A stretch of 64,000 bases of DNA from Lacipirellula parvula (GTDB lineage: Bacteria; Planctomycetota; Planctomycetia; Pirellulales; Lacipirellulaceae), in the NCBI RefSeq assembly GCF_009177095.1, contig NZ_AP021861.1, positions 3,826,501 through 3,890,500 on the forward strand. The letters are read 5' to 3'. Numbering within the stretch: the stretch's first letter is position 1; each line of letters begins with the position of its first letter. Shown here piece by piece: positions 1 to 64,000 of the stretch. Under the pieces are notes generated by a model. That model was given only the letters and a program-made list of their open reading frames with translations. It had not been told where the DNA came from and searched no databases. Both the position numbers and the translations under genes were made by a program.

Positions 1-898
1 ACGTGCCTGAGGTGATTTGTGCCGGCTCCAGGTAGGGAGTAAGGTAGATATCGGCGGCAGCGATAAACTCGATTAATTCGTGCCGTTCAACGAAACGGTT
101 GTAGAAAATGACGTTCTTCCGCACGCCGAGATCGCTCGCCATCCGTTCCAGGCTGAGTCGATACGTCTCGCCTTGTTCGCGAACGAGATTCGGGTGAGTG
201 GCGCCGAGGACGATGTATACGACGTTAGGGAACTCACGGATGATCTCCGGCAAAGCCTGGAGTGCGTGCTCGATCCCCTTGTTTGGAGAAAGGAGGCCGA
301 ACGTGAGGATGACGTGCTTCCCCTCGACGCCAAATTGCTCTTTTGAAGCGTTGGGATCGACGAACGGCATATCGGGAATACCATGAGCGATGACGTCGAT
401 TTTCGCGTCGGGGACGCCGTAAATGTCGAGCAGAAACTCGCGGCCGCGCTGCGACATGACGACAAGTCGCGAAGAGAGATCAGCCAACTCTCGCATCACC
501 CGGCGCTGGTCGTACGAGGGGTTCTTGAGTACGGTGTGGAGCGTCGTGACCACGGGCATTCTGACATCGTGCAGTAGCGCGAGAATATGCCGCCCCGCCT
601 GCCCGCCGAAGATGCCGTACTCGTGCTGAAGCGAGACGACGTCAACATTGCTGAAGTTGAGAAAGTCGGCCGCGCGACGATAGGAGTCGAGATCTTGCTG
701 CTCGAACTCGAATTGCACTTCCCGCGGATAGTCGTATCCCTCGGCGATGTCGTTGACCGGGACGACGCAGCAATCGATCGACGGATACTGCGTCGCCACT
801 GCTCCAAATAGGTCGCTGGTAAAGGTGGCGATGCCGCACTTGCGCGGCAGGTAGTCGCCGACAAAGCCGAGTTTGCGAAAATCCGTATTGCGAACCAT
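1..898 (-). CDS. GT4 glycosyltransferase, C-terminus beyond the window
   Basis: The reading frame is open from an ATG at 898 to the left edge, giving about 299 residues. It starts MVRNTDFRKLGFVGDYLPRK, followed by CGIATFTSDL, typical of bacterial GT4 (GT-B fold) enzymes. QHEYGIFGG lies near residues 91-99, LHTVLKNPSYDQR near 120-132, and the start of the second Rossmann domain, VILTFGLLSPNKGIEHAL, near 196-213. The donor-site segment begins at YLTPYLEPAQITSGT, where the window ends, so the usual E-x7-E motif is not seen. The enzyme probably transfers a sugar from an activated donor to an unidentified acceptor in the cytoplasm. No partner glycan gene is adjacent on this side. The family is clear; the substrate is unknown. 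Confidence 0.85.
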   Translation of the reverse strand, partial: MVRNTDFRKLGFVGDYLPRKCGIATFTSDLFGAVATQYPSIDCCVVPVNDIAEGYDYPREVQFEFEQQDLDSYRRAADFLNFSNVDVVSLQHEYGIFGGQAGRHILALLHDVRMPVVTTLHTVLKNPSYDQRRVMRELADLSSRLVVMSQRGREFLLDIYGVPDAKIDVIAHGIPDMPFVDPNASKEQFGVEGKHVILTFGLLSPNKGIEHALQALPEIIREFPNVVYIVLGATHPNLVREQGETYRLSLERMASDLGVRKNVIFYNRFVERHELIEFIAAADIYLTPYLEPAQITSGT

Positions 899-1037
899 AG
901 GGCGCTTATCAAATAAAGGGCGACGGTCCGCGTCGCGGCGTCCGATCGGCGCTCGACCGATCGAAAGAACACGCCCCCGGTTCGACAGTGAAGTCGAATA
1001 CAGCGGAGGTGTGATGTACTAACAATTTTCGCAGCGT

Positions 1038-1283
1038 CTAGTGCTGCGGCTTCTTCTCGACAAGGATCATCTGATCGACAATGCGACTAATGCCCGGGAC
1101 GCTTTGTACGGCTTTCATGATCGGGTTCCGCTGAATCGCGTACTGCAGCGAGCCGGTCAGCGTGACCATCCCTTTTTGAACCGTGGCCGTCACGCGAGTT
1201 TGAGAGCCCGAGCCTGAGCGCATCAATCGCTGATTGACGGCCTTCAAAAGATCCTTGTCCGAGACTTGGTTGCGGCCGAGCAT
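1038..1283 (-). CDS. Small BON-domain protein
   Basis: This is an 81-residue protein. The segment from VSDKDLLKAVNQRLM to VDQMILVEKKPQ has the alternating pattern of a BON domain: a helix, then TRVTATVQKGMVTLTGSL, then a second helix ending in VPGISRIVDQM. BON domains are thought to bind membranes or hydrophobic ligands. I chose the ATG at 1283 because GGAAAGG lies about 7 nt upstream; a longer frame to 1352 adds 23 residues with no good ribosome site. No signal peptide is visible with this start, so the protein is probably cytoplasmic. It has no obvious operon partner. Confidence 0.75.
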   Translation of the reverse strand: MLGRNQVSDKDLLKAVNQRLMRSGSGSQTRVTATVQKGMVTLTGSLQYAIQRNPIMKAVQSVPGISRIVDQMILVEKKPQH

Positions 1284-1553
1284 GGCATCGCCTTTCCAAT
1301 AGAAGAAGACGCCGCGATGAGAATACGCGACGCAGGGAAAGGGATCGACCATATGGCCGAGGGCCGGTCAGTGAGAGAGGATCTCCCCTCCAGCATTCAT
1401 CGTACGCTTGTACGGAGCTTCACGCCACAGCGGAAATGTCGTGCCAGAGCTGTTTTTATGACGCATCGGTCAATTTTTGGCTTGCCGACGGATGTGTAGG
1501 GCGGAGTGGCGAACGCTTGCAGGCGGCCATTCCCGTGCTTTAGCGAGTGCATC
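1284..1553. other. Intergenic stretch, nothing recognised
   Basis: This 270-nt stretch lies between the BON gene and the 3' end of the transglutaminase-like gene. It presumably carries the BON gene promoter. I see no RNA gene, clear terminator or repeat. Confidence 0.5.
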
Positions 1554-2378
1554 TCAAGGAATTGCCTCTGGCTGCACCACGTCCGTCCATACGCGAAAAT
1601 CTGCTAGTCGATTTGCCCCATAAGTCGTCGTGAGGGCCACGTCCGCGGCGTCGCGGCCACGAGCCATCAGAATCCGACCGATGCGAGGGACGTTGTTCCT
1701 GGCGTCGAAGGAATGCCATGCCGCCCCGAGATAGACTTCGAACCACGCGCTAAAATCCATCGGCGAGGACTGGCGCGGGACGCCGATATCGCCGAGGTAT
1801 CCGGTGCAGTAGCGGGCAGGAATATTCAGCGATCGACAGAAAGTGACTGCAAGGTGCATGTAGTCGCGGCAAACGCCGACGCGCTCGCGATAGACTTCCA
1901 GTGCAGTGCGATTCGCCCGAGCTTTCAAATAGTCGAAGCGAATATGCCGGTGGACAAAGTCGCACACCGCCTGCACCAACGGCCATCCGGCGGGCAGGTG
2001 GCCAAATAGCTTCCATGCAGTGTCGCGTAGCTCGCTATCCACCTCGCAGTAGCGACTGGCGAGAAGGTAATGCAGCACGTCGTCTGGGAGTTCCTGGAGT
2101 GCGTGTTGACGAGCCTGCGGCGACTGGAGGTCGGGCAGCCCGTTGTCTTCCACCACCACGTCGGTTCGAAATACGACCCGGCCGGCGGGGGCCGTGGTTC
2201 TCACGCACTGATTGCCGTAGAGATCGAAGTAGCCGTTGAGGGCGCCCTGCGGCGTGACCGTCAGTGGCTCGAGGCGGCGTATCGACGCCGTGCGCGTCGG
2301 ATGGATGTTTCCCACGAGCAACACCGTCGTCGGCGCCACGAAATCGAAAGCGGCTTCAAAACCCGCGTGGATCAACAT
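1554..2378 (-). CDS. Transglutaminase-like cysteine protein
   Basis: The 274-residue protein has the two-part layout of bacterial transglutaminase-like proteins. An N-terminal beta-rich region (about 10-85) is followed by the papain-like core. The likely catalytic triad is Cys170 in ERVGVCRDYMHLA, His222 in AWHSFDARNNVPRIGR and Asp225 in the same motif. CTGYLGDIGVP (191-201) between them is also typical. Such proteins act as proteases or amidases more often than as cross-linkers. There is no signal peptide, so it is probably cytoplasmic. The ATG at 2378 is the only good start seen. It stands alone on the minus strand and its substrate cannot be deduced. Confidence 0.85.
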   Translation of the reverse strand: MLIHAGFEAAFDFVAPTTVLLVGNIHPTRTASIRRLEPLTVTPQGALNGYFDLYGNQCVRTTAPAGRVVFRTDVVVEDNGLPDLQSPQARQHALQELPDDVLHYLLASRYCEVDSELRDTAWKLFGHLPAGWPLVQAVCDFVHRHIRFDYLKARANRTALEVYRERVGVCRDYMHLAVTFCRSLNIPARYCTGYLGDIGVPRQSSPMDFSAWFEVYLGAAWHSFDARNNVPRIGRILMARGRDAADVALTTTYGANRLADFRVWTDVVQPEAIP

Positions 2379-2474
2379 ACTTGTGAGAACTTAACCCGCC
2401 AGGATCAACCCTTCGAGCAACAAACTATGAGGACGATGCGTCGTCGGCGATTCAGCAGAAGAAAATTGCACGCC

Positions 2475-3041
2475 TCAGGAGTGCTGAGGCGGAAGCTCGG
2501 CGGCTCGGCTGCCTGAGCGATCAATTGCGGCCTTCACAAGACGCTGGTATTTCCAGATGGAGTAACGCTCACAAGCGTCGCCAATTAGCTCCAGTCGATC
2601 GGGTGCGAACCAAGTGTTCGTGACTTGGCGCTCGACGATTAGCTTGGCATCTGCCAGTAGCCGCCGATCTTCTTCCGATTCGCACTTCACGACCGTCCCG
2701 GAGACTAGAATCGGAAAAGACTCGTCTTCGCGGACCCAATCTGAACTTGCGTCACAGGCTCTTGTATCAAGTCGAGCATGCGAGGCGGCCGCAGCGATGA
2801 GCGTCCCGGTTTCACACTCGCCAATGTGCCGGGAGACAGATGCCGCGGCTTGATCAAGTTCGCGAGCCACCTCCTCGCCTGCACGTTCGCCGCGGATGAC
2901 GCTATTGGCGATGGCCACTCCGTTCGCAATAAACCGAGCGTCGATTTCTTGGCGACAGGTGTGCCAACGCTCGTCTTCTAGCATAATCTGCCATCCAACG
3001 TTCGGAACGTTGCGAATCGAGGGGGCGTTGATGAATCGCAT
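2475..3041 (-). CDS. Hypothetical protein sharing a C-terminal domain with 4197-4448
   Basis: This is a 188-residue protein of no family I recognise. The ATG at 3041 has GGAG five bases upstream. The N-terminal half (DERWHTCRQEIDARFIANG, then a helical segment rich in Ala and Glu) has no known motif. The C-terminal ~70 residues (LVSGTVVKCESEEDRRLL ... LIGDACERYSIWKYQRLV) align with almost the whole of the small protein at 4197-4448. They share the patterns G-x3-x-C, LL-x-AK-x-I, and DAC-x2-YS-x4-QRL-x4-I-R. It lies in the sparse accessory stretch. It has no signal peptide or membrane segment. Confidence 0.6.
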   Translation of the reverse strand: MRFINAPSIRNVPNVGWQIMLEDERWHTCRQEIDARFIANGVAIANSVIRGERAGEEVARELDQAAASVSRHIGECETGTLIAAAASHARLDTRACDASSDWVREDESFPILVSGTVVKCESEEDRRLLADAKLIVERQVTNTWFAPDRLELIGDACERYSIWKYQRLVKAAIDRSGSRAAELPPQHS

Positions 3042-3341
3042 TGGCGCTCCGAGAAGTGATCTGCGCGATAGTCAGCATGACCTAGCACACCTCTCCGTAG
3101 TTGCGGATGTCAGCGTTGCAACCATGGAGGTAATCGCATTATTGGCGCGATGCATGAGAAAAGTGCGTTTAATCGCGTTGGAATTCCGCTAATAAACTTC
3201 GAGCAGTCAATGCGACTAATACTCAGGAATCACCGTCTTCACGGCAATAGGGACTGCTAATATGAGGGAATGGCAAAGCGAAGATGCGTACTCTATGAAT
3301 GTTAAATTGTCATCGCAACACGCATCCCAGAGGGGCAAAGC
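3042..3341. other. Intergenic stretch, nothing recognised
   Basis: This 300-nt gap separates two divergent small genes and must hold both promoters. I see no convincing coding frame or structured RNA. AGAGGGG near 3329-3335 is the ribosome site of the next gene. Confidence 0.5.
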
Positions 3342-3536
3342 ATGACTGTGAGAATCGTCGGTCACGGCGAGCAGGAAGTCCGTCGCGTTACATGTGGACG
3401 TTGCAGTGGGGTGCTAGAGTACAGCAAGAACGACGTGCAATCTGAGCCGAGGTACGATAGTTCCGGCAACTATGACGGTGAACGCCGCTGGATCAATTGC
3501 CCACAGTGCACCAGCCAAGTCGAAGTGGCAGACTGA
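3342..3536 (+). CDS. Small zinc-ribbon-like protein
   Basis: This 64-residue protein has two Cys pairs, VTCGRCSG (residues 17-24) and NCPQCTSQ (52-59), spaced like a treble-clef or zinc-ribbon site. The tyrosine- and serine-rich segment between them (SEPRYDSSGNYDGERRW) is consistent with a binding loop. AGAGGGG lies about six bases before the ATG, supporting real translation. The function is unknown. Small zinc-ribbon proteins of this kind can bind nucleic acid or serve as accessory factors. It has no operon partner. Confidence 0.65.
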   Translation: MTVRIVGHGEQEVRRVTCGRCSGVLEYSKNDVQSEPRYDSSGNYDGERRWINCPQCTSQVEVAD

Positions 3537-3683
3537 TACGTGATTCATCCGCACGAATGAAAAGCCTGCTCGCAGAGATGCGGGGCTGCCGGATGTGTGA
3601 TCGTGTTCGGGCCGATTCTTGGCGCTAGCGGTGTCTCGAAGTGAGCAGGAGACGTGCCGGCGAGAATGAGTTAGGGTGGGTCC

Positions 3684-3839
3684 ATGACTAAAATATCCAT
3701 GATCACCGGCATTGCAGTCGTCACTGTTCTAGCAGCCGTCAGCATCTCCGCACTCACCAACTCGCCGTTTCCGTCACCAGCCTCGATCATCTGCGGCGTC
3801 ATCGGGGCGTTCGCAGCGATTACCGTCGAGCAAGCCTAA
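3684..3839 (+). CDS. Very small membrane protein (51 aa)
   Basis: The frame encodes MTKISMITGIAVVTVLAAVS and then a second hydrophobic run, ASIICGVIGAFAAITVEQA. This predicts two short transmembrane helices joined by a Pro-rich turn (NSPFPSP). GGGTGGG precedes the ATG, with AGGG about seven bases upstream. Nothing else is recognisable, and a chance hydrophobic frame cannot be excluded. It lies in the small-gene accessory stretch. Confidence 0.45.
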   Translation: MTKISMITGIAVVTVLAAVSISALTNSPFPSPASIICGVIGAFAAITVEQA

Positions 3840-3932
3840 GTTCGTCGGCGTGTTTGCGACGTCGATTGATCCGGTTGAAGCTACTGACGCCCAACCCTCT
3901 CTCAGAGGTCGCTTCGCATGCAGACCGCTCGG

Positions 3933-4133
3933 CTAGTCTGGAGACTTGGGCACGACGTTGCAGGTCTGAGTTGCAGCATCGAAATCGATGACGACTCGCT
4001 GCTGAGCCAACTGCGCTAAGATCTGCTGGACGCGACTTTCCACGTTCGAGTGGTCGGTGCCGTCGCGAGTTACAAATTCAAGCACAACTGATCGCAGTGT
4101 CATCGGCAGAAGTTGTGTATGTGGAATGAGCAT
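3933..4133 (-). CDS. Small hypothetical protein
   Basis: The C-terminal part (LRSVVLEFVTRDGTDHSNVE, then RVQQILAQLAQQRVVIDFDA) reads like a genuine folded protein with a helix and two strands. I do not recognise a family. The start is uncertain: ATGs at 4133 and 4103 are both in frame and neither has a clear ribosome site. It lies 63 bases downstream of the hypothetical gene at 4197-4448 on the same strand, so the two may be co-transcribed. Confidence 0.45.
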   Translation of the reverse strand: MLIPHTQLLPMTLRSVVLEFVTRDGTDHSNVESRVQQILAQLAQQRVVIDFDAATQTCNVVPKSPD

Positions 4134-4196
4134 TTGCGGCAATTGATGCGGGCGGGCAAACAAACTATACCTTTGGATTCTTTCAGTCGGCAGGCG

Positions 4197-4448
4197 CTAG
4201 CCTGGCGCTGCATTTCCACGCCTCTCAATCACCTGATGAATCAGTCTCTGCAGACGCCCTAGCGAGTACATCTGACACGCGTCCTTAATCATCTTTAACC
4301 GGCCGATTGATACATCTCGGCATGCAGTCTCGTCTTCGCCGATGGTTTTCGCTGCCAGTAGCAAGCTACGCACCTCGGCAGTGCTGCACTCAATAGTGCG
4401 GCCTTCGATGCGAATTTTGGCCATACGAAACTGCGAGGGATCTTCCAT
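4197..4448 (-). CDS. Small hypothetical protein, paralogue of the C-terminus of 2475-3041
   Basis: This 83-residue protein starts at an ATG at 4448. Residues from about MAKIRIEGRTIECSTAE to QRLIHQVIERRG match the last ~70 residues of the 188-residue protein at 2475-3041, including DACQMYSLGRLQRL against DACERYSIWKYQRL. The match suggests a free-standing version of a domain that also occurs fused to a longer N-terminal region. The family is unknown. An alternative start is the ATG at 4424 (MAKIRIEG). Confidence 0.55.
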   Translation of the reverse strand: MEDPSQFRMAKIRIEGRTIECSTAEVRSLLLAAKTIGEDETACRDVSIGRLKMIKDACQMYSLGRLQRLIHQVIERRGNAAPG

Positions 4449-4979
4449 GCCCAAAGCTTGACGTTCAGGTCGACAATCTGCAAGGCGATGGCATATCTCG
4501 CTAGCATCGCCTGGAAATCATCCAAACAACATAAATGTCAATGCGATGAGAATAGTTCCCGCTGCTTTGATCAACACCACTGTCGAGTTCCAACTATCGA
4601 GCGTGGCGAATGCAAGCGGATTGGATTATAGACTGGTTAAGCCACGGTAGGTGCGGCGGAGGCACGCCAAGTAGGAGAATGGCGGGTACGAGACCTGCGG
4701 ATATTTGTCCCGCTGCAGTCTCCCTCAATCCAGCATCCGATAATTCTCGGAATCTGTTGAGGTCGCGCCGACATCAGTAGGCGCTTGCTTGCCGCACACG
4801 GTTACGCAAGATACTGAAAGCTGCATCGACAGCTACCCGCAACTACCCGACTGGCAGCCACCTACCCCTTGTTACTGCAATTCCTCGGCAACTAATAGAA
4901 ACAAATGCAATCTCGCTGTAGGATACCTATTAACGGCCCACATGCGATTAGCGAGCCGACGTACAGGCTTGGCGATTAG
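4449..4979. other. Non-coding stretch of the accessory region
   Basis: No convincing gene is visible. The possible frame over 4789-5058 has no ribosome site, an unnatural composition (runs of HSR, SRRTG) and overlaps the tRNA fragment. By eye the composition is more AT-rich than the rest of the window, consistent with foreign or decaying DNA. Confidence 0.45.
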
Positions 4980-5021
4980 TTCACACCGTAGAGGTCACAG
5001 GTTCGAGTGCTGTGCCGCCCA
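4980..5021 (+). other. tRNA-Val(CAC)-like 3' fragment, possible attachment-site scar
   Basis: The 42 bases fit the 3' half of a tRNA position by position. There is an anticodon loop TTCACAC (4980-4986, anticodon CAC), a 3' anticodon strand CGTAG, a variable loop AGGTC, a T stem ACAGG, a T loop TTCGAGT, the other T strand GCTGT (one mismatch where CCTGT is expected), an acceptor 3' strand GCCGCCC and A73 at 5021. Upstream of the anticodon loop the sequence no longer pairs, and no D arm or 5' acceptor strand can be found. A fragment running from the anticodon loop to the 3' end is what tyrosine integrases leave at the distal end of an element inserted in a tRNA gene. No integrase is seen nearby. 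Confidence 0.6.
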
Positions 5022-5181
5022 CTTGCACAGCCGTACACTAATGCAACAAGTCGTTTAGGCCGGCAATTCTTGAGTCGTCGCGCTTGCCAGACTCTTCGCT
5101 GCCATCTGTGATTGCTGCTGACTGCACCGCCGGTGCGGATGCTTTCGCGGCCTTCTCGAAGTCAGCGCCTCTCACTTGCCA

Positions 5182-5496
5182 TTACTTCTCGGGCGCCGGC
5201 TTCTTTGGCACGAGCCTAATGTTCGCAAGATCGTCGTGGAGCAGCGATTCGAGCTTGCCCGCCCAAGCCGCCGTCTCGGCGTCCCAGACGGACTCGTTGT
5301 GCGGTCGCCAAACTACGGCCGCTGTTCGGGCTGCGTGTACACTCCCTTCTGCGCCGGGCGAAATATGGTGCAAGGGGCGGGTGAAAAAGAGCCCGCCAGT
5401 GCGAATGGCGAGCTGGTTTGGTCTGTGATCACCGAGAGGGTAGGTCGTCAGGTTGAGTGCTTTGCTCGCCGCTGGAAAACTGTGATCGGCGGGCAT
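5182..5496 (-). CDS. Hypothetical protein, possibly the remnant of a larger gene
   Basis: The 104-residue frame has good third-position GC and a natural C-terminal helix (WDAETAAWAGKLESLLHDDL), unlike the frames on the other strand. I recognise no family. The first ~40 residues are less convincing, so this may be the surviving 3' end of a longer gene in a decaying region. The ATG at 5496 is the only in-frame Met near the start. It is on the same strand as the frameshifted NagB-like gene. Confidence 0.35.
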   Translation of the reverse strand: MPADHSFPAASKALNLTTYPLGDHRPNQLAIRTGGLFFTRPLHHISPGAEGSVHAARTAAVVWRPHNESVWDAETAAWAGKLESLLHDDLANIRLVPKKPAPEK

Positions 5497-5524
5497 TTGG
5501 TCATAGGGCTGCTACAGTGCAGCG

Positions 5525-5740
5525 ATGCGCCGCATGTCAATGAGACCGAACTTCGCTTACAACGCGATTCGTGCTCTTTGCTTCGGCCAGGCAGTGATCA
5601 ACGGAGTGGCTGCAGCCGTCTGCGCCTACTTCGGTAATTGGCTACTTGCAGCGGGACTGGCGGCGCTGGCTGTACTCTCACTCTCCGCACCCGCGATGAT
5701 TTGGCGGACTCTTGGTGCGGTGAATCGCCGATATAAATAA
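5525..5740 (+). CDS. Small membrane protein (71 aa)
   Basis: The frame predicts two adjacent hydrophobic segments (ALCFGQAVINGVAAAVCAYF and WLLAAGLAALAVLSLSAPAM) flanked by basic ends (MRRMSMR and VNRRYK). This is a plausible two-helix inner-membrane protein. Three in-frame ATGs lie within the first 18 bases and none has a strong ribosome site, so the start is open. No family is recognised. Confidence 0.45.
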   Translation: MRRMSMRPNFAYNAIRALCFGQAVINGVAAAVCAYFGNWLLAAGLAALAVLSLSAPAMIWRTLGAVNRRYK

Positions 5741-6009
5741 CGCCTCCGTCTCATTGCGACGAGAATGAAGCACTCAACTCACTGCCCTCAGTACCTTCTC
5801 TCAGCGGTCAAGCTACTACATCGGTCGACGTGTAGATCGCCTGAAGCTGCAAGCTGTCTTAAAAATGACGCCGTTAGGAAGTCGCGATATTCCGGAAGGG
5901 GTTCTTGCACGCCCTCCAACGCAAGTTCCTCGTCAGCAGCGCCGGAGAAATGCGCCGACACACCTATTGGATGGGAGTTAGAGAACTACTCCCGCGAGTG
6001 CAGCGCGTT
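5741..6009. other. Intergenic stretch, nothing recognised
   Basis: This 269-nt stretch lies between a small membrane gene and the 3' end of the frameshifted NagB-like gene. A possible plus-strand frame (5765-6013) is rich in Ser, Cys and Arg and lacks a ribosome site; I do not regard it as a gene. Confidence 0.4.
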
Positions 6010-7030
6010 CTAGTGCATGCCTGACTCGACGGCGCCCAAACCAGGACGGTAGTAGTGGAAGTGCACGTCGGGATGGTCGGCCAACAACGAGATAGGCACT
6101 GAGGCATCAGGTAGCTTCTTGGCGATCATTAGCGCCGTCAGACGTTGACCAAAAGGATTGTCGTGGCAACCGGCTTGCCAAATGCTCACTCGATCAGACT
6201 TCCAAGTCTCCAACGGGCCGACGGTGCACGCGGAGGTTGGCACGAGCGAGACCTGTCCGCCGCCGCTGGTGCGTGCGTTTTGAATGATCGTCATCGGGTG
6301 GAGATCAACGACGCGAGTACCGAGTTTGCGATACTCGGCGGGGCTCGGCGGAGCGTTCTTCCACTTGCCGGTTCTTCGCGGCGGGTCGTTGAAGGCCCAG
6401 TGCTTCACTTCGCCTTGCCCGCCTTGCATGACGAGGCAGCGGGCCTCGTCAAAGCTATCGCTGTACGCCTTGAGATCGCCGGTGGGGAAGTGAATGTTCT
6501 CGCGCCGCGGGCGCAACTTGCGATCAATGCGATTGAAGCAGAGATCCATGTCGGCCTTCGCAAAGCTCAAGGGATGATCGAAGTCGACGGGTCGGTCATT
6601 CTCGACCCACTCGTCCATGCCCCAGAAATGCGCGTCAAGCTTTGCGAGGTTGATTTTCGAGCGAGTTGACGATCCGCGCGACGAGCGGCAGTTGCTCGGT
6701 CGGGCCAATGGGGCCGCAGATTCCAGCCGGCGAGTCTGGCGAACTCTGCCGCCACGCCTCAATGTATTCGAGCGCTTCCGCGAGATAGAACTCCGCGAGC
6801 GTGTCGTAGAGGTGAACTGTAAAGCCTGGCCGGGTGAGTCCCTTGAGCGTGCGCTCGTTCAACCGGGCCGCATCGGCGAGGATCGTCGGGTCAAGCGTCG
6901 TGTAGTCCCACCAATCAGGAGCCACTTTACTTAGCGGGCGAATCGCGCTCGCTGCCGGGGGCGTGTCGCGACGACCCTTTTGAGGGGCAGGGGAGGATGA
7001 TTGCATGGCGATTCGAAGAGTTGGAGACAT
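6010..7030 (-). pseudogene. Glucosamine-6-phosphate isomerase/deaminase-like gene with a frameshift
   Basis: Two overlapping minus-strand frames together make one NagB-like protein. The first (from 7030, or the ATG at 7006) holds the N-terminus up to [15 protein letters not shown]. The second continues from [17 protein letters not shown] to the end at 6010. The junction, near 6660-6668, lies at an AAAA run after CTCG, where one extra base shifts the frame. [12 protein letters not shown] matches the FNMDEY-type motif of the NagB family, and [11 protein letters not shown] corresponds to the sugar-phosphate loop. An intact protein would interconvert an amino-sugar phosphate and a keto-sugar phosphate in the cytoplasm. 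It is either a recent pseudogene or a sequencing error at the short homopolymer. Confidence 0.75.
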
Positions 7031-7345
7031 TTGACGGGAGGACGCGAGCCAAGCGGTTCAGTGCGGCAGAAGGTAGGAGCGGACCAGTGACTCCTGGAGC
7101 AGAAATAGTTCGACCGCGCCACTGGCTTGCTTGCCGCTCCGCCACGCTGATTCTATCGACTGAACGTGCTGAGGGTCAGCGGCGGGGTCGCCAGCGGGCG
7201 CGACGAAGTCGGCAAGTTTGCCGGCGTCTTCCGGTGATTGGAGCCGAAGGTGCTGGCCTCGGCCGCTTCTTCTAGGCGGGGGTCGGGAGTCCGGCATTCG
7301 TCAAAATCTGAAAAAATTGGCTGTTAAATCTGGCGGCTGATCGCC
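7031..7345. other. Intergenic stretch ahead of the sigma-factor gene
   Basis: No convincing gene is seen. A 79-codon minus-strand frame (7058-7297) contains a helix-like stretch (ESAWRSGKQASGAVELFLLQ) and could be a gene remnant, but nothing identifies it. The promoter of the sigma-factor gene should lie near 7290-7340, where an A/T-rich run (ctgaaaaaattggctgt) is found. Confidence 0.35.
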
Positions 7346-8008
7346 ATGTTCTTGATAGGCAAGGAGTACGCAGCGTACGACGATGCCTTCGAGGCCCCTT
7401 TTCTGCGCTTCATTCCGCAAACGGAGCGTGCCGCTTTGGTCGAGAAACCGTCTGCTCAGCCAGATGCTCCCGAGGAAATCGATTGGGCTGCTGAAAGCGC
7501 CAATCTGTTTGCGGAACTGCTGCGCGAGAGCCATCGCGACCTGTTCGTGTTCATTTACGCCCTCGTCCAGAACCGGGCTGATGCCGAAGACGTCTACCAG
7601 CAAACCACGATGGTGCTCTGGAGCAAGTTTGCGGAATTCAAGCCCGGCACGAATTTTGCCGCCTGGGCGACGCGCGTGGCGCACCTCACGGCACGGCACT
7701 TTATTCGATCGCGGCGGCGGCAGCATCTTTACTTCAGCGACGAGATTCTCGACTCTCTACGAGAAGTCTACCGTCCGCAGGGTCCCGAGCACCACGCGAC
7801 TCGAATGGAAGCATTAGCAATCTGCATGGAAAAACTTCCGCCGCGAGACCGCAGTCTCATCAATCGATGCTACGCGGGGAACAACGACGTTGCAGAAATT
7901 GCCGTAACGGAGAGTCGTACTGTCGCCTCAATTTATCAGGCGATCTACCGCATCCGCAAAAATCTATTCGGCTGCGTTCAGCGAACCCTAGCAACGGAGA
8001 ACCGCTAG
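7346..8008 (+). CDS. ECF sigma-70 factor, Rhodopirellula/Verrucomicrobium type
   Basis: This 220-residue protein has region 2 at about 58-125 (RDLFVFIYALVQNRADAEDV, then FAAWATRVAHLTARHFIRSR). Region 4 is at about 155-210 (CMEKLPPRDRSLINRCYAGN, then a helix-turn-helix with SIYQAIYRIRKNLFGCVQR). It lacks region 3, as ECF factors do. The sequence resembles the subfamily found in planctomycetes and verrucomicrobia. It directs RNA polymerase to a special promoter set. Its stop codon is immediately followed by the ATG of a FecR-like membrane gene (TAG-ATG), so the two are surely co-translated. The genes from DUF1559 onward are plausible targets, but no promoter consensus could be established. Confidence 0.9.
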   Translation: MFLIGKEYAAYDDAFEAPFLRFIPQTERAALVEKPSAQPDAPEEIDWAAESANLFAELLRESHRDLFVFIYALVQNRADAEDVYQQTTMVLWSKFAEFKPGTNFAAWATRVAHLTARHFIRSRRRQHLYFSDEILDSLREVYRPQGPEHHATRMEALAICMEKLPPRDRSLINRCYAGNNDVAEIAVTESRTVASIYQAIYRIRKNLFGCVQRTLATENR

Positions 8009-9586
8009 ATGCCGCTGCCACGCCACGACGCCGATGAGTTATTTCGCCTGCTAAGCCTGCAATGGGACGATGCTTGCCCGCCGGAAGTGCTGGCGAGGAT
8101 TGAGCAGATTGCACGAACCCACGGCGATTCGGCGATCGAATTGATCCTCGAATACAGCGCCTTGCACGCCGACATCGATGCGGTGGTTGCTTCCTCCCAG
8201 GCGTTCGATCGAGCCATCGAGGGAATCGAACAAACGCGGCGCAAGCCGCGCAAGCTGGCTTCGCCGCAGCATGTCGCCGCCGCCCGAGCGGAAAAGCCGC
8301 GTGGCGTACAGATTTCGAAATGGCAAGCCGTCTTCGTAATGGCGGCCAGTCTGCTGCTGGCCGTGGGAGGATCGTATTGGCTTGATCCGCACGTGCGGCA
8401 AGAGCGGGCCTCGATGGGAATGGGCGGCGTGCCGATGATTTTGCGACCGCCGCAAACCGTCGCCTGCGTGACGCGCCTGACGAACGCTACTTGGGCTCAT
8501 TCCTTGGTGTTGAAGGAAGGGCAAACGCTCAAGGAGCACCAAAGACTGGAATTGCTCACCGGCGCTGCACAACTCAGCATGGCCTGTGGCGCGGAAATCG
8601 TGCTCAAGGCTCCCTGCACGATCAGGCTCCGTTCCGACGACTTCGTCTATCTCGAAGCGGGAGACCTCACCGCCGAAGTTGCGAAGTGGGCGACCGGCTT
8701 CGTCGTCGACACGAAGGGACTGCGCATCACCGATCTAGGAACTCGCTTCGCCGTTTCGGCCGGCCCTTCGGGAATCGCCGAAGCGCATGTGCTCGAGGGC
8801 GAAGTGCTCGCCGAGCCGATGAAGACGCATCGCCCCAAACAGTCGTCGATGCTGCTCAACGCCGGCGAAGCCATTCGCGTGAGCTTGCAAAAAGCAACCA
8901 TCGACCAAATTCTCGCGGAGAGCGACCGCTTTGTGAGCCGGCTCAAGCAATTCCGTCCGCTGCGACCGATCCAGCTTCGTAACACGGGAATCTCGCTCAG
9001 CGTCGGCCAGGACGATCCGCACTGGACGGTCACGGCGGGAGATCCCGCATACGGTCCATACCCGCATCCGGCAATCATTACGGAAGGCGACCCCAGCTAC
9101 CTCGACAACATGCCGGACGGTTCTCAGTGGATCTCCGTTAAAAGAGACGTCTGGCCGGGCATCCCGACCTCGTCGACTCACACGTTCGAGACCCGTTTCA
9201 ACTTGAACGGCTACGATCCAGCAACCGTCTACATCATCGGCTCATTCCTAGTCGACAATTCGATTAGCGAAATACGGATCAACGGCAAGCCGGTAGACTT
9301 CAATCGCTGGGTCACCACATGGGACGTCCATGATTTTGAAAGCTTCCATACGATCGAGATCCTCGACGGATTTGTCGCGGGCGAGAATGTCATTGCGGTC
9401 GACGTGTTCAACACGCCTTCGCACCCCGATAATCCAGAGTTGCCGAATCCGATGGGGCTGCGGGTCGAGTGGCAAGCGTTTGGCTGCGAAGCCGAGCCGG
9501 CGGCGACTCCGGCGCCCAGCGTCGCTGGATTCGAAGTTTTCCTGCGACAAGCGGAAAATCTGTTTGCGGGCGTGAAGATTATGTGA
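8009..9586 (+). CDS. FecR-like membrane protein, likely partner of the sigma factor
   Basis: The 525-residue protein has a cytoplasmic N-terminus (1-104) with helices like an anti-sigma domain (DELFRLLSLQWDDACPPEVL). A single membrane segment, WQAVFVMAASLLLAVGGSYW, lies at about 105-124. A FecR-type domain at about 185-290 (IVLKAPCTIRLRSDDFVYLE ... RITDLGTRFAVSA ... VLEGEVLAEP) follows. The last ~180 residues form a beta-rich, galactose-binding-like domain (ETRFNLNGYDPATVYIIGSF, then an end at about 500). This layout is common in planctomycetes: signal sensing outside, sigma control inside. The gene directly follows the sigma factor with no spacing. The ligand is unknown. Confidence 0.8.
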   Translation: MPLPRHDADELFRLLSLQWDDACPPEVLARIEQIARTHGDSAIELILEYSALHADIDAVVASSQAFDRAIEGIEQTRRKPRKLASPQHVAAARAEKPRGVQISKWQAVFVMAASLLLAVGGSYWLDPHVRQERASMGMGGVPMILRPPQTVACVTRLTNATWAHSLVLKEGQTLKEHQRLELLTGAAQLSMACGAEIVLKAPCTIRLRSDDFVYLEAGDLTAEVAKWATGFVVDTKGLRITDLGTRFAVSAGPSGIAEAHVLEGEVLAEPMKTHRPKQSSMLLNAGEAIRVSLQKATIDQILAESDRFVSRLKQFRPLRPIQLRNTGISLSVGQDDPHWTVTAGDPAYGPYPHPAIITEGDPSYLDNMPDGSQWISVKRDVWPGIPTSSTHTFETRFNLNGYDPATVYIIGSFLVDNSISEIRINGKPVDFNRWVTTWDVHDFESFHTIEILDGFVAGENVIAVDVFNTPSHPDNPELPNPMGLRVEWQAFGCEAEPAATPAPSVAGFEVFLRQAENLFAGVKIM

Positions 9587-9985
9587 GTATTTCTTAACAT
9601 TATGCGTTAAGCGAAGCCAGATCTCGTCATGTATTAGGGTAGATGCATCGTGATGAGCTAAGTCGAGAAGCTATGCGTTCAAAAGCGAGCGCAACATCTC
9701 GGTAAGCTCTCCGCGATTTGTCGCACATTGAAACAGAGAAGGCAGTTCGTTCGCTGTATTTGTCGATTGGCCATCGTCGGAACATGCCAATCGGTTCTTT
9801 CGGTCTCGCCGAAAGAACGCCGCGCTAGATGCGGCGTAGTTGCAGCGGTCCTCCACTTTTTACTTTTCTCCAGCTGCCTCTGATCGGGTGGTCGCCGTCT
9901 CGTCGCGCTCATGCGTGGCGCTTCGCTCGTCGAATTGCCATCTCGTCGTTGCACGGCGTTCACATCTTCCATTGAATGGATCGCG
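9587..9985. other. Non-coding leader between FecR and DUF1559 genes
   Basis: This 399-nt stretch contains the perfect hairpin at 9794-9818 and probably the promoter and 5' leader of the DUF1559 gene. TTAACATTATGCGTTAA at about 9595-9611 has TTAACA and TGCGTTAA arms forming an imperfect inverted repeat just after the FecR stop. I see no gene. Confidence 0.45.
9794..9818. repeat. Perfect 10-bp hairpin, 5-nt loop
   Basis: GTTCTTTCGG (9794-9803) pairs exactly with CCGAAAGAAC (9809-9818) around the loop TCTCG. No T run follows on either strand, so it does not look like an intrinsic terminator. It could be an RNA-processing or regulatory structure in the leader of the DUF1559 gene, or a protein-binding site. 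Confidence 0.6.
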
Positions 9986-10957
9986 ATGAAAATGCGCACA
10001 CACCGGAAGTGTTCAAACTCAGCGTTCACGCTGGTCGAACTGCTAGTCGTGATTGCCATCATTGGCGTCCTCGTCGCGTTGCTATTGCCAGCGGTGCAGG
10101 CGGCACGAGAAGCCGCGAGGCGCTCGCAGTGCGTCAACCAGCTGAAGCAATGGGGCCTCTCGATGCAGATGCATCACGATTCAAAATTGCAACTCCCCTA
10201 CGGCGCCACTTTCCCTGATACGGTTTACAAACGTCCCCGCCAAACCTGGGTCGTGCGACTCTGGCCATTCATCGAACAAGGCAACCTCTCGCGTCAATTC
10301 GATTTGAAGACCGACTTCGAGCTGCCGCCGATGACGATCGCCGGCACGCTGAATGGCCTGACGGGGCAGTTCGTCCCACTCTACTACTGCCCGAGCGACG
10401 TAACTGGCAGCGACCAGATCCTTGGCAACTACCAGCGGCGACGCGGGAACTACGTAATCAATTGGGGGAACGCGACGTTCGGTGGAGCGTTCCGGGACAA
10501 CGAGCTCGTTGGATTTCCAGGAATCGCCCCCTTCTCGCATGTGAACGGTCGCATTGCGGAGCCTGTTGATACGTCGTTTGCTCTCATCACCGATGGCACG
10601 AGCAACACGCTGCTGATGTCCGAGTATTTGATTCCGACCAGCCCGGAAGACAACGACTGGCGCGCCGACATTCACAACAACGAGGGCGTGCAGCGCTTCC
10701 ACACCCTCCAGACGCCTAATTCTTCCGCCCCCGACGTGATCGCGAACGGCTGGTTCCAGGACAACGGCGATCCCGCCATGCCGGCGATCGCGGGCACGAT
10801 CACCCGGCAGCAAAACGCCGCGCGAAGCCGACACAACGGCGGCGTCAACGCGCTGCATTGCGACGGTTCGGTCGCCTTCTACGCCGACGGCATCGCCGCC
10901 AATGTATGGCAGGCGCTCGGCACGATGAACGGCGGAGAAGCCGCCTCGCAGAATTGA
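9986..10957 (+). CDS. DUF1559 pseudopilin-like protein
   Basis: This 323-residue protein starts [20 protein letters not shown]. The type IV prepilin-like cleavage site (SAFTLVE) is followed by a long hydrophobic helix and the [18 protein letters not shown] segment of the DUF1559 family. [12 protein letters not shown] and [20 protein letters not shown] near the C-terminus are the usual family motifs. Such proteins are extremely abundant in planctomycetes and are thought to be exported and displayed through a type II secretion/pilus-like route; their exact role is unknown. I chose the ATG at 9986 because GGA lies five bases upstream; a longer frame to 9911 adds an unlikely N-terminus. It heads a series with a lipoprotein and PEP-CTERM genes. 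Confidence 0.9.
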
Positions 10958-11001
10958 AAATCGGTCTTATTAGTTCCCCACTCGCACTTCTGGAATCGGG
11001 T

Positions 11002-11415
11002 ATGACGTTGACTCGTACGTTTTTCTGGTCAGCTCCGGCAATCGTTCTGGGATGCGCGATCGGCTGCGGAAGCCAAGATCCCAATCGGGGCGAGGTGACG
11101 GGAATCGTCACCGTCAACGGCCAGCCTGCCGTTACTGGCGCCGTGGCGTTTAGCCCAGTTGACGGGCAATCGCCGACAAGCGGCGGCAAGATCATCGACG
11201 GGAAGTACACGGTGACGGCGTCGACGGGAACCTCGCGCGTTGCGATCCGCGTGCCCAAAGTCGTGGGCAAACGCAAGCTTTACAACACTCCCGATAGCCC
11301 CGAGCAGCCTCTGATGGCCGAGACGCTACCGCCGGAATACAACGATCGCACGACGCTCACGCTGGAAGTCAAACCCGGCGACAACGAGCACAACTTCGAA
11401 CTGCAGACGAAATAG
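11002..11415 (+). CDS. Small lipoprotein with carboxypeptidase-regulatory-like fold
   Basis: The 137-residue protein has a signal peptide ending in the lipobox-like LGCAIGCGSQ, then a compact beta-sandwich sequence (GEVTGIVTVNGQPAVTGAVA ... GKYTVTASTG ... FELQTK). This resembles the transthyretin/carboxypeptidase regulatory-like domain found in planctomycete lipoproteins. A longer frame from 10858 overlaps the DUF1559 gene and is not natural; the ATG at 11002 gives the correct signal peptide. It sits 44 bases after the DUF1559 gene, as does the matching gene at 27098-27550 near its own DUF1559 partner. It is probably anchored in a membrane facing the periplasm. Confidence 0.8.
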   Translation: MTLTRTFFWSAPAIVLGCAIGCGSQDPNRGEVTGIVTVNGQPAVTGAVAFSPVDGQSPTSGGKIIDGKYTVTASTGTSRVAIRVPKVVGKRKLYNTPDSPEQPLMAETLPPEYNDRTTLTLEVKPGDNEHNFELQTK

Positions 11416-11513
11416 CACGCCTACCATTCGCCTGCACTCGGCTCTTGGGAAATCGAGCCGCCTCTCTTCAACTCCTCACGAATCCACTAACTCGCCCTGG
11501 AGGTTGGATCATC

Positions 11514-12449
11514 ATGCCGCAGACTAAGAAAAGCTTCCTTCACATAACCGCCTGCCTCGCGATTGTCGCCACGGCGTCTAGCGGAGCGTTCGGCGCCGTC
11601 GTCGCCAATAATGAATTCAACCTCGGTCCGGAAGGCGGGACAGGGCTTTACACGCCGACGTTCCCGTCGGGCGGCTCTTCGATCACCGATCTGCTCAACG
11701 GCAAGTTGCCGAGCAACAACGTCGGCAATTTTCAGCAGGAAGGTTCCACCGGCGTCGCCGCGTTGACGAATGGTTCCGTGCAAACGGCGTACGGCAATGG
11801 CGGAGCGGAGAGCCCTCACGCCGCCTACGCAACGGCTGGCGCCGGGCAATCGGTAACATACACCCTGGGGGGCGTTTATAACCTCTCGTCGATCGTGATC
11901 TACGGCGGCTGGAACGATGGCGGCCGCGATGCTCAGCACTACAACATCTTGACCTCGACCGATGCGGGCTTGAACTACACCCTGCTGACGACCTACGACA
12001 ACAGCCCGGGTCAAACCACCGCGACGCCAGTGCCCGTCTCGCAGCGAACGGCGTTCACCGAGAACGCTCTGCCGAACCTCGCCGTCAACGTCACGAATAT
12101 CAAGGTCGAGTTCTTGAGCGTTGAGAACGGCTACACGGGCTACACCGAAATCGACGTCTTCGGCAACCAGCTGTTCGCGCCTGGCGACGCCAATCGCAAC
12201 GGCGTCGTCGATATCAACGACTTCTTCGTGATCAGCAATAACTTCTCGAAGGTTCCCTCCTCGCCTGGTCTGGACGGCGACATCGTCGTCGACAATCTCG
12301 TCGACGTTCTCGACTTCCGGCTGTGGAAGAACAGCGTCCCCGCCGAAGTGGCGGCGCTCGCCGCGAACTTCGGCGTTCCGGAACCATCGTCTCTCGCCCT
12401 GGCCGGCGCCGGCTTGGCTCTGCTCGCTGCTCGCCGCCGTCGAGGCTGA
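11514..12449 (+). CDS. PEP-CTERM protein with dockerin-like repeats
   Basis: This 311-residue secreted protein has a signal peptide (residues 1-~28, ending FGA) and a discoidin-like beta region (GQSVTYTLGGVYNLSSIVIY). Two dockerin-type Ca-binding repeats (GDANRNGVVDINDFFVISNN and DGDIVVDNLVDVLDFRLWKN) follow. The C-terminal anchor VPEPSSLALAGAGLALLAAR plus RRRG begins near residue 288. PEP-CTERM tails are cut by an exosortase, which is not in this window. The ATG at 11514 has GGAGG upstream; the longer frame to 11445 is not natural. It is a close paralogue of the gene at 14494-15234 (shared DL-x-NG, NFQQE, ALTNGS, GGW-x3-GRD). The function is probably extracellular or surface-associated. Confidence 0.85.
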   Translation: MPQTKKSFLHITACLAIVATASSGAFGAVVANNEFNLGPEGGTGLYTPTFPSGGSSITDLLNGKLPSNNVGNFQQEGSTGVAALTNGSVQTAYGNGGAESPHAAYATAGAGQSVTYTLGGVYNLSSIVIYGGWNDGGRDAQHYNILTSTDAGLNYTLLTTYDNSPGQTTATPVPVSQRTAFTENALPNLAVNVTNIKVEFLSVENGYTGYTEIDVFGNQLFAPGDANRNGVVDINDFFVISNNFSKVPSSPGLDGDIVVDNLVDVLDFRLWKNSVPAEVAALAANFGVPEPSSLALAGAGLALLAARRRRG

Positions 12450-12512
12450 GCGTCTCTCTACGCCTGCACGAATCCACTTCTTAAAGATTCTCCCTACAAG
12501 GGCGCTCTTCAT

Positions 12513-14408
12513 ATGAACTATTGCACACGCATCTCTCTGATCGCATTACTGCTGTGCGTCGGATGGGGCCGCACAGCCATCGGACAAGAAGGCACGGCTA
12601 ACTCATGGGTTGGAACCAACGGCGATTGGGCCGTCGGCTCGAATTGGTCTGCCGGTGAACTTCCCGACGGCGTCGGCTTCGACGAATACGCGAGCATCAG
12701 CAACGGCGGCACGGCCAACGTCACCTCGCCGATCCCCTTTCAACCGGGACAAGTGATCCTCGCGATCGAAGATGGAAGTACGGGGAGCGTCGTCATTGGC
12801 AACGGCGGCACACTGACGACCGTTGATCGCCCCGCCACGAGCGGCGAGTTTAACGTCGGCTACGCGGCAACGGGAACCGGAAATCTCACCGTTCAGCCCG
12901 GCGGAACGCTGAACATCGCGACGAACCTGTACCTCACCGGCGCGCCGGCGAGCAGCATCACCCTCGGCGGCGCCGGAGCGGGCGTCACGGCAGTGAACAT
13001 CGGGTTCGCGGCCAACTTCGGCCGCAATCTGCGCGTCATCGGGCCGAACGTCAATCTTTCAGCGCTCTCGGTAAACTTCCAAGCGGAAAGCACGTTTACC
13101 GCTCAGATCACCGGCGCCACGCACTCGGCGCTAAAATCGACGAACGTGGCAAATCTTGGCGGTAAGCTGAAACTGGAATTCTCGGGCGTAACGCCGACGC
13201 TCGGCAGCAGCTGGAATCTGATTGACGCATCGTCATTCGCCGGTCAGTTCTCGTCGATCGACGCCTCCGCGGCTCCGGCGTTGCCGTTTGGCCAAGTCTA
13301 CGAGTTCAATACGGTCGCCGGCGGCGGCAGCACGAACGGCATGTATGGCCGCGTCTCGGTGGCTCAGAAGCTTGTGCTGAACGTCAACCGCAGCACGGGC
13401 GCCGTGTCGATGGCCACCGGCCCGGGAACGGTTTCGATCGACGGCTACGCAATCAAGTCGGCCCAAGGATCGCTTTCGCCCGCGGGTTGGAACAGCCTGC
13501 AAGCCCAGGGCGTCAGCGATTGGCGTCGGTCGCCGCAAGTCGGCACGTCCAAGCAACTCATCGAGTTGAAACCCACGGGCTCGACGGCGATCACCTCCGC
13601 GACGCCGCGAGCGCTGGGCAACGCCTTTGCCTACCCTGCAGCGACGCAGTTCGGCGTTGAATGGGAGGATCTGACGTTCGAGTATTACACCCCGGACGGC
13701 AAGGTAACGCAGGGGCTGATCAATTACACCGGCACGAAGCGTCACAACAACTTGGTGCTCGTCGTCGATCCGGCGACCGGCAATGCTCAGGTTTTAAATC
13801 AGTCGAATCTCTCGGTGAACATCGACGGCTACAAGATCACGTCGACCAGCGGGTCGCTGCTGCCGGCAAACGGGAAGTGGCTGAGCCTGGACGACGACAA
13901 CCGCCTGGGCGGCGATTGGCGCGAGTCAAACGCGAGCGTCAATCAGCTCGCGGAGCTGAAGCCGACCGGCTCTTCACAAATGGCGGGCGGAGCGACCTTC
14001 CTGTCGATGGGCCAGATGTTCAAAACCGTCGGCGCCGGCGGAACGCAAGACCTCGTCTTCGAGTACCTCTTCCCCGGCGAGTCGGCGTTCCGGCAGGGAG
14101 TCGTCGTCTATGGAACGCTCACAACGCCCAGCTTGGCTGCCGACTTCAACCACGACAACACGGTCAACGGCCTCGACCTCACTGTATGGAAGGGCGCCTT
14201 TGGAACCGGCGCCGGGGGCGACGCCGACGGCGATAACGACAGCGACGGCGCCGACTTCCTGATCTGGCAGCGGCAGTTCGGACAAAGCGTCACGCCGAGT
14301 ACGACAACCGCCGCGGCGGTTCCTGAACCAGCGACGCTTGCGTTGCTTGGACTGGGAGCAATTGGCTTGGCCGTTTGCTCGCGCCGCAGTGGCGGGGAAT
14401 CGCATTGA
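12513..14408 (+). CDS. PEP-CTERM protein with two copies of a novel beta module
   Basis: This 631-residue protein has a signal peptide ending near TAIGQ. An autotransporter-like repeat region (12,600-13,370; GNLTVQPGGTLNIATNLYL) follows. Two ~120-residue modules come next (about 13371-13745 and 13753-14125), each beginning LVLxVxxxTGxxxxx and containing DGYxIxSxxGSL. Dockerin repeats (DFNHDNTVNGLDLTVWKGAF and DADGDNDSDGADFLIWQRQF) and the PEP-CTERM tail VPEPATLALLGLGAIGLAVC end the protein. The module also occurs twice in the protein at 27704-30325. It is in a series with the neighbouring PEP-CTERM genes. Confidence 0.8.
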   Translation: MNYCTRISLIALLLCVGWGRTAIGQEGTANSWVGTNGDWAVGSNWSAGELPDGVGFDEYASISNGGTANVTSPIPFQPGQVILAIEDGSTGSVVIGNGGTLTTVDRPATSGEFNVGYAATGTGNLTVQPGGTLNIATNLYLTGAPASSITLGGAGAGVTAVNIGFAANFGRNLRVIGPNVNLSALSVNFQAESTFTAQITGATHSALKSTNVANLGGKLKLEFSGVTPTLGSSWNLIDASSFAGQFSSIDASAAPALPFGQVYEFNTVAGGGSTNGMYGRVSVAQKLVLNVNRSTGAVSMATGPGTVSIDGYAIKSAQGSLSPAGWNSLQAQGVSDWRRSPQVGTSKQLIELKPTGSTAITSATPRALGNAFAYPAATQFGVEWEDLTFEYYTPDGKVTQGLINYTGTKRHNNLVLVVDPATGNAQVLNQSNLSVNIDGYKITSTSGSLLPANGKWLSLDDDNRLGGDWRESNASVNQLAELKPTGSSQMAGGATFLSMGQMFKTVGAGGTQDLVFEYLFPGESAFRQGVVVYGTLTTPSLAADFNHDNTVNGLDLTVWKGAFGTGAGGDADGDNDSDGADFLIWQRQFGQSVTPSTTTAAAVPEPATLALLGLGAIGLAVCSRRSGGESH

Positions 14409-14493
14409 GCAGAGTTCGGCGGCGACGATTGTCGACGCAGACGACGATCACGCTGCAAGTCACTGAAATTGTCATCACTTGAGGGGACGCCTA

Positions 14494-15234
14494 ATGAGTT
14501 GGAAATATCTTGTCGGCGCGTGCTGCGTCGTGGGGCTCGCGGGAGTCGCTCGGGCGGGGGTGATCCATACTTCCCACACCGTGTCAGGCATCCCGGCAGG
14601 TGCGGTCGGAGACCCGTTCAACCCAGTTCACGCTCCCGGCGGACCGTCAGCGACCGACCTGATCAACGGAATGCTTCCCGTCGCATCAGGCCCTGGCAAT
14701 TTCCAGCAGGAAGCGGCGGAAGGCCTGCCAGCGCTGACCAACGGATCCATCAGCACGTTCGTCGGTGCGGGCAGCGGTTCCGATAACCATACCGGCTACG
14801 CCACGACGGGCGGTGGTTCCGGCGGACAATCGGTGACGTACGCACTCGCCGGCAAGTACAACATCACGCGCGTCGTTTCCTTTGGAGGCTGGGCCGACAC
14901 CGGCCGCGACGAGCAAAGCTACAACATCTGGGCGTCGAGCGATGGCGTGACGTTCAATCTCGTCGCGTCGCCGCCCGCGGTGAATTCGAACATTCCGCAG
15001 CCCGGTTCGGGTGGGAAGATCGCCGTCTCGCACCGCATTGAAACCTTCGACGACTCGCTTCCTTACTTGGCAACGGGCGTGTCGCACATCCGATTTGATT
15101 TTTCCGGCGTTGAGAATGGCTTCACTGGAACGACGGAACTCGACGTGTATGGCGTCGCTATCCCTGAGCCGGCGTCCATTGGATTGGCAACCATCGCGGG
15201 AACGTGCTGGTTGTGGCAACGTCGCAAGCGTTAG
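14494..15234 (+). CDS. PEP-CTERM protein, paralogue of 11514-12449
   Basis: This 246-residue protein has a signal peptide (about 1-20, ending ARAG) and a discoidin-like domain (GGQSVTYALAGKYNITRVVS, then a GRDEQSYNI segment). The tail IPEPASIGLATIAGTCWLWQ plus RRKR is a slightly divergent PEP-CTERM anchor, with I for V. GAGGGG precedes the ATG at 14494; an upstream TTG at 14479 is a weaker alternative. The two related genes flank the 631-residue protein, so a local duplication probably occurred. It lacks the dockerin repeats of its paralogue. The terminator at 15261 ends this series. Confidence 0.85.
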   Translation: MSWKYLVGACCVVGLAGVARAGVIHTSHTVSGIPAGAVGDPFNPVHAPGGPSATDLINGMLPVASGPGNFQQEAAEGLPALTNGSISTFVGAGSGSDNHTGYATTGGGSGGQSVTYALAGKYNITRVVSFGGWADTGRDEQSYNIWASSDGVTFNLVASPPAVNSNIPQPGSGGKIAVSHRIETFDDSLPYLATGVSHIRFDFSGVENGFTGTTELDVYGVAIPEPASIGLATIAGTCWLWQRRKR

Positions 15235-15260
15235 CAAACGCAACTCAATGCGTTGTTGCT

Positions 15261-15312
15261 GCCAGGGTCAGCCTGTCTTTGGGGGGCGGGCCGTCCCTGG
15301 CATTTTTGTCGT
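15261..15312 (+). terminator. Intrinsic terminator after the PEP-CTERM series
   Basis: GCCAGGG (15261-15267) pairs with CCCTGGC (15295-15301) around a G-rich loop, followed by ATTTTTGTCGTTTT. The position, just after the stop of the 246-residue protein, fits. Confidence 0.65.
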
Positions 15313-15454
15313 TTTAAAGCATTCACCCCCATGATGAGTTACGCTGAGGCAAGACTCGTCCGACGCTCGACTCGACGGAGCAGGGGCCAAGCAACCACCG
15401 ACCCCATCGACATTCGCATTACACTTTAATTGAGTTCTCACGGAAGCTGGCGGC

Positions 15455-18400
15455 ATGTTTGGCAACGTTTGGAACAGAAGGCAAGAGAGCCGATTCGCAG
15501 CCGCAAATCGGGGCAGCCGGCGGTTGCAGTTCGAGCAATTGGAAATTCGCCAGGTTCTCGCGGCGAACGTCTACATCACGGAGCTGCTCGCCTCGAACAG
15601 CAACTCGATCAAGGATGGCGACGGCGATTCTTCCGATTGGATCGAGCTCTTCAACAATGGCGCGACTGCCGCCGACGTCAGCGGCTACTATCTCACTGAT
15701 AAAAGCTCCGACCTGACGCAGTGGGCCTTCCCAGGGGGAACGATCATCGCTCCGAAGTCGACGATTATCGTCTTCGCTTCCGACAAGGCCGCCGCCCATC
15801 CGCCGGGCGAACTCCATACAAACTTCAAACTCTCCGCCGACGGCGAGTATCTAGCGCTCGTGGAGCCAAATGGCACGACGATCGTGCAACAGTTCGCCCC
15901 GAAGACGCCGTCCCAGCAGACGGATATCTCGTACGGGCTGTCGATGTCGTCGAGTTCGACGACGCTTGTTGACGACACGACGCCGATGCGCTACCTCGCC
16001 CCCGTCAATAACAGTGCCGACGCGGTTTGGCGGATGACCGCGTACAACGACAGCGCCTGGTCGTTGGGGACGGCCGGCATCGGCTACGAGGCGTCGCCGG
16101 GGAGCGCAAACGAGTTCACGTCGCTCATCGACGTTGCCGTACCGTCGACGACGACCACGGCGTACACGCGTTTTACTTTCAATGTGGCGAACCCAGGCTC
16201 GTTCAAGACATTGAATCTCGGCATGATCTACGACGACGGCTTCGTCGCGTATCTCAATGGTACGCTGATCGCTTCTTCGAACGCTCCCGGCTCCCTGGCT
16301 TACAACTCGATCGCCACCGGCCAGCGCGGCGACGAGGTCGTACTCGCTGGTTACGTGAACTTCGACGTCAGCAACAAGTTGAGCGAGCTAAAGCAGGGCG
16401 CCAACGTGCTCGCGATTCATGCGCTAAATCAATCGGGCAGCAGCGACATGCTGATGATCCCGAAGCTGACCGGCGGCATTGCGGAAGTCGTGACGCCCAT
16501 CGTGGCCGGATACTTTCAAACGCCGACGCCTGGCGCCGCGAACGGACAGATCTTCACCGGAATCGTGGAAGATACCGCCTTCAGCGTCGACCGCGGCTTC
16601 TACTCAACTCCGTTCAACTTGGAGATTTCGACGCCGACCGCCGGCGCCAAGATTGTCTACACGATCAACGGATCGGCGCCGGCCGTCGACGCCAACTTGA
16701 ATATTATCAATGGCTTCCTCTACACCGGGTCGCTGTTGATCAACAAGACGAGCAACATTCGCGCGGCGGCGTATAAGCTCGGCTATGCGCCGACCAACAT
16801 CGACACACAAACGTACATCTTCACCAGCGACGTCATTCACCAAACGCAACAGTCAGCGCTCGCCGCTGGCTTTCCTGGCACGTGGGGCAGTCGGGCGGCC
16901 GACTACGGCATGGATCCCGACGTCATTGGGCCAAATGATCTATTCGGCGGGGTTTACGCCGCGCTGATTGAAGACAGCCTCAAAGCGATCCCGACGCTGT
17001 CGCTGACGCTCGATAACGCTGACTTCTTCGGCCCTAACGGCATCTACTCGAATGTCGGCGGCGAGGGAGTGGCGTGGGAGCGCCCCACCTCCGCGGAACT
17101 TATCTACGCCGACGGCACGGAAGGGTTTCAGATCGACGCCGGCCTGCGAATTCACGGCGCCGCATCGCGGTCTCTCTCCAAGAAAAATGCCTTGAGACTG
17201 CTGTTCAAGGACGAGTACGGCGCCGGCAAGCTCGAATACCCGCTCTTCGGCGAAGAGGGCGTGACCAAGTTCGACACAATCGTCATCCGGCCGCATTTCA
17301 ACGATGGTTGGGGGTGGGATGGAGCGCTCGGCGACCCGCTCTACGCTCGCGATCAGTGGTTCCGCGATACGCAAGCGGCGATGGGGAACGCATCAGCGCG
17401 CGGAAACGTGGTGCACCTCTACATCAACGGACTCTACTGGGGGCTCTACAATCCGAGTGAACGCCCAGACGATTCCTTCGCCGCGGAGACGTTCGGCGGC
17501 GAGAAGGAAGAATACGACGTCGTCAATCACGACGGCTTGGCCGACGGATCGATCGACGCCTACAACGCGATGATTGCGCTGGCTCAGGCGGTGAACGCCG
17601 CTTCCGGAACTGCAGCCAAGAACGCCGCCTACCAGAACCTGCAAGGAAATTTCGCGAGCGGCCTCGACAATCCCAGCCAGGAGGATTATCTCGACGTCGC
17701 CAACTATATCGACTACATGATCCTCAATCACTACGGCGGGAACAACGACTGGCCCGACCGTAACTGGTATGCGAACCGCCGTCGCGGTCCGGAAAGCGAA
17801 GGCTTCAAGTTCTTTGCCTGGGATAACGAGATTTCGCTAGACCTTAGCGACCGCACGAGCATCAACGAGAACAATTTGGGGATGTCGACTGGCGCCGCAC
17901 AAGCGTACGGCATCTTGCGCAATTACGAAGAGTTCCGCCTGCAATTCGCCGATCGAATTCACGAACATCTATTCAACGGCGGCGCTCTGTACGTCAACCC
18001 CGCCAGCCCGACGTACGACCCGAACAATCCCCAAAACAACGTGCCCGCGGCGCGGATGGCGGAGCTTGCCGCTCGCGTGTACGACGCCATGCCGGCTGAG
18101 TCGGCGCGGTGGGGCGACCAACATGTCACCGTCCCGCGGACCAGAGACGTCGAGTGGCAGAACCAGCTGAATTACATGCTGGGAACCTACTTCCGCGATC
18201 GACACGGCATTGTCCTCAACCAATGGAAAGCCGCCTCGCTCTATCCCAACGCAGTGGCGCCGGAGTTCCTGGTCAACAATCTTCGTCAACATGGCGGCAC
18301 GATTGCCGCCGGTGGCATCCTCTCCGTGCAAAACGGAAACACCGGTTCCCCGGGAACCATTTACTACACCACCGACGGCAGCGATCCGCGACTTGTAGGC

Positions 18401-19135
18401 GGCGCCGTCAACGCGGCGAGCGCGCAGGTTTTCTCCGGCAACATTCCGCTGTCGAGCGCAACGCTGGTAAAAGCCCGCATCCTCCGCAACGGCGAGTGGA
18501 GCGCGCTGACGGCCGCGACTTTTACTCCAGTCGCTGCATCCGCTGATTTCAATAGCGACGGCATCGTGGACGGCGGCGATTTCCTCGCGTGGCAACGGGG
18601 ATACGGGCTTGGCTCAACGCGAGCGCAGGGTAATGCCGACGGCGACTCAGACGTCGATCAAGACGACTTGGTCGTATGGAAGACGCAGTTCGGCCAAACG
18701 ACGGGGACCCCAGCTTCTCCGATGTCGGTTGCCGCGCCCGCCAGTCTGAACTCGTACGTTACGGACGCCTCGTTCATGTCGCCGTCGTCGCTCGAAGTTG
18801 CCGACGGCGCCCTAGTCATCGCGGCCGCAACTTCATCGACGCCCGCACTCAACCAAGTCAGCGCAATCCTACAATCACGGGCGTGGAACGCAGACATCGC
18901 GGCGAGGCAGACGCAAGACGTCGCTCATCATTCGGCCCGCGATGCGGCGTTCAACGACGACGTGCGTACCCATGCTGTGAACCATCGGCATGAGAGCGTT
19001 CTATCCTCTCATTCTCAGGGAGCCTCTAGCAAGCTCTTCAAAGACGTCGAAGAGTCTAGCGCATCCGAAAGAGACGAAGCAAAGCTGGCGGCTTTGAGTG
19101 ACTTCCTGCTTACAGGCATCGCACCGAAGTTATAA
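15455..19135 (+). CDS. Large secreted CotH/lamin-tail protein
   Basis: This 1226-residue protein begins with a basic region and FEQLEIRQVLAAN at 26-38, the N-terminal box of planctomycete surface proteins. A lamin-tail domain (about 38-150; VYITELLASNSNSIKDGDGD) and a beta-sandwich region follow. Next come a chitobiase-C-like segment (KIVYTINGSAPA ... NIRAAAYKLGYAPTNID) and a CotH kinase-like domain at about 480-870 (LRIHGAASRSLSKKNALRLL ... NYIDYMILNHYGGNNDWPDR). A second chitobiase-C segment (GTIYYTTDGSDPR) and dockerin-type repeats (ADFNSDGIVDGGDFLAWQRG) end the known domains. About 130 further residues have no PEP-CTERM tail and no known domain. CotH enzymes phosphorylate secreted proteins; that role here is inferred. 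Confidence 0.8.
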   Translation: MFGNVWNRRQESRFAAANRGSRRLQFEQLEIRQVLAANVYITELLASNSNSIKDGDGDSSDWIELFNNGATAADVSGYYLTDKSSDLTQWAFPGGTIIAPKSTIIVFASDKAAAHPPGELHTNFKLSADGEYLALVEPNGTTIVQQFAPKTPSQQTDISYGLSMSSSSTTLVDDTTPMRYLAPVNNSADAVWRMTAYNDSAWSLGTAGIGYEASPGSANEFTSLIDVAVPSTTTTAYTRFTFNVANPGSFKTLNLGMIYDDGFVAYLNGTLIASSNAPGSLAYNSIATGQRGDEVVLAGYVNFDVSNKLSELKQGANVLAIHALNQSGSSDMLMIPKLTGGIAEVVTPIVAGYFQTPTPGAANGQIFTGIVEDTAFSVDRGFYSTPFNLEISTPTAGAKIVYTINGSAPAVDANLNIINGFLYTGSLLINKTSNIRAAAYKLGYAPTNIDTQTYIFTSDVIHQTQQSALAAGFPGTWGSRAADYGMDPDVIGPNDLFGGVYAALIEDSLKAIPTLSLTLDNADFFGPNGIYSNVGGEGVAWERPTSAELIYADGTEGFQIDAGLRIHGAASRSLSKKNALRLLFKDEYGAGKLEYPLFGEEGVTKFDTIVIRPHFNDGWGWDGALGDPLYARDQWFRDTQAAMGNASARGNVVHLYINGLYWGLYNPSERPDDSFAAETFGGEKEEYDVVNHDGLADGSIDAYNAMIALAQAVNAASGTAAKNAAYQNLQGNFASGLDNPSQEDYLDVANYIDYMILNHYGGNNDWPDRNWYANRRRGPESEGFKFFAWDNEISLDLSDRTSINENNLGMSTGAAQAYGILRNYEEFRLQFADRIHEHLFNGGALYVNPASPTYDPNNPQNNVPAARMAELAARVYDAMPAESARWGDQHVTVPRTRDVEWQNQLNYMLGTYFRDRHGIVLNQWKAASLYPNAVAPEFLVNNLRQHGGTIAAGGILSVQNGNTGSPGTIYYTTDGSDPRLVGGAVNAASAQVFSGNIPLSSATLVKARILRNGEWSALTAATFTPVAASADFNSDGIVDGGDFLAWQRGYGLGSTRAQGNADGDSDVDQDDLVVWKTQFGQTTGTPASPMSVAAPASLNSYVTDASFMSPSSLEVADGALVIAAATSSTPALNQVSAILQSRAWNADIAARQTQDVAHHSARDAAFNDDVRTHAVNHRHESVLSSHSQGASSKLFKDVEESSASERDEAKLAALSDFLLTGIAPKL

Positions 19136-19150
19136 TCGAAATGGGCAGGT

Positions 19151-19180
19151 TAAAAAGTGCGGCCGCACGAGAGCGGCCGG
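19151..19180 (-). terminator. Intrinsic terminator of the mannosidase operon
   Basis: CGGCCGC (19160-19166) and GCGGCCG (19173-19179) form a hairpin with loop ACGAGA. Read on the minus strand it is followed by CACTTTTTAACC. It lies between two convergent genes and suits the minus-strand gene ending at 19197. Confidence 0.65.
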
Positions 19181-19196
19181 TCGCGCGATCGTTACG

Positions 19197-22100
19197 CTAC
19201 GGCGCCGTCGCTTGCTTCTTGTTGCTATCAGACTCACGCTTGCCAGGCCTAATGCGTAGAGTTTGAACTTCGAAAGGATGGAGGTGAGTCGACACTTCCG
19301 TGCCTTTCGCTGAGGTCTGGCCGTGCGGATGCATGTGCGGGCTTTCGATGCCGCTCACGACTTCAACCGACGCGATGCCGACTTCCGCAAGCGCAGGGAC
19401 CGAGAACTTGACGTCTCCATGTTCGCCGTCGACTTCTCGAATACGCACGATATAACCATCTCCGTCTTCGGCTCGCTTGAACGACGACATGCGGATGTTT
19501 TCAGAACCGATGTCAACAAAGGCCCTTAAGGCGTTGCAAATCGCCGGCGACCAGCGCGTGGCGCGAAGCGAAGCTTGGCCCAAGGAAGTCTTCCTGCCGA
19601 AACTGATGAAGTAGCGGAACTCGAAATCGCCTCCTTGCTGGGCCTGGTAGTTGGTGTGCCAGTAGTTGTTCATTACATACGAATAGATCCTGCCATTCTC
19701 GATCGGCAGCGATTCGAGCTTTTTGTGCGTGTTGACGTCCTGAAAGGAGACGAGCGGCGCATCTGGCGAAGACCAGACGACGTCGTCGCCTGTTTTCAGA
19801 TCTTGCAGCCGCACGAAATCTTGCACGCTGAACCAATCGAGGCATGCCCGCGGCATCCAGTCGCGACCAGCTTGCACCGTGGCGCCGCCAACCTCGTAAT
19901 CGATTTGCGGCTGCTTGAATGCGAACGGAAAGCTGACATAAACGCCTTCCATCTCGCGAACCGGCCGCTTGCCTTTCATGCGTAGGACGCACTGAATGTC
20001 CGGCGAGTCGGCAGCGACGCACACCTCCAACTCGACGATTCCCAAGATCTCATGCTCGTAGCGGGAGACGATCGATCGCACTTTCCGCTGGATATCAATC
20101 AGCTTTGGCGTCGAAAGCGTCGATCCCGTCGCGACGTCGCTTCCGCTGGGGGGATAGCCGCGCTGCTTTGCGTAATACAAAACCTGGCCAAACCCAGACG
20201 AGTTTGCGGCGTCGACGCTGCCCCCAGCGGGCGAACGCTCGACGAATTCACGGCCGTCGTCTGTGCGGCGGATCGACCTAATCAAACCAGTCGTCTGATC
20301 CATGTCGACAGCGAGATAGCCCGAGCGGAAGCTAAGAGCATCAGATTCAGGAGCCACTGAGTTGCGACGATCACGTTCCCAGCTTTCAGTGAACGCGAGC
20401 CCCTCGTCGACGATCTTCTGCAGTTGGTCGCAGAGCAGGCGCGATTTCATCGCATAGCCCGCCTTCACGGCAAACAACGTGAGCGTCTGCGGGTCATCGG
20501 GAAGCGACACGCTGTGGTGCGCTCCCCAAGTATGTTCGTCGTAAAGAAGTGCGTTCTCCCACGCCTCGTCGATGAGCTTTTTGGGATAGTCGCGAATCTT
20601 GCCTTGTGCATGGAGCCCCGCAAGCAACGCTTCGAGCAACACGAGTCGGCGAACGCTGTCGCGATTGAGCTTCGTTTCCGCAGCGCTCGAGCCAGCGCCA
20701 TCTTCCCAGTAGGCGCCTTGGTCTCCCCTCACGACAGGAGCATGCTGGGCGGCCTCCGTGCGTAGCCGCTCGAAGAAATCAGCGTTCGTGCCGAGAATCA
20801 GGCGCGGCCATTCGTATTTGGCGTTCCACTGCTCAACGACGGCGGGCAGGTTCTCATCGAGTTGCACGTTGTCAAAGTAAGCGCCGTGCAGATGGATGAC
20901 GTTGTAAGGGTAGGGTTCCTTTGCGTCAGGATTGTCAAAGATGTAGGTGAGATAACCCGGAAGCCGTTGCTCGGCGGCCTCCAGAGACATCGTCAGGCCG
21001 ACCGTCGTCGCCTCGGCGTAGTGTTTGTGGACCATCGTCAGCACTCGAGCGCCGTCCGGGCCTTCCCACCAAACGGGTTGATACGCGCGGTCGGCGCCAA
21101 ATTTCCAAAAGTCGCTGCGATCAGAATTGCTGCCGATCGAGAGAAACTCGATGCCGCTCCCCGCCAGAATGGTCGGCAGCGACCAGACGTGACTCGGCGA
21201 ATCGGTGAGCGACGCGGTCTTCAAATCAAGGCGGTGCTCGCGAGCAAAATTGCCCGACCAGTACAGCCAGCGGTGCAGCCCTTCGTCGTTCGGCAGCCCC
21301 GTGAGCAGATTCACCCAACCGGCGTCGAGCCCAACGCGGCCGCTACGGACTTGATCGACCAGCCGATCGCGATCTGCGGGATTGGCGTTCTGCCACCAAC
21401 GTTGCAAGATGTAAGAACTTTCGTTAGTCCACGAAAAGTTTTCATACTTCTCGCCGAATGCCAGCGCTCGAGAGAGGCTATCAACGTTGCGCGCAACCGC
21501 CTGGTCGGCCGTGTGCGTGTAACCGTTGTCGAAATGGGCTTGAGGGACAACGTACAGCTCAATCGGACGATACCCTGGCCAGTGTAGATCGTATGATTTC
21601 TGAAAGTTGTCCGATCTTATTTCTAACTTCAGATCTTGCGCTTTCTCGTGTGCAGGGATGGAGAGGTCGGCCGTCAGCGGACCGTAAAATCGCTTGTGCC
21701 CCGCATCGAGCCCAAGGGTTGCTTCACTCCATACGCCTCCTGCAGCGTCGACGATTTTCAGATTGAGCGGCGTCGACACCCGCCGCAGATCAAGCGTGAG
21801 GCGAAATTGCTGTCGCGGTCCATCGGGCGTCCGGTGAACGAGCCGCGCCGGTTCCTTGTGGAAGTCGACGCCCACTTCCGAAGCAAGCGGTGCGTCGATC
21901 CAGTCAATCTCGATCCCGTCGTAAACGATCCATGACCCGTCGTCGATCGATTCGATCGCGAGCATCGTTGATTCGTCAATCAGGTCTTGTCCTGCGATGA
22001 GATATTCCGCCACGGCAGGAGAGAGGTATTCGAGACGCTCCGTTTGACGCGAAATATCAGCGCCAGACGGGGCCTTTAAAATCCAGCTGGCGGATGGCCC

Positions 22101-22460
22101 GAAGGTGACTCGCAGTCGCGGAGGCTGGTAGGGGTGCGCACCGAGTACGCCAATGCGAATCCGATAGACCCCGTACCGCCGCGGCGTCGCGACGGGCGTC
22201 CTAAGCAGATAGCCGCGCGATCCCGCCCACACGTCGCGAACGCCGGGGTGCAAATGCGGCCATTGTTCCGGACGCAGCGGCTGTTCAAGGTGATCGAAGG
22301 CAACGTCGAATCCACTGAGGGGGATGACGTTCAGATCATCAATCGACTGATCGATTGAACCAACGCGCAAGATCGGCGTCCAACCATCGGCACACGCCCG
22401 CTCGACTGCGATCAGCAGTAGCAGCGAGCAGAAGCCAAATCTCATGAGAGCGATTGTCAT
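19197..22460 (-). CDS. Secreted GH38-like alpha-mannosidase
   Basis: This 1087-residue protein has a signal peptide (1-~24, ending RACA) and an N-terminal beta-rich region. The catalytic part has VVPQAHFDNGYTH with His309 and Asp311 as probable Zn ligands. LDAGWVNLLTGLPNDEGLHR and TDSPSHVWSLPTIL follow, with Asp420 the likely nucleophile by analogy to the GH38 family. A later conserved HLHGAYFDN and the C-terminal beta domain also fit. The divergent motifs (HFD rather than the usual HCD) suggest a distinct subfamily, so mannoside specificity is inferred. The start at 22460 lies immediately after the symporter stop; a longer frame to 23018 runs back through the symporter and is rejected. It is the last gene of the unit with the symporter and repressor. 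Confidence 0.75.
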   Translation of the reverse strand: MTIALMRFGFCSLLLLIAVERACADGWTPILRVGSIDQSIDDLNVIPLSGFDVAFDHLEQPLRPEQWPHLHPGVRDVWAGSRGYLLRTPVATPRRYGVYRIRIGVLGAHPYQPPRLRVTFGPSASWILKAPSGADISRQTERLEYLSPAVAEYLIAGQDLIDESTMLAIESIDDGSWIVYDGIEIDWIDAPLASEVGVDFHKEPARLVHRTPDGPRQQFRLTLDLRRVSTPLNLKIVDAAGGVWSEATLGLDAGHKRFYGPLTADLSIPAHEKAQDLKLEIRSDNFQKSYDLHWPGYRPIELYVVPQAHFDNGYTHTADQAVARNVDSLSRALAFGEKYENFSWTNESSYILQRWWQNANPADRDRLVDQVRSGRVGLDAGWVNLLTGLPNDEGLHRWLYWSGNFAREHRLDLKTASLTDSPSHVWSLPTILAGSGIEFLSIGSNSDRSDFWKFGADRAYQPVWWEGPDGARVLTMVHKHYAEATTVGLTMSLEAAEQRLPGYLTYIFDNPDAKEPYPYNVIHLHGAYFDNVQLDENLPAVVEQWNAKYEWPRLILGTNADFFERLRTEAAQHAPVVRGDQGAYWEDGAGSSAAETKLNRDSVRRLVLLEALLAGLHAQGKIRDYPKKLIDEAWENALLYDEHTWGAHHSVSLPDDPQTLTLFAVKAGYAMKSRLLCDQLQKIVDEGLAFTESWERDRRNSVAPESDALSFRSGYLAVDMDQTTGLIRSIRRTDDGREFVERSPAGGSVDAANSSGFGQVLYYAKQRGYPPSGSDVATGSTLSTPKLIDIQRKVRSIVSRYEHEILGIVELEVCVAADSPDIQCVLRMKGKRPVREMEGVYVSFPFAFKQPQIDYEVGGATVQAGRDWMPRACLDWFSVQDFVRLQDLKTGDDVVWSSPDAPLVSFQDVNTHKKLESLPIENGRIYSYVMNNYWHTNYQAQQGGDFEFRYFISFGRKTSLGQASLRATRWSPAICNALRAFVDIGSENIRMSSFKRAEDGDGYIVRIREVDGEHGDVKFSVPALAEVGIASVEVVSGIESPHMHPHGQTSAKGTEVSTHLHPFEVQTLRIRPGKRESDSNKKQATAP

Positions 22461-22465
22461 CACAT

Positions 22466-24277
22466 TCAGACTCGATGCTCGCTTGCGGTAAGGGGCGTGT
22501 CGGCCGGCAGCATCGGCCACCAGGAGTATCTCAGGACGCAGATCACAACGACGAAAACCACTCCGCATGTCACAGCCTCGACATGCCAGCGGCCAACCAG
22601 ATACATCGGGAGTAAATAGAGCGCAGTCACTCCACAGATTCCGACGAATAGATTGAAGAGCGTCAGTGCAACGCCTGGTTCTGCAGTACACAAACCCAGG
22701 TGCGACTTCCTCGATTCGCGAGCGATTGGTCGCCAAAAACCAAACGGGCGAACCGTTTCGTAAAACGAGACCAACACAACGCGAGGAGTTGCCGCGGTGA
22801 GCAGCGATGCAACGACGCTGGCGATCGCCGTGCATGCCGCAATTCCCAAGAAGGCATAATAGTCGCCGGGCGAGGGCGCTAACAGCCAGAGCAGCGACGA
22901 GATGCTGCCGGTGAGGACTCCCGCAGCGTAGCCCCAACCATTCAGCCGCCACCAATACCATCGCAGGCAATTGGGAATGACCAAGCCGGAAACGAAACTC
23001 ATTTGGAGCCAGTTCCAAATCACATCGATTGAACTTGAATAGACTCCGGCGACGGCTCCCAGCACGACAATCGCCAGCGTCGCAGCGCCGCTGACGGCTA
23101 ACATCGGAGTCCGCGACGTTGCCGATCGCACGAGCGGGATGTAGAGATCCATCGCCAGATAAGCCGCTCCGCTGTTAATCGTCGCCGCCAACGTCGTCAT
23201 GAACGCCGCGACCAATCCGGCCAGCACGAATCCGCGGACTCCCGCCGGGAGAAAATCTCGTAAGATCGCGGGCATGATTTGCTCTGGATCGTTAGTCGGC
23301 GTCCGATTCGTTAGCGCCAGTAGCACGATCCCCATCGTCATCGCCCAGCGCGGCGCTAGGAAGAACGGCCACGCCGCCGCGAGCTTGCACGCATCGCGCG
23401 GCGAGCGAGCGGCAAGGTAGCGCTGAAAGTCGTATATCTGCGCGGGGCCGCCGGCGTTCGTCAGAAATCCTTTGCCGACCCAGGCGATGACGAACCAACC
23501 GAAAGGAGCGAGGTCGGGGCGTTCCGCGAGCCGCCAGCCCGTGAGCCGCCACATCGGCGTCAGGTCGGCGAAGTCAGTCGGCACGCGCTCGGCCATGAGC
23601 TGCGGCGTCGCATGCATGTAAGCGATGACCGCGATGATAAGCGCCGAAGTCGTTAGAACGAGCGCTTGCACCACGTCCGTCGCGACGACGCTGTAGAGGC
23701 CGCCGGCAATCACGTAGGCGGCAGTGACGCCGAGCACAGCCAGCGAGACGAAAACCGACGGTGAGATGCCGACGATCGATTCGAGATAACTCCAAGTCGC
23801 GGGCGCGATCTCTTCCTTAAAAAAGTAATCGGAGAACTTAATCATTCCCTGCAGGGCGTAAGCGACGGAGCCGGCGGTGAACAGCACGGCGACGGAAGCG
23901 TAGGCGTACCGCGCCGCTCGCCCCGCGGCGTCGTCGCCAAAGCGAGTGATCATCCATTCGGCGCCGGTAGTCGCAGCCGACCTGCGCACCCACTTGGCCA
24001 TGTACGCCAACCCGAACGCCGGCAGCGCCACGCCCCACATCCATTGCTGCCACCACGCCTGAACGCCGAGCGTGTAGAGCACGCTGACGATCCACATCGT
24101 CCCCGTCAAATCGAAGTTTGAAATGGCGCCGCTCAGCGCGAGTAACGGCCAAGAAATCCGCCGCTCTCCCAGAAAGTGCGCCTCCAACGTCGCCGCCGTT
24201 CGACGACGCTGCCATACCCCGACGCCGACGATGACGACGAAGTAGAGAGCGACGGCGATCCCATCCAGGGGAGTCAT
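22466..24277 (-). CDS. Sodium:solute symporter family transporter
   Basis: This 603-residue protein has about 13 hydrophobic segments, beginning MTPLDGIAVALYFVVIVGVG. Characteristic SSS-family features are GERRISWPLLALSGAISNFD near the N-terminus, AYVIAGGLYSVVATDVVQAL and ATINSGAAYLAMDLYIPLV. It is a secondary transporter that probably uses Na+ to take up a sugar or related solute. The ATG at 24277 is preferred over a longer frame to 24346, which adds a poor N-terminus. It lies between the repressor gene and the secreted GH38-like enzyme; the uptake of mannose or a mannoside released outside is a likely role but not shown by sequence. Confidence 0.85.
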   Translation of the reverse strand: MTPLDGIAVALYFVVIVGVGVWQRRRTAATLEAHFLGERRISWPLLALSGAISNFDLTGTMWIVSVLYTLGVQAWWQQWMWGVALPAFGLAYMAKWVRRSAATTGAEWMITRFGDDAAGRAARYAYASVAVLFTAGSVAYALQGMIKFSDYFFKEEIAPATWSYLESIVGISPSVFVSLAVLGVTAAYVIAGGLYSVVATDVVQALVLTTSALIIAVIAYMHATPQLMAERVPTDFADLTPMWRLTGWRLAERPDLAPFGWFVIAWVGKGFLTNAGGPAQIYDFQRYLAARSPRDACKLAAAWPFFLAPRWAMTMGIVLLALTNRTPTNDPEQIMPAILRDFLPAGVRGFVLAGLVAAFMTTLAATINSGAAYLAMDLYIPLVRSATSRTPMLAVSGAATLAIVVLGAVAGVYSSSIDVIWNWLQMSFVSGLVIPNCLRWYWWRLNGWGYAAGVLTGSISSLLWLLAPSPGDYYAFLGIAACTAIASVVASLLTAATPRVVLVSFYETVRPFGFWRPIARESRKSHLGLCTAEPGVALTLFNLFVGICGVTALYLLPMYLVGRWHVEAVTCGVVFVVVICVLRYSWWPMLPADTPLTASEHRV

Positions 24278-24427
24278 GGCGAACCGATGAGTGTGGCGAA
24301 GCAGCGAATCGGTGACGAGCGTTCTGAACAAAATCGGCGGCGGCAAGCGAGCCGCGAGTTTTGTCTATCGAGAAGTTGCGACAATCAGAAGAAGGATGCA
24401 GGAGCGTTGGGGCCAATGAAGTCGAGC

Positions 24428-25576
24428 TTAGCCGGTAGTCGACGCGCGAATAGCCAACTCACAGTCGATGATCACCTGACGACGGACGTTCCCGATGCTC
24501 TCGACTTGCGGCAACACGGCTTCGAAGGCAGCCTCGGCGAATGGCCGAGCAGGTAGCCGTACGCTGGTAAGCGGCACAGGCAGAAAACTCGCAATTGGAT
24601 CGTCGTCGAAACCGGCGAGCTTGATATCGTGGCCAATCTTGACTCCCAATGCAGTCAGATGCCGGCCCAGCATCGCCGCGAAGCGGTCCGATTTGCAGAC
24701 AATGCCGTCAGGACGCCCCAGCTTCAACAGCTGTTTGCAAAAGGCCTCCGTCGGGCTGTCGGTCGACCAGATCAGGTCGGGCGACACGGCGAGACCGTGG
24801 TTCTGCAGCGATTCGCTGTATCCCGCCAAGCGATCTTGCACAGCCGTCGATACTTCGGGAATGCCGACGAACGCCACTCGCTTGCACCCGACCTCCAGGA
24901 GGTGGTTGGTGACAAGCGTCCCGCCGCGGCGGTTGTCGTAACCAATCCGGACGAACTCGCTGCGCTGCGGGTACGACACGATATCGCGATCAACGAGCAC
25001 AACGTTGATGCCAGCCTCGCGCAAGCGGTCGACGACGATGCGGTTGCAATCCATATCCTCCTGCGGCAATTCGGCCGGGTAGTAAAGACAACCGGCAATC
25101 TTTCTCGCGACCAGCGCATCGGCCGCCAGACGCATCGACTCTCGAATGGTTCTCCCGTTGGCTGGCAGACACTGGACGTGCAGCGTCGCCTGGTGACCGC
25201 TAGCGATGTCTGCCAAGTGGCGTTGAATGAGGCCCTCGACGTAACCGAGTTCCGACGATTCCCGCACGAAGAGCGAACAAAAAGCGATCGACCTCAACGA
25301 TGGCAACGGGATATCGACGGCGTAGGTACCGGAACCCTGGCGGCGTTGCACGAGCCCCGCGCTGGCCAAATCCCGCAGCGCGCGAATCGCCGTCGTCCTC
25401 GACGTTCCGTATTTCTTCGAAAGCTGCGACTCCGTTGGCAGACGATCGCCCGGAGCGATCACGCCAGCGCGAAGCGAGCTCTCCAACTCATCGAAAATGT
25501 AGCGATGCATCGGTTTACGAGCTTCCTGCCTCGATAGGTCGGCAGGGGAGGACGCTGGTCGTGAAGGAGAAGACAT
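24428..25576 (-). CDS. GntR/LacI-type sugar-responsive repressor
   Basis: The N-terminal winged helix-turn-helix of GntR type (HRYIFDELESSLRAGVIAPG ... KKYGTSRTTAIRALRDLASA) is fused to a LacI/periplasmic-binding-protein-like effector domain. The latter has IGYDNRRGGTLVTNHLLEVG and KRVAFVGIPEVSTAVQDRLA. This is the AraR-like design, with sugar binding releasing the repressor from its operator. The start is not settled: ATGs at 25576 and 25510 are in frame, and I use the longer because planctomycete homologues carry residues before MHRYIF. A 16-bp palindrome lies about 90 bases upstream. It likely controls itself and the symporter-mannosidase unit. Confidence 0.85.
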   Translation of the reverse strand: MSSPSRPASSPADLSRQEARKPMHRYIFDELESSLRAGVIAPGDRLPTESQLSKKYGTSRTTAIRALRDLASAGLVQRRQGSGTYAVDIPLPSLRSIAFCSLFVRESSELGYVEGLIQRHLADIASGHQATLHVQCLPANGRTIRESMRLAADALVARKIAGCLYYPAELPQEDMDCNRIVVDRLREAGINVVLVDRDIVSYPQRSEFVRIGYDNRRGGTLVTNHLLEVGCKRVAFVGIPEVSTAVQDRLAGYSESLQNHGLAVSPDLIWSTDSPTEAFCKQLLKLGRPDGIVCKSDRFAAMLGRHLTALGVKIGHDIKLAGFDDDPIASFLPVPLTSVRLPARPFAEAAFEAVLPQVESIGNVRRQVIIDCELAIRASTTG

Positions 25577-25933
25577 AGGCCAAGCCTGCTGGGAACTTGC
25601 GATGAGCGGGCGCGTCGACTGGCGAATGACATCACTAGCCGACGCTGTCCGCGATGCTAGTTGATACATCAACTTTTGTCAAATAAACACTATGAATTAT
25701 TGACTCACGAGGCTCGTGTTCTTAATTTAGCCCTCACGAGTCGTAATTTCCGGCAAGGCAATGATCTTTTCCAAACGCCTTTGCGTCTCGGCAGCTTGCC
25801 AAAAGTTGTTGCATCATCTTTTCCCTTCGAAGTCGATCTCACTCGCCAGCCCCCGCGCAGGCAATTGTTCGCCCTTCTACCTCTCAAACCATTCGTAGAT
25901 CGCTCGCATCGCCGAGCGGAAAAGGAGCGTTTC
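25577..25933. other. Divergent promoter region between repressor and DUF1559 genes
   Basis: This 357-nt region separates two divergent transcription units and holds the palindrome at 25659-25674. A second inverted repeat, CACGAG-G-CTCGTG (25706-25718), and a direct copy of CTCACGAG at 25733-25740 are also present. The ribosome site AAAGGAG at 25921-25927 belongs to the plus-strand gene. I see no gene. Confidence 0.55.
25659..25674. promoter_or_regulatory. Probable operator of the GntR/LacI repressor
   Basis: The 16-bp perfect palindrome AGTTGATACATCAACT has the length and symmetry of operators bound by AraR-like GntR repressors. Its location just upstream of the repressor start, in a divergent intergenic region, supports autoregulation. 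The plus-strand genes could also be controlled by it. Confidence 0.6.
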
Positions 25934-27058
25934 GTGAAACGTCGCGGATTTACGTTGGTTGAGCTGCTCGTGGTCATCGCGATCATTGGCGTCCTAGTGG
26001 CGCTTCTGCTGCCAGCTGTCCAAGCCGCGCGGGAAGCAGCGCGCCGCTCACAATGCACGAACAATCTCAAACAGCTTGGCCTGGCGCTGTTAAACCACGA
26101 GTCGGCGAAGGGACGCTTCCCGCAAAACGAGCAAGTCGTCACGAAGTATTCGAATGGTCGCGAAGAGAAACGCGATCTGGCCTCGCATCTCGTCATGATG
26201 GCGCCCTACATCGAAGCCGCCAACCTGACGAACTCAGTCAATCTCGACCCCAAGTCGCCGGTGGTTCCCGGCGACCAGTTGGTAAACGGCGTCAAGCTAA
26301 GCCAACTTCCGCTTGCCTCGTTGGCTTGCCCCACAGACCACAAAACGGGCGTGCAAAGCGGCGAGGGTTTACAAGATCTCCTCACGCTTCCCGGCGCAGG
26401 CCAGTTGGTGGCCGTCACGTCGTATGCGGGATCGCTTGGCGCTCAGATCATGGGAACGTTCGGCAACTGCAATCTGCACACGAGCAACCTCGTGCCCGAT
26501 GGCGGCGCCCTCTACGACCTCGACGATGACGGCGAAGATTGGTTTAACACCACCTCGAACATGGTTCCCGCATGCAACGGCTCCGGGAAAGGAAACACTC
26601 GCGCTGACTGCTCCGAACCCGCTCACATTTCGGGCCCCTTCGGCCGCGGCAACTGGGCCGCGAAGTTGCGCGAGATTGAGGACGGCACGTCGAACACGAT
26701 CGCCATGGGCGAAATCATCCCATCCTGGTCGGGCTATCAGTGGGTCAACGGTTGGACTCGTTCCGAGGGACTCTGGTTTGCGACGACGGCGCCGTTGAAT
26801 CTCAGCACCGATCCCGAGGTCTATAAAGCCGCTTCAGGCGGCGGACGCGGCGGGGGCGGAGGCAGCGCGGTTCCTCAGTGCCGCGATTGGGAGAAAGACT
26901 TCAACGCCGCGATGGGCTTCAAATCTCGCCATCCCGGCGGCGTAAACTTCGTCTACTGTGACGGTTCCGCTCACTACCTTAGCGAAGACGTCGACTACGC
27001 AACATACCAACGCCTCGGCGCTCGCTCGGACGGCGAAGCCGCCTCGCTTACCAATTAG
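25934..27058 (+). CDS. DUF1559 pseudopilin-like protein
   Basis: This 374-residue protein begins [20 protein letters not shown], with the prepilin-like cleavage site and transmembrane helix, then [20 protein letters not shown]-type residues. GTSNTIAMGEIIP and HPGGVNFVYCDGSAHYLSED near the C-terminus are family motifs. The start is a GTG at 25934, with AAAGGAG six bases upstream; no ATG fits. A longer frame to 25661 contains the repressor's operator and is rejected. A Gly-rich insert (GGGRGGGGGS) lies near residue 300. It heads the second DUF1559-lipoprotein-PEP-CTERM series in the window. Confidence 0.9.
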   Translation: MKRRGFTLVELLVVIAIIGVLVALLLPAVQAAREAARRSQCTNNLKQLGLALLNHESAKGRFPQNEQVVTKYSNGREEKRDLASHLVMMAPYIEAANLTNSVNLDPKSPVVPGDQLVNGVKLSQLPLASLACPTDHKTGVQSGEGLQDLLTLPGAGQLVAVTSYAGSLGAQIMGTFGNCNLHTSNLVPDGGALYDLDDDGEDWFNTTSNMVPACNGSGKGNTRADCSEPAHISGPFGRGNWAAKLREIEDGTSNTIAMGEIIPSWSGYQWVNGWTRSEGLWFATTAPLNLSTDPEVYKAASGGGRGGGGGSAVPQCRDWEKDFNAAMGFKSRHPGGVNFVYCDGSAHYLSEDVDYATYQRLGARSDGEAASLTN

Positions 27059-27097
27059 TCTCCATACCGCGGCTCGCTTCAGCGTGTTCTCATCGAC

Positions 27098-27550
27098 ATG
27101 GCATTCGCTCTAAATCACATTCGCCTGTTCGCCTGTGCCGGCGTTGTACTTTTCGTCGCCGGCTGCGGCCCGAGAAGCACGGCTCCGGCGACGGTTCCGG
27201 TCACCGGCAAAGTCACGCTGGAAGGCGAGCCCGTTGCTTCGGCGATCGTCTCGCTCGCACCAACGAGCGACTCCGCAGGCAGCGTACCCGCGCAAGCAAC
27301 GACGAACGAATCGGGCGAATTCGAAGTCTCAACGATTTTCGATCAAGGACGCACGACGCAAGCAGGCATGACGCCGGGAACGTACGCGCTCACAGTCACC
27401 AAGCTTGAGCAACTCCCCGCGCAAGCGCACATCACGCGAGCGCCGAAGAATTTGCTTCCGAAGAAATATGAATCAACCGACTCATCCGAATTGAAAGCCA
27501 CGATTAACGCCGATGGCGACAATTTCCTCGCCCTCGACTTGAAGAATTAG
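27098..27550 (+). CDS. Small lipoprotein with carboxypeptidase-regulatory-like fold
   Basis: The 150-residue protein has a signal peptide ending LFVAGCGPRS (lipobox-like VAGC) and a beta-sandwich region. The latter includes VTGKVTLEGEPVASAIVSLA, an ESGEFEVST strand and GTYALTVTKLE. It is the counterpart of the lipoprotein at 11002-11415: each follows a DUF1559 gene by about 40 bases. The ATG at 27098 gives a natural signal peptide. It is likely a periplasm-facing membrane lipoprotein of unknown function. Confidence 0.8.
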   Translation: MAFALNHIRLFACAGVVLFVAGCGPRSTAPATVPVTGKVTLEGEPVASAIVSLAPTSDSAGSVPAQATTNESGEFEVSTIFDQGRTTQAGMTPGTYALTVTKLEQLPAQAHITRAPKNLLPKKYESTDSSELKATINADGDNFLALDLKN

Positions 27551-27703
27551 ATCGTCTGCTCTTTGTCTGCACCCTCATGCAAAGACTCCCCGGCGCCATG
27601 CCGACAGTCTCTGCACCGGCAACAATGCCCGACGCCCAGCAGTCGGTTTTTGAGTTGCCGCCACGTTTCGATCACCTTGTCTAACTCACCGGAGATCCCA
27701 GCC

Positions 27704-30325
27704 ATGACTTGGCGAGCCAGACCGCGCTCTGTACGTCATTTGCAGCGAGGTTTTGTCGCGCTGTTGCTGTTGGCCGCGTCGCATCGCGCGGCAAACGCAG
27801 CGACAGCCGTGCCGCTCTCGAATCCGAGCGGCGGAGCTGCATGGGGCGGCGCCACGACGGTGAGCTTCCCCATCGATCTCTTGAACGATCCGTTCACCTA
27901 CAACCCGAACGTCAATTTCGTCGACTACGCGAACGTGCCGGCCGGCTTCTTGCCCACTACCGCCTGGAATGGCGCCGACACGCTCTTCATCGCGGCGAAC
28001 AACGACGCCGATAACTATTGGCGAACAGACGTGACGTTGACCGGGGGACAAACGCTCGATTTCATCGACATCTGGGGGCGCTCGGACTACGCCGGAGCGG
28101 AGCAAGGTCGGCATCAAGCGCTCGCGATCAGCTTTTACAACGCTCCCGGCGGATCCGCGGGCGGCGGCACGCTGCTCGGAACCTCGCTTGAGTACTCCGG
28201 CGTCACGGCGAAGGCCGCGAACAACGCTAACGGCTCCGCCTATGGTCGCTACGACGTCACCTCGCTGCTCAATCCAACGCAACGAGGGCAAGTGCAGTCG
28301 TTCGAGATCACGCACGGCCCCAGCAATCTAAATGACTTCCTGCTGCTGACCGAAGTACGGGCAGGCGCGGGCGGCGCCGCGGCGCCGTTCCCAGTCCTCA
28401 CGATCAATCGCACGACCGGCAATGCGACGCTTAGCAACAACGTCGGCACGCCGCTGAACTTCATCGCTTACGACATCCAATCCACTCATGGTTCGCTAAA
28501 CGCCGCCAACTGGATTTCGGTAGCCGACGCCGGCGACGGCAACAGTGGCGGTTCGCTCGACGCGAACATTTGGGTTGAACTCTCCGCTCCCACCGCCTTC
28601 GCCAGTCTTAGCGAAGCGGAACTCCCCGGCGGCAACGGCCTGACGCTCGCCAACGGCGGATCGATTAACTTCGGCAACGTTTGGCGGAAGAGCCCCCATG
28701 AAGACGTCGCGATCGAAGCGCTCAAGTCCGACGGTACGTTCTACTCGATCGCGGTGGAATACACCGGCAACAGTGGGCAGGCCTACAAAATCGGCGACCT
28801 CAACTTCGACGGCGCGATCAATGCGACCGATTGGCCGTTATTCCGCGCCGCCATGGGAAACACCTTCGACGCCGGCTCTTCTTTGACTCTCACCTATCAA
28901 CAAGGCGATCTCGACGGCGATATGGATACCGACATTGCTGACTTCCGGCTGTTTGAGAAAGCCTTTGACGGCGTCAACGGTCAAGGCGCACTTGCTGCGA
29001 CCATTGCGGCCGTCCCCGAGCCGAGCACGCTAGTGCTCGCAGCCGGTATCGGCATTGCCGCCTGCTTCACGCGGCGTCGCCGAAAGGTGGCCGGCGCATT
29101 GGCGGCGTTAATTGTCGCCAGTTTCGGTGCGATTGGCGGCAGCGAAGCGTCAGCCCAGACGTTCACCTTCGTGCCAGTTCCGGCGAATCCAGCGACGGCG
29201 GTCACCGCGAGTTCGGAATTCAACGGCGACTACAAAGCGTCCAATATGTTCACCGACGCAGCGCTCACGCCGGCTGATCTTGGCGTCAAAGCCTACACCG
29301 ACGCTCAACCCCAGTACGCCGGCGTCGGCGTCGGCCCGATGAACGTCTTCATCGACAACGGCGCGTCGATCAACGCCAACTGGATCGCCTTCGCGCAGCG
29401 GTCGGGCTCCATCGCGACGGCCGATCGCATCGGCACGATGGACTTCTGGTTCTCGAACGTCGACTTCGCCGGCGTGCTGCCGGCCACGGCGCCGCAAGCA
29501 ACGGTGAAATTCGACGATCCGCTCGGTTCGACGATCAAGCAACACCCGCTGATGACGCAACTTTCCGGCCGCTACGTCGCCGTGAAGATGACGATCCACG
29601 AGATGTCCGCGTCAGGTTCCGTCAACAACATCGGCGGCCACGAGTTCCGCTTTGTCCAAGGCCCCGCGCCTCTGGTCTTGCAGGTCAACACGTCAACCGG
29701 CGCGATCACGCTGAAGAACAATGGCACGGCGGCGCAATCCGTCTCGCTCGATGGCTATCAAATCTCCAGCGCCGCTGGGTCATTGAACTCCGCGTGGACC
29801 GGCCTCGGAGGCCAGGCTGGTTTCCCGGAAGGTAACGGCTCAGGAAATGGCTGGGAAGCGGGCGGTGCGTCCGACGCCAACTTGCTCACTGAAGCGTACC
29901 TCACCGGCGGATCGGTCGTGAACACCGGCGCCTCGCTCGCGCTAGGCACGGGGTACAAAACCGTCGGCGGCGTCCAAGATCTCAAGTTCCAGTACAGTTT
30001 CGACAACGGCATCATGACCGATGGCCTCGTCGAGTACGTCACCGCCCCCGGCTTGCCGGCCGACTTCGACGTCGACGGCGACGTCGATGGCGCCGACTTC
30101 CTCCGCTGGCAGCGCGGCTTCGGCATTGCAGCCGGAGCGACGAAAGGGCAGGGGGATGCTGATGGGAATGGAGCGGTAAACGCGGCCGATCTCACGATCT
30201 GGAAGGGAAGCTTCGGCACGACTGCTAGCCTCGCAGCCGCGGCCGCCGTCCCTGAACCGTCCGCCTGCGCCCTAGCCGCCGTGGGGGCGGCGGCTTGGGG
30301 CGTCGGCATTCGCCGCCGTCGCTAA
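27704..30325 (+). CDS. Double PEP-CTERM protein (two precursors in one frame)
   Basis: This 873-residue protein has a signal peptide (about 1-30), a beta-rich region and a novel module (about 28391-28770). Dockerin-like repeats and a complete PEP-CTERM signal (VPEPSTLVLAAGIGIAACFT plus RRRRK) follow at residues 437-461. Immediately after it comes a signal-peptide-like run (VAGALAALIVASFGAIGGSE, then ASAQ). The second half has a discoidin-like region, a second copy of the module (about 29671-30040), dockerin repeats and a final tail VPEPSACALAAVGAAAWGVG plus IRRRR. No stop separates the halves. The frame looks like two genes joined by loss of a stop codon, though a real fusion is possible. GGAGA precedes the ATG. 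Confidence 0.75.
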   Translation: MTWRARPRSVRHLQRGFVALLLLAASHRAANAATAVPLSNPSGGAAWGGATTVSFPIDLLNDPFTYNPNVNFVDYANVPAGFLPTTAWNGADTLFIAANNDADNYWRTDVTLTGGQTLDFIDIWGRSDYAGAEQGRHQALAISFYNAPGGSAGGGTLLGTSLEYSGVTAKAANNANGSAYGRYDVTSLLNPTQRGQVQSFEITHGPSNLNDFLLLTEVRAGAGGAAAPFPVLTINRTTGNATLSNNVGTPLNFIAYDIQSTHGSLNAANWISVADAGDGNSGGSLDANIWVELSAPTAFASLSEAELPGGNGLTLANGGSINFGNVWRKSPHEDVAIEALKSDGTFYSIAVEYTGNSGQAYKIGDLNFDGAINATDWPLFRAAMGNTFDAGSSLTLTYQQGDLDGDMDTDIADFRLFEKAFDGVNGQGALAATIAAVPEPSTLVLAAGIGIAACFTRRRRKVAGALAALIVASFGAIGGSEASAQTFTFVPVPANPATAVTASSEFNGDYKASNMFTDAALTPADLGVKAYTDAQPQYAGVGVGPMNVFIDNGASINANWIAFAQRSGSIATADRIGTMDFWFSNVDFAGVLPATAPQATVKFDDPLGSTIKQHPLMTQLSGRYVAVKMTIHEMSASGSVNNIGGHEFRFVQGPAPLVLQVNTSTGAITLKNNGTAAQSVSLDGYQISSAAGSLNSAWTGLGGQAGFPEGNGSGNGWEAGGASDANLLTEAYLTGGSVVNTGASLALGTGYKTVGGVQDLKFQYSFDNGIMTDGLVEYVTAPGLPADFDVDGDVDGADFLRWQRGFGIAAGATKGQGDADGNGAVNAADLTIWKGSFGTTASLAAAAAVPEPSACALAAVGAAAWGVGIRRRR

Positions 30326-30417
30326 CGCTGCTTGCCCGCGAACGGCCCGTTCGCGCCCTGCGTCGTCAAGCCTTTTCACAACAACGCGTAGCGCAAACTC
30401 TTGGGGAGATACTCATC

Positions 30418-31695
30418 ATGACCAACTCATGCTTTAACACATGGAAGTGGCGAGGCGCCGCTCTCGCCTGGATGGCGGCGGCTGGCGTCGCCCTGGAAAC
30501 GCACGGCTCGACCATCGATCGAGACTATCGCCTTGGCGACAACTCCGCACTCTCGACGGAAAACGGCGTCGCCAACGCCGCCGTCGGCAGCGGAGCGGGC
30601 AGCGATCACGGCGGTTTCACGCTCGACCACGCCGGCCTGCTGACGACGCTGCCCACGTTTCAAGACCTCGAACCTTTTGGTGCGCCGATCTACGTCAACG
30701 TCGGCGCGGGAGGCCTCGCTCGTCCCGGAGCGGCCGCCGGCTCGCTCGGCGTGCAGTTCGACGGCGTCGACGACAATCTCCGCGGGCTCGGACTCGGCAA
30801 CCCGACGCAAGGCGACGATCCCTATCAGGACACCATCAGCTACAACACGCTCTTCACCAGAGCAGTGCAAGGCTGGGTGCGCCCCACCGCGGCCGCAGCC
30901 GCCGGCCAACGGCAACGCGTCGTTCGCGACACGTTCCGGTTCGGAATCTCCATCGTCGCCGACGCTCAAGGCGCTAATCGTTGGGCGCTGAATACCGACG
31001 GCCTGACAGGCGGCCTCGAGGTCGTCTCCTCGGCGGCCGTCCCGTTGAATCAGTGGTCGCACGTGATGCACTACGCGAACGGGGCGACTTCCGCCCTGTA
31101 CGTCAACGGCATCGCGGTCACGGCGAAAGTCGGCGGCTACTACGGCAACGGAACCACCACCGCCGAAAAAGCGTTCGTCCTGGGCGCCGACGTCACGAGC
31201 GACGGCGACACGGTCACGGCAAGCAACTACTTCAAAGGCCAACTCGACGACTTCCAGGTGCTCGTCTCGGGAAACAATGCGTCGCAGACGGCCGGCGCCA
31301 ACTATGGCGCATTCAACCTAGGCGTCGATAACCAGTTCATCGCGCAGCAAGGTCTCACGATTGGCGACGTCACGGGCGACGGACTCATCATGGGGAACGG
31401 AACCGGCGGCGCGAATGACGACGTCAAGAAGTTCATCGCCAACTATCGGTACACGCAGCGCGTCAACGGCGTCGTCGTCGGCGACTTGAATACGCGGACG
31501 CAGCATGCCGATCTGAATTTCGACGGCGTCACCGACCTCCGCGATTGGTACATTCTAGCCAAGGCCCACGTCGATGCGGGTTCACTCGACATCGCCGCGC
31601 TCTTGGCATCCCAACCTGTCCCCGAACCAAGCACGTTGGCGCTCGCATCCATTGGCGTTGCTGCGGCAGCGAGGATGCGGCGGCGACGAGCCTAG
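30418..31695 (+). CDS. PEP-CTERM protein with LamG-like domain
   Basis: This 425-residue protein has a signal peptide (about 1-30) and a LamG/concanavalin-like domain. The latter includes LGVQFDGVDDNLRGLGLGNP, QGWVRPTA and PLNQWSHVMHYANGATSALY, followed by VNGIAV. Dockerin-like repeats (GDVTGDGLIMGNGTGGANDD and ADLNFDGVTDLRDWYILAKA) and the tail VPEPSTLALASIGVAAAARM plus RRRRA follow. GGGGAGAT lies before the ATG at 30418; the longer frame to 30295 starts inside the preceding gene and is rejected. LamG domains often bind glycans. A strong terminator follows. Confidence 0.85.
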   Translation: MTNSCFNTWKWRGAALAWMAAAGVALETHGSTIDRDYRLGDNSALSTENGVANAAVGSGAGSDHGGFTLDHAGLLTTLPTFQDLEPFGAPIYVNVGAGGLARPGAAAGSLGVQFDGVDDNLRGLGLGNPTQGDDPYQDTISYNTLFTRAVQGWVRPTAAAAAGQRQRVVRDTFRFGISIVADAQGANRWALNTDGLTGGLEVVSSAAVPLNQWSHVMHYANGATSALYVNGIAVTAKVGGYYGNGTTTAEKAFVLGADVTSDGDTVTASNYFKGQLDDFQVLVSGNNASQTAGANYGAFNLGVDNQFIAQQGLTIGDVTGDGLIMGNGTGGANDDVKKFIANYRYTQRVNGVVVGDLNTRTQHADLNFDGVTDLRDWYILAKAHVDAGSLDIAALLASQPVPEPSTLALASIGVAAAARMRRRRA

Positions 31696-31725
31696 CAAAT
31701 TGCAATTGCACGCGATTTGATCGTT

Positions 31726-31769
31726 GCCAGCGTGGGCAAGACCTTCGCCTTGCCCACGCTGGCGTTTTT
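31726..31769 (+). terminator. Strong intrinsic terminator
   Basis: A perfect 15-bp stem, GCCAGCGTGGGCAAG (31726-31740) with CTTGCCCACGCTGGC (31749-31763), has an 8-nt loop and is followed by GTTTTTG. It lies 30 bases after the LamG protein stop. Confidence 0.9.
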
Positions 31770-31866
31770 GTCTCCGCTGTCGTAAAGCCTACAATGGGCC
31801 GCGTCGCCTCGCTTCGCCTCTCTTGATCGACTCACAAGTAGTTCGCCGCCTCGCCCAATTGTGTTT

Positions 31867-34800
31867 ATGGAACAGCGTCGCCCACACTTCGTACTCCTCT
31901 GTAACTCGCTCGCCTGCCTGGCGATCTTCAGCACAATCGTGCCTACGGCGTACGCCGCGGACGAGCAGTTGGCGCGTCAGGCGCAGCGGCTCCTCAGCGA
32001 CCGCTGCTTCAAATGCCACGGTCCCGACGAAGCAGCCCGTGAGGGCGGTCTTCGACTCGACCTGCGCGACGCCGCGCGCAGCGAGCTTCCCTCAGGCGCA
32101 ATCGCGATTGTGCCGAGCGACGAATCGGCCAGCGCACTTATCGAGCGAATCACAGCCCAGGACGAATCACTGAAGATGCCGCCGCCGGAAAGCGGCAAAA
32201 CGCTGTCGGCGCAGGAAATTGAACTGCTGAGAAAATGGATCGCCCAGGGCGCCCCTCACGTCTCGCATTGGGCGTTCGTGAAACCGGTTCGGCCCGAACT
32301 TCCCCTACTCGACGGGAAGAGTTTCCCCAATCCGATCGATGCGTTCGCCCAAGCGCAGCTCGCGAAACACAACCTCTCGCCGGCGCCTGCCGCCAGTCGC
32401 GAGCGACTCATCCGCCGCATGACGTTCGATTTAATCGGCCTGCCGCCGACCCAGGCGGAGATCGACGCCTTCGTCGCCGACGAATCGCCCGACGCCGCGC
32501 GGCAGCTCTTCACCCGGCTCACGAAGTCGCCCCACTACGGTGAACGCATGGCCGCCGATTGGCTCGATCTTGCCCGCTACGCCGACTCGAATGGCTACCA
32601 AAACGATTTCGCGCGCCAGTCGTGGCCCTGGCGCGACTGGGTGATCACTGCCTTTAACGGCAACATGCCGTACGACCAGTTTCTCACGGAACAACTCGCA
32701 GGCGACCTACTCCCCAACGCAACGCCCAGCCAAAAGCTGGCCACGGGCTTTAACCGCAATCACCGCACCGTCACCGAGGCCGGCTCGATCGACGAAGAGT
32801 GGCGCGTGGAGAACGTGGTCGATCGCGTCGAGACGACCTCGACTGCCGCGCTCGGTTTGACGATGGGCTGCGCCCGCTGCCACGACCACCGTTACGATCC
32901 CATCTCGCAGCGCGAGTTCTACCAGTTCTACGCATTCTTCAATAGCGTCGATGAAAAAGGAGTTTACACCGAGCAACGCGGCAACGTGGCGCCCCTGATG
33001 ACGGTCCAATCCGCAGACGACCAGCGCCGCATCGACGAGTTTGAGCAAACGATCGCGCGGCTGGAAGCGAAGCTCGCTGCGGAACAGCCCGCCATCCAAC
33101 AAGCCTTCGCGCATTGGAGAGCGACGCTTGAGAAACCTGCCGATGCTCCAGCGGCCAGCGTATCTATTCCGCTGGACGAGAACGCCGTCGCCCGCAAGGC
33201 CGACGGCACGTCAATTTCTCCCGTCAATACTGCGGCGCTGCCAGCCTTCAACGCCAACGGGCCTGCACTGGCAGCAACGTTCAAAGGCCAAGAAGTCGCC
33301 GAGTACGCCGACCTCGTCGAATTCGATGCGCAGGCGCCGTTCAGCTTCTCGGCCTTCGTAAAACTCACAGGGCAGGGGACGCTCTTCTCGCAGATGGACG
33401 ATCGAGCCGATTTTCGCGGCGCCGACTTCGTCGTGCTGGAAGATGATCGACTCGCCTGCCATCTCATCCATCGCTGGCCCGACGAATCAATCAAAGTGCT
33501 CGCCCGCGAACGGCCGCCGAAGAACAAATGGCTTCATGTCGCCGTCACGTACGACGGCAGCAGCAACGCCTGCGGCGTCAAGCTTTACGTCAACGGCAGG
33601 CCAGCGGCGGTCGACGTTGAGCGAGATTCGCTGCGTCATAACTTCGCCGTTGCTCAGCCGCTGCGACTGGGACGCCGACTAGTCGAGCGTCCGCTCGACG
33701 GCCAGTTGTGCGGGGCGACGTTCTTCGCAGAGTCGCTCAACGGCCAGTCCGTCAAAGCGACGCTCACCTCGCAATTGGCGGAGCTCAACACGCGCGGCGA
33801 ATCGCTGGGTGATCACGGCCTCGCGCTGCTGCGAGACGTCTACTTGGGCTCGTCAACGGAAGCGGCCGCCGATCAATTCCAGCAGACCGAGGCAAGCCTC
33901 GCCGCCAATCGCGCAGATCGGGACGCATTCAAAAGCAAACTGCCGACCGCGATGATCATGCAAGAACTGGCGACTCCGCGCGCGACGTTCGTGCTAAAAC
34001 GCGGCGTCTATGATCAACCCGATGCCCAACAGCCAGTCACGCCTGACGTACCGGCATTCCTGCCGCGGCTCGCGGAAGGCGCTCCGCGCAATCGACTCGG
34101 GCTCGCAAGTTGGGTCGTCAGCCCGGAGAACCCGCTCACGGCGCGGGTCGCCGTCAATCGACTCTGGAAGCAATTCTTCGGCGTCGGGCTCGTGAAAACG
34201 GTCGAAAACTTCGGCGTCCAGGCCGAACCGCCGTCACATCCCGAGTTGCTCGATTGGCTCGCAGTCGAGTTGATGGAATCAGGCTGGGACTTGCAACGCA
34301 TTCAATGGCTCATCGTCAGCAGCGACGCTTATCGACAGACTTCCGACGCCGCGCACGACTCCTACGCTAACGATCCCGAGAACCGACAGCTCAGCCGCGG
34401 GCCGCGGTTCCGTCTTTCGGCGGAAATGATTCGCGACAACGCGCTCGCAGTCAGCGGCTTAATGAACCAAAAAGTCGGCGGCGCATCCGTGATGCCTTAC
34501 CAGCCGCTCGGACTGTGGGAAGAACTTGCCGGCGGTGCACACGAAGACTATGTGCAAGTCCACGGCGACGACCTTTATCGCCGCAGCCTCTATGTCTACC
34601 GCAAGCGGACGGTCCCCCATCCGTCGCTGGCCACGTTCGATGCTCCAAGTTGGGAGATATGCCAAGCTCGCCGCTCGAGCACGAACACGCCGTTGCAATC
34701 GTTGGCGCTGCTCAACGATGTGACGTACGTCGAGGCGGCGCGTCAACTGGCGGCACGGATGCTCGCTGCCGAAGCGGGCGACGATAGCAGAAGGATTGCC

Positions 34801-35034
34801 TACGGCTTTCGCTTGGCCGCCGGGCGAGAACCTCGGCCTCAAGAATCAGCGGAGTTGCTGGCTGCGCTCCAGGAGTACCGCCGAGCAATGAGCGGCGATC
34901 CAACCGCTGCAGAGTCGATGATCGCCCACGGCGAGTCGGCTGTGGCAACCGGCGTCGCCACCGAGGAGCTCGCCGCCTACACGCTGCTCGGCGGCATCTT
35001 GCTCAACCTCGACGAAACGATCACCAAGAACTAA
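31867..35034 (+). CDS. PSD1 (DUF1549/DUF1553) cytochrome-like protein
   Basis: This 1055-residue protein has a signal peptide (about 1-30, ending AYA). A cytochrome c-like PSCyt1 domain carries CFKCH at 47-51. The DUF1549 domain (about 140-340; SRERLIRRMTFDLIGLPPTQ, then CARCHDHRYDP with a second CxxCH at 335-339) follows. A LamG-like insert (about 440-610) precedes DUF1553 (about 690-1050; ENPLTARVAVNRLWKQFFGV). These proteins are typical of planctomycetes and often work with a DUF1501 partner, here the next gene (15 bases on). They are thought to be part of complex polysaccharide breakdown or redox systems, but the reaction is unknown. A GTG six bases upstream (31861) is an alternative start. 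Confidence 0.9.
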   Translation: MEQRRPHFVLLCNSLACLAIFSTIVPTAYAADEQLARQAQRLLSDRCFKCHGPDEAAREGGLRLDLRDAARSELPSGAIAIVPSDESASALIERITAQDESLKMPPPESGKTLSAQEIELLRKWIAQGAPHVSHWAFVKPVRPELPLLDGKSFPNPIDAFAQAQLAKHNLSPAPAASRERLIRRMTFDLIGLPPTQAEIDAFVADESPDAARQLFTRLTKSPHYGERMAADWLDLARYADSNGYQNDFARQSWPWRDWVITAFNGNMPYDQFLTEQLAGDLLPNATPSQKLATGFNRNHRTVTEAGSIDEEWRVENVVDRVETTSTAALGLTMGCARCHDHRYDPISQREFYQFYAFFNSVDEKGVYTEQRGNVAPLMTVQSADDQRRIDEFEQTIARLEAKLAAEQPAIQQAFAHWRATLEKPADAPAASVSIPLDENAVARKADGTSISPVNTAALPAFNANGPALAATFKGQEVAEYADLVEFDAQAPFSFSAFVKLTGQGTLFSQMDDRADFRGADFVVLEDDRLACHLIHRWPDESIKVLARERPPKNKWLHVAVTYDGSSNACGVKLYVNGRPAAVDVERDSLRHNFAVAQPLRLGRRLVERPLDGQLCGATFFAESLNGQSVKATLTSQLAELNTRGESLGDHGLALLRDVYLGSSTEAAADQFQQTEASLAANRADRDAFKSKLPTAMIMQELATPRATFVLKRGVYDQPDAQQPVTPDVPAFLPRLAEGAPRNRLGLASWVVSPENPLTARVAVNRLWKQFFGVGLVKTVENFGVQAEPPSHPELLDWLAVELMESGWDLQRIQWLIVSSDAYRQTSDAAHDSYANDPENRQLSRGPRFRLSAEMIRDNALAVSGLMNQKVGGASVMPYQPLGLWEELAGGAHEDYVQVHGDDLYRRSLYVYRKRTVPHPSLATFDAPSWEICQARRSSTNTPLQSLALLNDVTYVEAARQLAARMLAAEAGDDSRRIAYGFRLAAGREPRPQESAELLAALQEYRRAMSGDPTAAESMIAHGESAVATGVATEELAAYTLLGGILLNLDETITKN

Positions 35035-35049
35035 GCGACGAATCGACGC

Positions 35050-36513
35050 ATGGAAACCATCAAACGCGTGCAGCAATGCAATCGTCGACACTTCCTGAGT
35101 GGAGCAGGCGTCGGGCTCGGGGCCGTCGCGCTGCAATGTCTCACAGGCGGCGAGGCGTTCGCTGCCAAGCTCATGGCGAGTAACGCCGCCAATGGGCCCG
35201 CCCTCGCCGGGTCGCAGCTCCAGCCTCGCGCCAAGCGCGTGATTTATCTGTTTCAGTCCGGGGCGCCGTCGCAGATCGAGATGTTCGATCACAAGCCGCT
35301 GCTGCAGCACTTGGCTGGTCAAGAATTGCCCGCCTCGGTCCGCATGGGGCAGCGTCTCACGACGATGACGGCCGGCCAAAGCAGCTTTCCGCTCGTCCCC
35401 TCCAAATTTGCGTTCGCGAAGTCTGGCGCCGCGGGAGCAGAGTGCAGCGAACTCATTCCACACACTGCCGCCATTGCCGACGATCTCTGTATCGTCAAGT
35501 CGATGGTCACCGAAGCGATCAACCACGATCCCGCGATCACGTTCTGCCAAACAGGCTCGCAACTCGCAGGACGGCCCAGCATCGGCGCATGGGTCGCCTA
35601 CGGGCTCGGGGCGCTTAATCGCGACCTGCCGAGCTTCATCGTGATGCTCTCGCGTGCTTCAGGGCGAGCCAACGATCAGCCCCTCTACGATCGACTGTGG
35701 GGCAGCGGTTTCCTGCCGACGAGCCATCAAGGAGTCAAACTCCGCAGCGGCGCTGACCCGGTGCTCTACTTGGCAAACCCCGCCGGGTGCTCTCCAGCGT
35801 TGCGACGCGACATGCTCGATCGCTTGGCAACGCTCAACAAGGCCGCCTACAGCCAGTCGGGCGATCCCGAAACATTGACCCGCATCGAGCAGTACGAGCT
35901 CGCGTTCCGCATGCAAACCTCGGTTCCCGAGCTGACCGATATCTCTGACGAGCCGGCTCACATTCTCGATATGTACGGCCCCAGCGTTCATCAGCCTGGC
36001 TCGTACGCCCGCAACTGCCTGCTGGCCCGTCGACTTGCGGAGCGCGACGTGCGTTTCGTGCAGCTCTACCACATGGGTTGGGATCAGCACAACGCGCTGC
36101 CGACCAATCTCGCGCAGCAATGCAAAGACACAGACCAAGCGTCGGCCGCGCTCGTCAAAGACTTGAAACAACGCGGCTTGCTTGACGATACGCTCGTGGT
36201 TTGGGGGGGCGAATTCGGCCGCACCGCCTACTCACAGGGACCGGTCACCGCCGAGTCGTATGGCCGCGACCATCACCCCCGCTGCTTCACCGTCTGGATG
36301 GCCGGCGGCGGCGTCAAGGGAGGCCTCTCCTACGGCGCCACCGACGACTTCTCTTACAACATCGTCGACAAGCCGGTCGAGGTGTTCGACCTCAACGCCA
36401 CGCTGCTCCATCTGCTCGGGATCAACCACGAGCGACTGACTTATCAATTCCAAGGTCGCGATTTCCGGCTGACCGACGTCCACGGCAAAGTCGTGCACGA
36501 CTTGATCGCGTAG
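35050..36513 (+). CDS. DUF1501 protein with Tat signal
   Basis: The 487-residue protein starts [20 protein letters not shown], with a twin-arginine RRHFL at 12-16. It is probably exported folded through the Tat route. Family motifs include [20 protein letters not shown] (about 63-82) and [20 protein letters not shown], then [14 protein letters not shown]. The fold is alkaline phosphatase/sulfatase-like, but the usual metal-site set is incomplete, so an enzymatic role is inferred. It is translated immediately after the PSD1 protein, a pair seen across planctomycetes. Confidence 0.9.
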
Positions 36514-36554
36514 CGCATCGCGAACAACTGAACGATTCAACAACGAGGGGCGCC

Positions 36555-38423
36555 ATGAGCCTTCTTCACCTGATCTCCGCACGCTTGAATGTCGTCAACG
36601 GGGCCTGCATCCCGTTAGTGCTGGGATTTTGCCTCGCAGTAGTATCGCCCGCGCGCGGGCAAGTGGCGCCCGTCCCCTACGGCTCGCTCACCGTGCGGCT
36701 CCAGCCGCAAGCAACCGGGCTCAACGGCGTCCTCACCGGCAACACAGTGAACGCCCGCAGCCAGATGATTCCGATCGACATGACGCCCCTCGGCGACGGC
36801 CGCCAACTCGTGCTCACCCTCAGCGGACATGTGCGACTGCTGAAAGCCGACGGCACGCTCATGGCGGGGGCGTATCTCGACACCTACAACTCAAACTCGC
36901 CGCCGATCATCGGCACCACCGGCGGTGAAGTGACCGACTTCCGCCAAATCGGCAACACGAGCATCGCCGCTCACCCCGGCTTTCTCAACCCGCTGTCGCC
37001 GGGCTACGGACGCTTCTACACCATCACCAGCGAACTCCCCGACGTCTTCCCCGGCGACTTCGACGACGGCACCGATTCGGTCGTCGACAGCGTGCTGACG
37101 GAGTGGGCCGTCGCTCCCTCGGCGGTCGCCGCGGGAACGACGCTGCTTCCCGGCGTCAACGTCACGAAGCGCGAGATCCTACGCGCGGCTCGTCCCGGCA
37201 TCATCCACACGCTCGCCGATATGGCGTTCGGCCCCGACGGCACGCTCTACGTCACCAGCGGCGACGGCGGCGGCAACGCCTTTCCGAACACCGAGGGGAG
37301 CGCCTTCGAACAAGATCGGTGGACCAACGCTCAAGATCCTTCCAACATCTTTGGGTCGATCCTCCGCATCGACCCGATCAGCCTCCCCGGCGACACCCGA
37401 CCGACCGGCGGGCAGAACGGCCAGTATCGCATTCCCACCAACAACTTCGGCGCCGCCGACGGCGATCCGACCTCCCTCCCTGAAACATTTGCGTACGGCT
37501 TCCGCAGCCCGTATCGGATCAACGTCGATAAAACGAACGGCGCCGTCTACGTCGGCGACGTCGGCGAGGGGCAGCGTGAAGAGATCGATCGCGTTGCCAA
37601 CGGCGGCAACTACGGGTGGGGCGCCTACGAAGGAACCCGCGTCGAGCGCCCCGACCTCGTGGCCGGCGCCGCTGGGGTCGTTCCGCCCATGTTCGAGCTC
37701 TACCACAATCTCAACGGCCAAAGCGAATCGACGAACATCGTCGGCGGCTTCGTCTATCACGGCTCCGCCATCCCCGGCCTGCAAGGCAAATACGTCTTTG
37801 CCGACGTCGGCGAAAACAACGGGGGGCAACCAACCAACGTCGTCGACATCTACTACGGCGATCCCGCCACCTCGACGGCGAGTTCCCGCGACCAGATGTT
37901 TCGGTTCAATCTAGAGCTACCCGCCGGCGTCTCGCTGCCCGACCGCATCTGGAGCATCGCTGAAGACGCCCAAGGGGAGCTCTACCTGCTGGTCGGCCCT
38001 GATCGGCTCGACTTGTTCAATCGCACGCCAGGCGAGACCGATGGGGGCATCTGGAAACTGCTTGCTCCCTCGAATCCGCTCAATCAGATTGTCGGCGACG
38101 TCAATCAAGACGGCGTCGTCAACGGCAATGGCGCCGGCCTCCCCGCCAATGACGACGTGACCGCATTCATCGCTGGTTGGAAAAGCACCGGCTGGGCGAG
38201 CAACTACGACCGCTACACCCACGGCGACGTCAACCTGGATGGCAAGACGAACTTGCTCGATTGGTACATCCTGACGACGCACCATCAAAACGCCGGTAGC
38301 CTTGATTTGGCTGCCCTCTTGAACGGGGCGCCCGTCCCAGAGCCGAGCAGTTATTGGCTCTTGGTCGGCGGGCTGCTGTTACTCCGCCGCACGCCTTTCA
38401 GATCGCGCTCGTCTGAAGCTTAA
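36555..38423 (+). CDS. Sorbosone/PQQ-glucose dehydrogenase-like PEP-CTERM protein
   Basis: This 622-residue protein has a signal peptide (about 1-36) and a six-bladed propeller-like region. The latter includes IIHTLADMAFGPDGTLYVTS, FAYGFRSPYRINVDK, YVGDVGEGQREEIDRVANGG and NYGWGAYEG, typical of the soluble glucose/sorbosone dehydrogenase family. Dockerin-like repeats (GDVNQDGVVNGNGAGLPAND and GDVNLDGKTNLLDWYILTTH) and the anchor VPEPSSYWLLVGGLLLL follow. Cofactor residues were not checked one by one, so PQQ use is an inference. GAGGGG precedes the ATG at 36555; longer frames start within the DUF1501 gene and are rejected. It is the last gene of this transcription unit. Confidence 0.8.
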   Translation: MSLLHLISARLNVVNGACIPLVLGFCLAVVSPARGQVAPVPYGSLTVRLQPQATGLNGVLTGNTVNARSQMIPIDMTPLGDGRQLVLTLSGHVRLLKADGTLMAGAYLDTYNSNSPPIIGTTGGEVTDFRQIGNTSIAAHPGFLNPLSPGYGRFYTITSELPDVFPGDFDDGTDSVVDSVLTEWAVAPSAVAAGTTLLPGVNVTKREILRAARPGIIHTLADMAFGPDGTLYVTSGDGGGNAFPNTEGSAFEQDRWTNAQDPSNIFGSILRIDPISLPGDTRPTGGQNGQYRIPTNNFGAADGDPTSLPETFAYGFRSPYRINVDKTNGAVYVGDVGEGQREEIDRVANGGNYGWGAYEGTRVERPDLVAGAAGVVPPMFELYHNLNGQSESTNIVGGFVYHGSAIPGLQGKYVFADVGENNGGQPTNVVDIYYGDPATSTASSRDQMFRFNLELPAGVSLPDRIWSIAEDAQGELYLLVGPDRLDLFNRTPGETDGGIWKLLAPSNPLNQIVGDVNQDGVVNGNGAGLPANDDVTAFIAGWKSTGWASNYDRYTHGDVNLDGKTNLLDWYILTTHHQNAGSLDLAALLNGAPVPEPSSYWLLVGGLLLLRRTPFRSRSSEA

Positions 38424-38442
38424 GATTTTTGCCAAGCGTGCC

Positions 38443-39390
38443 CTAGCGCAGGTTCGCCAGATCCGGCGGGTAAACGTCGAAGTACGTCCCGCCAGCCGCC
38501 TTGCCGACTGCGATCCCGTCCATCACATCCTTCGAACCAAATCTCGGAGCGCTGTTCGCGGCGGCCGAGACCATTTCGAAACCGACGCGCGTGCCGGCCT
38601 TCGCCTCCCGCGCGATGAACAAGTGGTGGGGCGCCATCGGCTGCGTCGACGCCTTGAGCGCATTGTGCTCCAGCGTGAAGCGCTCGCCGAGCGCTTTCTT
38701 CCCGGCGGCGACGACCTGCCCAAGATATCGGTTCGCCGGCGGCCGGACGCTGATTGACAGAATGCATGCCGTATCAGGGAACGCCGCGGCATAGTCGGCG
38801 ATCGATCGCGACCAAGCGTCGGTCATCGCCCGATCGCTGTACCCCGCCACTTGCACGATCCCCGGGGCAGGGTGCATCTCGGCGCTCGGAAACGTCGGCC
38901 CGGTGATGTGGACGCCGACCAGCAGCGGATCGGCGGCGAACTTCTCGCCCAGCGCCTTCACCAGTTCGCCGTAACTTGCCGCCAACTCTGGCGACCAGGG
39001 CACCGGCGCCCCGCGGTACCACGCTCCGCCGATCCACTCCGGCGCACAACCGGCCCCGGTCATGACAAGCAACTTATACGGCTTGCCCGCCTCGTGGCAC
39101 CGCTTCACTTGCTCCTCAAGGAACGACAGGTCGATCTTTCCTTTCTCCGGCTGGAGCCATTTCCAGCGGGCCCGGATCGTCAGCCCCGCCAAGTGCGGCA
39201 GGGCCAGCTGCTCCGCCGAAATCACCCGGCGATTTCCAGGCTGCAGCACGGCAGGGTCGCCCGGTTGGAGTGCAAAATAGCCCGCCGGAACCCGCAGCTT
39301 GCCCCCTTCCGCAGCGATAGCGCCGGCAGTGGAAGCGACGCATGCGAGCGCCGACAGATAGCCCAGCATTGCAGTCATTGCTTTAATCAT
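38443..39390 (-). CDS. Secreted TIM-barrel-like protein, paralogue of 39631-40575
   Basis: This 315-residue protein has a signal peptide (about 1-26, ending IAAE). Its pattern suggests a glycosidase-like barrel: LAGLTIRARWKWLQPEKGKI, then FLEEQVKRCHEAGKPYKLLV, GAPVPWSPELAASYGELVKA and VGVHITGPTFPSAEMH. Strand order and W-rich segments resemble GH42-type beta-galactosidases, but no catalytic Glu pair is certain. It aligns over its length with the divergent neighbour (shared ERW or RARWKWL, PLFK or GAP, PWxxxxLAAxxG, VGVxxxGPT, ALKAxTQxxAPHH, VGFEMV). The start at 39390 gives a natural signal peptide; a longer frame to 39495 is rejected. The function is unknown. Confidence 0.7.
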   Translation of the reverse strand: MIKAMTAMLGYLSALACVASTAGAIAAEGGKLRVPAGYFALQPGDPAVLQPGNRRVISAEQLALPHLAGLTIRARWKWLQPEKGKIDLSFLEEQVKRCHEAGKPYKLLVMTGAGCAPEWIGGAWYRGAPVPWSPELAASYGELVKALGEKFAADPLLVGVHITGPTFPSAEMHPAPGIVQVAGYSDRAMTDAWSRSIADYAAAFPDTACILSISVRPPANRYLGQVVAAGKKALGERFTLEHNALKASTQPMAPHHLFIAREAKAGTRVGFEMVSAAANSAPRFGSKDVMDGIAVGKAAGGTYFDVYPPDLANLR

Positions 39391-39465
39391 GGTGATATCT
39401 TTAATTGACGCGAAATGGACACTTGCCGCCGCGGCTCGCTGAACTCGCCGCTCAGCACGAAAACG

Positions 39466-39481
39466 CCCCTCGCGTGAGGGG
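39466..39481 (-). promoter_or_regulatory. Hairpin with T run in a divergent leader
   Basis: CCCCTC (39466-39471) pairs with GAGGGG (39476-39481) around GCGT. Read on the minus strand it is followed by GCGTTTTCGTG. It lies 75 bases upstream of the minus-strand barrel gene and could be an attenuator or leader terminator. It may also be a chance structure in a GC-rich spacer. Confidence 0.35.
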
Positions 39482-39630
39482 GTAAAGTCACTCAATCTGG
39501 AATTCTTGAGGTGGACTGCCGCAATCGAACGTAGCCCTGCGATCGGCCCTGCATAGAATTCGCCTCCCCGGGCAGTTCAGCGTTCTCTTCTCCGCCCGGC
39601 CGCCTCACGGAACAGGAACTGGAAGGATCT

Positions 39631-40575
39631 ATGATGAAGCAATTGTTCGCTTGCGCTGTACTCGCTATCGGATCGCTCGTCGCCCTCTCTCCGCTCTCTG
39701 CGGTCGCCCAAGTCCGCCAGCCAGTCGGCTACTTCGTGATGCAGGAAGTCGGCTCTCAAAACATCAAAGACGTGAAGCTCGCCTCTCCCGCCTTCACCGG
39801 CATCGTCATCCGCGAGCGTTGGTCGTCGCTCAATCCGGCCCCCGGGGTCTACAACTGGAAGTTCCTCGACGGCCAAACGGCGCGTGCCCGCCGCCTCGGC
39901 AAAGCCTACATCCTTGCCATCTACACCGGCAACAATGCGCCCCTCTGGCTCGGCGTCCCGCTGTTCAAGTCGGCGCCGTTGCCATGGGATTCAAAAATGC
40001 TCGCCGCCCACGGCCAAATGGTCGCCATGCTCGGCCAACGCTACGGTCGCGACGCCAACCTCGTCGGCGTCGAACTGAGCGGCCCGACGCGCGGCCCCTC
40101 TGGTTCGCTCGAAATGCACCTCGCCGACGGTCTGCTCCAGCATCCTTCCTACCGGCCCGAGAACGTCGCCCTCGCCTGGATGCAGTGCATTAACCAGTAT
40201 GGCGCCGCCTTCCCGCAGTGCGGTCTCATCTCCGACGGCGGCATCGCTCCCGGCGGCAAGGACGGGTCCATCACGCAAGCCGTCTTCAATCACCTCTATC
40301 AAACCTATCCAATGCAGGCGAACGTCTCGCACTGCGCCCTCAAGGCGAACACGCAGGAATCGGCTCCGCACCATGCCATCGTCGTCGCGATGGCCCGCCG
40401 TGGCTGCAGCGTGGGCTTTGAAATGGTCGGTCCTTCCGTCGCCGGAGTAAACGGCGAGGGAGGCCCCGTCGCCCGCTTCAGCGGCGACTTCGATTCCGCA
40501 CTCGCCATCGCCAATCGCGCCGGAGCGAGCTGGCTGAAGATCTACCAAGGCGACGAGTTCAACGCGATGGACTGA
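39631..40575 (+). CDS. Secreted TIM-barrel-like protein, divergent paralogue
   Basis: This 314-residue protein has a signal peptide (about 1-26, ending AVAQ). Barrel-like segments are AFTGIVIRERWSSLNPAPGV, then LDGQTARARRLGKAYILAIY, SAPLPWDSKMLAAHGQMVAM, LVGVELSGPTRGPSGSLEMH and SAPHHAIVVAMARRGCSVGF. It is related to the neighbouring minus-strand gene, with both units sharing a 240-base divergent promoter region. GGAAGGATCT precedes the ATG at 39631. Possible substrates are polysaccharides, given the domain style, but no catalytic residue assignment is secure. Followed by a bidirectional terminator. Confidence 0.7.
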   Translation: MMKQLFACAVLAIGSLVALSPLSAVAQVRQPVGYFVMQEVGSQNIKDVKLASPAFTGIVIRERWSSLNPAPGVYNWKFLDGQTARARRLGKAYILAIYTGNNAPLWLGVPLFKSAPLPWDSKMLAAHGQMVAMLGQRYGRDANLVGVELSGPTRGPSGSLEMHLADGLLQHPSYRPENVALAWMQCINQYGAAFPQCGLISDGGIAPGGKDGSITQAVFNHLYQTYPMQANVSHCALKANTQESAPHHAIVVAMARRGCSVGFEMVGPSVAGVNGEGGPVARFSGDFDSALAIANRAGASWLKIYQGDEFNAMD

Positions 40576-40609
40576 GCGGTCGCAAACGCGGCGAACTGAT
40601 AATATTGAA

Positions 40610-40645
40610 AACGGCGGGCTGCTCGCTCGGCCCGCCGTTCTTTTT
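40610..40645. terminator. Bidirectional intrinsic terminator
   Basis: AACGGCGGGC (40610-40619) pairs with GCCCGCCGTT (40630-40639), followed on the plus strand by CTTTTTCT. On the minus strand a TTTTCAATATT run follows. It lies between the convergent barrel and sulfotransferase genes and can end both. Confidence 0.85.
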
Positions 40646-41233
40646 CTACTCTTTGCGATTGCGATAAAGCGACGCATCGACCACGCCTTGCATCGCCGCA
40701 GCGTCTAAGATCCCGCCTAAAAACTCGTTTACCCGCCCGATTTCAGCCGCGGGATTCGCGAGCATCTGGTTGTAGTTCACGTCGATCAGTTCGATGTGTT
40801 GCTGCTTGGCGGCCCAATCGTAAAACCGCTCGATCTCCGACCGAAACAGCTTCGCCATCATCTCCGGCGAAACCGCGTCGCCCGCGCTGTGACGGTTCAG
40901 CATCACCTGCTGAGACGCCAAAATCTCGTCGAGTTCCCGCCGCATGAACAGCACGCGGTACGTCCGGTCGGCGGGCAAATCGTACAGCAGGCGGTACACC
41001 ATTTTGACCGCTTTGCCGTTAGCGCCCTCCAGCCAAGAGGCGTCTTCTGACGTCTTTTTGACGGCTTCGAACTCGTAGTACCCGTTCGGGTTATCGTCAT
41101 CCGCGGTGCGGATTTCGTCCGTCATCACCTTGAGTCCGCCATGCTCCAGCATGCGCATCATCATCGAGGTTCCCGAACGGGGCAGGCCGGAAACAATGGT
41201 CAGAAACTCGGCGGTGGCTGTCGACATAATCAT
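40646..41233 (-). CDS. Sulfotransferase family protein
   Basis: The 195-residue protein has the P-loop-like 5'-phosphosulfate site FLTIVSGLPRSGTSMMMRML near the N-terminus. The 3'-phosphate region RVLFMRRELDEILASQQVML follows, which fits the PAPS-dependent sulfotransferase family. It is short for the family (usually 250-300 residues) but keeps both nucleotide-binding segments. It would transfer sulfate from PAPS to a hydroxyl or amine in the cytoplasm. Two in-frame ATGs lie six bases apart (41233 and 41227). It is convergent to the barrel gene and next to the large glycan cluster, but transcribed away from it. Confidence 0.75.
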   Translation of the reverse strand: MIMSTATAEFLTIVSGLPRSGTSMMMRMLEHGGLKVMTDEIRTADDDNPNGYYEFEAVKKTSEDASWLEGANGKAVKMVYRLLYDLPADRTYRVLFMRRELDEILASQQVMLNRHSAGDAVSPEMMAKLFRSEIERFYDWAAKQQHIELIDVNYNQMLANPAAEIGRVNEFLGGILDAAAMQGVVDASLYRNRKE

Positions 41234-42216
41234 CTCAGCGTGAAATCGATCGGATCACAATCGGCACTCGAACTATTGTCGCAATGCCATAAACCACTAC
41301 AGATATAGTGATTCGCGCCGCCCCCGCGCTTCATCCGCATCTCGCGTGGCCGCCATGCCGCCCGCAAGTGATATGCCCAGTCGTGGCTTTCAGGGAGCGT
41401 AGAAATCTTTCTCGCTGTTGTACTCGCTCGCCGGCCCGGTGCAAGTCTTTTGCGGGCAAGCGATCGCGCAGTCTCGCGGCAGTTGCTGCTCGCTCGATGA
41501 GCAGATTCCCAGCCAAGTTCGAGCCGCGCCGCCGCCGCCATCCCTATTGAAGTGATGAACAGGCGCTAACTGAATTGGTCGTTGCGCGTCCAGCGCGTAG
41601 TGCAAACGCCCAAACGGAATTTTCTGGCGCGACGTTTGCTTTCTTTGCGAGCGAACTATTGCTATTGACTCCGCAATGCTGTTCAATGGCCCCTGCTTGG
41701 TTGGGAAGAGGCACCACCATCCCCCCGCATGTGAGCGTTACGCCGTCCTAACGTCTGCGCACTGACGCGCGATTACCGGCTTCAAGCTCACGTCCCTAAC
41801 CTAACCCGCCGTACGATCTCCACAGATCAGTCGGCATACCTCGTTCGTCAGTAATCGCCGCGCCGCTCCGCGGTTCCAGTCCATTTCTAAATTGCTTTGC
41901 TCACGCCGATCCCATTTGCGGAAGGTAGTGCCGTGACCTCGTTGCGTCACCACAGAAGCGGACAACGCCCCTCTCGGGTCGTCCGCCTCTACGCCTCGAA
42001 GCAGTTATTTCCATGCGTCGAGTCTTATTTAGATTCTGCGCAGCGGATTTACGGGCCTTCATCGGGCGTCCGCGCATCGGCTACGCGTCAAACTCCATGT
42101 GAGGATCGCGCGTCCTCGCCAATTCGAACGAAATCGATTCTTCCCGCCTCACGCATCGCCGGCGTCGGTCGTCGATCGACGCCTTCATCCTCCGCAACCC
42201 ATTCGGAGCGCGAGTC
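41234..42216. other. Long non-coding region upstream of the glycan cluster
   Basis: This 983-nt stretch lies between the divergent sulfotransferase and GT4 genes. Possible frames on both strands (such as 41390-41686 minus and 41897-42220 plus) are rich in Arg, Ser and Cys, lack ribosome sites, and are not convincing. It must carry the promoter of the large cluster; TTGACTCCGCAATGCTG near 41667 is one possible -35 site. A regulatory RNA or a decayed gene cannot be excluded. Confidence 0.4.
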
Positions 42217-43605
42217 ATGATCAACACGTTGCGTCCCAGCAAGAAGCACGTTCGCTCGCTCCCCGCCGCCGTCTCCGAGAGCGGCGTCGTCGGACCGGAA
42301 CCGCCGCTGAAGGTTTGCGTCCTCGCCGCTTGTCCCTTCCCCGCCAACCACGGCACGCCTGGCTCGATTCGCGAACTCGTCGAAGCCACCGCCGAGCGCG
42401 GCCACGAAGTGCACGTCGTCACCTACCACATCGGCGAAGAGTTGCCGCTGCGGAACGTTCATCTCCACCGCATTCCCGACTGGACCGGCGAACGCACCGT
42501 CAAGGTCGGTCCGACGAAGTATCGGCCGCTGTACGATTTTCAGATGGTGCTCAAGACGCTGCAGGTGCTGCGGCGGAACAAGGTCGACCTGATCCATGCC
42601 CATGGCTACGAAGCCGCACTCGTGGCCGCCTGCTGCCACCCCTTCGTCCGCAAGCCGATCGTTTACAGCGCCCACAACGCGATGGGCGACGAACTCGCGA
42701 GCTACAACTTCTTCCGCTCGAAGCGGATGGCCAACGGCCTCGCCTGGCTCCTCGACCGTACCGTCCCCCGCATTGGCGATCGCTGCATCCCCCACAGCGT
42801 CAACTTGCAAGAATTCCTCTACGCTCGCGGTCTGGAGAAGCGAACCGAAGCAGTTCTCAACTTCGGCGTCAACTTCGACGCAATGCCGGTCGGCGACCGG
42901 ACGGCGCTTCGCCAAGCATTCAACCTGACCGACGAGCCGGTGATCCTCTACTCGGGCGTCATCGACAAATTCCAGCGCCTCGATTTGCTGCTGGAAGCAA
43001 TGGTGCACGTCCTGCCGCGCTTCCCGCGGGCGAAACTGCTGCTGCTCACCAACGTCCCCAATGCCGAAAACGAAGCCATCCTCCGCGAGCATGCCCGGGC
43101 CCTCGGCATCGAAGACAACGTGATGATGATGGTCCCGCGCTCGCTCGACGACGGCCTCAAGCTGCTGTCGATGTGCGACCTCGCCGTCGTCCCGCGACCC
43201 AAGGCGCCAGGGTTCCCGATCAAGTTGCTTAATTACCTTGCGGCCAAGCGCCCCTGCGTGATGTACGCCAGCTCGTGCAGCCGGCTGTCGCATGGCGAGC
43301 ACGTCTGGCTCGCATCGGAAGACACTCCGAAATCGTTGGGAGACGCCTTGGTGCAGGTTCTCAAGGATGACGCGCTCCGTAATCGGATTGCCGAGGGGGG
43401 CCACCAGTTCGTCCGCGCACGGCACGACCGCCGTGCGGCCGCCGCCCAACTTTGCAACGTGTACCTCGACTTGCTGCGCACGACGCGCCGCTGGAACGAT
43501 ATTGCCGCCCGCCCGGCCCGTGTCGTTCCGAACATCGAACAATCCGACGAACTTGAAGCGTTCGACGGTGAATCCAAGGAGATGCAGGCCAATGCCTACG
43601 CCTAA
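42217..43605 (+). CDS. GT4 glycosyltransferase, first gene of the glycan-lipid cluster
   Basis: The 462-residue protein has the N-terminal VCVLAACPFPANHGTPGSIR and VDLIHAHGYEAALVAACCHP, then VILYSGVIDKFQRLDLLLEA and the donor-site segment PKAPGFPIKLLNYLAAKRPC, where K-L-L-N-Y-L-A replaces the more usual E-A-M-A pattern. GGAG lies about eight bases before the ATG. It belongs to the GT-B fold and acts at the cytoplasmic face. Its end overlaps the next gene by 14 bases (43592-43605), indicating a single transcript. The transferred sugar and the acceptor are unknown. Confidence 0.85.
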   Translation: MINTLRPSKKHVRSLPAAVSESGVVGPEPPLKVCVLAACPFPANHGTPGSIRELVEATAERGHEVHVVTYHIGEELPLRNVHLHRIPDWTGERTVKVGPTKYRPLYDFQMVLKTLQVLRRNKVDLIHAHGYEAALVAACCHPFVRKPIVYSAHNAMGDELASYNFFRSKRMANGLAWLLDRTVPRIGDRCIPHSVNLQEFLYARGLEKRTEAVLNFGVNFDAMPVGDRTALRQAFNLTDEPVILYSGVIDKFQRLDLLLEAMVHVLPRFPRAKLLLLTNVPNAENEAILREHARALGIEDNVMMMVPRSLDDGLKLLSMCDLAVVPRPKAPGFPIKLLNYLAAKRPCVMYASSCSRLSHGEHVWLASEDTPKSLGDALVQVLKDDALRNRIAEGGHQFVRARHDRRAAAAQLCNVYLDLLRTTRRWNDIAARPARVVPNIEQSDELEAFDGESKEMQANAYA

Positions 43606-45283
43606 TTACAAGGTGCTGATCGTCGGCCTCGACGGCGCGACGTTCGACCTGATGCTGCCGTGGATCGAGGAAGGAAAACTCCCGAACCTCGCCCGCATCA
43701 TGCGCAGCGGAGCGAAGAGCCCGCTCGAGTCGACCGTGCCGCCGATCACGCCGTGCGCCTGGTCGAGCTTTATGACGGGCAAGAACCCCGGCAAGCACGG
43801 CCTGTTCGACTTCATCGAGCCCGACGACAACCACGGCTTTAAGTTTACGAACGCCTCCTACCGCGACGGCGAAACATTGTGGGGCTGCCTCAGCCGCCAC
43901 GGCCGCCGCGTCGGCGTCGTCAACGTCCCGATGACGTTCCCGCCGGAACCGGTCAACGGCTTCCTGATCTCGGGCCTCGACACGCCGCACGACCTCAGCG
44001 CGTTCATGTACCCGGTCGAAGTTCGCTCCGAGCTGAAGATGGCGGGCATTAAGTACCGCATCGATCAGCAACATCTGGGCAACATGCGGACCGACGAACG
44101 CCGTCGCGCCCAGCTCGACGACATCTTCGCCTGCGAACGCGATCGCACCACGGCGTTCCAGCTCCTGTCCGAACAACGCCCCTGCGACTTCCGCATGATC
44201 GTCTTCGGATCGACCGACCAAGTGCAGCACCACTTCTGGCACTTCATGGATGCGTCGCACGACAAGCACGATGCCGCCGGCGCCGAGAAGTTCAGCACTG
44301 CCATCCTCGACACCTACGTCCACTGCGACGAACAACTCGGCATCCTCCTCGACGAGTGCGACGACGACACGATCGTCGTCATCATGTCCGACCACGGCTT
44401 CGGCCCGATGTCGAACGTCCGCGTTCGCGTCAATCAGATTCTCGCCGAAGCCGGGCTGCTGAAGTTCGTCGAAAGCTCCGCCCCTGGCAAGCTCAAGCAG
44501 TCGCTCGCCGCGTGGCTCGACCGGATGATTCGCTCGACGCTTTCCTCCGACGCCAAGCGCCGTATCGCCGGCATGCTGCCGCGGCTGCGAACTTGGTTTG
44601 AAACGCTCGACGAGACGCAAATCAACTGGGACGAAACGAGCGCCTACGTCAACGAGGCGTACCGCTCCAGCCCCGCCATTTGGCTCAACCGCCTGCAAGA
44701 TCTGGACGAAGGCGAAGTGGCGGAACTACGCGACCGTATCGAGCAGATCATGCTCTCGCTCGTCGATCCGCAAACGGGCGAACCGGTGATCACCCACTTG
44801 GCCCGCCCCAGCGAGCTCTACCACGGCCCCCATTCCAGCAAGGCGCCCGACCTGCTCCCCGCGTGGTGGACCGACGGGTTCCTGCTCGATCAGAGCATGC
44901 CCGCCGCGGCCGGCTTGCCGAACGTCGAGCGTTCGACCGCGCCGCTCGAGGGAGGCGTCGAGTTCGCCGCCTCGCACCGTCTCGACGGCGTTTTCATGAT
45001 CAGCGGCGGTCCGATCTCGCCCGAATTTTCGTTCTCCGACGCCAAAATTGTCGACGTGACCCCGACCGTCCTGTATTTAATGGGTCTGCCGATTCCCGAC
45101 GACATGGATGGCAAGGTCCTGGTCGAGGCGATTGATTCCGACTTCCTCGCCGCTAACCCGATTCGCTACGAATCGACCGAAGATGGCGCCGTGAGCGAAG
45201 TCGACAACGCCCCGCGCGGGTTCTCGAAAGACGAATCAGAGATGATCGCGCGTCGTCTCCAAGCCTTGGGATACATCCAATAG
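43592..45283 (+). CDS. AlkP-superfamily phosphohydrolase/transferase, copy 1
   Basis: This 563-residue protein lacks a signal peptide and membrane segment and starts MPTPNYKVLIVGLDGATFDL (metal ligand Asp14). WSSFMTGKNPGKHGLFDF carries the nucleophile Thr or Ser around residues 58-62, and VVIMSDHGFGPMSNV the second metal site. It ends RLQALGYIQ. This matches the predicted AlkP-superfamily phosphohydrolase/phosphomutase group seen near glycan genes in several phyla. It likely handles a phosphorylated sugar or lipid head group, or transfers phosphate. AAGGAG precedes the ATG at 43592 by ten bases. A second copy follows at 45319. Confidence 0.85.
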   Translation: MPTPNYKVLIVGLDGATFDLMLPWIEEGKLPNLARIMRSGAKSPLESTVPPITPCAWSSFMTGKNPGKHGLFDFIEPDDNHGFKFTNASYRDGETLWGCLSRHGRRVGVVNVPMTFPPEPVNGFLISGLDTPHDLSAFMYPVEVRSELKMAGIKYRIDQQHLGNMRTDERRRAQLDDIFACERDRTTAFQLLSEQRPCDFRMIVFGSTDQVQHHFWHFMDASHDKHDAAGAEKFSTAILDTYVHCDEQLGILLDECDDDTIVVIMSDHGFGPMSNVRVRVNQILAEAGLLKFVESSAPGKLKQSLAAWLDRMIRSTLSSDAKRRIAGMLPRLRTWFETLDETQINWDETSAYVNEAYRSSPAIWLNRLQDLDEGEVAELRDRIEQIMLSLVDPQTGEPVITHLARPSELYHGPHSSKAPDLLPAWWTDGFLLDQSMPAAAGLPNVERSTAPLEGGVEFAASHRLDGVFMISGGPISPEFSFSDAKIVDVTPTVLYLMGLPIPDDMDGKVLVEAIDSDFLAANPIRYESTEDGAVSEVDNAPRGFSKDESEMIARRLQALGYIQ

Positions 45284-45318
45284 CCATCGCACTCGGCGGC
45301 CCGAGAGGAATTTCAGAT

Positions 45319-47037
45319 ATGAGTCGTGTTTTCATCGTCGGCTGGGATGGCGCCACATTCGATTTGGTCGAACCGTGGATCGCTGAAGGCAAGCTGCCGA
45401 ACATCGCGGAAGTCTATCGCAACGGCGCGCACGGCGAGCTCGCCTCGACGCTGCCGCCGATGACGTTCCCTGCTTGGTCCAGCTTCATGACGGGCAAGAA
45501 CCCTGCGAAGCACGGCATCTACGACTTCACCCGCCAAACCCCCGGCACGTACGACCTTGAGTTCGTCAACGGCGGCAACCGGCGGGCGCCTTCGTTTTGG
45601 AAGCTGCTCAGCGACGCCGATAAACGCGTTATCTCGATCTCCCTCCCGTGCACCTTCCCGCCGGAACCGGTCAACGGCGTCATGCTCAGCGGCTTCGACG
45701 CCGCTGGCCTCGGGGGCAGCAGTTCAAAGCTCGACGCCCGCGGCATGTATCCCCGCAGCATGTACGACGAACTCGACCGCGAACTGGGCGGCCACCCGAT
45801 CGGATCGTTCCCGATCCAAGAAATCAACCAGGGCAGGGCGGAAGCCGCGGTTCAGAAGATCATCGACGTCATCGGCCGCAAAGCCGCGACGGCGAAGTAC
45901 CTTATGCAGAATTACGAATGGGATTGCGCGATGATCCTGTTCGGCGAGTCCGACGGCTCGGCCCACCACTTCTGGAAGTACTGCGACCCCCGCTCGCCGC
46001 AATACACGGCCGAACCTGCCTCGATGCGCGACAGCATCTTGCGGGTCTACCAAGAACTCGATCGCCAACTCGGCGAGCTCAAAGAACTGCTGCCGTACGA
46101 TACGACGCTGATGATGATGTCGGACCACGGTTTCGGCGGCGTCAGCAACGCGGTCGTCTACCCGAACTGCTGGCTCCGCGAACAGGGACAACTCGGCTTC
46201 CGCGGCGGCCTGGCGCGCTGGATGTCGCGGCGGCTCGACGCACTCAAGCTCCGCGCCGTCGCCGTGCTGCCGAACTCCATCCAAAAGTTCCTCTCGCGGT
46301 TCGCCCGCGCTCAGCTCGGCGGCATCGAAGCGAAGGTCCGCTACGGCATCATCGATTGGAGCCAAACGAAGGCCTTCTTCGAAGAGAACCCGTACTACCC
46401 GGCGCTTCGCATCAACCTGAAGGGCCGTCAGCCGCAAGGCACCGTCGAACCCGGCGCCGAGTACGAAGCGCTCCGCACCGAACTGATCACGAAGCTCGAA
46501 GCCTGGCGCCATCCGCAAACGGGCGAGTCGATGGTCGAAAAGGCCTTCCGCCGCGAGGAAGTCTACTCCGGCGCCTGCCTCGACGAAGCGCCAGACATTG
46601 TCGTCAAATGGGCGACGCACCAAAATTACACCTACGCCTTCCGCGTCAGTTCGAAGAGCAAGTCCCTCGCTTGGATCGAGGAGCTCGACCCGCACCGTCA
46701 GGAGAATTCCGCGTTCTTCACCGGCAAGTCGGGAAGCCATCGCGACAACGGAATTTTCTTGGCCGAAGGACCGCAAGTGATTGCGGAGAAGACGGTCGAC
46801 GGAGCCCGCATCATCGACGTGGCGCCAACGATCTTGCACCTCCTTGGGGTACCGACGCCGGCGGACATGGATGGCCGGGCGCTGATCGAAATATTCGAAG
46901 GCGCCGCGGCGACCCCCATGGCAGTTGGAGAGGCTGCCGGCGTCGTCGCCGCCTCGGAAGAGGACGACGCCTCGTACACGGATGATGACAAAGTCGTGAT
47001 CAACGAACGCCTCCGGGCGCTCGGTTACATCGATTAA
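45319..47037 (+). CDS. AlkP-superfamily phosphohydrolase/transferase, copy 2
   Basis: This 572-residue cytoplasmic protein is related to the preceding gene: MSRVFIVGWDGATFDLVEPW (Asp10), WSSFMTGKNPAKHGIYDFTR, TFPPEPVNGVMLSGFDAAGL, LMMMSDHGFGGVSNAVVYP, GSHRDNGIFLAEGPQVIAEK and the end RLRALGYID. The copies differ greatly in their middle part, suggesting different substrates rather than simple redundancy. GAGAGGAA lies before the ATG at 45319, 35 bases after the first copy's stop. Its acidic tail (EEDDASYTDDDK) is absent from copy 1. A role in processing a glycan-lipid intermediate is inferred from context. Confidence 0.85.
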   Translation: MSRVFIVGWDGATFDLVEPWIAEGKLPNIAEVYRNGAHGELASTLPPMTFPAWSSFMTGKNPAKHGIYDFTRQTPGTYDLEFVNGGNRRAPSFWKLLSDADKRVISISLPCTFPPEPVNGVMLSGFDAAGLGGSSSKLDARGMYPRSMYDELDRELGGHPIGSFPIQEINQGRAEAAVQKIIDVIGRKAATAKYLMQNYEWDCAMILFGESDGSAHHFWKYCDPRSPQYTAEPASMRDSILRVYQELDRQLGELKELLPYDTTLMMMSDHGFGGVSNAVVYPNCWLREQGQLGFRGGLARWMSRRLDALKLRAVAVLPNSIQKFLSRFARAQLGGIEAKVRYGIIDWSQTKAFFEENPYYPALRINLKGRQPQGTVEPGAEYEALRTELITKLEAWRHPQTGESMVEKAFRREEVYSGACLDEAPDIVVKWATHQNYTYAFRVSSKSKSLAWIEELDPHRQENSAFFTGKSGSHRDNGIFLAEGPQVIAEKTVDGARIIDVAPTILHLLGVPTPADMDGRALIEIFEGAAATPMAVGEAAGVVAASEEDDASYTDDDKVVINERLRALGYID

Positions 47038-47083
47038 TTCACCGCTGTTCGACGTTCAGTTTCTTCGCTGAGAGTGCCGCCAC

Positions 47084-48664
47084 GTGAGCCGTTCCGTTCC
47101 ACCAACCGCGTCTGATTCGCCGACCGTCGCGCCTGCGCACGAATCGGGTCTCGGCCGCATCGTACGAAACAGCGCGTTCAACGCCGTGGGGACGATCCTC
47201 ATCGTTCCCTCGAACATGCTCGCGCTGTTCGTCATGGCGCAACGGTTGGGCGCGCAGCCCATCGGTACGTTCTTCACGATCTTCTCGATCTCCGCGGTGA
47301 TCCACTGGATCGCCGATGCGGGCACGACCACGGTCCTCACTCGCCACGTCGCCCGCAATCCACAGCGGCTGAAAACGATCATTCCCGAGTCGCTCGGCGT
47401 CCTGTGCGTCGTTTGCTGCGTTTCGACGACGCTGTTCATGCTGGTCGCCGTTCCGTGGATGTCGTTCTTCACCGACCGCGTTTCGTTCGCGGTGGTGATC
47501 GTCGCCGCGTCGGCGATGTGGTCTCGGCACGCTCTCGACTTCGCCGCCAGCGCCCTCCGCGGGCTAGAACGCTTCGAATACGAGAACTTCTCCCGGGTCG
47601 TGCAGACCTGTAGTTTTTGCGTGTTCGTCTGGTTGTGGGTCCACCCGTCGACCGGCGGCGCCCTGGCCGCCTTCATCGCTTACGCCGCGAGCAACGTCAT
47701 TGCCGCGATCATCATCTGGTGGACGCTGCTCACCAAGTGGGACTGCGCCGGCTTCCGCTTGAACCGCGAAATCATCCGGCGCTGGTGGACCGAATCGATT
47801 CCGCTCGGCGCCGGCGACGTCATCCGCCAGTTCCTCATGCAGATGGACACGCTGCTCCTCGCCGCGTTCAAGCCGCAGGCGATCGTCGGCATGTTCAGCA
47901 TCGCCGCCCGGCCGCTGCAGCCGTTGCAGCTGCTGCCGAAGATCATCGTCTCGGTCACGTTCCCGATGCTCAGCCGCGCGGCCCAGGTCGATCTCGCCGC
48001 CGTGAATCGCCTGTTCGTCAAAACGACGAAGATCCTCTGGGCTGCCTCGCTGCCGATCAGCATCGGCCTGAGCATGGCCGCCCAGCCGATCATCCTCGCC
48101 ACTGCCGGCGAAGACTTCATCGATGCGGCCCGCCCGCTCCAGATTCTGATCTGGTCTACCGGCCTGATTTTCATCAACGCCCAACTCCGCTTCGTCCTCA
48201 CCGCACTCGACAGCGAAAAGGCCTACTGGCGGCTTATCTGCTGGACGCTTGCGGTGAAGCTCGGCCTCGAAGCGGCGCTCATCCCGCTTTGGGGCCTCTA
48301 CGGCGCTTGCATTGGCAACATCCTCGGCGAAATCGCGCTCTGCATCGGCGGAGCGCTGGCCCTCCATCGACTCGGCGTCAAATCGCCCAACTGGCTCGAC
48401 TTCCTCCGTCCAGCACCCGCTGCCGTTGCAATGACGCTGATTATGTGGCCCTACGCCGATCACGACGCCTCGCTGCTCAGCGTGATCATCGCCGGCATTG
48501 CCGGCGGCATCGTCTACGCGATCGTGGCGCTGTTCAGCGGCATCGTTCCGTGGTCCGATCTGCAGCGCATCTGGCGCTCGCTTCGTAAACCGGCGATCGT
48601 CGCCAGCCTTGAACCTGCCGCCGTCGTCGCTGTCGCCGAGACAGCCGACGCAATCCCCAACTAA
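47084..48664 (+). CDS. Wzx-like polysaccharide flippase
   Basis: This 526-residue protein has about 12-14 transmembrane segments from IVRNSAFNAVGTILIVPSNM onward. The polysaccharide-synthesis/MATE-like features include TFFTIFSISAVIHWIADAGT, TESIPLGAGDVIRQFLMQMD, FSIAARPLQPLQLLPKIIVS and ILIWSTGLIFINAQLRFVL. It likely moves a lipid-linked glycan across the inner membrane. The GTG at 47084 is used since no ATG fits; GAGAG lies upstream. Its presence between AlkP enzymes and membrane glycosyltransferase genes supports a membrane-based assembly route. Confidence 0.85.
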   Translation: MSRSVPPTASDSPTVAPAHESGLGRIVRNSAFNAVGTILIVPSNMLALFVMAQRLGAQPIGTFFTIFSISAVIHWIADAGTTTVLTRHVARNPQRLKTIIPESLGVLCVVCCVSTTLFMLVAVPWMSFFTDRVSFAVVIVAASAMWSRHALDFAASALRGLERFEYENFSRVVQTCSFCVFVWLWVHPSTGGALAAFIAYAASNVIAAIIIWWTLLTKWDCAGFRLNREIIRRWWTESIPLGAGDVIRQFLMQMDTLLLAAFKPQAIVGMFSIAARPLQPLQLLPKIIVSVTFPMLSRAAQVDLAAVNRLFVKTTKILWAASLPISIGLSMAAQPIILATAGEDFIDAARPLQILIWSTGLIFINAQLRFVLTALDSEKAYWRLICWTLAVKLGLEAALIPLWGLYGACIGNILGEIALCIGGALALHRLGVKSPNWLDFLRPAPAAVAMTLIMWPYADHDASLLSVIIAGIAGGIVYAIVALFSGIVPWSDLQRIWRSLRKPAIVASLEPAAVVAVAETADAIPN

Positions 48665-48745
48665 CCATCTGCTCAGGCACGCGAAAGACACCAACATTTA
48701 GACCCTCCCGGACGCGGGAGCAAAGGATTCTGGAGTATCTCCCTC

Positions 48746-49891
48746 ATGAAGACATTCATCCGTTGGACCAGTGGATTGCTGTTGCTCGGCTGCGCCGTTG
48801 TTCTCATCGGCCTGTGGCAGTTGCGGGCCCGCGACGCGATGGCCGATTGGGATCCCGATGCGGCCCGTCACCGCGGCAAGCCGATCCCCGTCCGCACCAT
48901 CAAAGTGGCGGCCCGCGACTTCGATGAAACGATTGGCGGCACCGCTGTGACGTTCCCGGCCCAATCGGCGACGGTGACCATCCCGCTCCGCTCCTCCTCG
49001 GTGATCGACCGCGAAGTTCTCGACGTCAATTGCGAAGCAGGCGGCGAAGTGAAGAAGGGCGACGTCCTGGTGACGTTCCTCCCCGGGCTGTTCGAGCACA
49101 CCGTCCGTCAGCGCGAAGCCGCCGTCCGCCAAACGACCAAGACGCTCGAAGCCTACAAGGGCCTCAACAAGCGTCAGGCGATCACCGAACTCGAAGTCGC
49201 CGAAGCCGAAGTCGGTTACGAAACGGCTCAGCTCGAACTCGCCATGTCGAAGCGCGACCTTGAACTTTGCAAGATGATCACTCCGATCGACGGCGTCATC
49301 CAGGAAGTCAACGTCGTCCCGCAGATGCGCGTCGGCGACGGCACGATCGTCGCCGTCGTCCACGACCTCGACCCCATCTACGTCCAAATGGACTTCCCGA
49401 TGGAACGGCTCGATTCGCTCCAAGTCGGCCAAACCGCCGAAGTGGAACTCGACGCTTTCTCGCAAGAAACCTTCGAAGCGAAGGTGATCCGCATCGCACC
49501 GATCGTCTCCACGAAGACCCGCGTGCTGCCGATCATGCTCGAGATCCCCAACCCCGGCAATCGCATCAAGGCCGGCATCTCGGGCTTCGCTCGCGTGAAA
49601 TCGATGAAGCCGGGCGCCACCTCGATCCCCGCCGTCGCCCTTATCAAGAAGCAGAAGAAGGCGATGGTCTTCATCCTCGAAGGCGATAAGGCAAAGATTC
49701 GCGAAGTCCGCACCGGCGAAACGATCGGCACGGGCGAAGTCGAGATCCTCGAAGGCCTCGAAATCGGTGACGAGGTCGTCATCTACGGCCACGACTCGCT
49801 GCAAGAAGACGACCTGGTGAACGCCGATTGGCGCGGCTGGACTCGCCGCGGCGAGGGCAATGTTGCTCAAGCCAGTATGTCCGGTTTCTAA
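48746..49891 (+). CDS. HlyD/RND-type membrane-fusion protein
   Basis: The 381-residue protein has an N-terminal membrane anchor (about 7-27; WTSGLLLLGCAVVLIGLWQL) and a biotinyl-lipoyl-like beta region. A helical hairpin (about 120-190; VRQREAAVRQTTKTLEAYKG ... MSKRDLELCKMITPIDGVIQ) and a beta-barrel domain (VYVQMDFPMERLDSLQVGQ-type) follow. These proteins bridge an inner-membrane transporter to an outer-membrane channel. No transporter partner is adjacent; the outer-membrane protein at 58547 and the MacB-like gene at 62165 are the nearest. A small hairpin (48705-48720) lies in the spacer before it. Confidence 0.8.
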   Translation: MKTFIRWTSGLLLLGCAVVLIGLWQLRARDAMADWDPDAARHRGKPIPVRTIKVAARDFDETIGGTAVTFPAQSATVTIPLRSSSVIDREVLDVNCEAGGEVKKGDVLVTFLPGLFEHTVRQREAAVRQTTKTLEAYKGLNKRQAITELEVAEAEVGYETAQLELAMSKRDLELCKMITPIDGVIQEVNVVPQMRVGDGTIVAVVHDLDPIYVQMDFPMERLDSLQVGQTAEVELDAFSQETFEAKVIRIAPIVSTKTRVLPIMLEIPNPGNRIKAGISGFARVKSMKPGATSIPAVALIKKQKKAMVFILEGDKAKIREVRTGETIGTGEVEILEGLEIGDEVVIYGHDSLQEDDLVNADWRGWTRRGEGNVAQASMSGF

Positions 49892-49918
49892 ATCGTCGCT
49901 GCTCGCCCTTCCCGCCGC

Positions 49919-51304
49919 ATGAACTACGTCAAACGATTCTTCATCGCCTGTTGGAGTCTGTACGCCCGGCTATTTAGCTGGTGTGCTGGCGCTGCGCTGT
50001 CGAATCGCGGACTGACGTTCACGGTGCTCGTGACTTGCTTGATTCTGATCACCGGCCCGTGGCTGCGGTCGTCGGTTAGTCGCGACTTCCGCGGCCCCCA
50101 CATCCCGTGGAACAACTCGGCGAGTTCGCGATTCCTGCCGGAGTACGTCGCGAAGGCACCCCGCGAATGGCGCGTCGACAGCATCGCGATCCCGATGCTC
50201 GCCATCGTGCTCGTCGCGATTCCTGTGGCGTTCATTCGTCCGCGGTGGATGCCGCACCTATTCGGGCTGCTGATCGCCGTGAGCATTCCCGCCCTGGCGG
50301 TAACGCTCTGGAACCATCCCGGTCTGTACGAGTTTTTTGAAAGCGAAATCCGCGGTCGCAGCATGCTCCGCACCGTCTACCGGATGGAACATACCGATCT
50401 GATGACCGTCCGCGCGCCCGATCGCATGCAGGCGTTCGGCGGTCAAACCGGCAAGATCGATCTGCTCGCACCGACGCACCCGCTGCTCGTGCCGCTTAAC
50501 TACTGGATGTACGGCCCCTGGCTCGTCGGCGCCGCCATCATGGGCGCCGTGGCGACCAATCGCACCAACTGGCAACGCCGCTTCGCCTACACTGGCGTTT
50601 GGGTCGGCGTCGGCGCCCTGTTCGCGCTCGCCGCCACGTGGCCGCGCTGGGTCGCCGAGTACCACTGGACTCAGGCGGAGCTGCTCGAAGAGCGAAACGA
50701 CTTTGTCGCAGCCGCCGACGCGCTCGAACTTGCCCGCCAGTCGATGCCCCCTCTCGGCTTCACCAAACGCTATTGGGAAGCCCGCGGCCGGCTCGACTAT
50801 CGCCAGCTTGTTCGCAGCCCCTACGCCGCCTACTTTGTCTCCTCCGAGTATCTCGAAGCCGCCGACGTCGATCGCGCTCGCAACGAACTCGCCCCCTTCG
50901 TTGACGCCGACAGCGCCGCCGCGCCGCGTGCCTTACTCGCGGAAATCATGGGCCACACCGCCACCGGCTTCAGCGCCCACGGCAAGCGCGGCGCCGCCGA
51001 AAAAGCGTGGCGCGAAGCCGCCGAAATCGCTCCCTGGAAGCCGAGCTACTGGGTCGCATACGCCGTAACGGTGCTCGGCTCCGCGCCGGAGCGCGCGCCG
51101 GAAATCGAAACTCGCTACCTCGAAGAACTTCGCGACGTCGGCGACTGCTTCGTCGGCAGTGACTTCGCCTCAGCCCTTGGCGACGCCTATTTCGAAAGCG
51201 GCGACTTTACGAGCGCCCGGCGTCTGTACAGCATGGCGATGGATATCTTCCACTTGCCGAAGTACGTCAACCTGCATGCTCAAGAGGGCCGCCTCGGCAT
51301 GTAA
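49919..51304 (+). CDS. Membrane protein with TPR-like C-terminus
   Basis: This 461-residue protein has transmembrane segments at about 32-48, 88-106, 113-131, 192-215 and 222-245. The soluble C-terminal half (about 250-461) is of helical repeats (AELLEERNDFVAAADALELA ... KRGAAEKAWREAAEIAPWKP ... SALGDAYFESGDFTSARRLY), like TPR or Sel1 repeats. It probably acts as a scaffold at the membrane. Its stop (TAA) overlaps the ATG of the GT-C gene by one base, so the two are translationally coupled and may form a complex. No known family was recognised for the membrane part. Confidence 0.65.
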   Translation: MNYVKRFFIACWSLYARLFSWCAGAALSNRGLTFTVLVTCLILITGPWLRSSVSRDFRGPHIPWNNSASSRFLPEYVAKAPREWRVDSIAIPMLAIVLVAIPVAFIRPRWMPHLFGLLIAVSIPALAVTLWNHPGLYEFFESEIRGRSMLRTVYRMEHTDLMTVRAPDRMQAFGGQTGKIDLLAPTHPLLVPLNYWMYGPWLVGAAIMGAVATNRTNWQRRFAYTGVWVGVGALFALAATWPRWVAEYHWTQAELLEERNDFVAAADALELARQSMPPLGFTKRYWEARGRLDYRQLVRSPYAAYFVSSEYLEAADVDRARNELAPFVDADSAAAPRALLAEIMGHTATGFSAHGKRGAAEKAWREAAEIAPWKPSYWVAYAVTVLGSAPERAPEIETRYLEELRDVGDCFVGSDFASALGDAYFESGDFTSARRLYSMAMDIFHLPKYVNLHAQEGRLGM

Positions 51305-54300
51305 TGATGAGCTCGCGCCCTCTCGCTGCACTCCTGTTGGTCGGATTCGCACTCGCCGTCGGCGACTTCGGTTTCCGCACGTTCAATCCGTCGCCCACGC
51401 CGGAGTACATGATCTCCGGCAACGTGCAACCCCTCACGCTGCAAACCGACGACGAACCGAAAAAGCACCTTTACCTCCGTCGCACCTGGCGGCTCACCGA
51501 AGCCCCCGAGCAAGCTTGGATCAAGCTCATCGGCCATGACGTGATCGAGGTCTGGGTCAACGGCCGCCGCGCCGGCTACTCGAAGCCAGTCGGCTTCGGT
51601 CGCAACACTGGCATCGTCATGGACGTCACCCCGCTAATGCACGCGGGGGAAAACAGCATCGCGATCCACGTCGCCCAGCTCGTGCTCGATCGGCCGCCGA
51701 GCGTTTCCATCGAAGGCGAATGCCGTTTCGCCGACGGCGTCGTCCGCGACCTCGGCGACTTCCACGATTGGAAAGCCGCCGGCGTCTATGAACGCAATGG
51801 CCCCTATTGGTTTGAAACCGAGTTCGAAGACAAGCACTGGATCGAACCAACTGCCGGCGAACGCATCGAATGGCGCTGCCAGGTCGACTTCCCCCATCGC
51901 TCGATCACCCACCCGCGCGAAGCGAAGTGGATTTCGCCCACCAGTTCGACGGAAGGCGCCGCTGCGTTCGCCGCCGAGTTCGACGTCCCCGGTACGCCCC
52001 GCGACGGCTGGCTCCGCATCCTCACCAACGGCTCGCAGCGGATCGCGCTCAACGGCAATCTCCTGTCGCGCGATCAACTCGGCCTTGGCACCGAACAATC
52101 GAAGCACGCTCGCGAACTCACGTTCGACGTCAGCCCGCTGCTGCGCCGCGGTAGCAACGTTATTTCCGTGATGGCGGAAACCCCCGGTGAGAAGCCCCGT
52201 CTGCTGGCCGACCTCGAAGCGACGACCGCCGACCTGCACCGCACCTACCTCGCCACTGACGACAGTTGGAGCAGCGCCGCCGGCTACCCCAGCGATTGGC
52301 TCGAACCAGACTTCGCCGCCGCCGAGTGGCAGCAATGCAAACCCGAGATCGGCTACCAAGGCATCCCGCCTCGGTCACTGGTCCGCGAACTCGGCATCCT
52401 CGATCCCACCCGTGCCTTCTGGATCGAGCGCGGCGCCATCCACGCCGCCTGGATTCTCGGCAGCGGTCTCCTCGGCGCCCTCGGCAGCTTGGGCGTGTTC
52501 GCCGCAATGAAAAAATACGTCGCCGCTGCGGAACCGCTTCCCGTCGCACTGCCGTTCCTCCCGCTACTCGTCGGCTCCCTCGCCGCCTGCAGCGGCGCGC
52601 TGATGACCTGGGACTTCCGCTGGGCCGGGCACGATGTTTATCGCCCCGTGTGGCTCTACTCGATCTGGATCGGCGTCGCTGCACAGTGGTTGCTGCTCAT
52701 CGTCCTCATCTCCGTCAAGTCGCTCGCCGATCGCCCCGCGCTGCGCCGTACGTTCAGCTCGCGGGCGATGTGGACCGCCTCAATCATCGGCTGGACGGCG
52801 TTCGGCGTCCTCGCTCTCTGGCTTCGCCTCCGCGACCTCACTGCCGAGCCGATTCACCACGACGAAGTCACCGTCTACGCCTTTACCGAAACCGTCTTCA
52901 CGCAAGGTTTCCCCGGCGGTCAGGTCCATCCCGACATCCCCTTCGGCTACGCCGCGACGAACGAGCTTTGCTACTTCTTCAACGCCATTGCCGAACTCGT
53001 TTTCGACGATCCGCTGCTCGTGATCCGCGTGCCGGCCGTCATTTGGTCGATGCTCACGCTGCTGATCATCGGCTACATGGGTTGGAAGTGGTTCGATGGC
53101 TACGTCGGCGCCGTCGCCGCGGTGTTGTTTGCGATTTCGCCGCACATGATCGGCTTCGCCGACTTCGGTCGCTATCTCTCGCAGGTCCAGTTCTTCAGCT
53201 TGCTGACGATGTACTGCACATACGAAGCCATCCGCGGCACGGGCAAACCGAACCTGCCGATGATGTGGGCCGCCACCATCAGCTTCATCGCGATGTATTT
53301 CAGCTGGGAGGGAACCGGCATGTTCGGCTTCGGCCTGGCGCTCGCCGTTTTCTTCCATCGCCGCCGCCATCTCTACCCGCTGCTCGCGTCGCCGCATCTC
53401 TACATCGCGTCGACGGTGCTTGTCACCTCGGTGATCGCGCAGAACGCCCATCGCATCATGCAGCAGACGCAACGGCTTTGGTACGGCGAAGGAATCAGCT
53501 CGCTCACCATCAAAGCGATGTGGCGATACCCCTTCTTCCAGCATGATTACTTCCTGATCAACTCCGCCTGGACCCGCGACGCATTCCTCCCGATGATCGC
53601 GCTCGCCATCGGGTTCATCCTCACGATCAACCACCGCTGGCGAGCGCCGTTGCGATTCTCGCTCTTCTGCCTCGTGGTGAACGCCGAAATGATGTCGGCG
53701 TTTCTCCCCGTTCGCACGAACCGTTACGCCTGCCACCTCATCGGCATCCTGATGCTGATCGCCGCCGCCGTCGTCGTCGCCGGCGCCGAGGCGCTGCTGA
53801 AGTATCTCCGCTCCACGAAACTCCCCGAAGCCTACCGCTGGTACGCCCAAGCCGTCGCGTTCCTCTCGGTCGCGGTCGCCGTCGCGCTTTGCAGCGGCTG
53901 GACCGTTCGCACTGCTGAAATGACCCGCTACGCCAGCGCCGCCTTCGACGTCAAACAACTTCGCATCCCCGACTGGGACGAGCCGACGAAGTACCTGCAC
54001 GATCATCTGCAAGAAGGCGACGTTGTCATTTCCATCTTCCCGCACACGACGAATTTCAACTTCGTGTTCGACAAAGTGAAGAAGGGCAAAGAAACGCGCA
54101 CCGTCGACTACTGGCTGCAAAGCCGCTTGATCATCCAAGCCACGATCGGCGACAGCACCGAATCGCCCCGCGACCGCCGCAGCGGCGCCATCATGCTCCA
54201 CAACATCGACCAGGTAAAAAAACTGTTCGCCGAGAACGACCGCATCTGGTACTGCACCATGCGGATGGCCCAAGGAAAACTGAACGACGGCGAGGTCTCC

Positions 54301-54444
54301 GAATACCTCCGCCACCACATGGACGTCGTGAGCGAAGATTTTGCGACAGCGCTCATGGTTCGCGACAAGAACCACCGCCCGGCTCCGATTCAAGTGCAAG
54401 AAGACGAGTCGGGACAGATGGCTGCTGAGTACTTCCTCCACTAA
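51304..54444 (+). CDS. GT-C glycosyltransferase with two N-terminal jelly-roll-like domains
   Basis: This 1046-residue protein has an N-terminal signal/anchor (about 5-21). Two beta-sandwich domains, about 40-185 (LTEAPEQAWIKLIGHDVIEV, WVNGRRAGYSKPVGFGRNTG) and 186-365 (ITHPREAKWISPTSSTEGAA, RIALNGNLLSRDQLGLGTEQ), resemble the carbohydrate-binding or rhamnosidase-type jelly rolls. A GT39/ArnT-like membrane enzyme follows, with about 12 helices and an acidic loop, LTAEPIHHDEVTVYAFTE (Asp520, Glu521), likely the catalytic site. A soluble C-terminal part (about 890-1046) ends it. I know no described GT-C with this N-terminus. It probably transfers a lipid-linked sugar to an acceptor on the outer face of the inner membrane. 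Confidence 0.7.
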   Translation: MMSSRPLAALLLVGFALAVGDFGFRTFNPSPTPEYMISGNVQPLTLQTDDEPKKHLYLRRTWRLTEAPEQAWIKLIGHDVIEVWVNGRRAGYSKPVGFGRNTGIVMDVTPLMHAGENSIAIHVAQLVLDRPPSVSIEGECRFADGVVRDLGDFHDWKAAGVYERNGPYWFETEFEDKHWIEPTAGERIEWRCQVDFPHRSITHPREAKWISPTSSTEGAAAFAAEFDVPGTPRDGWLRILTNGSQRIALNGNLLSRDQLGLGTEQSKHARELTFDVSPLLRRGSNVISVMAETPGEKPRLLADLEATTADLHRTYLATDDSWSSAAGYPSDWLEPDFAAAEWQQCKPEIGYQGIPPRSLVRELGILDPTRAFWIERGAIHAAWILGSGLLGALGSLGVFAAMKKYVAAAEPLPVALPFLPLLVGSLAACSGALMTWDFRWAGHDVYRPVWLYSIWIGVAAQWLLLIVLISVKSLADRPALRRTFSSRAMWTASIIGWTAFGVLALWLRLRDLTAEPIHHDEVTVYAFTETVFTQGFPGGQVHPDIPFGYAATNELCYFFNAIAELVFDDPLLVIRVPAVIWSMLTLLIIGYMGWKWFDGYVGAVAAVLFAISPHMIGFADFGRYLSQVQFFSLLTMYCTYEAIRGTGKPNLPMMWAATISFIAMYFSWEGTGMFGFGLALAVFFHRRRHLYPLLASPHLYIASTVLVTSVIAQNAHRIMQQTQRLWYGEGISSLTIKAMWRYPFFQHDYFLINSAWTRDAFLPMIALAIGFILTINHRWRAPLRFSLFCLVVNAEMMSAFLPVRTNRYACHLIGILMLIAAAVVVAGAEALLKYLRSTKLPEAYRWYAQAVAFLSVAVAVALCSGWTVRTAEMTRYASAAFDVKQLRIPDWDEPTKYLHDHLQEGDVVISIFPHTTNFNFVFDKVKKGKETRTVDYWLQSRLIIQATIGDSTESPRDRRSGAIMLHNIDQVKKLFAENDRIWYCTMRMAQGKLNDGEVSEYLRHHMDVVSEDFATALMVRDKNHRPAPIQVQEDESGQMAAEYFLH

Positions 54445-54488
54445 CGGACGCCGAGCGCCCGTGCCGCGTCCGCGCGGCCGAGACGACC

Positions 54489-55541
54489 ATGCGATTCATC
54501 AACGACATCTTCACCGCCCCGGTTGGCGAAGTCTGGACGAACGAACGCGTCGCCCAGGCCTACAACCGCGCGATCGACGCTCTTCCGGCCGAGTCGCAGG
54601 AAGAGGTGCGGGCGTTCGTGAAGTTCCAACTCGTCGGCGAGCGCAGCCGCCGCAGCGTCTTGGCCGATCCGCTCGCACTCAGCGACTTCCGCTCGCACGC
54701 CGAAGCCTACGAACGAGGCGCCGACGCGGCGCTCGACCAACTCGCCGCGCAAATCCGCCCCGCCGCCGAGGCCGCCGACGTCCAGTTCGACGCCCTGATC
54801 ACCACCACCTCCACCGGCAACGTCATGCCCGGCCTCAGCTACCGCCTGGCCGAACGCCTCGGCCCAGCCGTCCGCCGCGACAGCATGATGGTCGACCTCG
54901 CCAACGTCGGCTGTACCGGCAGCAGCAAGGCGCTCAATCTGGCCCGCTCGCTCGGCCCCGAGTTCCGCCACATCCTCATCGCCGCCGTCGAGCTACCGAC
55001 AACGCTCATCAACGTCCACACCGCCGATCTCGACACCTGGCAAGGCAACTGCACGTTCGGCGACGGCGCCGCGGCCCTCTGGGTTTCCGACAACGTCGAA
55101 TGCGGCAGCACTGCTCTCTCACTCGAAGAGTTCCAGTACCAGCAGTTCGCCGACACCGGCCTCGACCTCATCCGCTGGGGCTACAGCGACTATTTCGGCT
55201 TCCGCCTCCGCGATCACGCGACGTTCGAAAAAGACGTCAAGCAAACCGTCGCCGAGGCGCTGCTGCAGGCCGAATCCGGCTGGCGCGACGAACCCCGCTG
55301 GGCGATCCATCCCGCCGGCATCGCGTTGTTGATGCGGCTGTCGCGGGAGCTCAAAATGCCGAAGGATTCCATCCAGCCCTCGGTCGCCCACTATCGTGAA
55401 AACTCCAACATGAGCAGCGTCAGCATCCTGTTCGTGTTGAAAGAACTCGCCGCCGCCGCGGAAGTTGGCTCTGCCGTCAACTTGCTCACCATGGGCGCCG
55501 GCTTCAACGTCATTTACGGCAGAGTGCGCCGCGTGCGCTAG
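54489..55541 (+). CDS. Type III polyketide synthase-like enzyme (KAS III/chalcone synthase fold)
   Basis: This 350-residue protein has the size and triad of type III PKS: Cys142 in LANVGCTGSSKALNLARSL, His274 in RWAIHPAGIALLMRL and Asn307 in HYRENSNMSSVSILFVL. Further family signs are TTTSTGNVMPGLSYRLAERL, GNCTFGDGAAALWVSDN and the end TMGAGFNVIYG. KAS III enzymes have related residues, so the two cannot be fully separated by eye; the NMSS motif favours type III PKS. It would extend an acyl starter with malonyl units. It is 8 bases ahead of an acyl carrier protein, which suggests that the starter or product is ACP-bound. Confidence 0.75.
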   Translation: MRFINDIFTAPVGEVWTNERVAQAYNRAIDALPAESQEEVRAFVKFQLVGERSRRSVLADPLALSDFRSHAEAYERGADAALDQLAAQIRPAAEAADVQFDALITTTSTGNVMPGLSYRLAERLGPAVRRDSMMVDLANVGCTGSSKALNLARSLGPEFRHILIAAVELPTTLINVHTADLDTWQGNCTFGDGAAALWVSDNVECGSTALSLEEFQYQQFADTGLDLIRWGYSDYFGFRLRDHATFEKDVKQTVAEALLQAESGWRDEPRWAIHPAGIALLMRLSRELKMPKDSIQPSVAHYRENSNMSSVSILFVLKELAAAAEVGSAVNLLTMGAGFNVIYGRVRRVR

Positions 55542-55549
55542 GAGTCCCC

Positions 55550-55807
55550 GTGGATCGAGACGCCATCCTGGCAACGATGAAAGCGAACTTCACCGCCGCG
55601 GAAGCCCCGGGGACGATCGAAGAATTCGCGAACACGAAGGCCGTCGACCTCTTCCAGGAGAGCATCGACGTCATCAACTTCTTGTTTTACCTCGAAGACG
55701 AGCTCGGCCCGAAAATCGACGCCTCGCAGCTCGGCCCCGCGATGGCGAACATGACGTTCGGCGAGCTGGCCGACGAACTCAACCGCGTTCTCGCACCGCA
55801 AGCGTAA
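55550..55807 (+). CDS. Acyl carrier protein
   Basis: This 85-residue acidic protein has the four-helix ACP pattern and the motif VDLFQESIDVINFLFYLEDE, with Ser38 the expected attachment site of phosphopantetheine. The following LGPKIDASQ and FGELADELNRVLA complete the fold. AGGAG lies about five bases before a GTG start at 55550. It follows the PKS-like gene by eight bases and precedes the acyltransferase-GT fusion by 18, so all three are on one transcript. It is not next to the fatty-acid synthesis genes one would expect of the housekeeping ACP, so it is likely dedicated to this pathway. Confidence 0.8.
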   Translation: MDRDAILATMKANFTAAEAPGTIEEFANTKAVDLFQESIDVINFLFYLEDELGPKIDASQLGPAMANMTFGELADELNRVLAPQA

Positions 55808-55825
55808 GGGCCCCTCGCCCCGCGC

Positions 55826-58321
55826 ATGAACAACGACCACGAATCCGCAGACGACCCAACCGCGAAGGCCACTGCAGTGAACGCGAACGTAGAAACACAC
55901 CCGACGCTGGCCGACAGCGTCCCCGCGCCGCATTCCGCCGCCGATGCCATGTCGCCGCGCAAAGCAGGCTTAGTCGCCCGTTGCCGCAAGAGCGCTGCCA
56001 AAACCCGCGAAGCGCTGCAAACGGTCGGCCTCAGCGCCGCGCTCTGGATGCTCTACGTGCCGCATCATGTGATGCTCCGCGCGCTCGGCCCGCGCTGGGG
56101 CATGCTCTGGGTCCGCTGCGCAGCGAACATCCACTGGCTCCTCACCTTCGTCGGCGCCCAGCGTTCCGCCCGCGAAGCGATCGCGCGGATGCACCCCTTC
56201 TTCAGCGTCAACGTCTCCGTCTCGCAGATTCTGCGCCGCCACCTGCTGCTCAAGCACGAATGCTTCGCCCGCGTCCGCGTCTTCAGCCTCCACGCCGGCG
56301 ACGGTCGCGACGCCGACATGCAGTGGCAATGTAGCCCCGAAAGCGCCGCCGCGCTCCCCGGCGCCGAGCGCGAACGCGGCCTCGTGATCGTCGGCTTCCA
56401 CTTCAATTTCTTCCAAACGTTTGCCGCGGGCCTCGCCAAATTCTTCCCCGGCGAGAATCTCGTCCAGCTTCGCTACCGCACGTCGCGCTGCGTCGAAAGC
56501 GCCACGTCGCCGATCGTCCAACTCGCCCTCAAGAAGGCGATGGAAGCCGACCGCCGCGCCGGCGCCAACGTCTTTTACATCGACGACATCGAGGCGATCA
56601 TCCAGCTCTACCGCTTGCTGCGGCAACGCGGCGTCGTGGCCGTCACCGCCGATGGCGGCGCCGCGGGCGATTTCGTCGACGTTCCCTTCTTCGACGGCAC
56701 GTTCCGCGTCCCCAGCGGTTGGGCCAAGCTTGCCGCCGGCACTAAGTCCGACGTGCTACTCATTTGCGACAAGGAACTCAACGGCAACGCCCGCGAAGGC
56801 CTCTTCTACAACCATGTGAAGTGCGCCGACGCCAGCGACGAAACGGCCTTCAACGCCATCGCCGAGGCGATCCGCGTTCTTGAGTACCGCATCAAAGAAG
56901 AACCATGGGGCTGGCACCCCTGGCAACGGCTTCGCGTCGACGTCGACGAACAGGGCATTCGCCGTTACTCGCTCAAGCAGTATGGGTTCGACGAAGGAAC
57001 CCGCATGCAGAAGAAGGCATCGAGCGATCCCGCCGATCAGCAGCGGATCCGCAAGCTCGACCTCGCCGCGGCGCCGAAGCAAACCGTCGAACGCCACGTC
57101 GCGGTGATCGCCAACTCGCTCCCGCCGTACCGCGTCCAACTCCACGAAAAAATCGTCGCCGCCTACCCGCAGGTCGAGCTCTGGACCGTCACGACCCACA
57201 GCAACGCCTACCGTCGCTGGGGCGGCCTGATGCCCCCCGAGTCGATCCGCGCCGTCGAGTTCGGTCGCGGCGAACCGACGAACGAGCAACCGATGATGCG
57301 GTTCTCGTTCCGCGAATGGCGCAAGGGGGGCCGCATCATCCGCTGGCTGAAGGAACACCGCATCGACACGGTGCTGATCCAGGGCTGCGGCGACATGGGC
57401 CGCCTGCGGATCATCCGTTGGTGCAAGCGCAACAACGTGGAGTGCTTCCTCACCGGCGACTTTAACATCTGCAGCGACAACCACCGCCCACTCAAACGCC
57501 TGCTGAAGCGCGCCGTCTACAGCCGCGCCGTCAACTGGTCGACCGGCCTGATGCCGTGCGGCGAACATGGCCTCGCACTGCTCCACCGCTACGGCGGCGG
57601 GTCGAAGCCGTCGCACATGTGGCCGTTCATCCCCGACGTGACGCTGTTTCAGAATCCGTCCGCTGAGCGAATCGACGCTATCCGCGAAAGATTCAATCTC
57701 CCCGCCGAGCGCCGCCGCATCATCTTCTCGGCTCGGATGATGAACGCCAAACGCCCCGACCTCGCCGTCCGCGCATTCCTGGCGGTCGCCGCCCTCCGCC
57801 CCGACTGGGACATGATCATGGTCGGCGACGGCCCGCTCCGCGCCGAGGTCGAGCAACTGGTTCCCGAGCACCTCCGCGCCCGCCTCATTTGGACCGGCTT
57901 CGTCAACGACATGCAAGACCTTGCGGCGCTCTACGCCTGCAGCGACTTGATGCTGCTCCCCAGCGGCCACGAACCGTGGGGCGTCGTCGTCGTCGAAGCC
58001 GCCGCCGCTGGCCTCGCGATCGTCGCCTCCGACGTCGTCGGCGCCGCGCCGGAACTCGTCCGCAGCGAACTCAACGGCGAGCTGTTCCCGACAGGGAATC
58101 TCGGCGCACTCAAGCAGGCGCTGCTCAAAGCGACCGAACCGCAGCGCATCGACGCGCTGAAGGCCGGCTCGCAGCAGGTCTTCCAAGAATGGTTCGCCGC
58201 CTGCGACCCCGTAGCCAATTTTGGCCAAGCGCTCGGCGTCGCCGCCTCGACGGCAATCGCCCCCATTGCAGTCAACTCGCTGCGCCGCATCGAGGCGCCC
58301 ATGACCATTCCGACCACTTAG
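55826..58321 (+). CDS. LpxL-like acyltransferase fused to GT4 glycosyltransferase
   Basis: The N-terminal ~400 residues match the LpxL/HtrB lipid A acyltransferase family: IVGFHFNFFQTFAAGLAKFF (His192), VVAVTADGGAAGDFVDVPFF, FRVPSGWAKLAAGTKSDVLL and the terminal PWGWHPWQRL at about 360-369. The usual H-x4-D/E is H-x4-Q here (Gln197). Residues ~420-831 form a GT4 glycosyltransferase: HVAVIANSLPPYRVQLHEKI, FSARMMNAKRPDLAVRAFLA, and PSGHEPWGVVVVEAAAAGLA with the E-x7-E motif. LpxL-like enzymes take acyl groups from ACP, so the adjacent ACP fits. The protein could join acylation and glycosylation of one membrane substrate. I know of no described fusion of this type. Confidence 0.75.
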   Translation: MNNDHESADDPTAKATAVNANVETHPTLADSVPAPHSAADAMSPRKAGLVARCRKSAAKTREALQTVGLSAALWMLYVPHHVMLRALGPRWGMLWVRCAANIHWLLTFVGAQRSAREAIARMHPFFSVNVSVSQILRRHLLLKHECFARVRVFSLHAGDGRDADMQWQCSPESAAALPGAERERGLVIVGFHFNFFQTFAAGLAKFFPGENLVQLRYRTSRCVESATSPIVQLALKKAMEADRRAGANVFYIDDIEAIIQLYRLLRQRGVVAVTADGGAAGDFVDVPFFDGTFRVPSGWAKLAAGTKSDVLLICDKELNGNAREGLFYNHVKCADASDETAFNAIAEAIRVLEYRIKEEPWGWHPWQRLRVDVDEQGIRRYSLKQYGFDEGTRMQKKASSDPADQQRIRKLDLAAAPKQTVERHVAVIANSLPPYRVQLHEKIVAAYPQVELWTVTTHSNAYRRWGGLMPPESIRAVEFGRGEPTNEQPMMRFSFREWRKGGRIIRWLKEHRIDTVLIQGCGDMGRLRIIRWCKRNNVECFLTGDFNICSDNHRPLKRLLKRAVYSRAVNWSTGLMPCGEHGLALLHRYGGGSKPSHMWPFIPDVTLFQNPSAERIDAIRERFNLPAERRRIIFSARMMNAKRPDLAVRAFLAVAALRPDWDMIMVGDGPLRAEVEQLVPEHLRARLIWTGFVNDMQDLAALYACSDLMLLPSGHEPWGVVVVEAAAAGLAIVASDVVGAAPELVRSELNGELFPTGNLGALKQALLKATEPQRIDALKAGSQQVFQEWFAACDPVANFGQALGVAASTAIAPIAVNSLRRIEAPMTIPTT

Positions 58322-58546
58322 CGCACTTTCCATCCGGATATCACTCTGGCCCTCCCCCAACGCTAGCATCCGCCATGTCGATTGCATCGACTTTGCCGGC
58401 CATGCCGCCCGCACTGGCGCCCCTGTAGCAGTCGTGACGAATATTCCGTTACGCAACGAGTCGTCGTTGCTCCGACGCTTCCGCGTCCCCGCTTCGACGC
58501 CCACGCGTTCCCGCCGAATACTCGCCCGCCACAGGTCAGCCCGACG

Positions 58547-60169
58547 ATGCTCCCAGTCCGCCAAGCCACGGTCGTCGCGCTAATTCTCTCGCTCGGCGTC
58601 GGCTGCACCCGCCCGCGCGAATACATCCAAAACGGCTTCAAAGTCGGCCCGAACTACGCCCGCCCCGCCGCCGCGATTGCGCCGCAGTGGATCGACGCCG
58701 ACGACCGCCGCGTTCGCAGCGAGCAAGACGACCTCGCCGGTTGGTGGACCATCTTCAACGATCCGACGCTCAACGAGCTCATCCAGAACGCGAACAACCA
58801 GAACCTCACCCTCCGCGAAGCCGGCTTCCGCATTCTCGCCGCGCGGGCGCAGTTCGGCTTCGCCGTCGGCAACATGTTTCCGCAATTCCAAGCGGCCGAA
58901 GGGGGCTACCGACGCTTCGGCGTCAACGACAACTTCTTCGACCAGTGGAGTTCCGGCTTCAGCCTCGCGTGGGAACTCGACTTCTGGGGCCGCTTTCGTC
59001 GCGCGGTGCTCTCCGCCGAGGCGACGCTCGATGCGACGATCGAAGATTACGACGCGGTGCTCGTGACGCTGCTCGGCGACGTCGCGACGAACTACGTCAA
59101 CTACCGCACCTCGCAAGAGCGGATCCGCCTGCTCAGCCGCGTCGCCCGGGTGCAGGAAGACGTGCTCACGTTCATTAATCGAAAGCTAGCGGAAGGCGCC
59201 ATCAACGATCTCGATCGCGCCCAAGCGAGCAGCGACCTCCGCCAAAGCCGCGCTCAAATCTTCGAACTCCAAACGCAGCAGCGCCAAGCGCAAAACAACC
59301 TCTGCGTGCTGATGGGCATGCCGGTGGAAAACCTCGCCCGTCTGCTCGATCGCAATCCCGACACGAACATCCCCGTCACGCCCGACTACCTCGTCGTCGG
59401 CATCCCGGCAGACTTGCTTCGCCGCCGCCCCGACGTTCGCCGCGCTGAACGGACCGCCGCCGCGCAGGCTGAACTCATCGGCATCGCCGCCGCCGACTTC
59501 TACCCGGCCTTGTCGCTCACCGGCACGCTCGGCTGGCAAGCCGCGAATCTCTCCGACCTGTTCAAAAGTTCGTCGCTCAACAGCAGCGTCGGGCCAGTGT
59601 TCCAGTGGAACATCCTCAACTACGGCCGCATCCGCAACAACGTCCGCTTCCAAGAAGCCCAGTTCCAGGCTCTGGTCGCGGCGTACCAAAACACGGTGCT
59701 CGGCGCCGACTTGGAAGTTGAAAACGGCATCGTGTCGTTCCTCAACTCGCAAGGCCGCGCTACCAACCTGCAAATGAGCGTTCAGGATTCGACGCTCGCA
59801 TTCGAAGTCGTCATCGCGCAGTACGAAGCGGGACTCGTCGATTTCAATCGATACGCAGTCATCCAGAAGACGCTCATTCAGCAGCTCGATCTCTGGGCCC
59901 AATCGCGCGGCCAGATCGCCCTCAGCTTGGTCGACGTCTACCGCGCCCTTGGCGGCGGCTGGCAGATTCGCCTAGCCCCGGTTCCGGATAAGCAAGGCAT
60001 CCTCTCGCCCGAACCGCTGCCGCCAGCCGCCGATACCGGCCCGGCTGCCGCTGACGAGGATCTTGCCGAAGTCGAAGCGGACGCCAATGCGGAGGTCGAC
60101 GCCGCGGCCGACGGAGCTGCCGCCCCTGCCATCGACTCGCCGCTTCCGCTGCCGCCGACGATTGAATAA
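58547..60169 (+). CDS. Outer-membrane efflux lipoprotein, NodT/OprM family
   Basis: The 540-residue protein has a lipobox LSLGVGCTRP (Cys20) and two repeats of the TolC-like barrel/coiled-coil pattern: LAGWWTIFNDPTLNELIQNA, WELDFWGRFRRAVLSAEATL, then DLLRRRPDVRRAERTAAAQA and FQWNILNYGRIRNNVRFQEA. It forms the outer-membrane channel of a tripartite pump. An acidic Ala/Asp/Glu tail (about 500-540) is unusual. The longer frame to 58382 is rejected as it starts outside a natural signal peptide. It precedes MarR and MacA/B-like genes and follows the glycan-lipid cluster by 225 bases. Confidence 0.85.
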   Translation: MLPVRQATVVALILSLGVGCTRPREYIQNGFKVGPNYARPAAAIAPQWIDADDRRVRSEQDDLAGWWTIFNDPTLNELIQNANNQNLTLREAGFRILAARAQFGFAVGNMFPQFQAAEGGYRRFGVNDNFFDQWSSGFSLAWELDFWGRFRRAVLSAEATLDATIEDYDAVLVTLLGDVATNYVNYRTSQERIRLLSRVARVQEDVLTFINRKLAEGAINDLDRAQASSDLRQSRAQIFELQTQQRQAQNNLCVLMGMPVENLARLLDRNPDTNIPVTPDYLVVGIPADLLRRRPDVRRAERTAAAQAELIGIAAADFYPALSLTGTLGWQAANLSDLFKSSSLNSSVGPVFQWNILNYGRIRNNVRFQEAQFQALVAAYQNTVLGADLEVENGIVSFLNSQGRATNLQMSVQDSTLAFEVVIAQYEAGLVDFNRYAVIQKTLIQQLDLWAQSRGQIALSLVDVYRALGGGWQIRLAPVPDKQGILSPEPLPPAADTGPAAADEDLAEVEADANAEVDAAADGAAAPAIDSPLPLPPTIE

Positions 60170-60222
60170 GCCGCGTTTGCCCGCAATCGCGAGCTGCCAG
60201 CATGCCCCTCGTCTGGCAATAG

Positions 60223-60253
60223 TTCATGCCCATGAATAATATAGGGGCATGAA
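60223..60253. promoter_or_regulatory. Probable MarR operator
   Basis: TTCATG-CC-CATGAA (60223-60236) is a perfect inverted repeat. A longer one is made by TTCATGCCC (60223-60231) and GGGCATGAA (60245-60253), the latter overlapping the marR-type start codon. Another CATGCCCC lies at 60201-60208. This fits autorepression by a dimeric MarR protein. Confidence 0.65.
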
Positions 60254-60746
60254 ACACACCACTGCCGTCGCTGCGCGTCCGCCAGCCCGACGCGTCCCCG
60301 CCGCCAAGCCCCGCGGCGCCGCCAGTTCCCCCGAGGTCAGCGAGGCCGACGCCCTGCTGATGTCGGTCGTCCGCGACCTCCTCTACGTCGAGGATCGCAC
60401 CAGCGACCTGCCGCTGCGGCAGCTGCACGTCTGCACGACGCTCTACGCCGGCCCGCTGTCGATGTCGCAGCTCAGCCGTAAGCTCGGCGTTTCGCTCAGT
60501 GCGATGACGCAAATCGCCGACCGGCTCGAAGCCGCCGGTCTGGTCGCCCGCCAAGCCAGCGAGCCCGATCGCCGCGTCCGGTGTTTAGTCCTTACCCCGC
60601 GCGGCCGCCGTGCGTTGCAAACCCGCGAAAAGGTTCGGCACGAACGCCTCGCCGCCGCCTTCGCGACGCTCGACGCCACCGCCCGCAAGCAGTTGCTCGC
60701 CGGCCTCCGGCTATTCCAGCAAGCTTGCACCGCGATCGCCGAATAA
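60249..60746 (+). CDS. MarR family transcriptional regulator
   Basis: The 165-residue protein has a basic Ala-rich N-terminal tail (1-~28) and a MarR-type winged helix: LRQLHVCTTLYAGPLSMSQL, SRKLGVSLSAMTQIADRLEA and the wing RQASEPDRRVRCLVLTPRGR. Dimerisation helices follow. It probably represses itself and the adjacent efflux genes, and releases DNA on binding a ligand or by oxidation (one Cys, Cys62, in the DNA-binding domain). It is placed between the outer-membrane protein and the MacA-like gene. The palindrome at 60223-60253 overlaps its start. Confidence 0.85.
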   Translation: MKHTTAVAARPPARRVPAAKPRGAASSPEVSEADALLMSVVRDLLYVEDRTSDLPLRQLHVCTTLYAGPLSMSQLSRKLGVSLSAMTQIADRLEAAGLVARQASEPDRRVRCLVLTPRGRRALQTREKVRHERLAAAFATLDATARKQLLAGLRLFQQACTAIAE

Positions 60747-60815
60747 GCGACTCGACGTAGCTCCCGCCGACCACCAGATTCGCCGCGATCGACATCGAAG
60801 CGATTGGAATCATCA

Positions 60816-62144
60816 ATGAAAACCATCTTCTCCATCACGCTCCTGCTGGTGCTCACCGCCGTCGGCGTGAAGTTGTACGGCAACTACCAAACTGGCAGCG
60901 AGCGCGTCGCCTTCCGTACCGGCGCCGTCGAGCAGGGCGACCTCGTGCTCACGGTCGAGGCGACCGGCACGCTTGAACCGGAGGAAGTGATCGACGTCGG
61001 CGCGCAGGTCGTCGGCCGTATCAAGGAGTTCGGCCTAGATCCGCGCGGTGAAACCGATCCGCAGTTCGCCGGCAAGCCGGTCGACTACCGCTCCGAGGTC
61101 AAACAGGGGACGATCCTCGCCGTCATCGACGACGCCGTCTACCGCGCTCAACGCAACCAGGCCAAGGCCGCTCACGCCCGCGCGATTGCAGACCTCGTGC
61201 AGTTGAAGGCGCGGCTCGTCCAGACGGACGCCGAATGGCAGCGGGCTCAGCGGCTGCGCAATCTGTCGGTGAAAAGCATTTCGGCGACCGGTAAAGACGA
61301 AGGGGTTCAGATCCGCGGCATCTCCGACGCCGACTTCGTGCTCGCCAAATCGAACTACGAAGTCGCGAAGGCGAACATCGACGTGGGCGAAGCGGCGATC
61401 GCCCAACAAGCCTCTGCACTGGAACTTGCCGAAACGAACCTTGGCTACACGGTGATCAAGTCGCCGGTCGACGGCACGATTCTCGACCGTCGCGTCAACA
61501 TCGGCCAAACAGTCGTCGCCAGCTTCAACGCCCCCAGCTTGTTCCTCATCGCGCAAGACCTCCGCCGCATGCAGGTATGGGCGTCGGTCAACGAAGCCGA
61601 CATCGGCGGTCTGAAGGAAGGGACGCCAGTCAGCTTCACCGTCGACGCGCTCCCCGACGAAGTCTTCCGCGGCAAAGTGACTCAGGTCCGGCTTAACGCG
61701 AAGATGACGCAGAACGTCGTCGTTTACACCGTCGTCATCACTACCGACAATTCCGATCTCAAGCTGCTTCCGTACCTCACCGCCAACGTCACCTTCGAGG
61801 TCAACCGCCGCGAAGGCGTGCTCACCGTCCCGAACGCCGCGCTCCGTTACACGCCGCGGCCCGAGTTGATCGTCAGCCTACCCGCTGAGGCTGCATCGCC
61901 CGCGTCGTCGACCGCTAAGTCGAAGAAAACCGACAACCGCGAAACGATCTGGATCCGGCAAGGGCAGGGGATCGCACCAATTGAAGTCGCCATCGGCGCG
62001 AGCGATCGCTCCCGCACCGAAGTCATCAGCGACCAACTCAAACCCGGCATGGAAGTCGTCCTCGGCGAACAGCAAGCCGGCGCCGCCGAGCAAGTGAACA
62101 ATCCGTTCGCTCCAAAGATGCCTCGTTCCAGACCGCGCAGCTAA
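60816..62144 (+). CDS. MacA-like membrane-fusion protein
   Basis: The 442-residue protein starts [20 protein letters not shown], a membrane anchor, then [20 protein letters not shown] with a long insert before the helical hairpin (about 95-190; [20 protein letters not shown] ... [20 protein letters not shown]). [20 protein letters not shown] and a barrel domain ([20 protein letters not shown]) follow. It connects a MacB-type ABC transporter to an outer-membrane channel. The ATG at 60816 is used; a TTG at 60804 is a weaker alternative. [15 protein letters not shown] linker lies near the C-terminus. The next gene encodes the ABC transporter. Confidence 0.85.
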
Positions 62145-62164
62145 CGCCGAGCCGGAGATTCTGC

Positions 62165-64000
62165 ATGTCGCTCCTGCGGCTCGAAAACATCACGAAGACC
62201 TACCACCTCGGCGAAATCGACGTCCCCGTGCTCAAGGGGATTTCGTTCACCGTCGAGCGAGGCGAGCTCGTCGCGTTAATGGGCGCCTCGGGCTCCGGTA
62301 AAAGCACGCTAATGAACGTGCTTGGCTGCCTCGATCGCCCCACCTCGGGCAAGTACTGGCTTGATGGCCAGGAAATCAGCTCGCTCTCCGCGAACGACCG
62401 CGCGCTCGTCCGTACCGCGAAGCTCGGCTTCGTCTTCCAAAGTTTTAATTTGCTGCCGCGCACCACGGCGGTGAACAACGTGCTGATGCCGCTCGACTAC
62501 TCGACGACGGCGCCCCCGATTCGCGAAGCCCTCGAACGCTCGCACTCGCTGCTCGAGCGCGTCGGTCTCGGCAGTCGGCTCGACCACATCCCCAGCCAAA
62601 TGTCGGGCGGCCAGCAGCAGCGCGTCGCGATCGCCCGCTCGCTGATCAACCAACCCGCCTTGCTACTCGCCGACGAACCGACCGGCAATCTCGATTCGCA
62701 AACGAGCGTCGAGATTCTGGAAATGTTCCAGCAGCTCAACGCCGCCGGACTCACGGTAATGCTGGTCACGCACGACCCCAAGGTCGCCGCGTACGCCGAC
62801 CGCGTCATCCGCGTCGTCGACGGCCTCATCGTCGAAGACGACCACGGCGGCCGCACGATCGACGTCACCAAGCAGCAGCGCCCCGCGCGTGAACGGATCG
62901 ACGCCGGCGTTCCCGCAGCGGAACAGCTTCAACCAGCAGCGGCCATCGCCGCCATCGAAGAACCCGAGAGCGAACTCACCGCAGCATCCGCCGGCGGCAC
63001 GGCCGTGGCGGTGCGACCCAAAACAGTCGCCGCCACGGTAGCCCCGAAACCCGCAGCCGCCGCTCCAGCCGTTTCGAAAATTCATCTCGGCCTCGCGTCG
63101 CTCGTCCCCGGCCCGTTGCGTACCGCGTTCACCGCCTTACGCCGCAATAAAATGCGCTCCGCCCTCACGGCGCTCGGCGTCATCATCGGCGTCGGCGCCG
63201 TCATCGCGATGGTCGAAATCAGCCAAGGCTCGCGCACGTCGCTCATGGCAACGATGTCGACGATGGGCGCCAACACGATCATGGTCCGCTCCGGCGCCGC
63301 GGCTAGCGGCGGCATCAGCTTCGGCTCCGGCACGCTACTCACGCTCACGCCGGGCGACTCCGAAGAAATCGCCCGCGAAGCCACCGCCATCGCCGCTGCG
63401 GCGCCCGTCGTGCAGATCCAAGGCCAGGTCGTCTACGGCAATCGCAACTGGATCCCGATGAGCGTCTACGGCACGACGCCCAACTACCTCGAAATCCGCG
63501 ATTGGGAGCAGCTCGAAGAAGGCGAGATGTTCAACGATCGCGACGTCCGCAACGCGAACAAAGTCTGCGTCATCGGCACGACGCTCGTGAAGGAATTGTT
63601 CGACGGTCAGTCGCCCCTTGGCGAAGACATTCGCGTGAAAAACGTCTCGCTCCGCGTCGTCGGCGTGCTCGGCCGCAAGGGGTCGAACATGATGGGCATG
63701 GACCAAGACGACGTGATCCTCGCCCCGTGGACCACCATCAAGTATCGCGTCGCCGACAACTCCGCCGCCGCCGAAGTCGCCGCCACTTCGTCGAACTCCA
63801 CGGAGGTCAACTCGCTCAACGAGCTCTACCCGGGCTCGACCGAACTTTATCCCGTCCAATCGGCGACGCAACTCGCCAACACGCCGCAGCCGGTCCGCTT
63901 CACCAACATCGATCAGATCTCGGTGAAGGCCCGCTCGGCCGCCGACATTCCCGTGGCAATGGACGAGATCACCAGCATCCTTCGCCAACGCCACCGCATC
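62165..64000 (+). CDS. MacB-like ABC transporter, cut by the right edge
   Basis: The frame stays open from the ATG at 62165 to the window end, about 612 residues. The nucleotide-binding domain has Walker A GASGSGKS (40-47), signature MSGGQQQR (146-153) and Walker B LLLADEP (166-172). A ~75-residue Ala/Pro/Glu-rich linker (about 240-315) precedes the first transmembrane helix (about 330-355; [20 protein letters not shown]). A MacB-type periplasmic domain follows, with [18 protein letters not shown]-type sequence near the end. It likely moves peptides, lipids or drugs from the inner membrane to the periplasm. The linker is longer than usual. It follows MacA-like by 20 bases. Confidence 0.9.

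Follow-up and report, generated by a model that had tools for sequence, protein, structure and literature searches.

A glycan operon of Lacipirellula parvula with a type III PKS-like enzyme, a dedicated acyl carrier protein and a candidate acyl-modification step

Background

Why should a gene for a type III PKS-like enzyme stand, together with a gene for an acyl carrier protein (ACP), among genes for glycan assembly? The question is raised by a window of 64,000 nucleotides (the whole stretch of DNA that was analysed) from Lacipirellula parvula, a freshwater planctomycete; the Lacipirellula family lies within the planctomycetes. An earlier note, made from the letters alone, had read ten genes of this window as one system which makes an unusual acyl chain, attaches it to a glycan and exports the product. 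In what follows KAS denotes the type III PKS-like enzyme encoded at 54489..55541, and "the fusion" a protein joining an LPLAT/LpxL-like part to a GT4 part.

Results

The genes of the cluster

All ten open reading frames are present on the + strand. That they are consecutive and closely spaced, as the earlier note had it, is borne out by the gaps between them, which run from -14 to +81 bp. The first seven, from GT4 to GT-C, form the glycan operon. It begins with a GT4 glycosyltransferase (42217..43605; PF00534, 65 bits, and PF13439), conserved in the relatives G003, G004, G016, G025 and G290. Two AlkP-superfamily type I phosphodiesterases follow: the former (43592..45283; PF01663, 132 bits), for which a longer reading frame starting at 43292 was dropped in favour of the start at 43592, is 67-82% identical in G003, G004, G016 and G025, and the latter (45319..47037; PF01663, 128 bits) is retained in G290 too, at 54%, as the sole AlkP gene there. 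Next come a Wzx-like flippase (47084..48664; PF01943, 84.5 bits; 31-76% identity in the same five relatives), an RND-type periplasmic adaptor, or membrane-fusion protein (48746..49891; TIGR01730, 166.7 bits for a cut-off of 94.9; conserved in the five), and a membrane protein with TPR repeats (49919..51304; TPR_2, PF07719, 30.6 bits, above cut-off), to which a simple hydropathy scan gives three TM segments. The seventh gene (51304..54444) encodes a GT-C-like membrane protein with a rhamnosidase-type N-terminal domain, 34-74% identical in relatives. It had been called a GT-C enzyme: PF08531 (36.7 bits) is above cut-off and the hydropathy scan finds about ten hydrophobic segments beyond the N-terminal one, but PMT_2, at 18.4 bits, stays under its cut-off. 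KAS, the ACP (55550..55807) and the fusion (55826..58321) complete the set, with gaps of 44, 8 and 18 bp around the KAS-ACP insertion, from the GT-C gene to the fusion gene. Judged from sequence, "GT-C" and "LpxL-like" are the weakest labels of the ten.

Of a Wzx/Wzy system the locus thus holds the Wzx flippase, by PF01943; a family search (E<=0.01) found no Wzy, initiating phosphoglycosyl transferase, PCP/OPX or outer-membrane exporter among the ten genes. Beyond the run delimited in the earlier note lies a sulfotransferase gene (40646..41233, - strand; PF13469, 41.9 bits), divergent from the GT4 gene, which is 66-75% identical in G003, G004, G016 and G025, that is in four of the five relatives for which this side was read; within 7.7 kb upstream of the cluster in G290 it was not found. 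On the other side, the OEP, MarR, adaptor and MacB genes (58382-64000) were considered and excluded, because no homologues adjoin the clusters of G003 and G004. Rfam gave nothing above gathering score within the window. No compositional mark of recent transfer is seen: GC3 is 0.86 for KAS and 0.83 for the ACP, against 0.79-0.87.

The type III PKS-like enzyme

KAS scores above the Pfam cut-offs of 27 with both PF00195 (30.5 bits) and PF02797 (34.5 bits). The Cys-His-Asn triad, C142/H274/N307, is aligned with that of chalcone synthase and is present in 14/14 family members. The AF2 model (pLDDT 84) reaches a TM of up to 0.80 against the PDB; among its best 50 fold matches, 49 are named type III PKS and the remaining one, 7f08, bears the uninformative title "K8". 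KAS is 16-24% identical to the fold matches listed. It has an N-terminal stretch of its own, and a Phe at the position equivalent to what we take to be F215 of CHS. A GFGPG-like C-terminal loop is usual in type III PKSs, without being strictly defining; KAS has MGAGF in its place, whereas the two ordinary type III PKSs of the genome have AFGPG. Hence, we label it type III PKS-like.

If the KAS gene were a paralogue of the housekeeping FabH, its weak matches to ACP_syn_III, under cut-off, would be expected. But the genome's own FabH is located elsewhere, the best PDB matches are type III PKSs, and in the tree 15 family rows fall on one side of a very long branch, apart from the 3 FabH-type rows. 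Since this is a quick tree in which long branches meet, we took from it only that the family lies away from FabH, on one side of a branch. Such a paralogue appears extremely improbable to us: by its sequence and its predicted model, KAS is not a FabH but an enzyme with a Cys-His-Asn triad and a type III PKS fold. This agrees with the earlier note, which had assigned it as type III PKS-like and had proposed a tree in which a grouping with housekeeping fatty-acid genes would count against its reading; KAS does not group with them.

The ACP and the distribution of the pair

The ACP matches PF00550 below cut-off (16.9 bits for 20.8; E 0.008), and PF00550 matches 6 of 13 family ACPs at E<=0.1. The phosphopantetheine Ser38 is nevertheless present in all 13 aligned family ACPs. 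The family profile retrieves ACPs of the PDB (best E 6.9e-6; E. coli AcpP at 0.0013-0.0018), and a profile built without the rows of the genus recovers the L. parvula ACP at 5e-19. An ACP is directly downstream of KAS, or is fused, at 15 of the 16 family loci read, while the fetched flanks of the 33 type III PKS loci of the ordinary kind contain none. This means that the PKS-like enzyme does have an ACP of its own, as had been claimed.

Relatives of KAS with about 50% identity are scattered over records whose titles name six other phyla (for MAG loci the taxon names are record titles). One such title, "Actinomycetota" for L081, is doubtful because this locus carries PSCyt2/PSD1 genes, presumably usual in planctomycetes. 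At E<=1e-50 the family is found in 1/343 Planctomycetota and 1/244 Cyanobacteriota genomes, each time the centre genome alone, and in 3/201 genomes of the order of M. buryatense, centre included. On plasmids KAS matches 86 records, all below 60% identity and none with a query coverage of 80%; of the 25 listed, most carry a type III PKS annotation. Elsewhere the family ACP is fused to a BioF/serine-palmitoyltransferase-like enzyme, also a user of acyl thioesters, the cyanobacterial member being an ACP-oxoamine synthase fusion. At the KSB1 locus the surroundings of the KAS-ACP pair include genes for Wzi, a WbaP-like transferase, a GT4 and a formyltransferase-like protein; this is the only one of 12 loci outside the genus with glycan genes among the neighbours, in partial scans that leave out those of L112.

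The fusion protein

The GT4 domain (57089..58321; PF00534, 98.6 bits, residues 617-771) has a homologue in G025 that stands by itself at this position. The part before it (55826..57088, about residues 50-400, the boundary being set by eye) matches PF03279 in five of five fusion members at E<=0.1, the best at 1.9e-6, with the L. parvula copy just under cut-off. Aligned by hhalign with LpxL, LpxM, LpxP and the genome's own LpxL, it gives a probability of 61% (P 8.2e-5), against 3% (P 0.014) for an unrelated control profile. The acid of the HX4(D/E) motif is missing in all five (H-X4-Q,Q,Q,L,Q; HX4Q in L. parvula). His143 and Asp227 (domain numbering) are present in all five and aligned with the LpxL His and Asp, so that the domain has a His and a distal Asp, the latter as in LpxM D192 and VexE D532. 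A sequence search of the PDB gave one chance-level match with the domain alone and none with its profile, and the AF2 model has pLDDT 34, from an alignment of 3 rows. In the "LpxL-like/GT4 fusion" of the earlier note, the LPLAT assignment of the N-terminal part, made from sequence, is thus weak. The genome also has a normal LpxL, with the motif HLGNFE.

Gene order in relatives

The ten genes are collinear with those of L. parvula in two congeners, G003 and G004, at 61-85% identity, which is more than chance. The glycan operon is present in two further genera of the family and is less complete elsewhere in the class. At the place of the last three genes one can follow a graded series: GT4 alone in G025, the acyltransferase-like/GT4 fusion without KAS or ACP in G016, ACP and fusion in G005, and KAS, ACP and fusion in Lacipirellula. 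The earlier note had suggested examining gene order, and had stated that homologous clusters without the PKS-like, ACP and acyltransferase genes would speak against one glycan-lipid system. The order is kept in the congeners, but such clusters exist, in part: the homologous cluster of G016 lacks the PKS-like gene and the ACP, and those of G025 and G290 lack these and the acyltransferase-like domain. No family KAS was found elsewhere in the genomes of G016 or G025 (best matches 29%). Hence, we concluded that the locus is composite, a glycan operon carrying an addition specific to the genus, and no single conserved ten-gene system.

Within the genus, the full-length fusion and the family KAS occur together, both in four of six genomes and neither in the other two (68% and 92% complete). 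The ACP adjoins the fusion in four genomes. In G005 an ACP directly precedes the fusion, although the KAS-ACP pair sits on another contig; this separate location is uncertain, because the contig is 3 kb long in a bin 82% complete with 4% contamination. With the fusion as query, 30 of 297 genomes of the class matched at E<=1e-20; the matches listed outside its own genome all begin at residue 397 or later, and therefore concern GT4 only.

Discussion

The ten-gene collinearity, the graded series, the co-occurrence of fusion and KAS, the KAS-ACP pairing, the acyl-thioester-using fusion partner of the family ACP, the KSB1 neighbourhood and the precedent of VexE lead us to read the locus as a glycan assembly and export operon of the Lacipirellula family to which an acyl-modification module was added stepwise, a carrier-bound acyl or polyketide chain feeding an acyl-sugar step; we give this a little less than an even chance. 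KAS would extend an acyl starter by condensation with malonyl units; it would then pass the chain to Ser38 of its ACP, or keep it there, in thioester linkage. The LPLAT-like domain would take the chain from the ACP to a sugar (nucleotide sugar or lipid-linked glycan), and the fused GT4 domain would place the acyl-sugar into the growing glycan, as may be compared with VexE and the GT4 TviE in the Vi antigen pathway. Wzx would flip the product and the GT-C protein add sugars outside, the adaptor and TPR proteins helping export; an acylated exported glycan would be the outcome. Against this composite-operon reading stand the cores without KAS and ACP in G016, G025 and G290, the KAS of G005 outside its cluster, the LPLAT-like domain with its weak assignment and replaced HX4 acid, the Wzy, initiating transferase and exporter unseen in the operon, and the single glycan neighbourhood, KSB1, in the scans of 12 loci outside the genus.

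The rarity of the family, its differing contexts and the G005 pair on another contig would also suit a two-gene module which moves horizontally, makes a product unrelated to the glycan and landed in the operon by accident. We think this unlikely, as the insertion between GT-C and fusion, with its short gaps, is kept in L. parvula, G003 and G004, G005 retains a separate ACP right before its fusion, and KSB1 is a second association with a glycan locus. It may otherwise be the chemistry that is simpler: KAS could be an acyl-CoA-to-ACP acyltransferase or a single-step condenser priming the ACP, with no multi-step PKS activity, and the LPLAT-like domain would then move an ordinary short or branched acyl chain. 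Acyltransferases of the KSIII-like type are known, ChlB3 being one (PMC9573744, as far as its available text goes), and a constant ACP partner is odd for a type III PKS, since these enzymes generally do not involve ACP (PMC6274091, in the portion available). The triad Asn found in 14/14 members fits condensation and the nearest folds are type III PKSs, so that we hold this version to be rather unlikely, without dismissing it. The doubt may finally concern the LPLAT-like domain, which could be inactive or fed by housekeeping acyl-ACP, KAS and ACP being a later, separate acquisition: the HX4 acid is missing throughout, the G016 fusion has neither KAS nor ACP in its cluster, and a normal LpxL exists in the genome. 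However, His143 and Asp227 are conserved, the ACP adjoins the fusion in four genomes, and VexE works without the HX4(D/E) acid; we consider this improbable.

VexE is an ACP-dependent LPLAT of a capsule locus which needs a His and a distal Asp (PMC9597891, available text). The Vi antigen pathway likewise unites, for one polysaccharide, an LPLAT without the HX4(D/E) acid, a GT4, TPR repeats and ACP-dependent acylation of sugar. It differs in that the fusion partner of VexE is TPR rather than GT4, that the VexE assays used E. coli ACP and that export in this pathway is by an ABC transporter; the description of the pathway, in the available text, mentions no PKS-like gene. With type III PKSs (chalcone synthase, PKS11/PKS18, planctomycete alkylresorcinol synthases) KAS shares triad, fold and Phe; its low identity to the listed fold matches, long branch, N-terminal stretch, MGAGF loop and ACP partner set it apart. 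Among planctomycete type III PKS genes, 58/96 are paired with a methyltransferase or oxidoreductase (PMC10896814, available text). Type III PKSs tied to a carrier protein, as KAS is, are also described in the available text of PMC6274091 and PMC8086630: the acyl-ACP-capable germicidin synthase, SCO7671 and ArsB/ArsC, and CylI, whose chain comes from an ACP-bearing type I PKS. For ArsB/C and CylI, however, the carrier is that of the supplying system, fatty acid or type I PKS, whereas in the KAS family no neighbour other than a small ACP was found to be constant. Transfer of an acyl chain from a dedicated ACP to the enzyme is known for serine palmitoyltransferase (PMC9386255); its partner there is an acyl-CoA synthetase and the available text mentions no PKS-like one, while the cyanobacterial KAS-family member is an ACP-oxoamine synthase fusion.

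A 2024 paper (PMC10896814) reported, in its available text, two outlier type III PKSs which cluster with no characterised enzyme; they come from L. parvula PX69 and L. limnantheis I41, the two species that carry three such genes each. This outlier is almost certainly the KAS of our cluster. The word "glycosyltransferase" is absent from the main text of that paper, and "acyl carrier protein" appears in one general sentence only; in the open PMC literature, within its available text, we found no description of the L. parvula system beyond the outlier remark.

It is possible, though rather doubtful, that KAS belongs to a so far unrecognised, deep branch within the type III PKS superfamily, acting on a small ACP of its own, that the two genes have passed between phyla as a module, and that in Lacipirellula this module was built into a polysaccharide operon, the LPLAT-GT4 fusion moving its product onto the glycan to give a polyketide-tailed surface polysaccharide. 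The cluster gives a first genomic context to an enzyme which PMC10896814 left unexplained. A type III PKS branch nearly always accompanied by an ACP of its own would allow the no-carrier rule to be tested readily, and the graded series of clusters illustrates a way in which a surface-glycan operon may acquire a step of acyl modification.

The glycan cluster and its relatives

All ten ORFs which the earlier note had placed at 42217-58321 are present in the window (bases 3,826,501-3,890,500 of a single contig of 6,922,258 bases), with spacings of -14 to +81 bp; their labels are backed by family scans, those of LpxL-like, ACP and GT-C being matches below Pfam cut-offs. The same ten genes are collinear in two congeners, G003 (L. 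limnantheis I41) and G004. The genes downstream of 58321 have no homologue at either of these two clusters; they encode a TolC-like protein, a MarR regulator, an adaptor and a MacB-like ABC transporter (58382-64000) and look like a separate efflux operon. On the other side, the sulfotransferase gene (40646-41233, minus strand) is divergent from the first cluster gene in four of five relatives, namely G003, G004 and two other genera of the family, G016 and G025, and was not found upstream of the cluster of G290, from elsewhere in the class. Two divergent GH42-like proteins, about one third identical to each other (38443-39495, minus strand; 39631-40575, plus strand), adjoin the sulfotransferase in G003 and G004 as well, and a 26% relative lies within the G290 glycan cluster (L064:12946-14121). 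The protein at 36201-38423 is glucose/sorbosone dehydrogenase-like, with weak dockerin and PEP-CTERM matches.

With the GT-C protein as query, five of 397 genomes of the class gave a match at E<=1e-10: the genome itself, G016, G025, G290 and, partially, G357. In G016 the LPLAT-GT4 fusion comes straight after the seven core glycan genes (42217-54444 in the window), the type III PKS-like gene (KAS) and the ACP gene being absent; in G025 its place after the core is taken by a 468-codon GT4 frame devoid of the fusion's N-terminal domain. G290 retains GT4, one AlkP, Wzx, adaptor, TPR and GT-C. A third congener, G005, keeps the last part of the GT-C gene in line with an ACP (59%) and the fusion (57%), and its KAS and a second ACP are on a separate 3-kb contig, between two ORFs which we read from their sequences as MBL-fold-like and ABC ATPase-like. 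Hence, although the ten genes stay together in G003 and G004, the cluster is a composite rather than one unit: G016 lacks KAS and ACP, and G025 and G290 lack the LPLAT domain too. From the graded clusters of G025, G016, G005 and Lacipirellula we infer, on few genomes, that GT4, LPLAT-GT4, ACP and KAS may have been gained in this order, the alternative being loss.

A type III PKS-like family and its ACP

The triad C142, H274, N307 of KAS (54489-55541) is kept in 14 of 14 sequences. Among proteins of solved structure, those nearest to it in sequence are chalcone synthases (best E 1e-17), and its structure model (pLDDT 84) has type III PKS names on 49 of the best 50 fold matches listed. The earlier note had proposed a tree of this enzyme: in a 50-row tree, built by a quick method and with long branches, a starred branch, 7.7 in length, has the 15 family members on one side and separates them from the housekeeping FabH of the genome and of E. 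coli.

Three type III PKS-like genes are present in the genome, the number published for L. parvula PX69 (PMC10896814), so that it probably belongs to this strain. In that paper KAS almost certainly figures among the outliers, which make up 2 of the 96 type III PKSs from planctomycetes. An orthologue at 70-100% occurs in four of the six genomes of the genus; the 53 remaining relatives have none, their matches being near 30% or absent. At E<=1e-50, a 14-row profile found KAS in one of 343 Planctomycetota genomes (its own), in three of 201 from the order of Methylotuvimicrobium (centre included) and in one of 244 cyanobacteria (the centre itself). A contig scan of 84,980 species, relying on two short peptide patterns so that further loci may exist, gave at least 13 KAS loci. 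Ten are outside the genus (48-55% in the best segment), under record titles of KSB1, Methylococcales/Gammaproteobacteria, Leptolyngbyaceae, Actinomycetota, Zixibacteriota, Acidobacteriota and an unspecified proteobacterium.

The ACP gene (55550-55807) is directly 3' of KAS in all four loci of the genus. Outside it, among these ten loci together with L111 and L112 (L077 and L111 being near-copies), an ACP is 3' of KAS or fused downstream in 11 of 12; in the exception, L075, the sequence stops about 300 bases past KAS. Ser38 is present in 13/13 aligned family ACPs. As a control, the family-ACP profile, which recovers E. coli AcpP and all five ACPs of the genus, found an ACP in none of 33 ordinary type III PKS loci, 27 of them genomic with flanks of up to about 1.5 kb around the match and six from plasmids with 0.6 kb flanks (3 kb in one).

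Among selected neighbours scanned at the loci other than L112, the other genes differ by locus: tRNA synthetase, TamA/TamB, hydrolase, PLP enzyme. Two neighbourhoods are telling: in a cyanobacterium, the gene directly 3' of KAS (L076:3339-5003) fuses the ACP to a BioF/serine-palmitoyltransferase-like enzyme, and in a KSB1 MAG (L074) the pair has capsule-type genes close by (Wzi, a WbaP-like transferase, GT4, SIS isomerase, formyltransferase-like). In the latter, a toroid-fold-like enzyme and the formyltransferase-like gene come after the pair.

The acyltransferase-like domain of the fusion

This domain of the fusion (55826-58321) is matched by PF03279 in all five members at a cut-off of E<=0.1, the best value being 1.9e-6. 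Compared as a profile with LpxL, LpxM and LpxP of E. coli plus the LpxL encoded in the genome, it lines up at the catalytic His (P 8.2e-5, probability 61%). At the acid position of HX4(D/E) the five members have Q, Q, Q, L and Q. This would normally be evidence against activity, since the change of E137 to Ala costs LpxL 3000-fold (PMC6286764). Yet VexE, which acts in the Vi antigen pathway, carries a Tyr at this position and is active with acyl-ACP on UDP-GlcNAc; it requires its His and loses much of its activity when a distal Asp is missing (PMC9597891). The fusion's domain resembles VexE in lacking the acid and having both other residues, His143 and Asp227 being kept in 5/5. We therefore class the domain as LPLAT-like, and as possibly active, rather than as an LpxL.

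A stand-alone GT4 (G000:C1:1167473-1168645, L096) is a 40% paralogue of the fusion's GT4 domain, and several family members have similar GT4s. The genome's true LpxL adjoins a second, divergent KAS III gene (G000:C1:2494537-2496919; L113, L120), possibly another synthase-acyltransferase pair.

Proposed working

Some type III PKSs are known to use acyl-ACP (PMC6274091, PMC8086630); in search listings of the open PMC literature we came across neither a family of type III PKSs paired with an ACP nor one that sits in a polysaccharide operon. Under the simplest reading, every reaction of which is inferred, KAS would build or prime a chain on its own ACP, and the neighbouring LPLAT-GT4 fusion would take the ACP-bound chain for an acyl-sugar in the glycan. 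As the ACP adjoins the fusion without KAS in G005, and KAS elsewhere stands with an ACP, mostly with no glycan genes in view, we read the ACP as the hinge between two modules.
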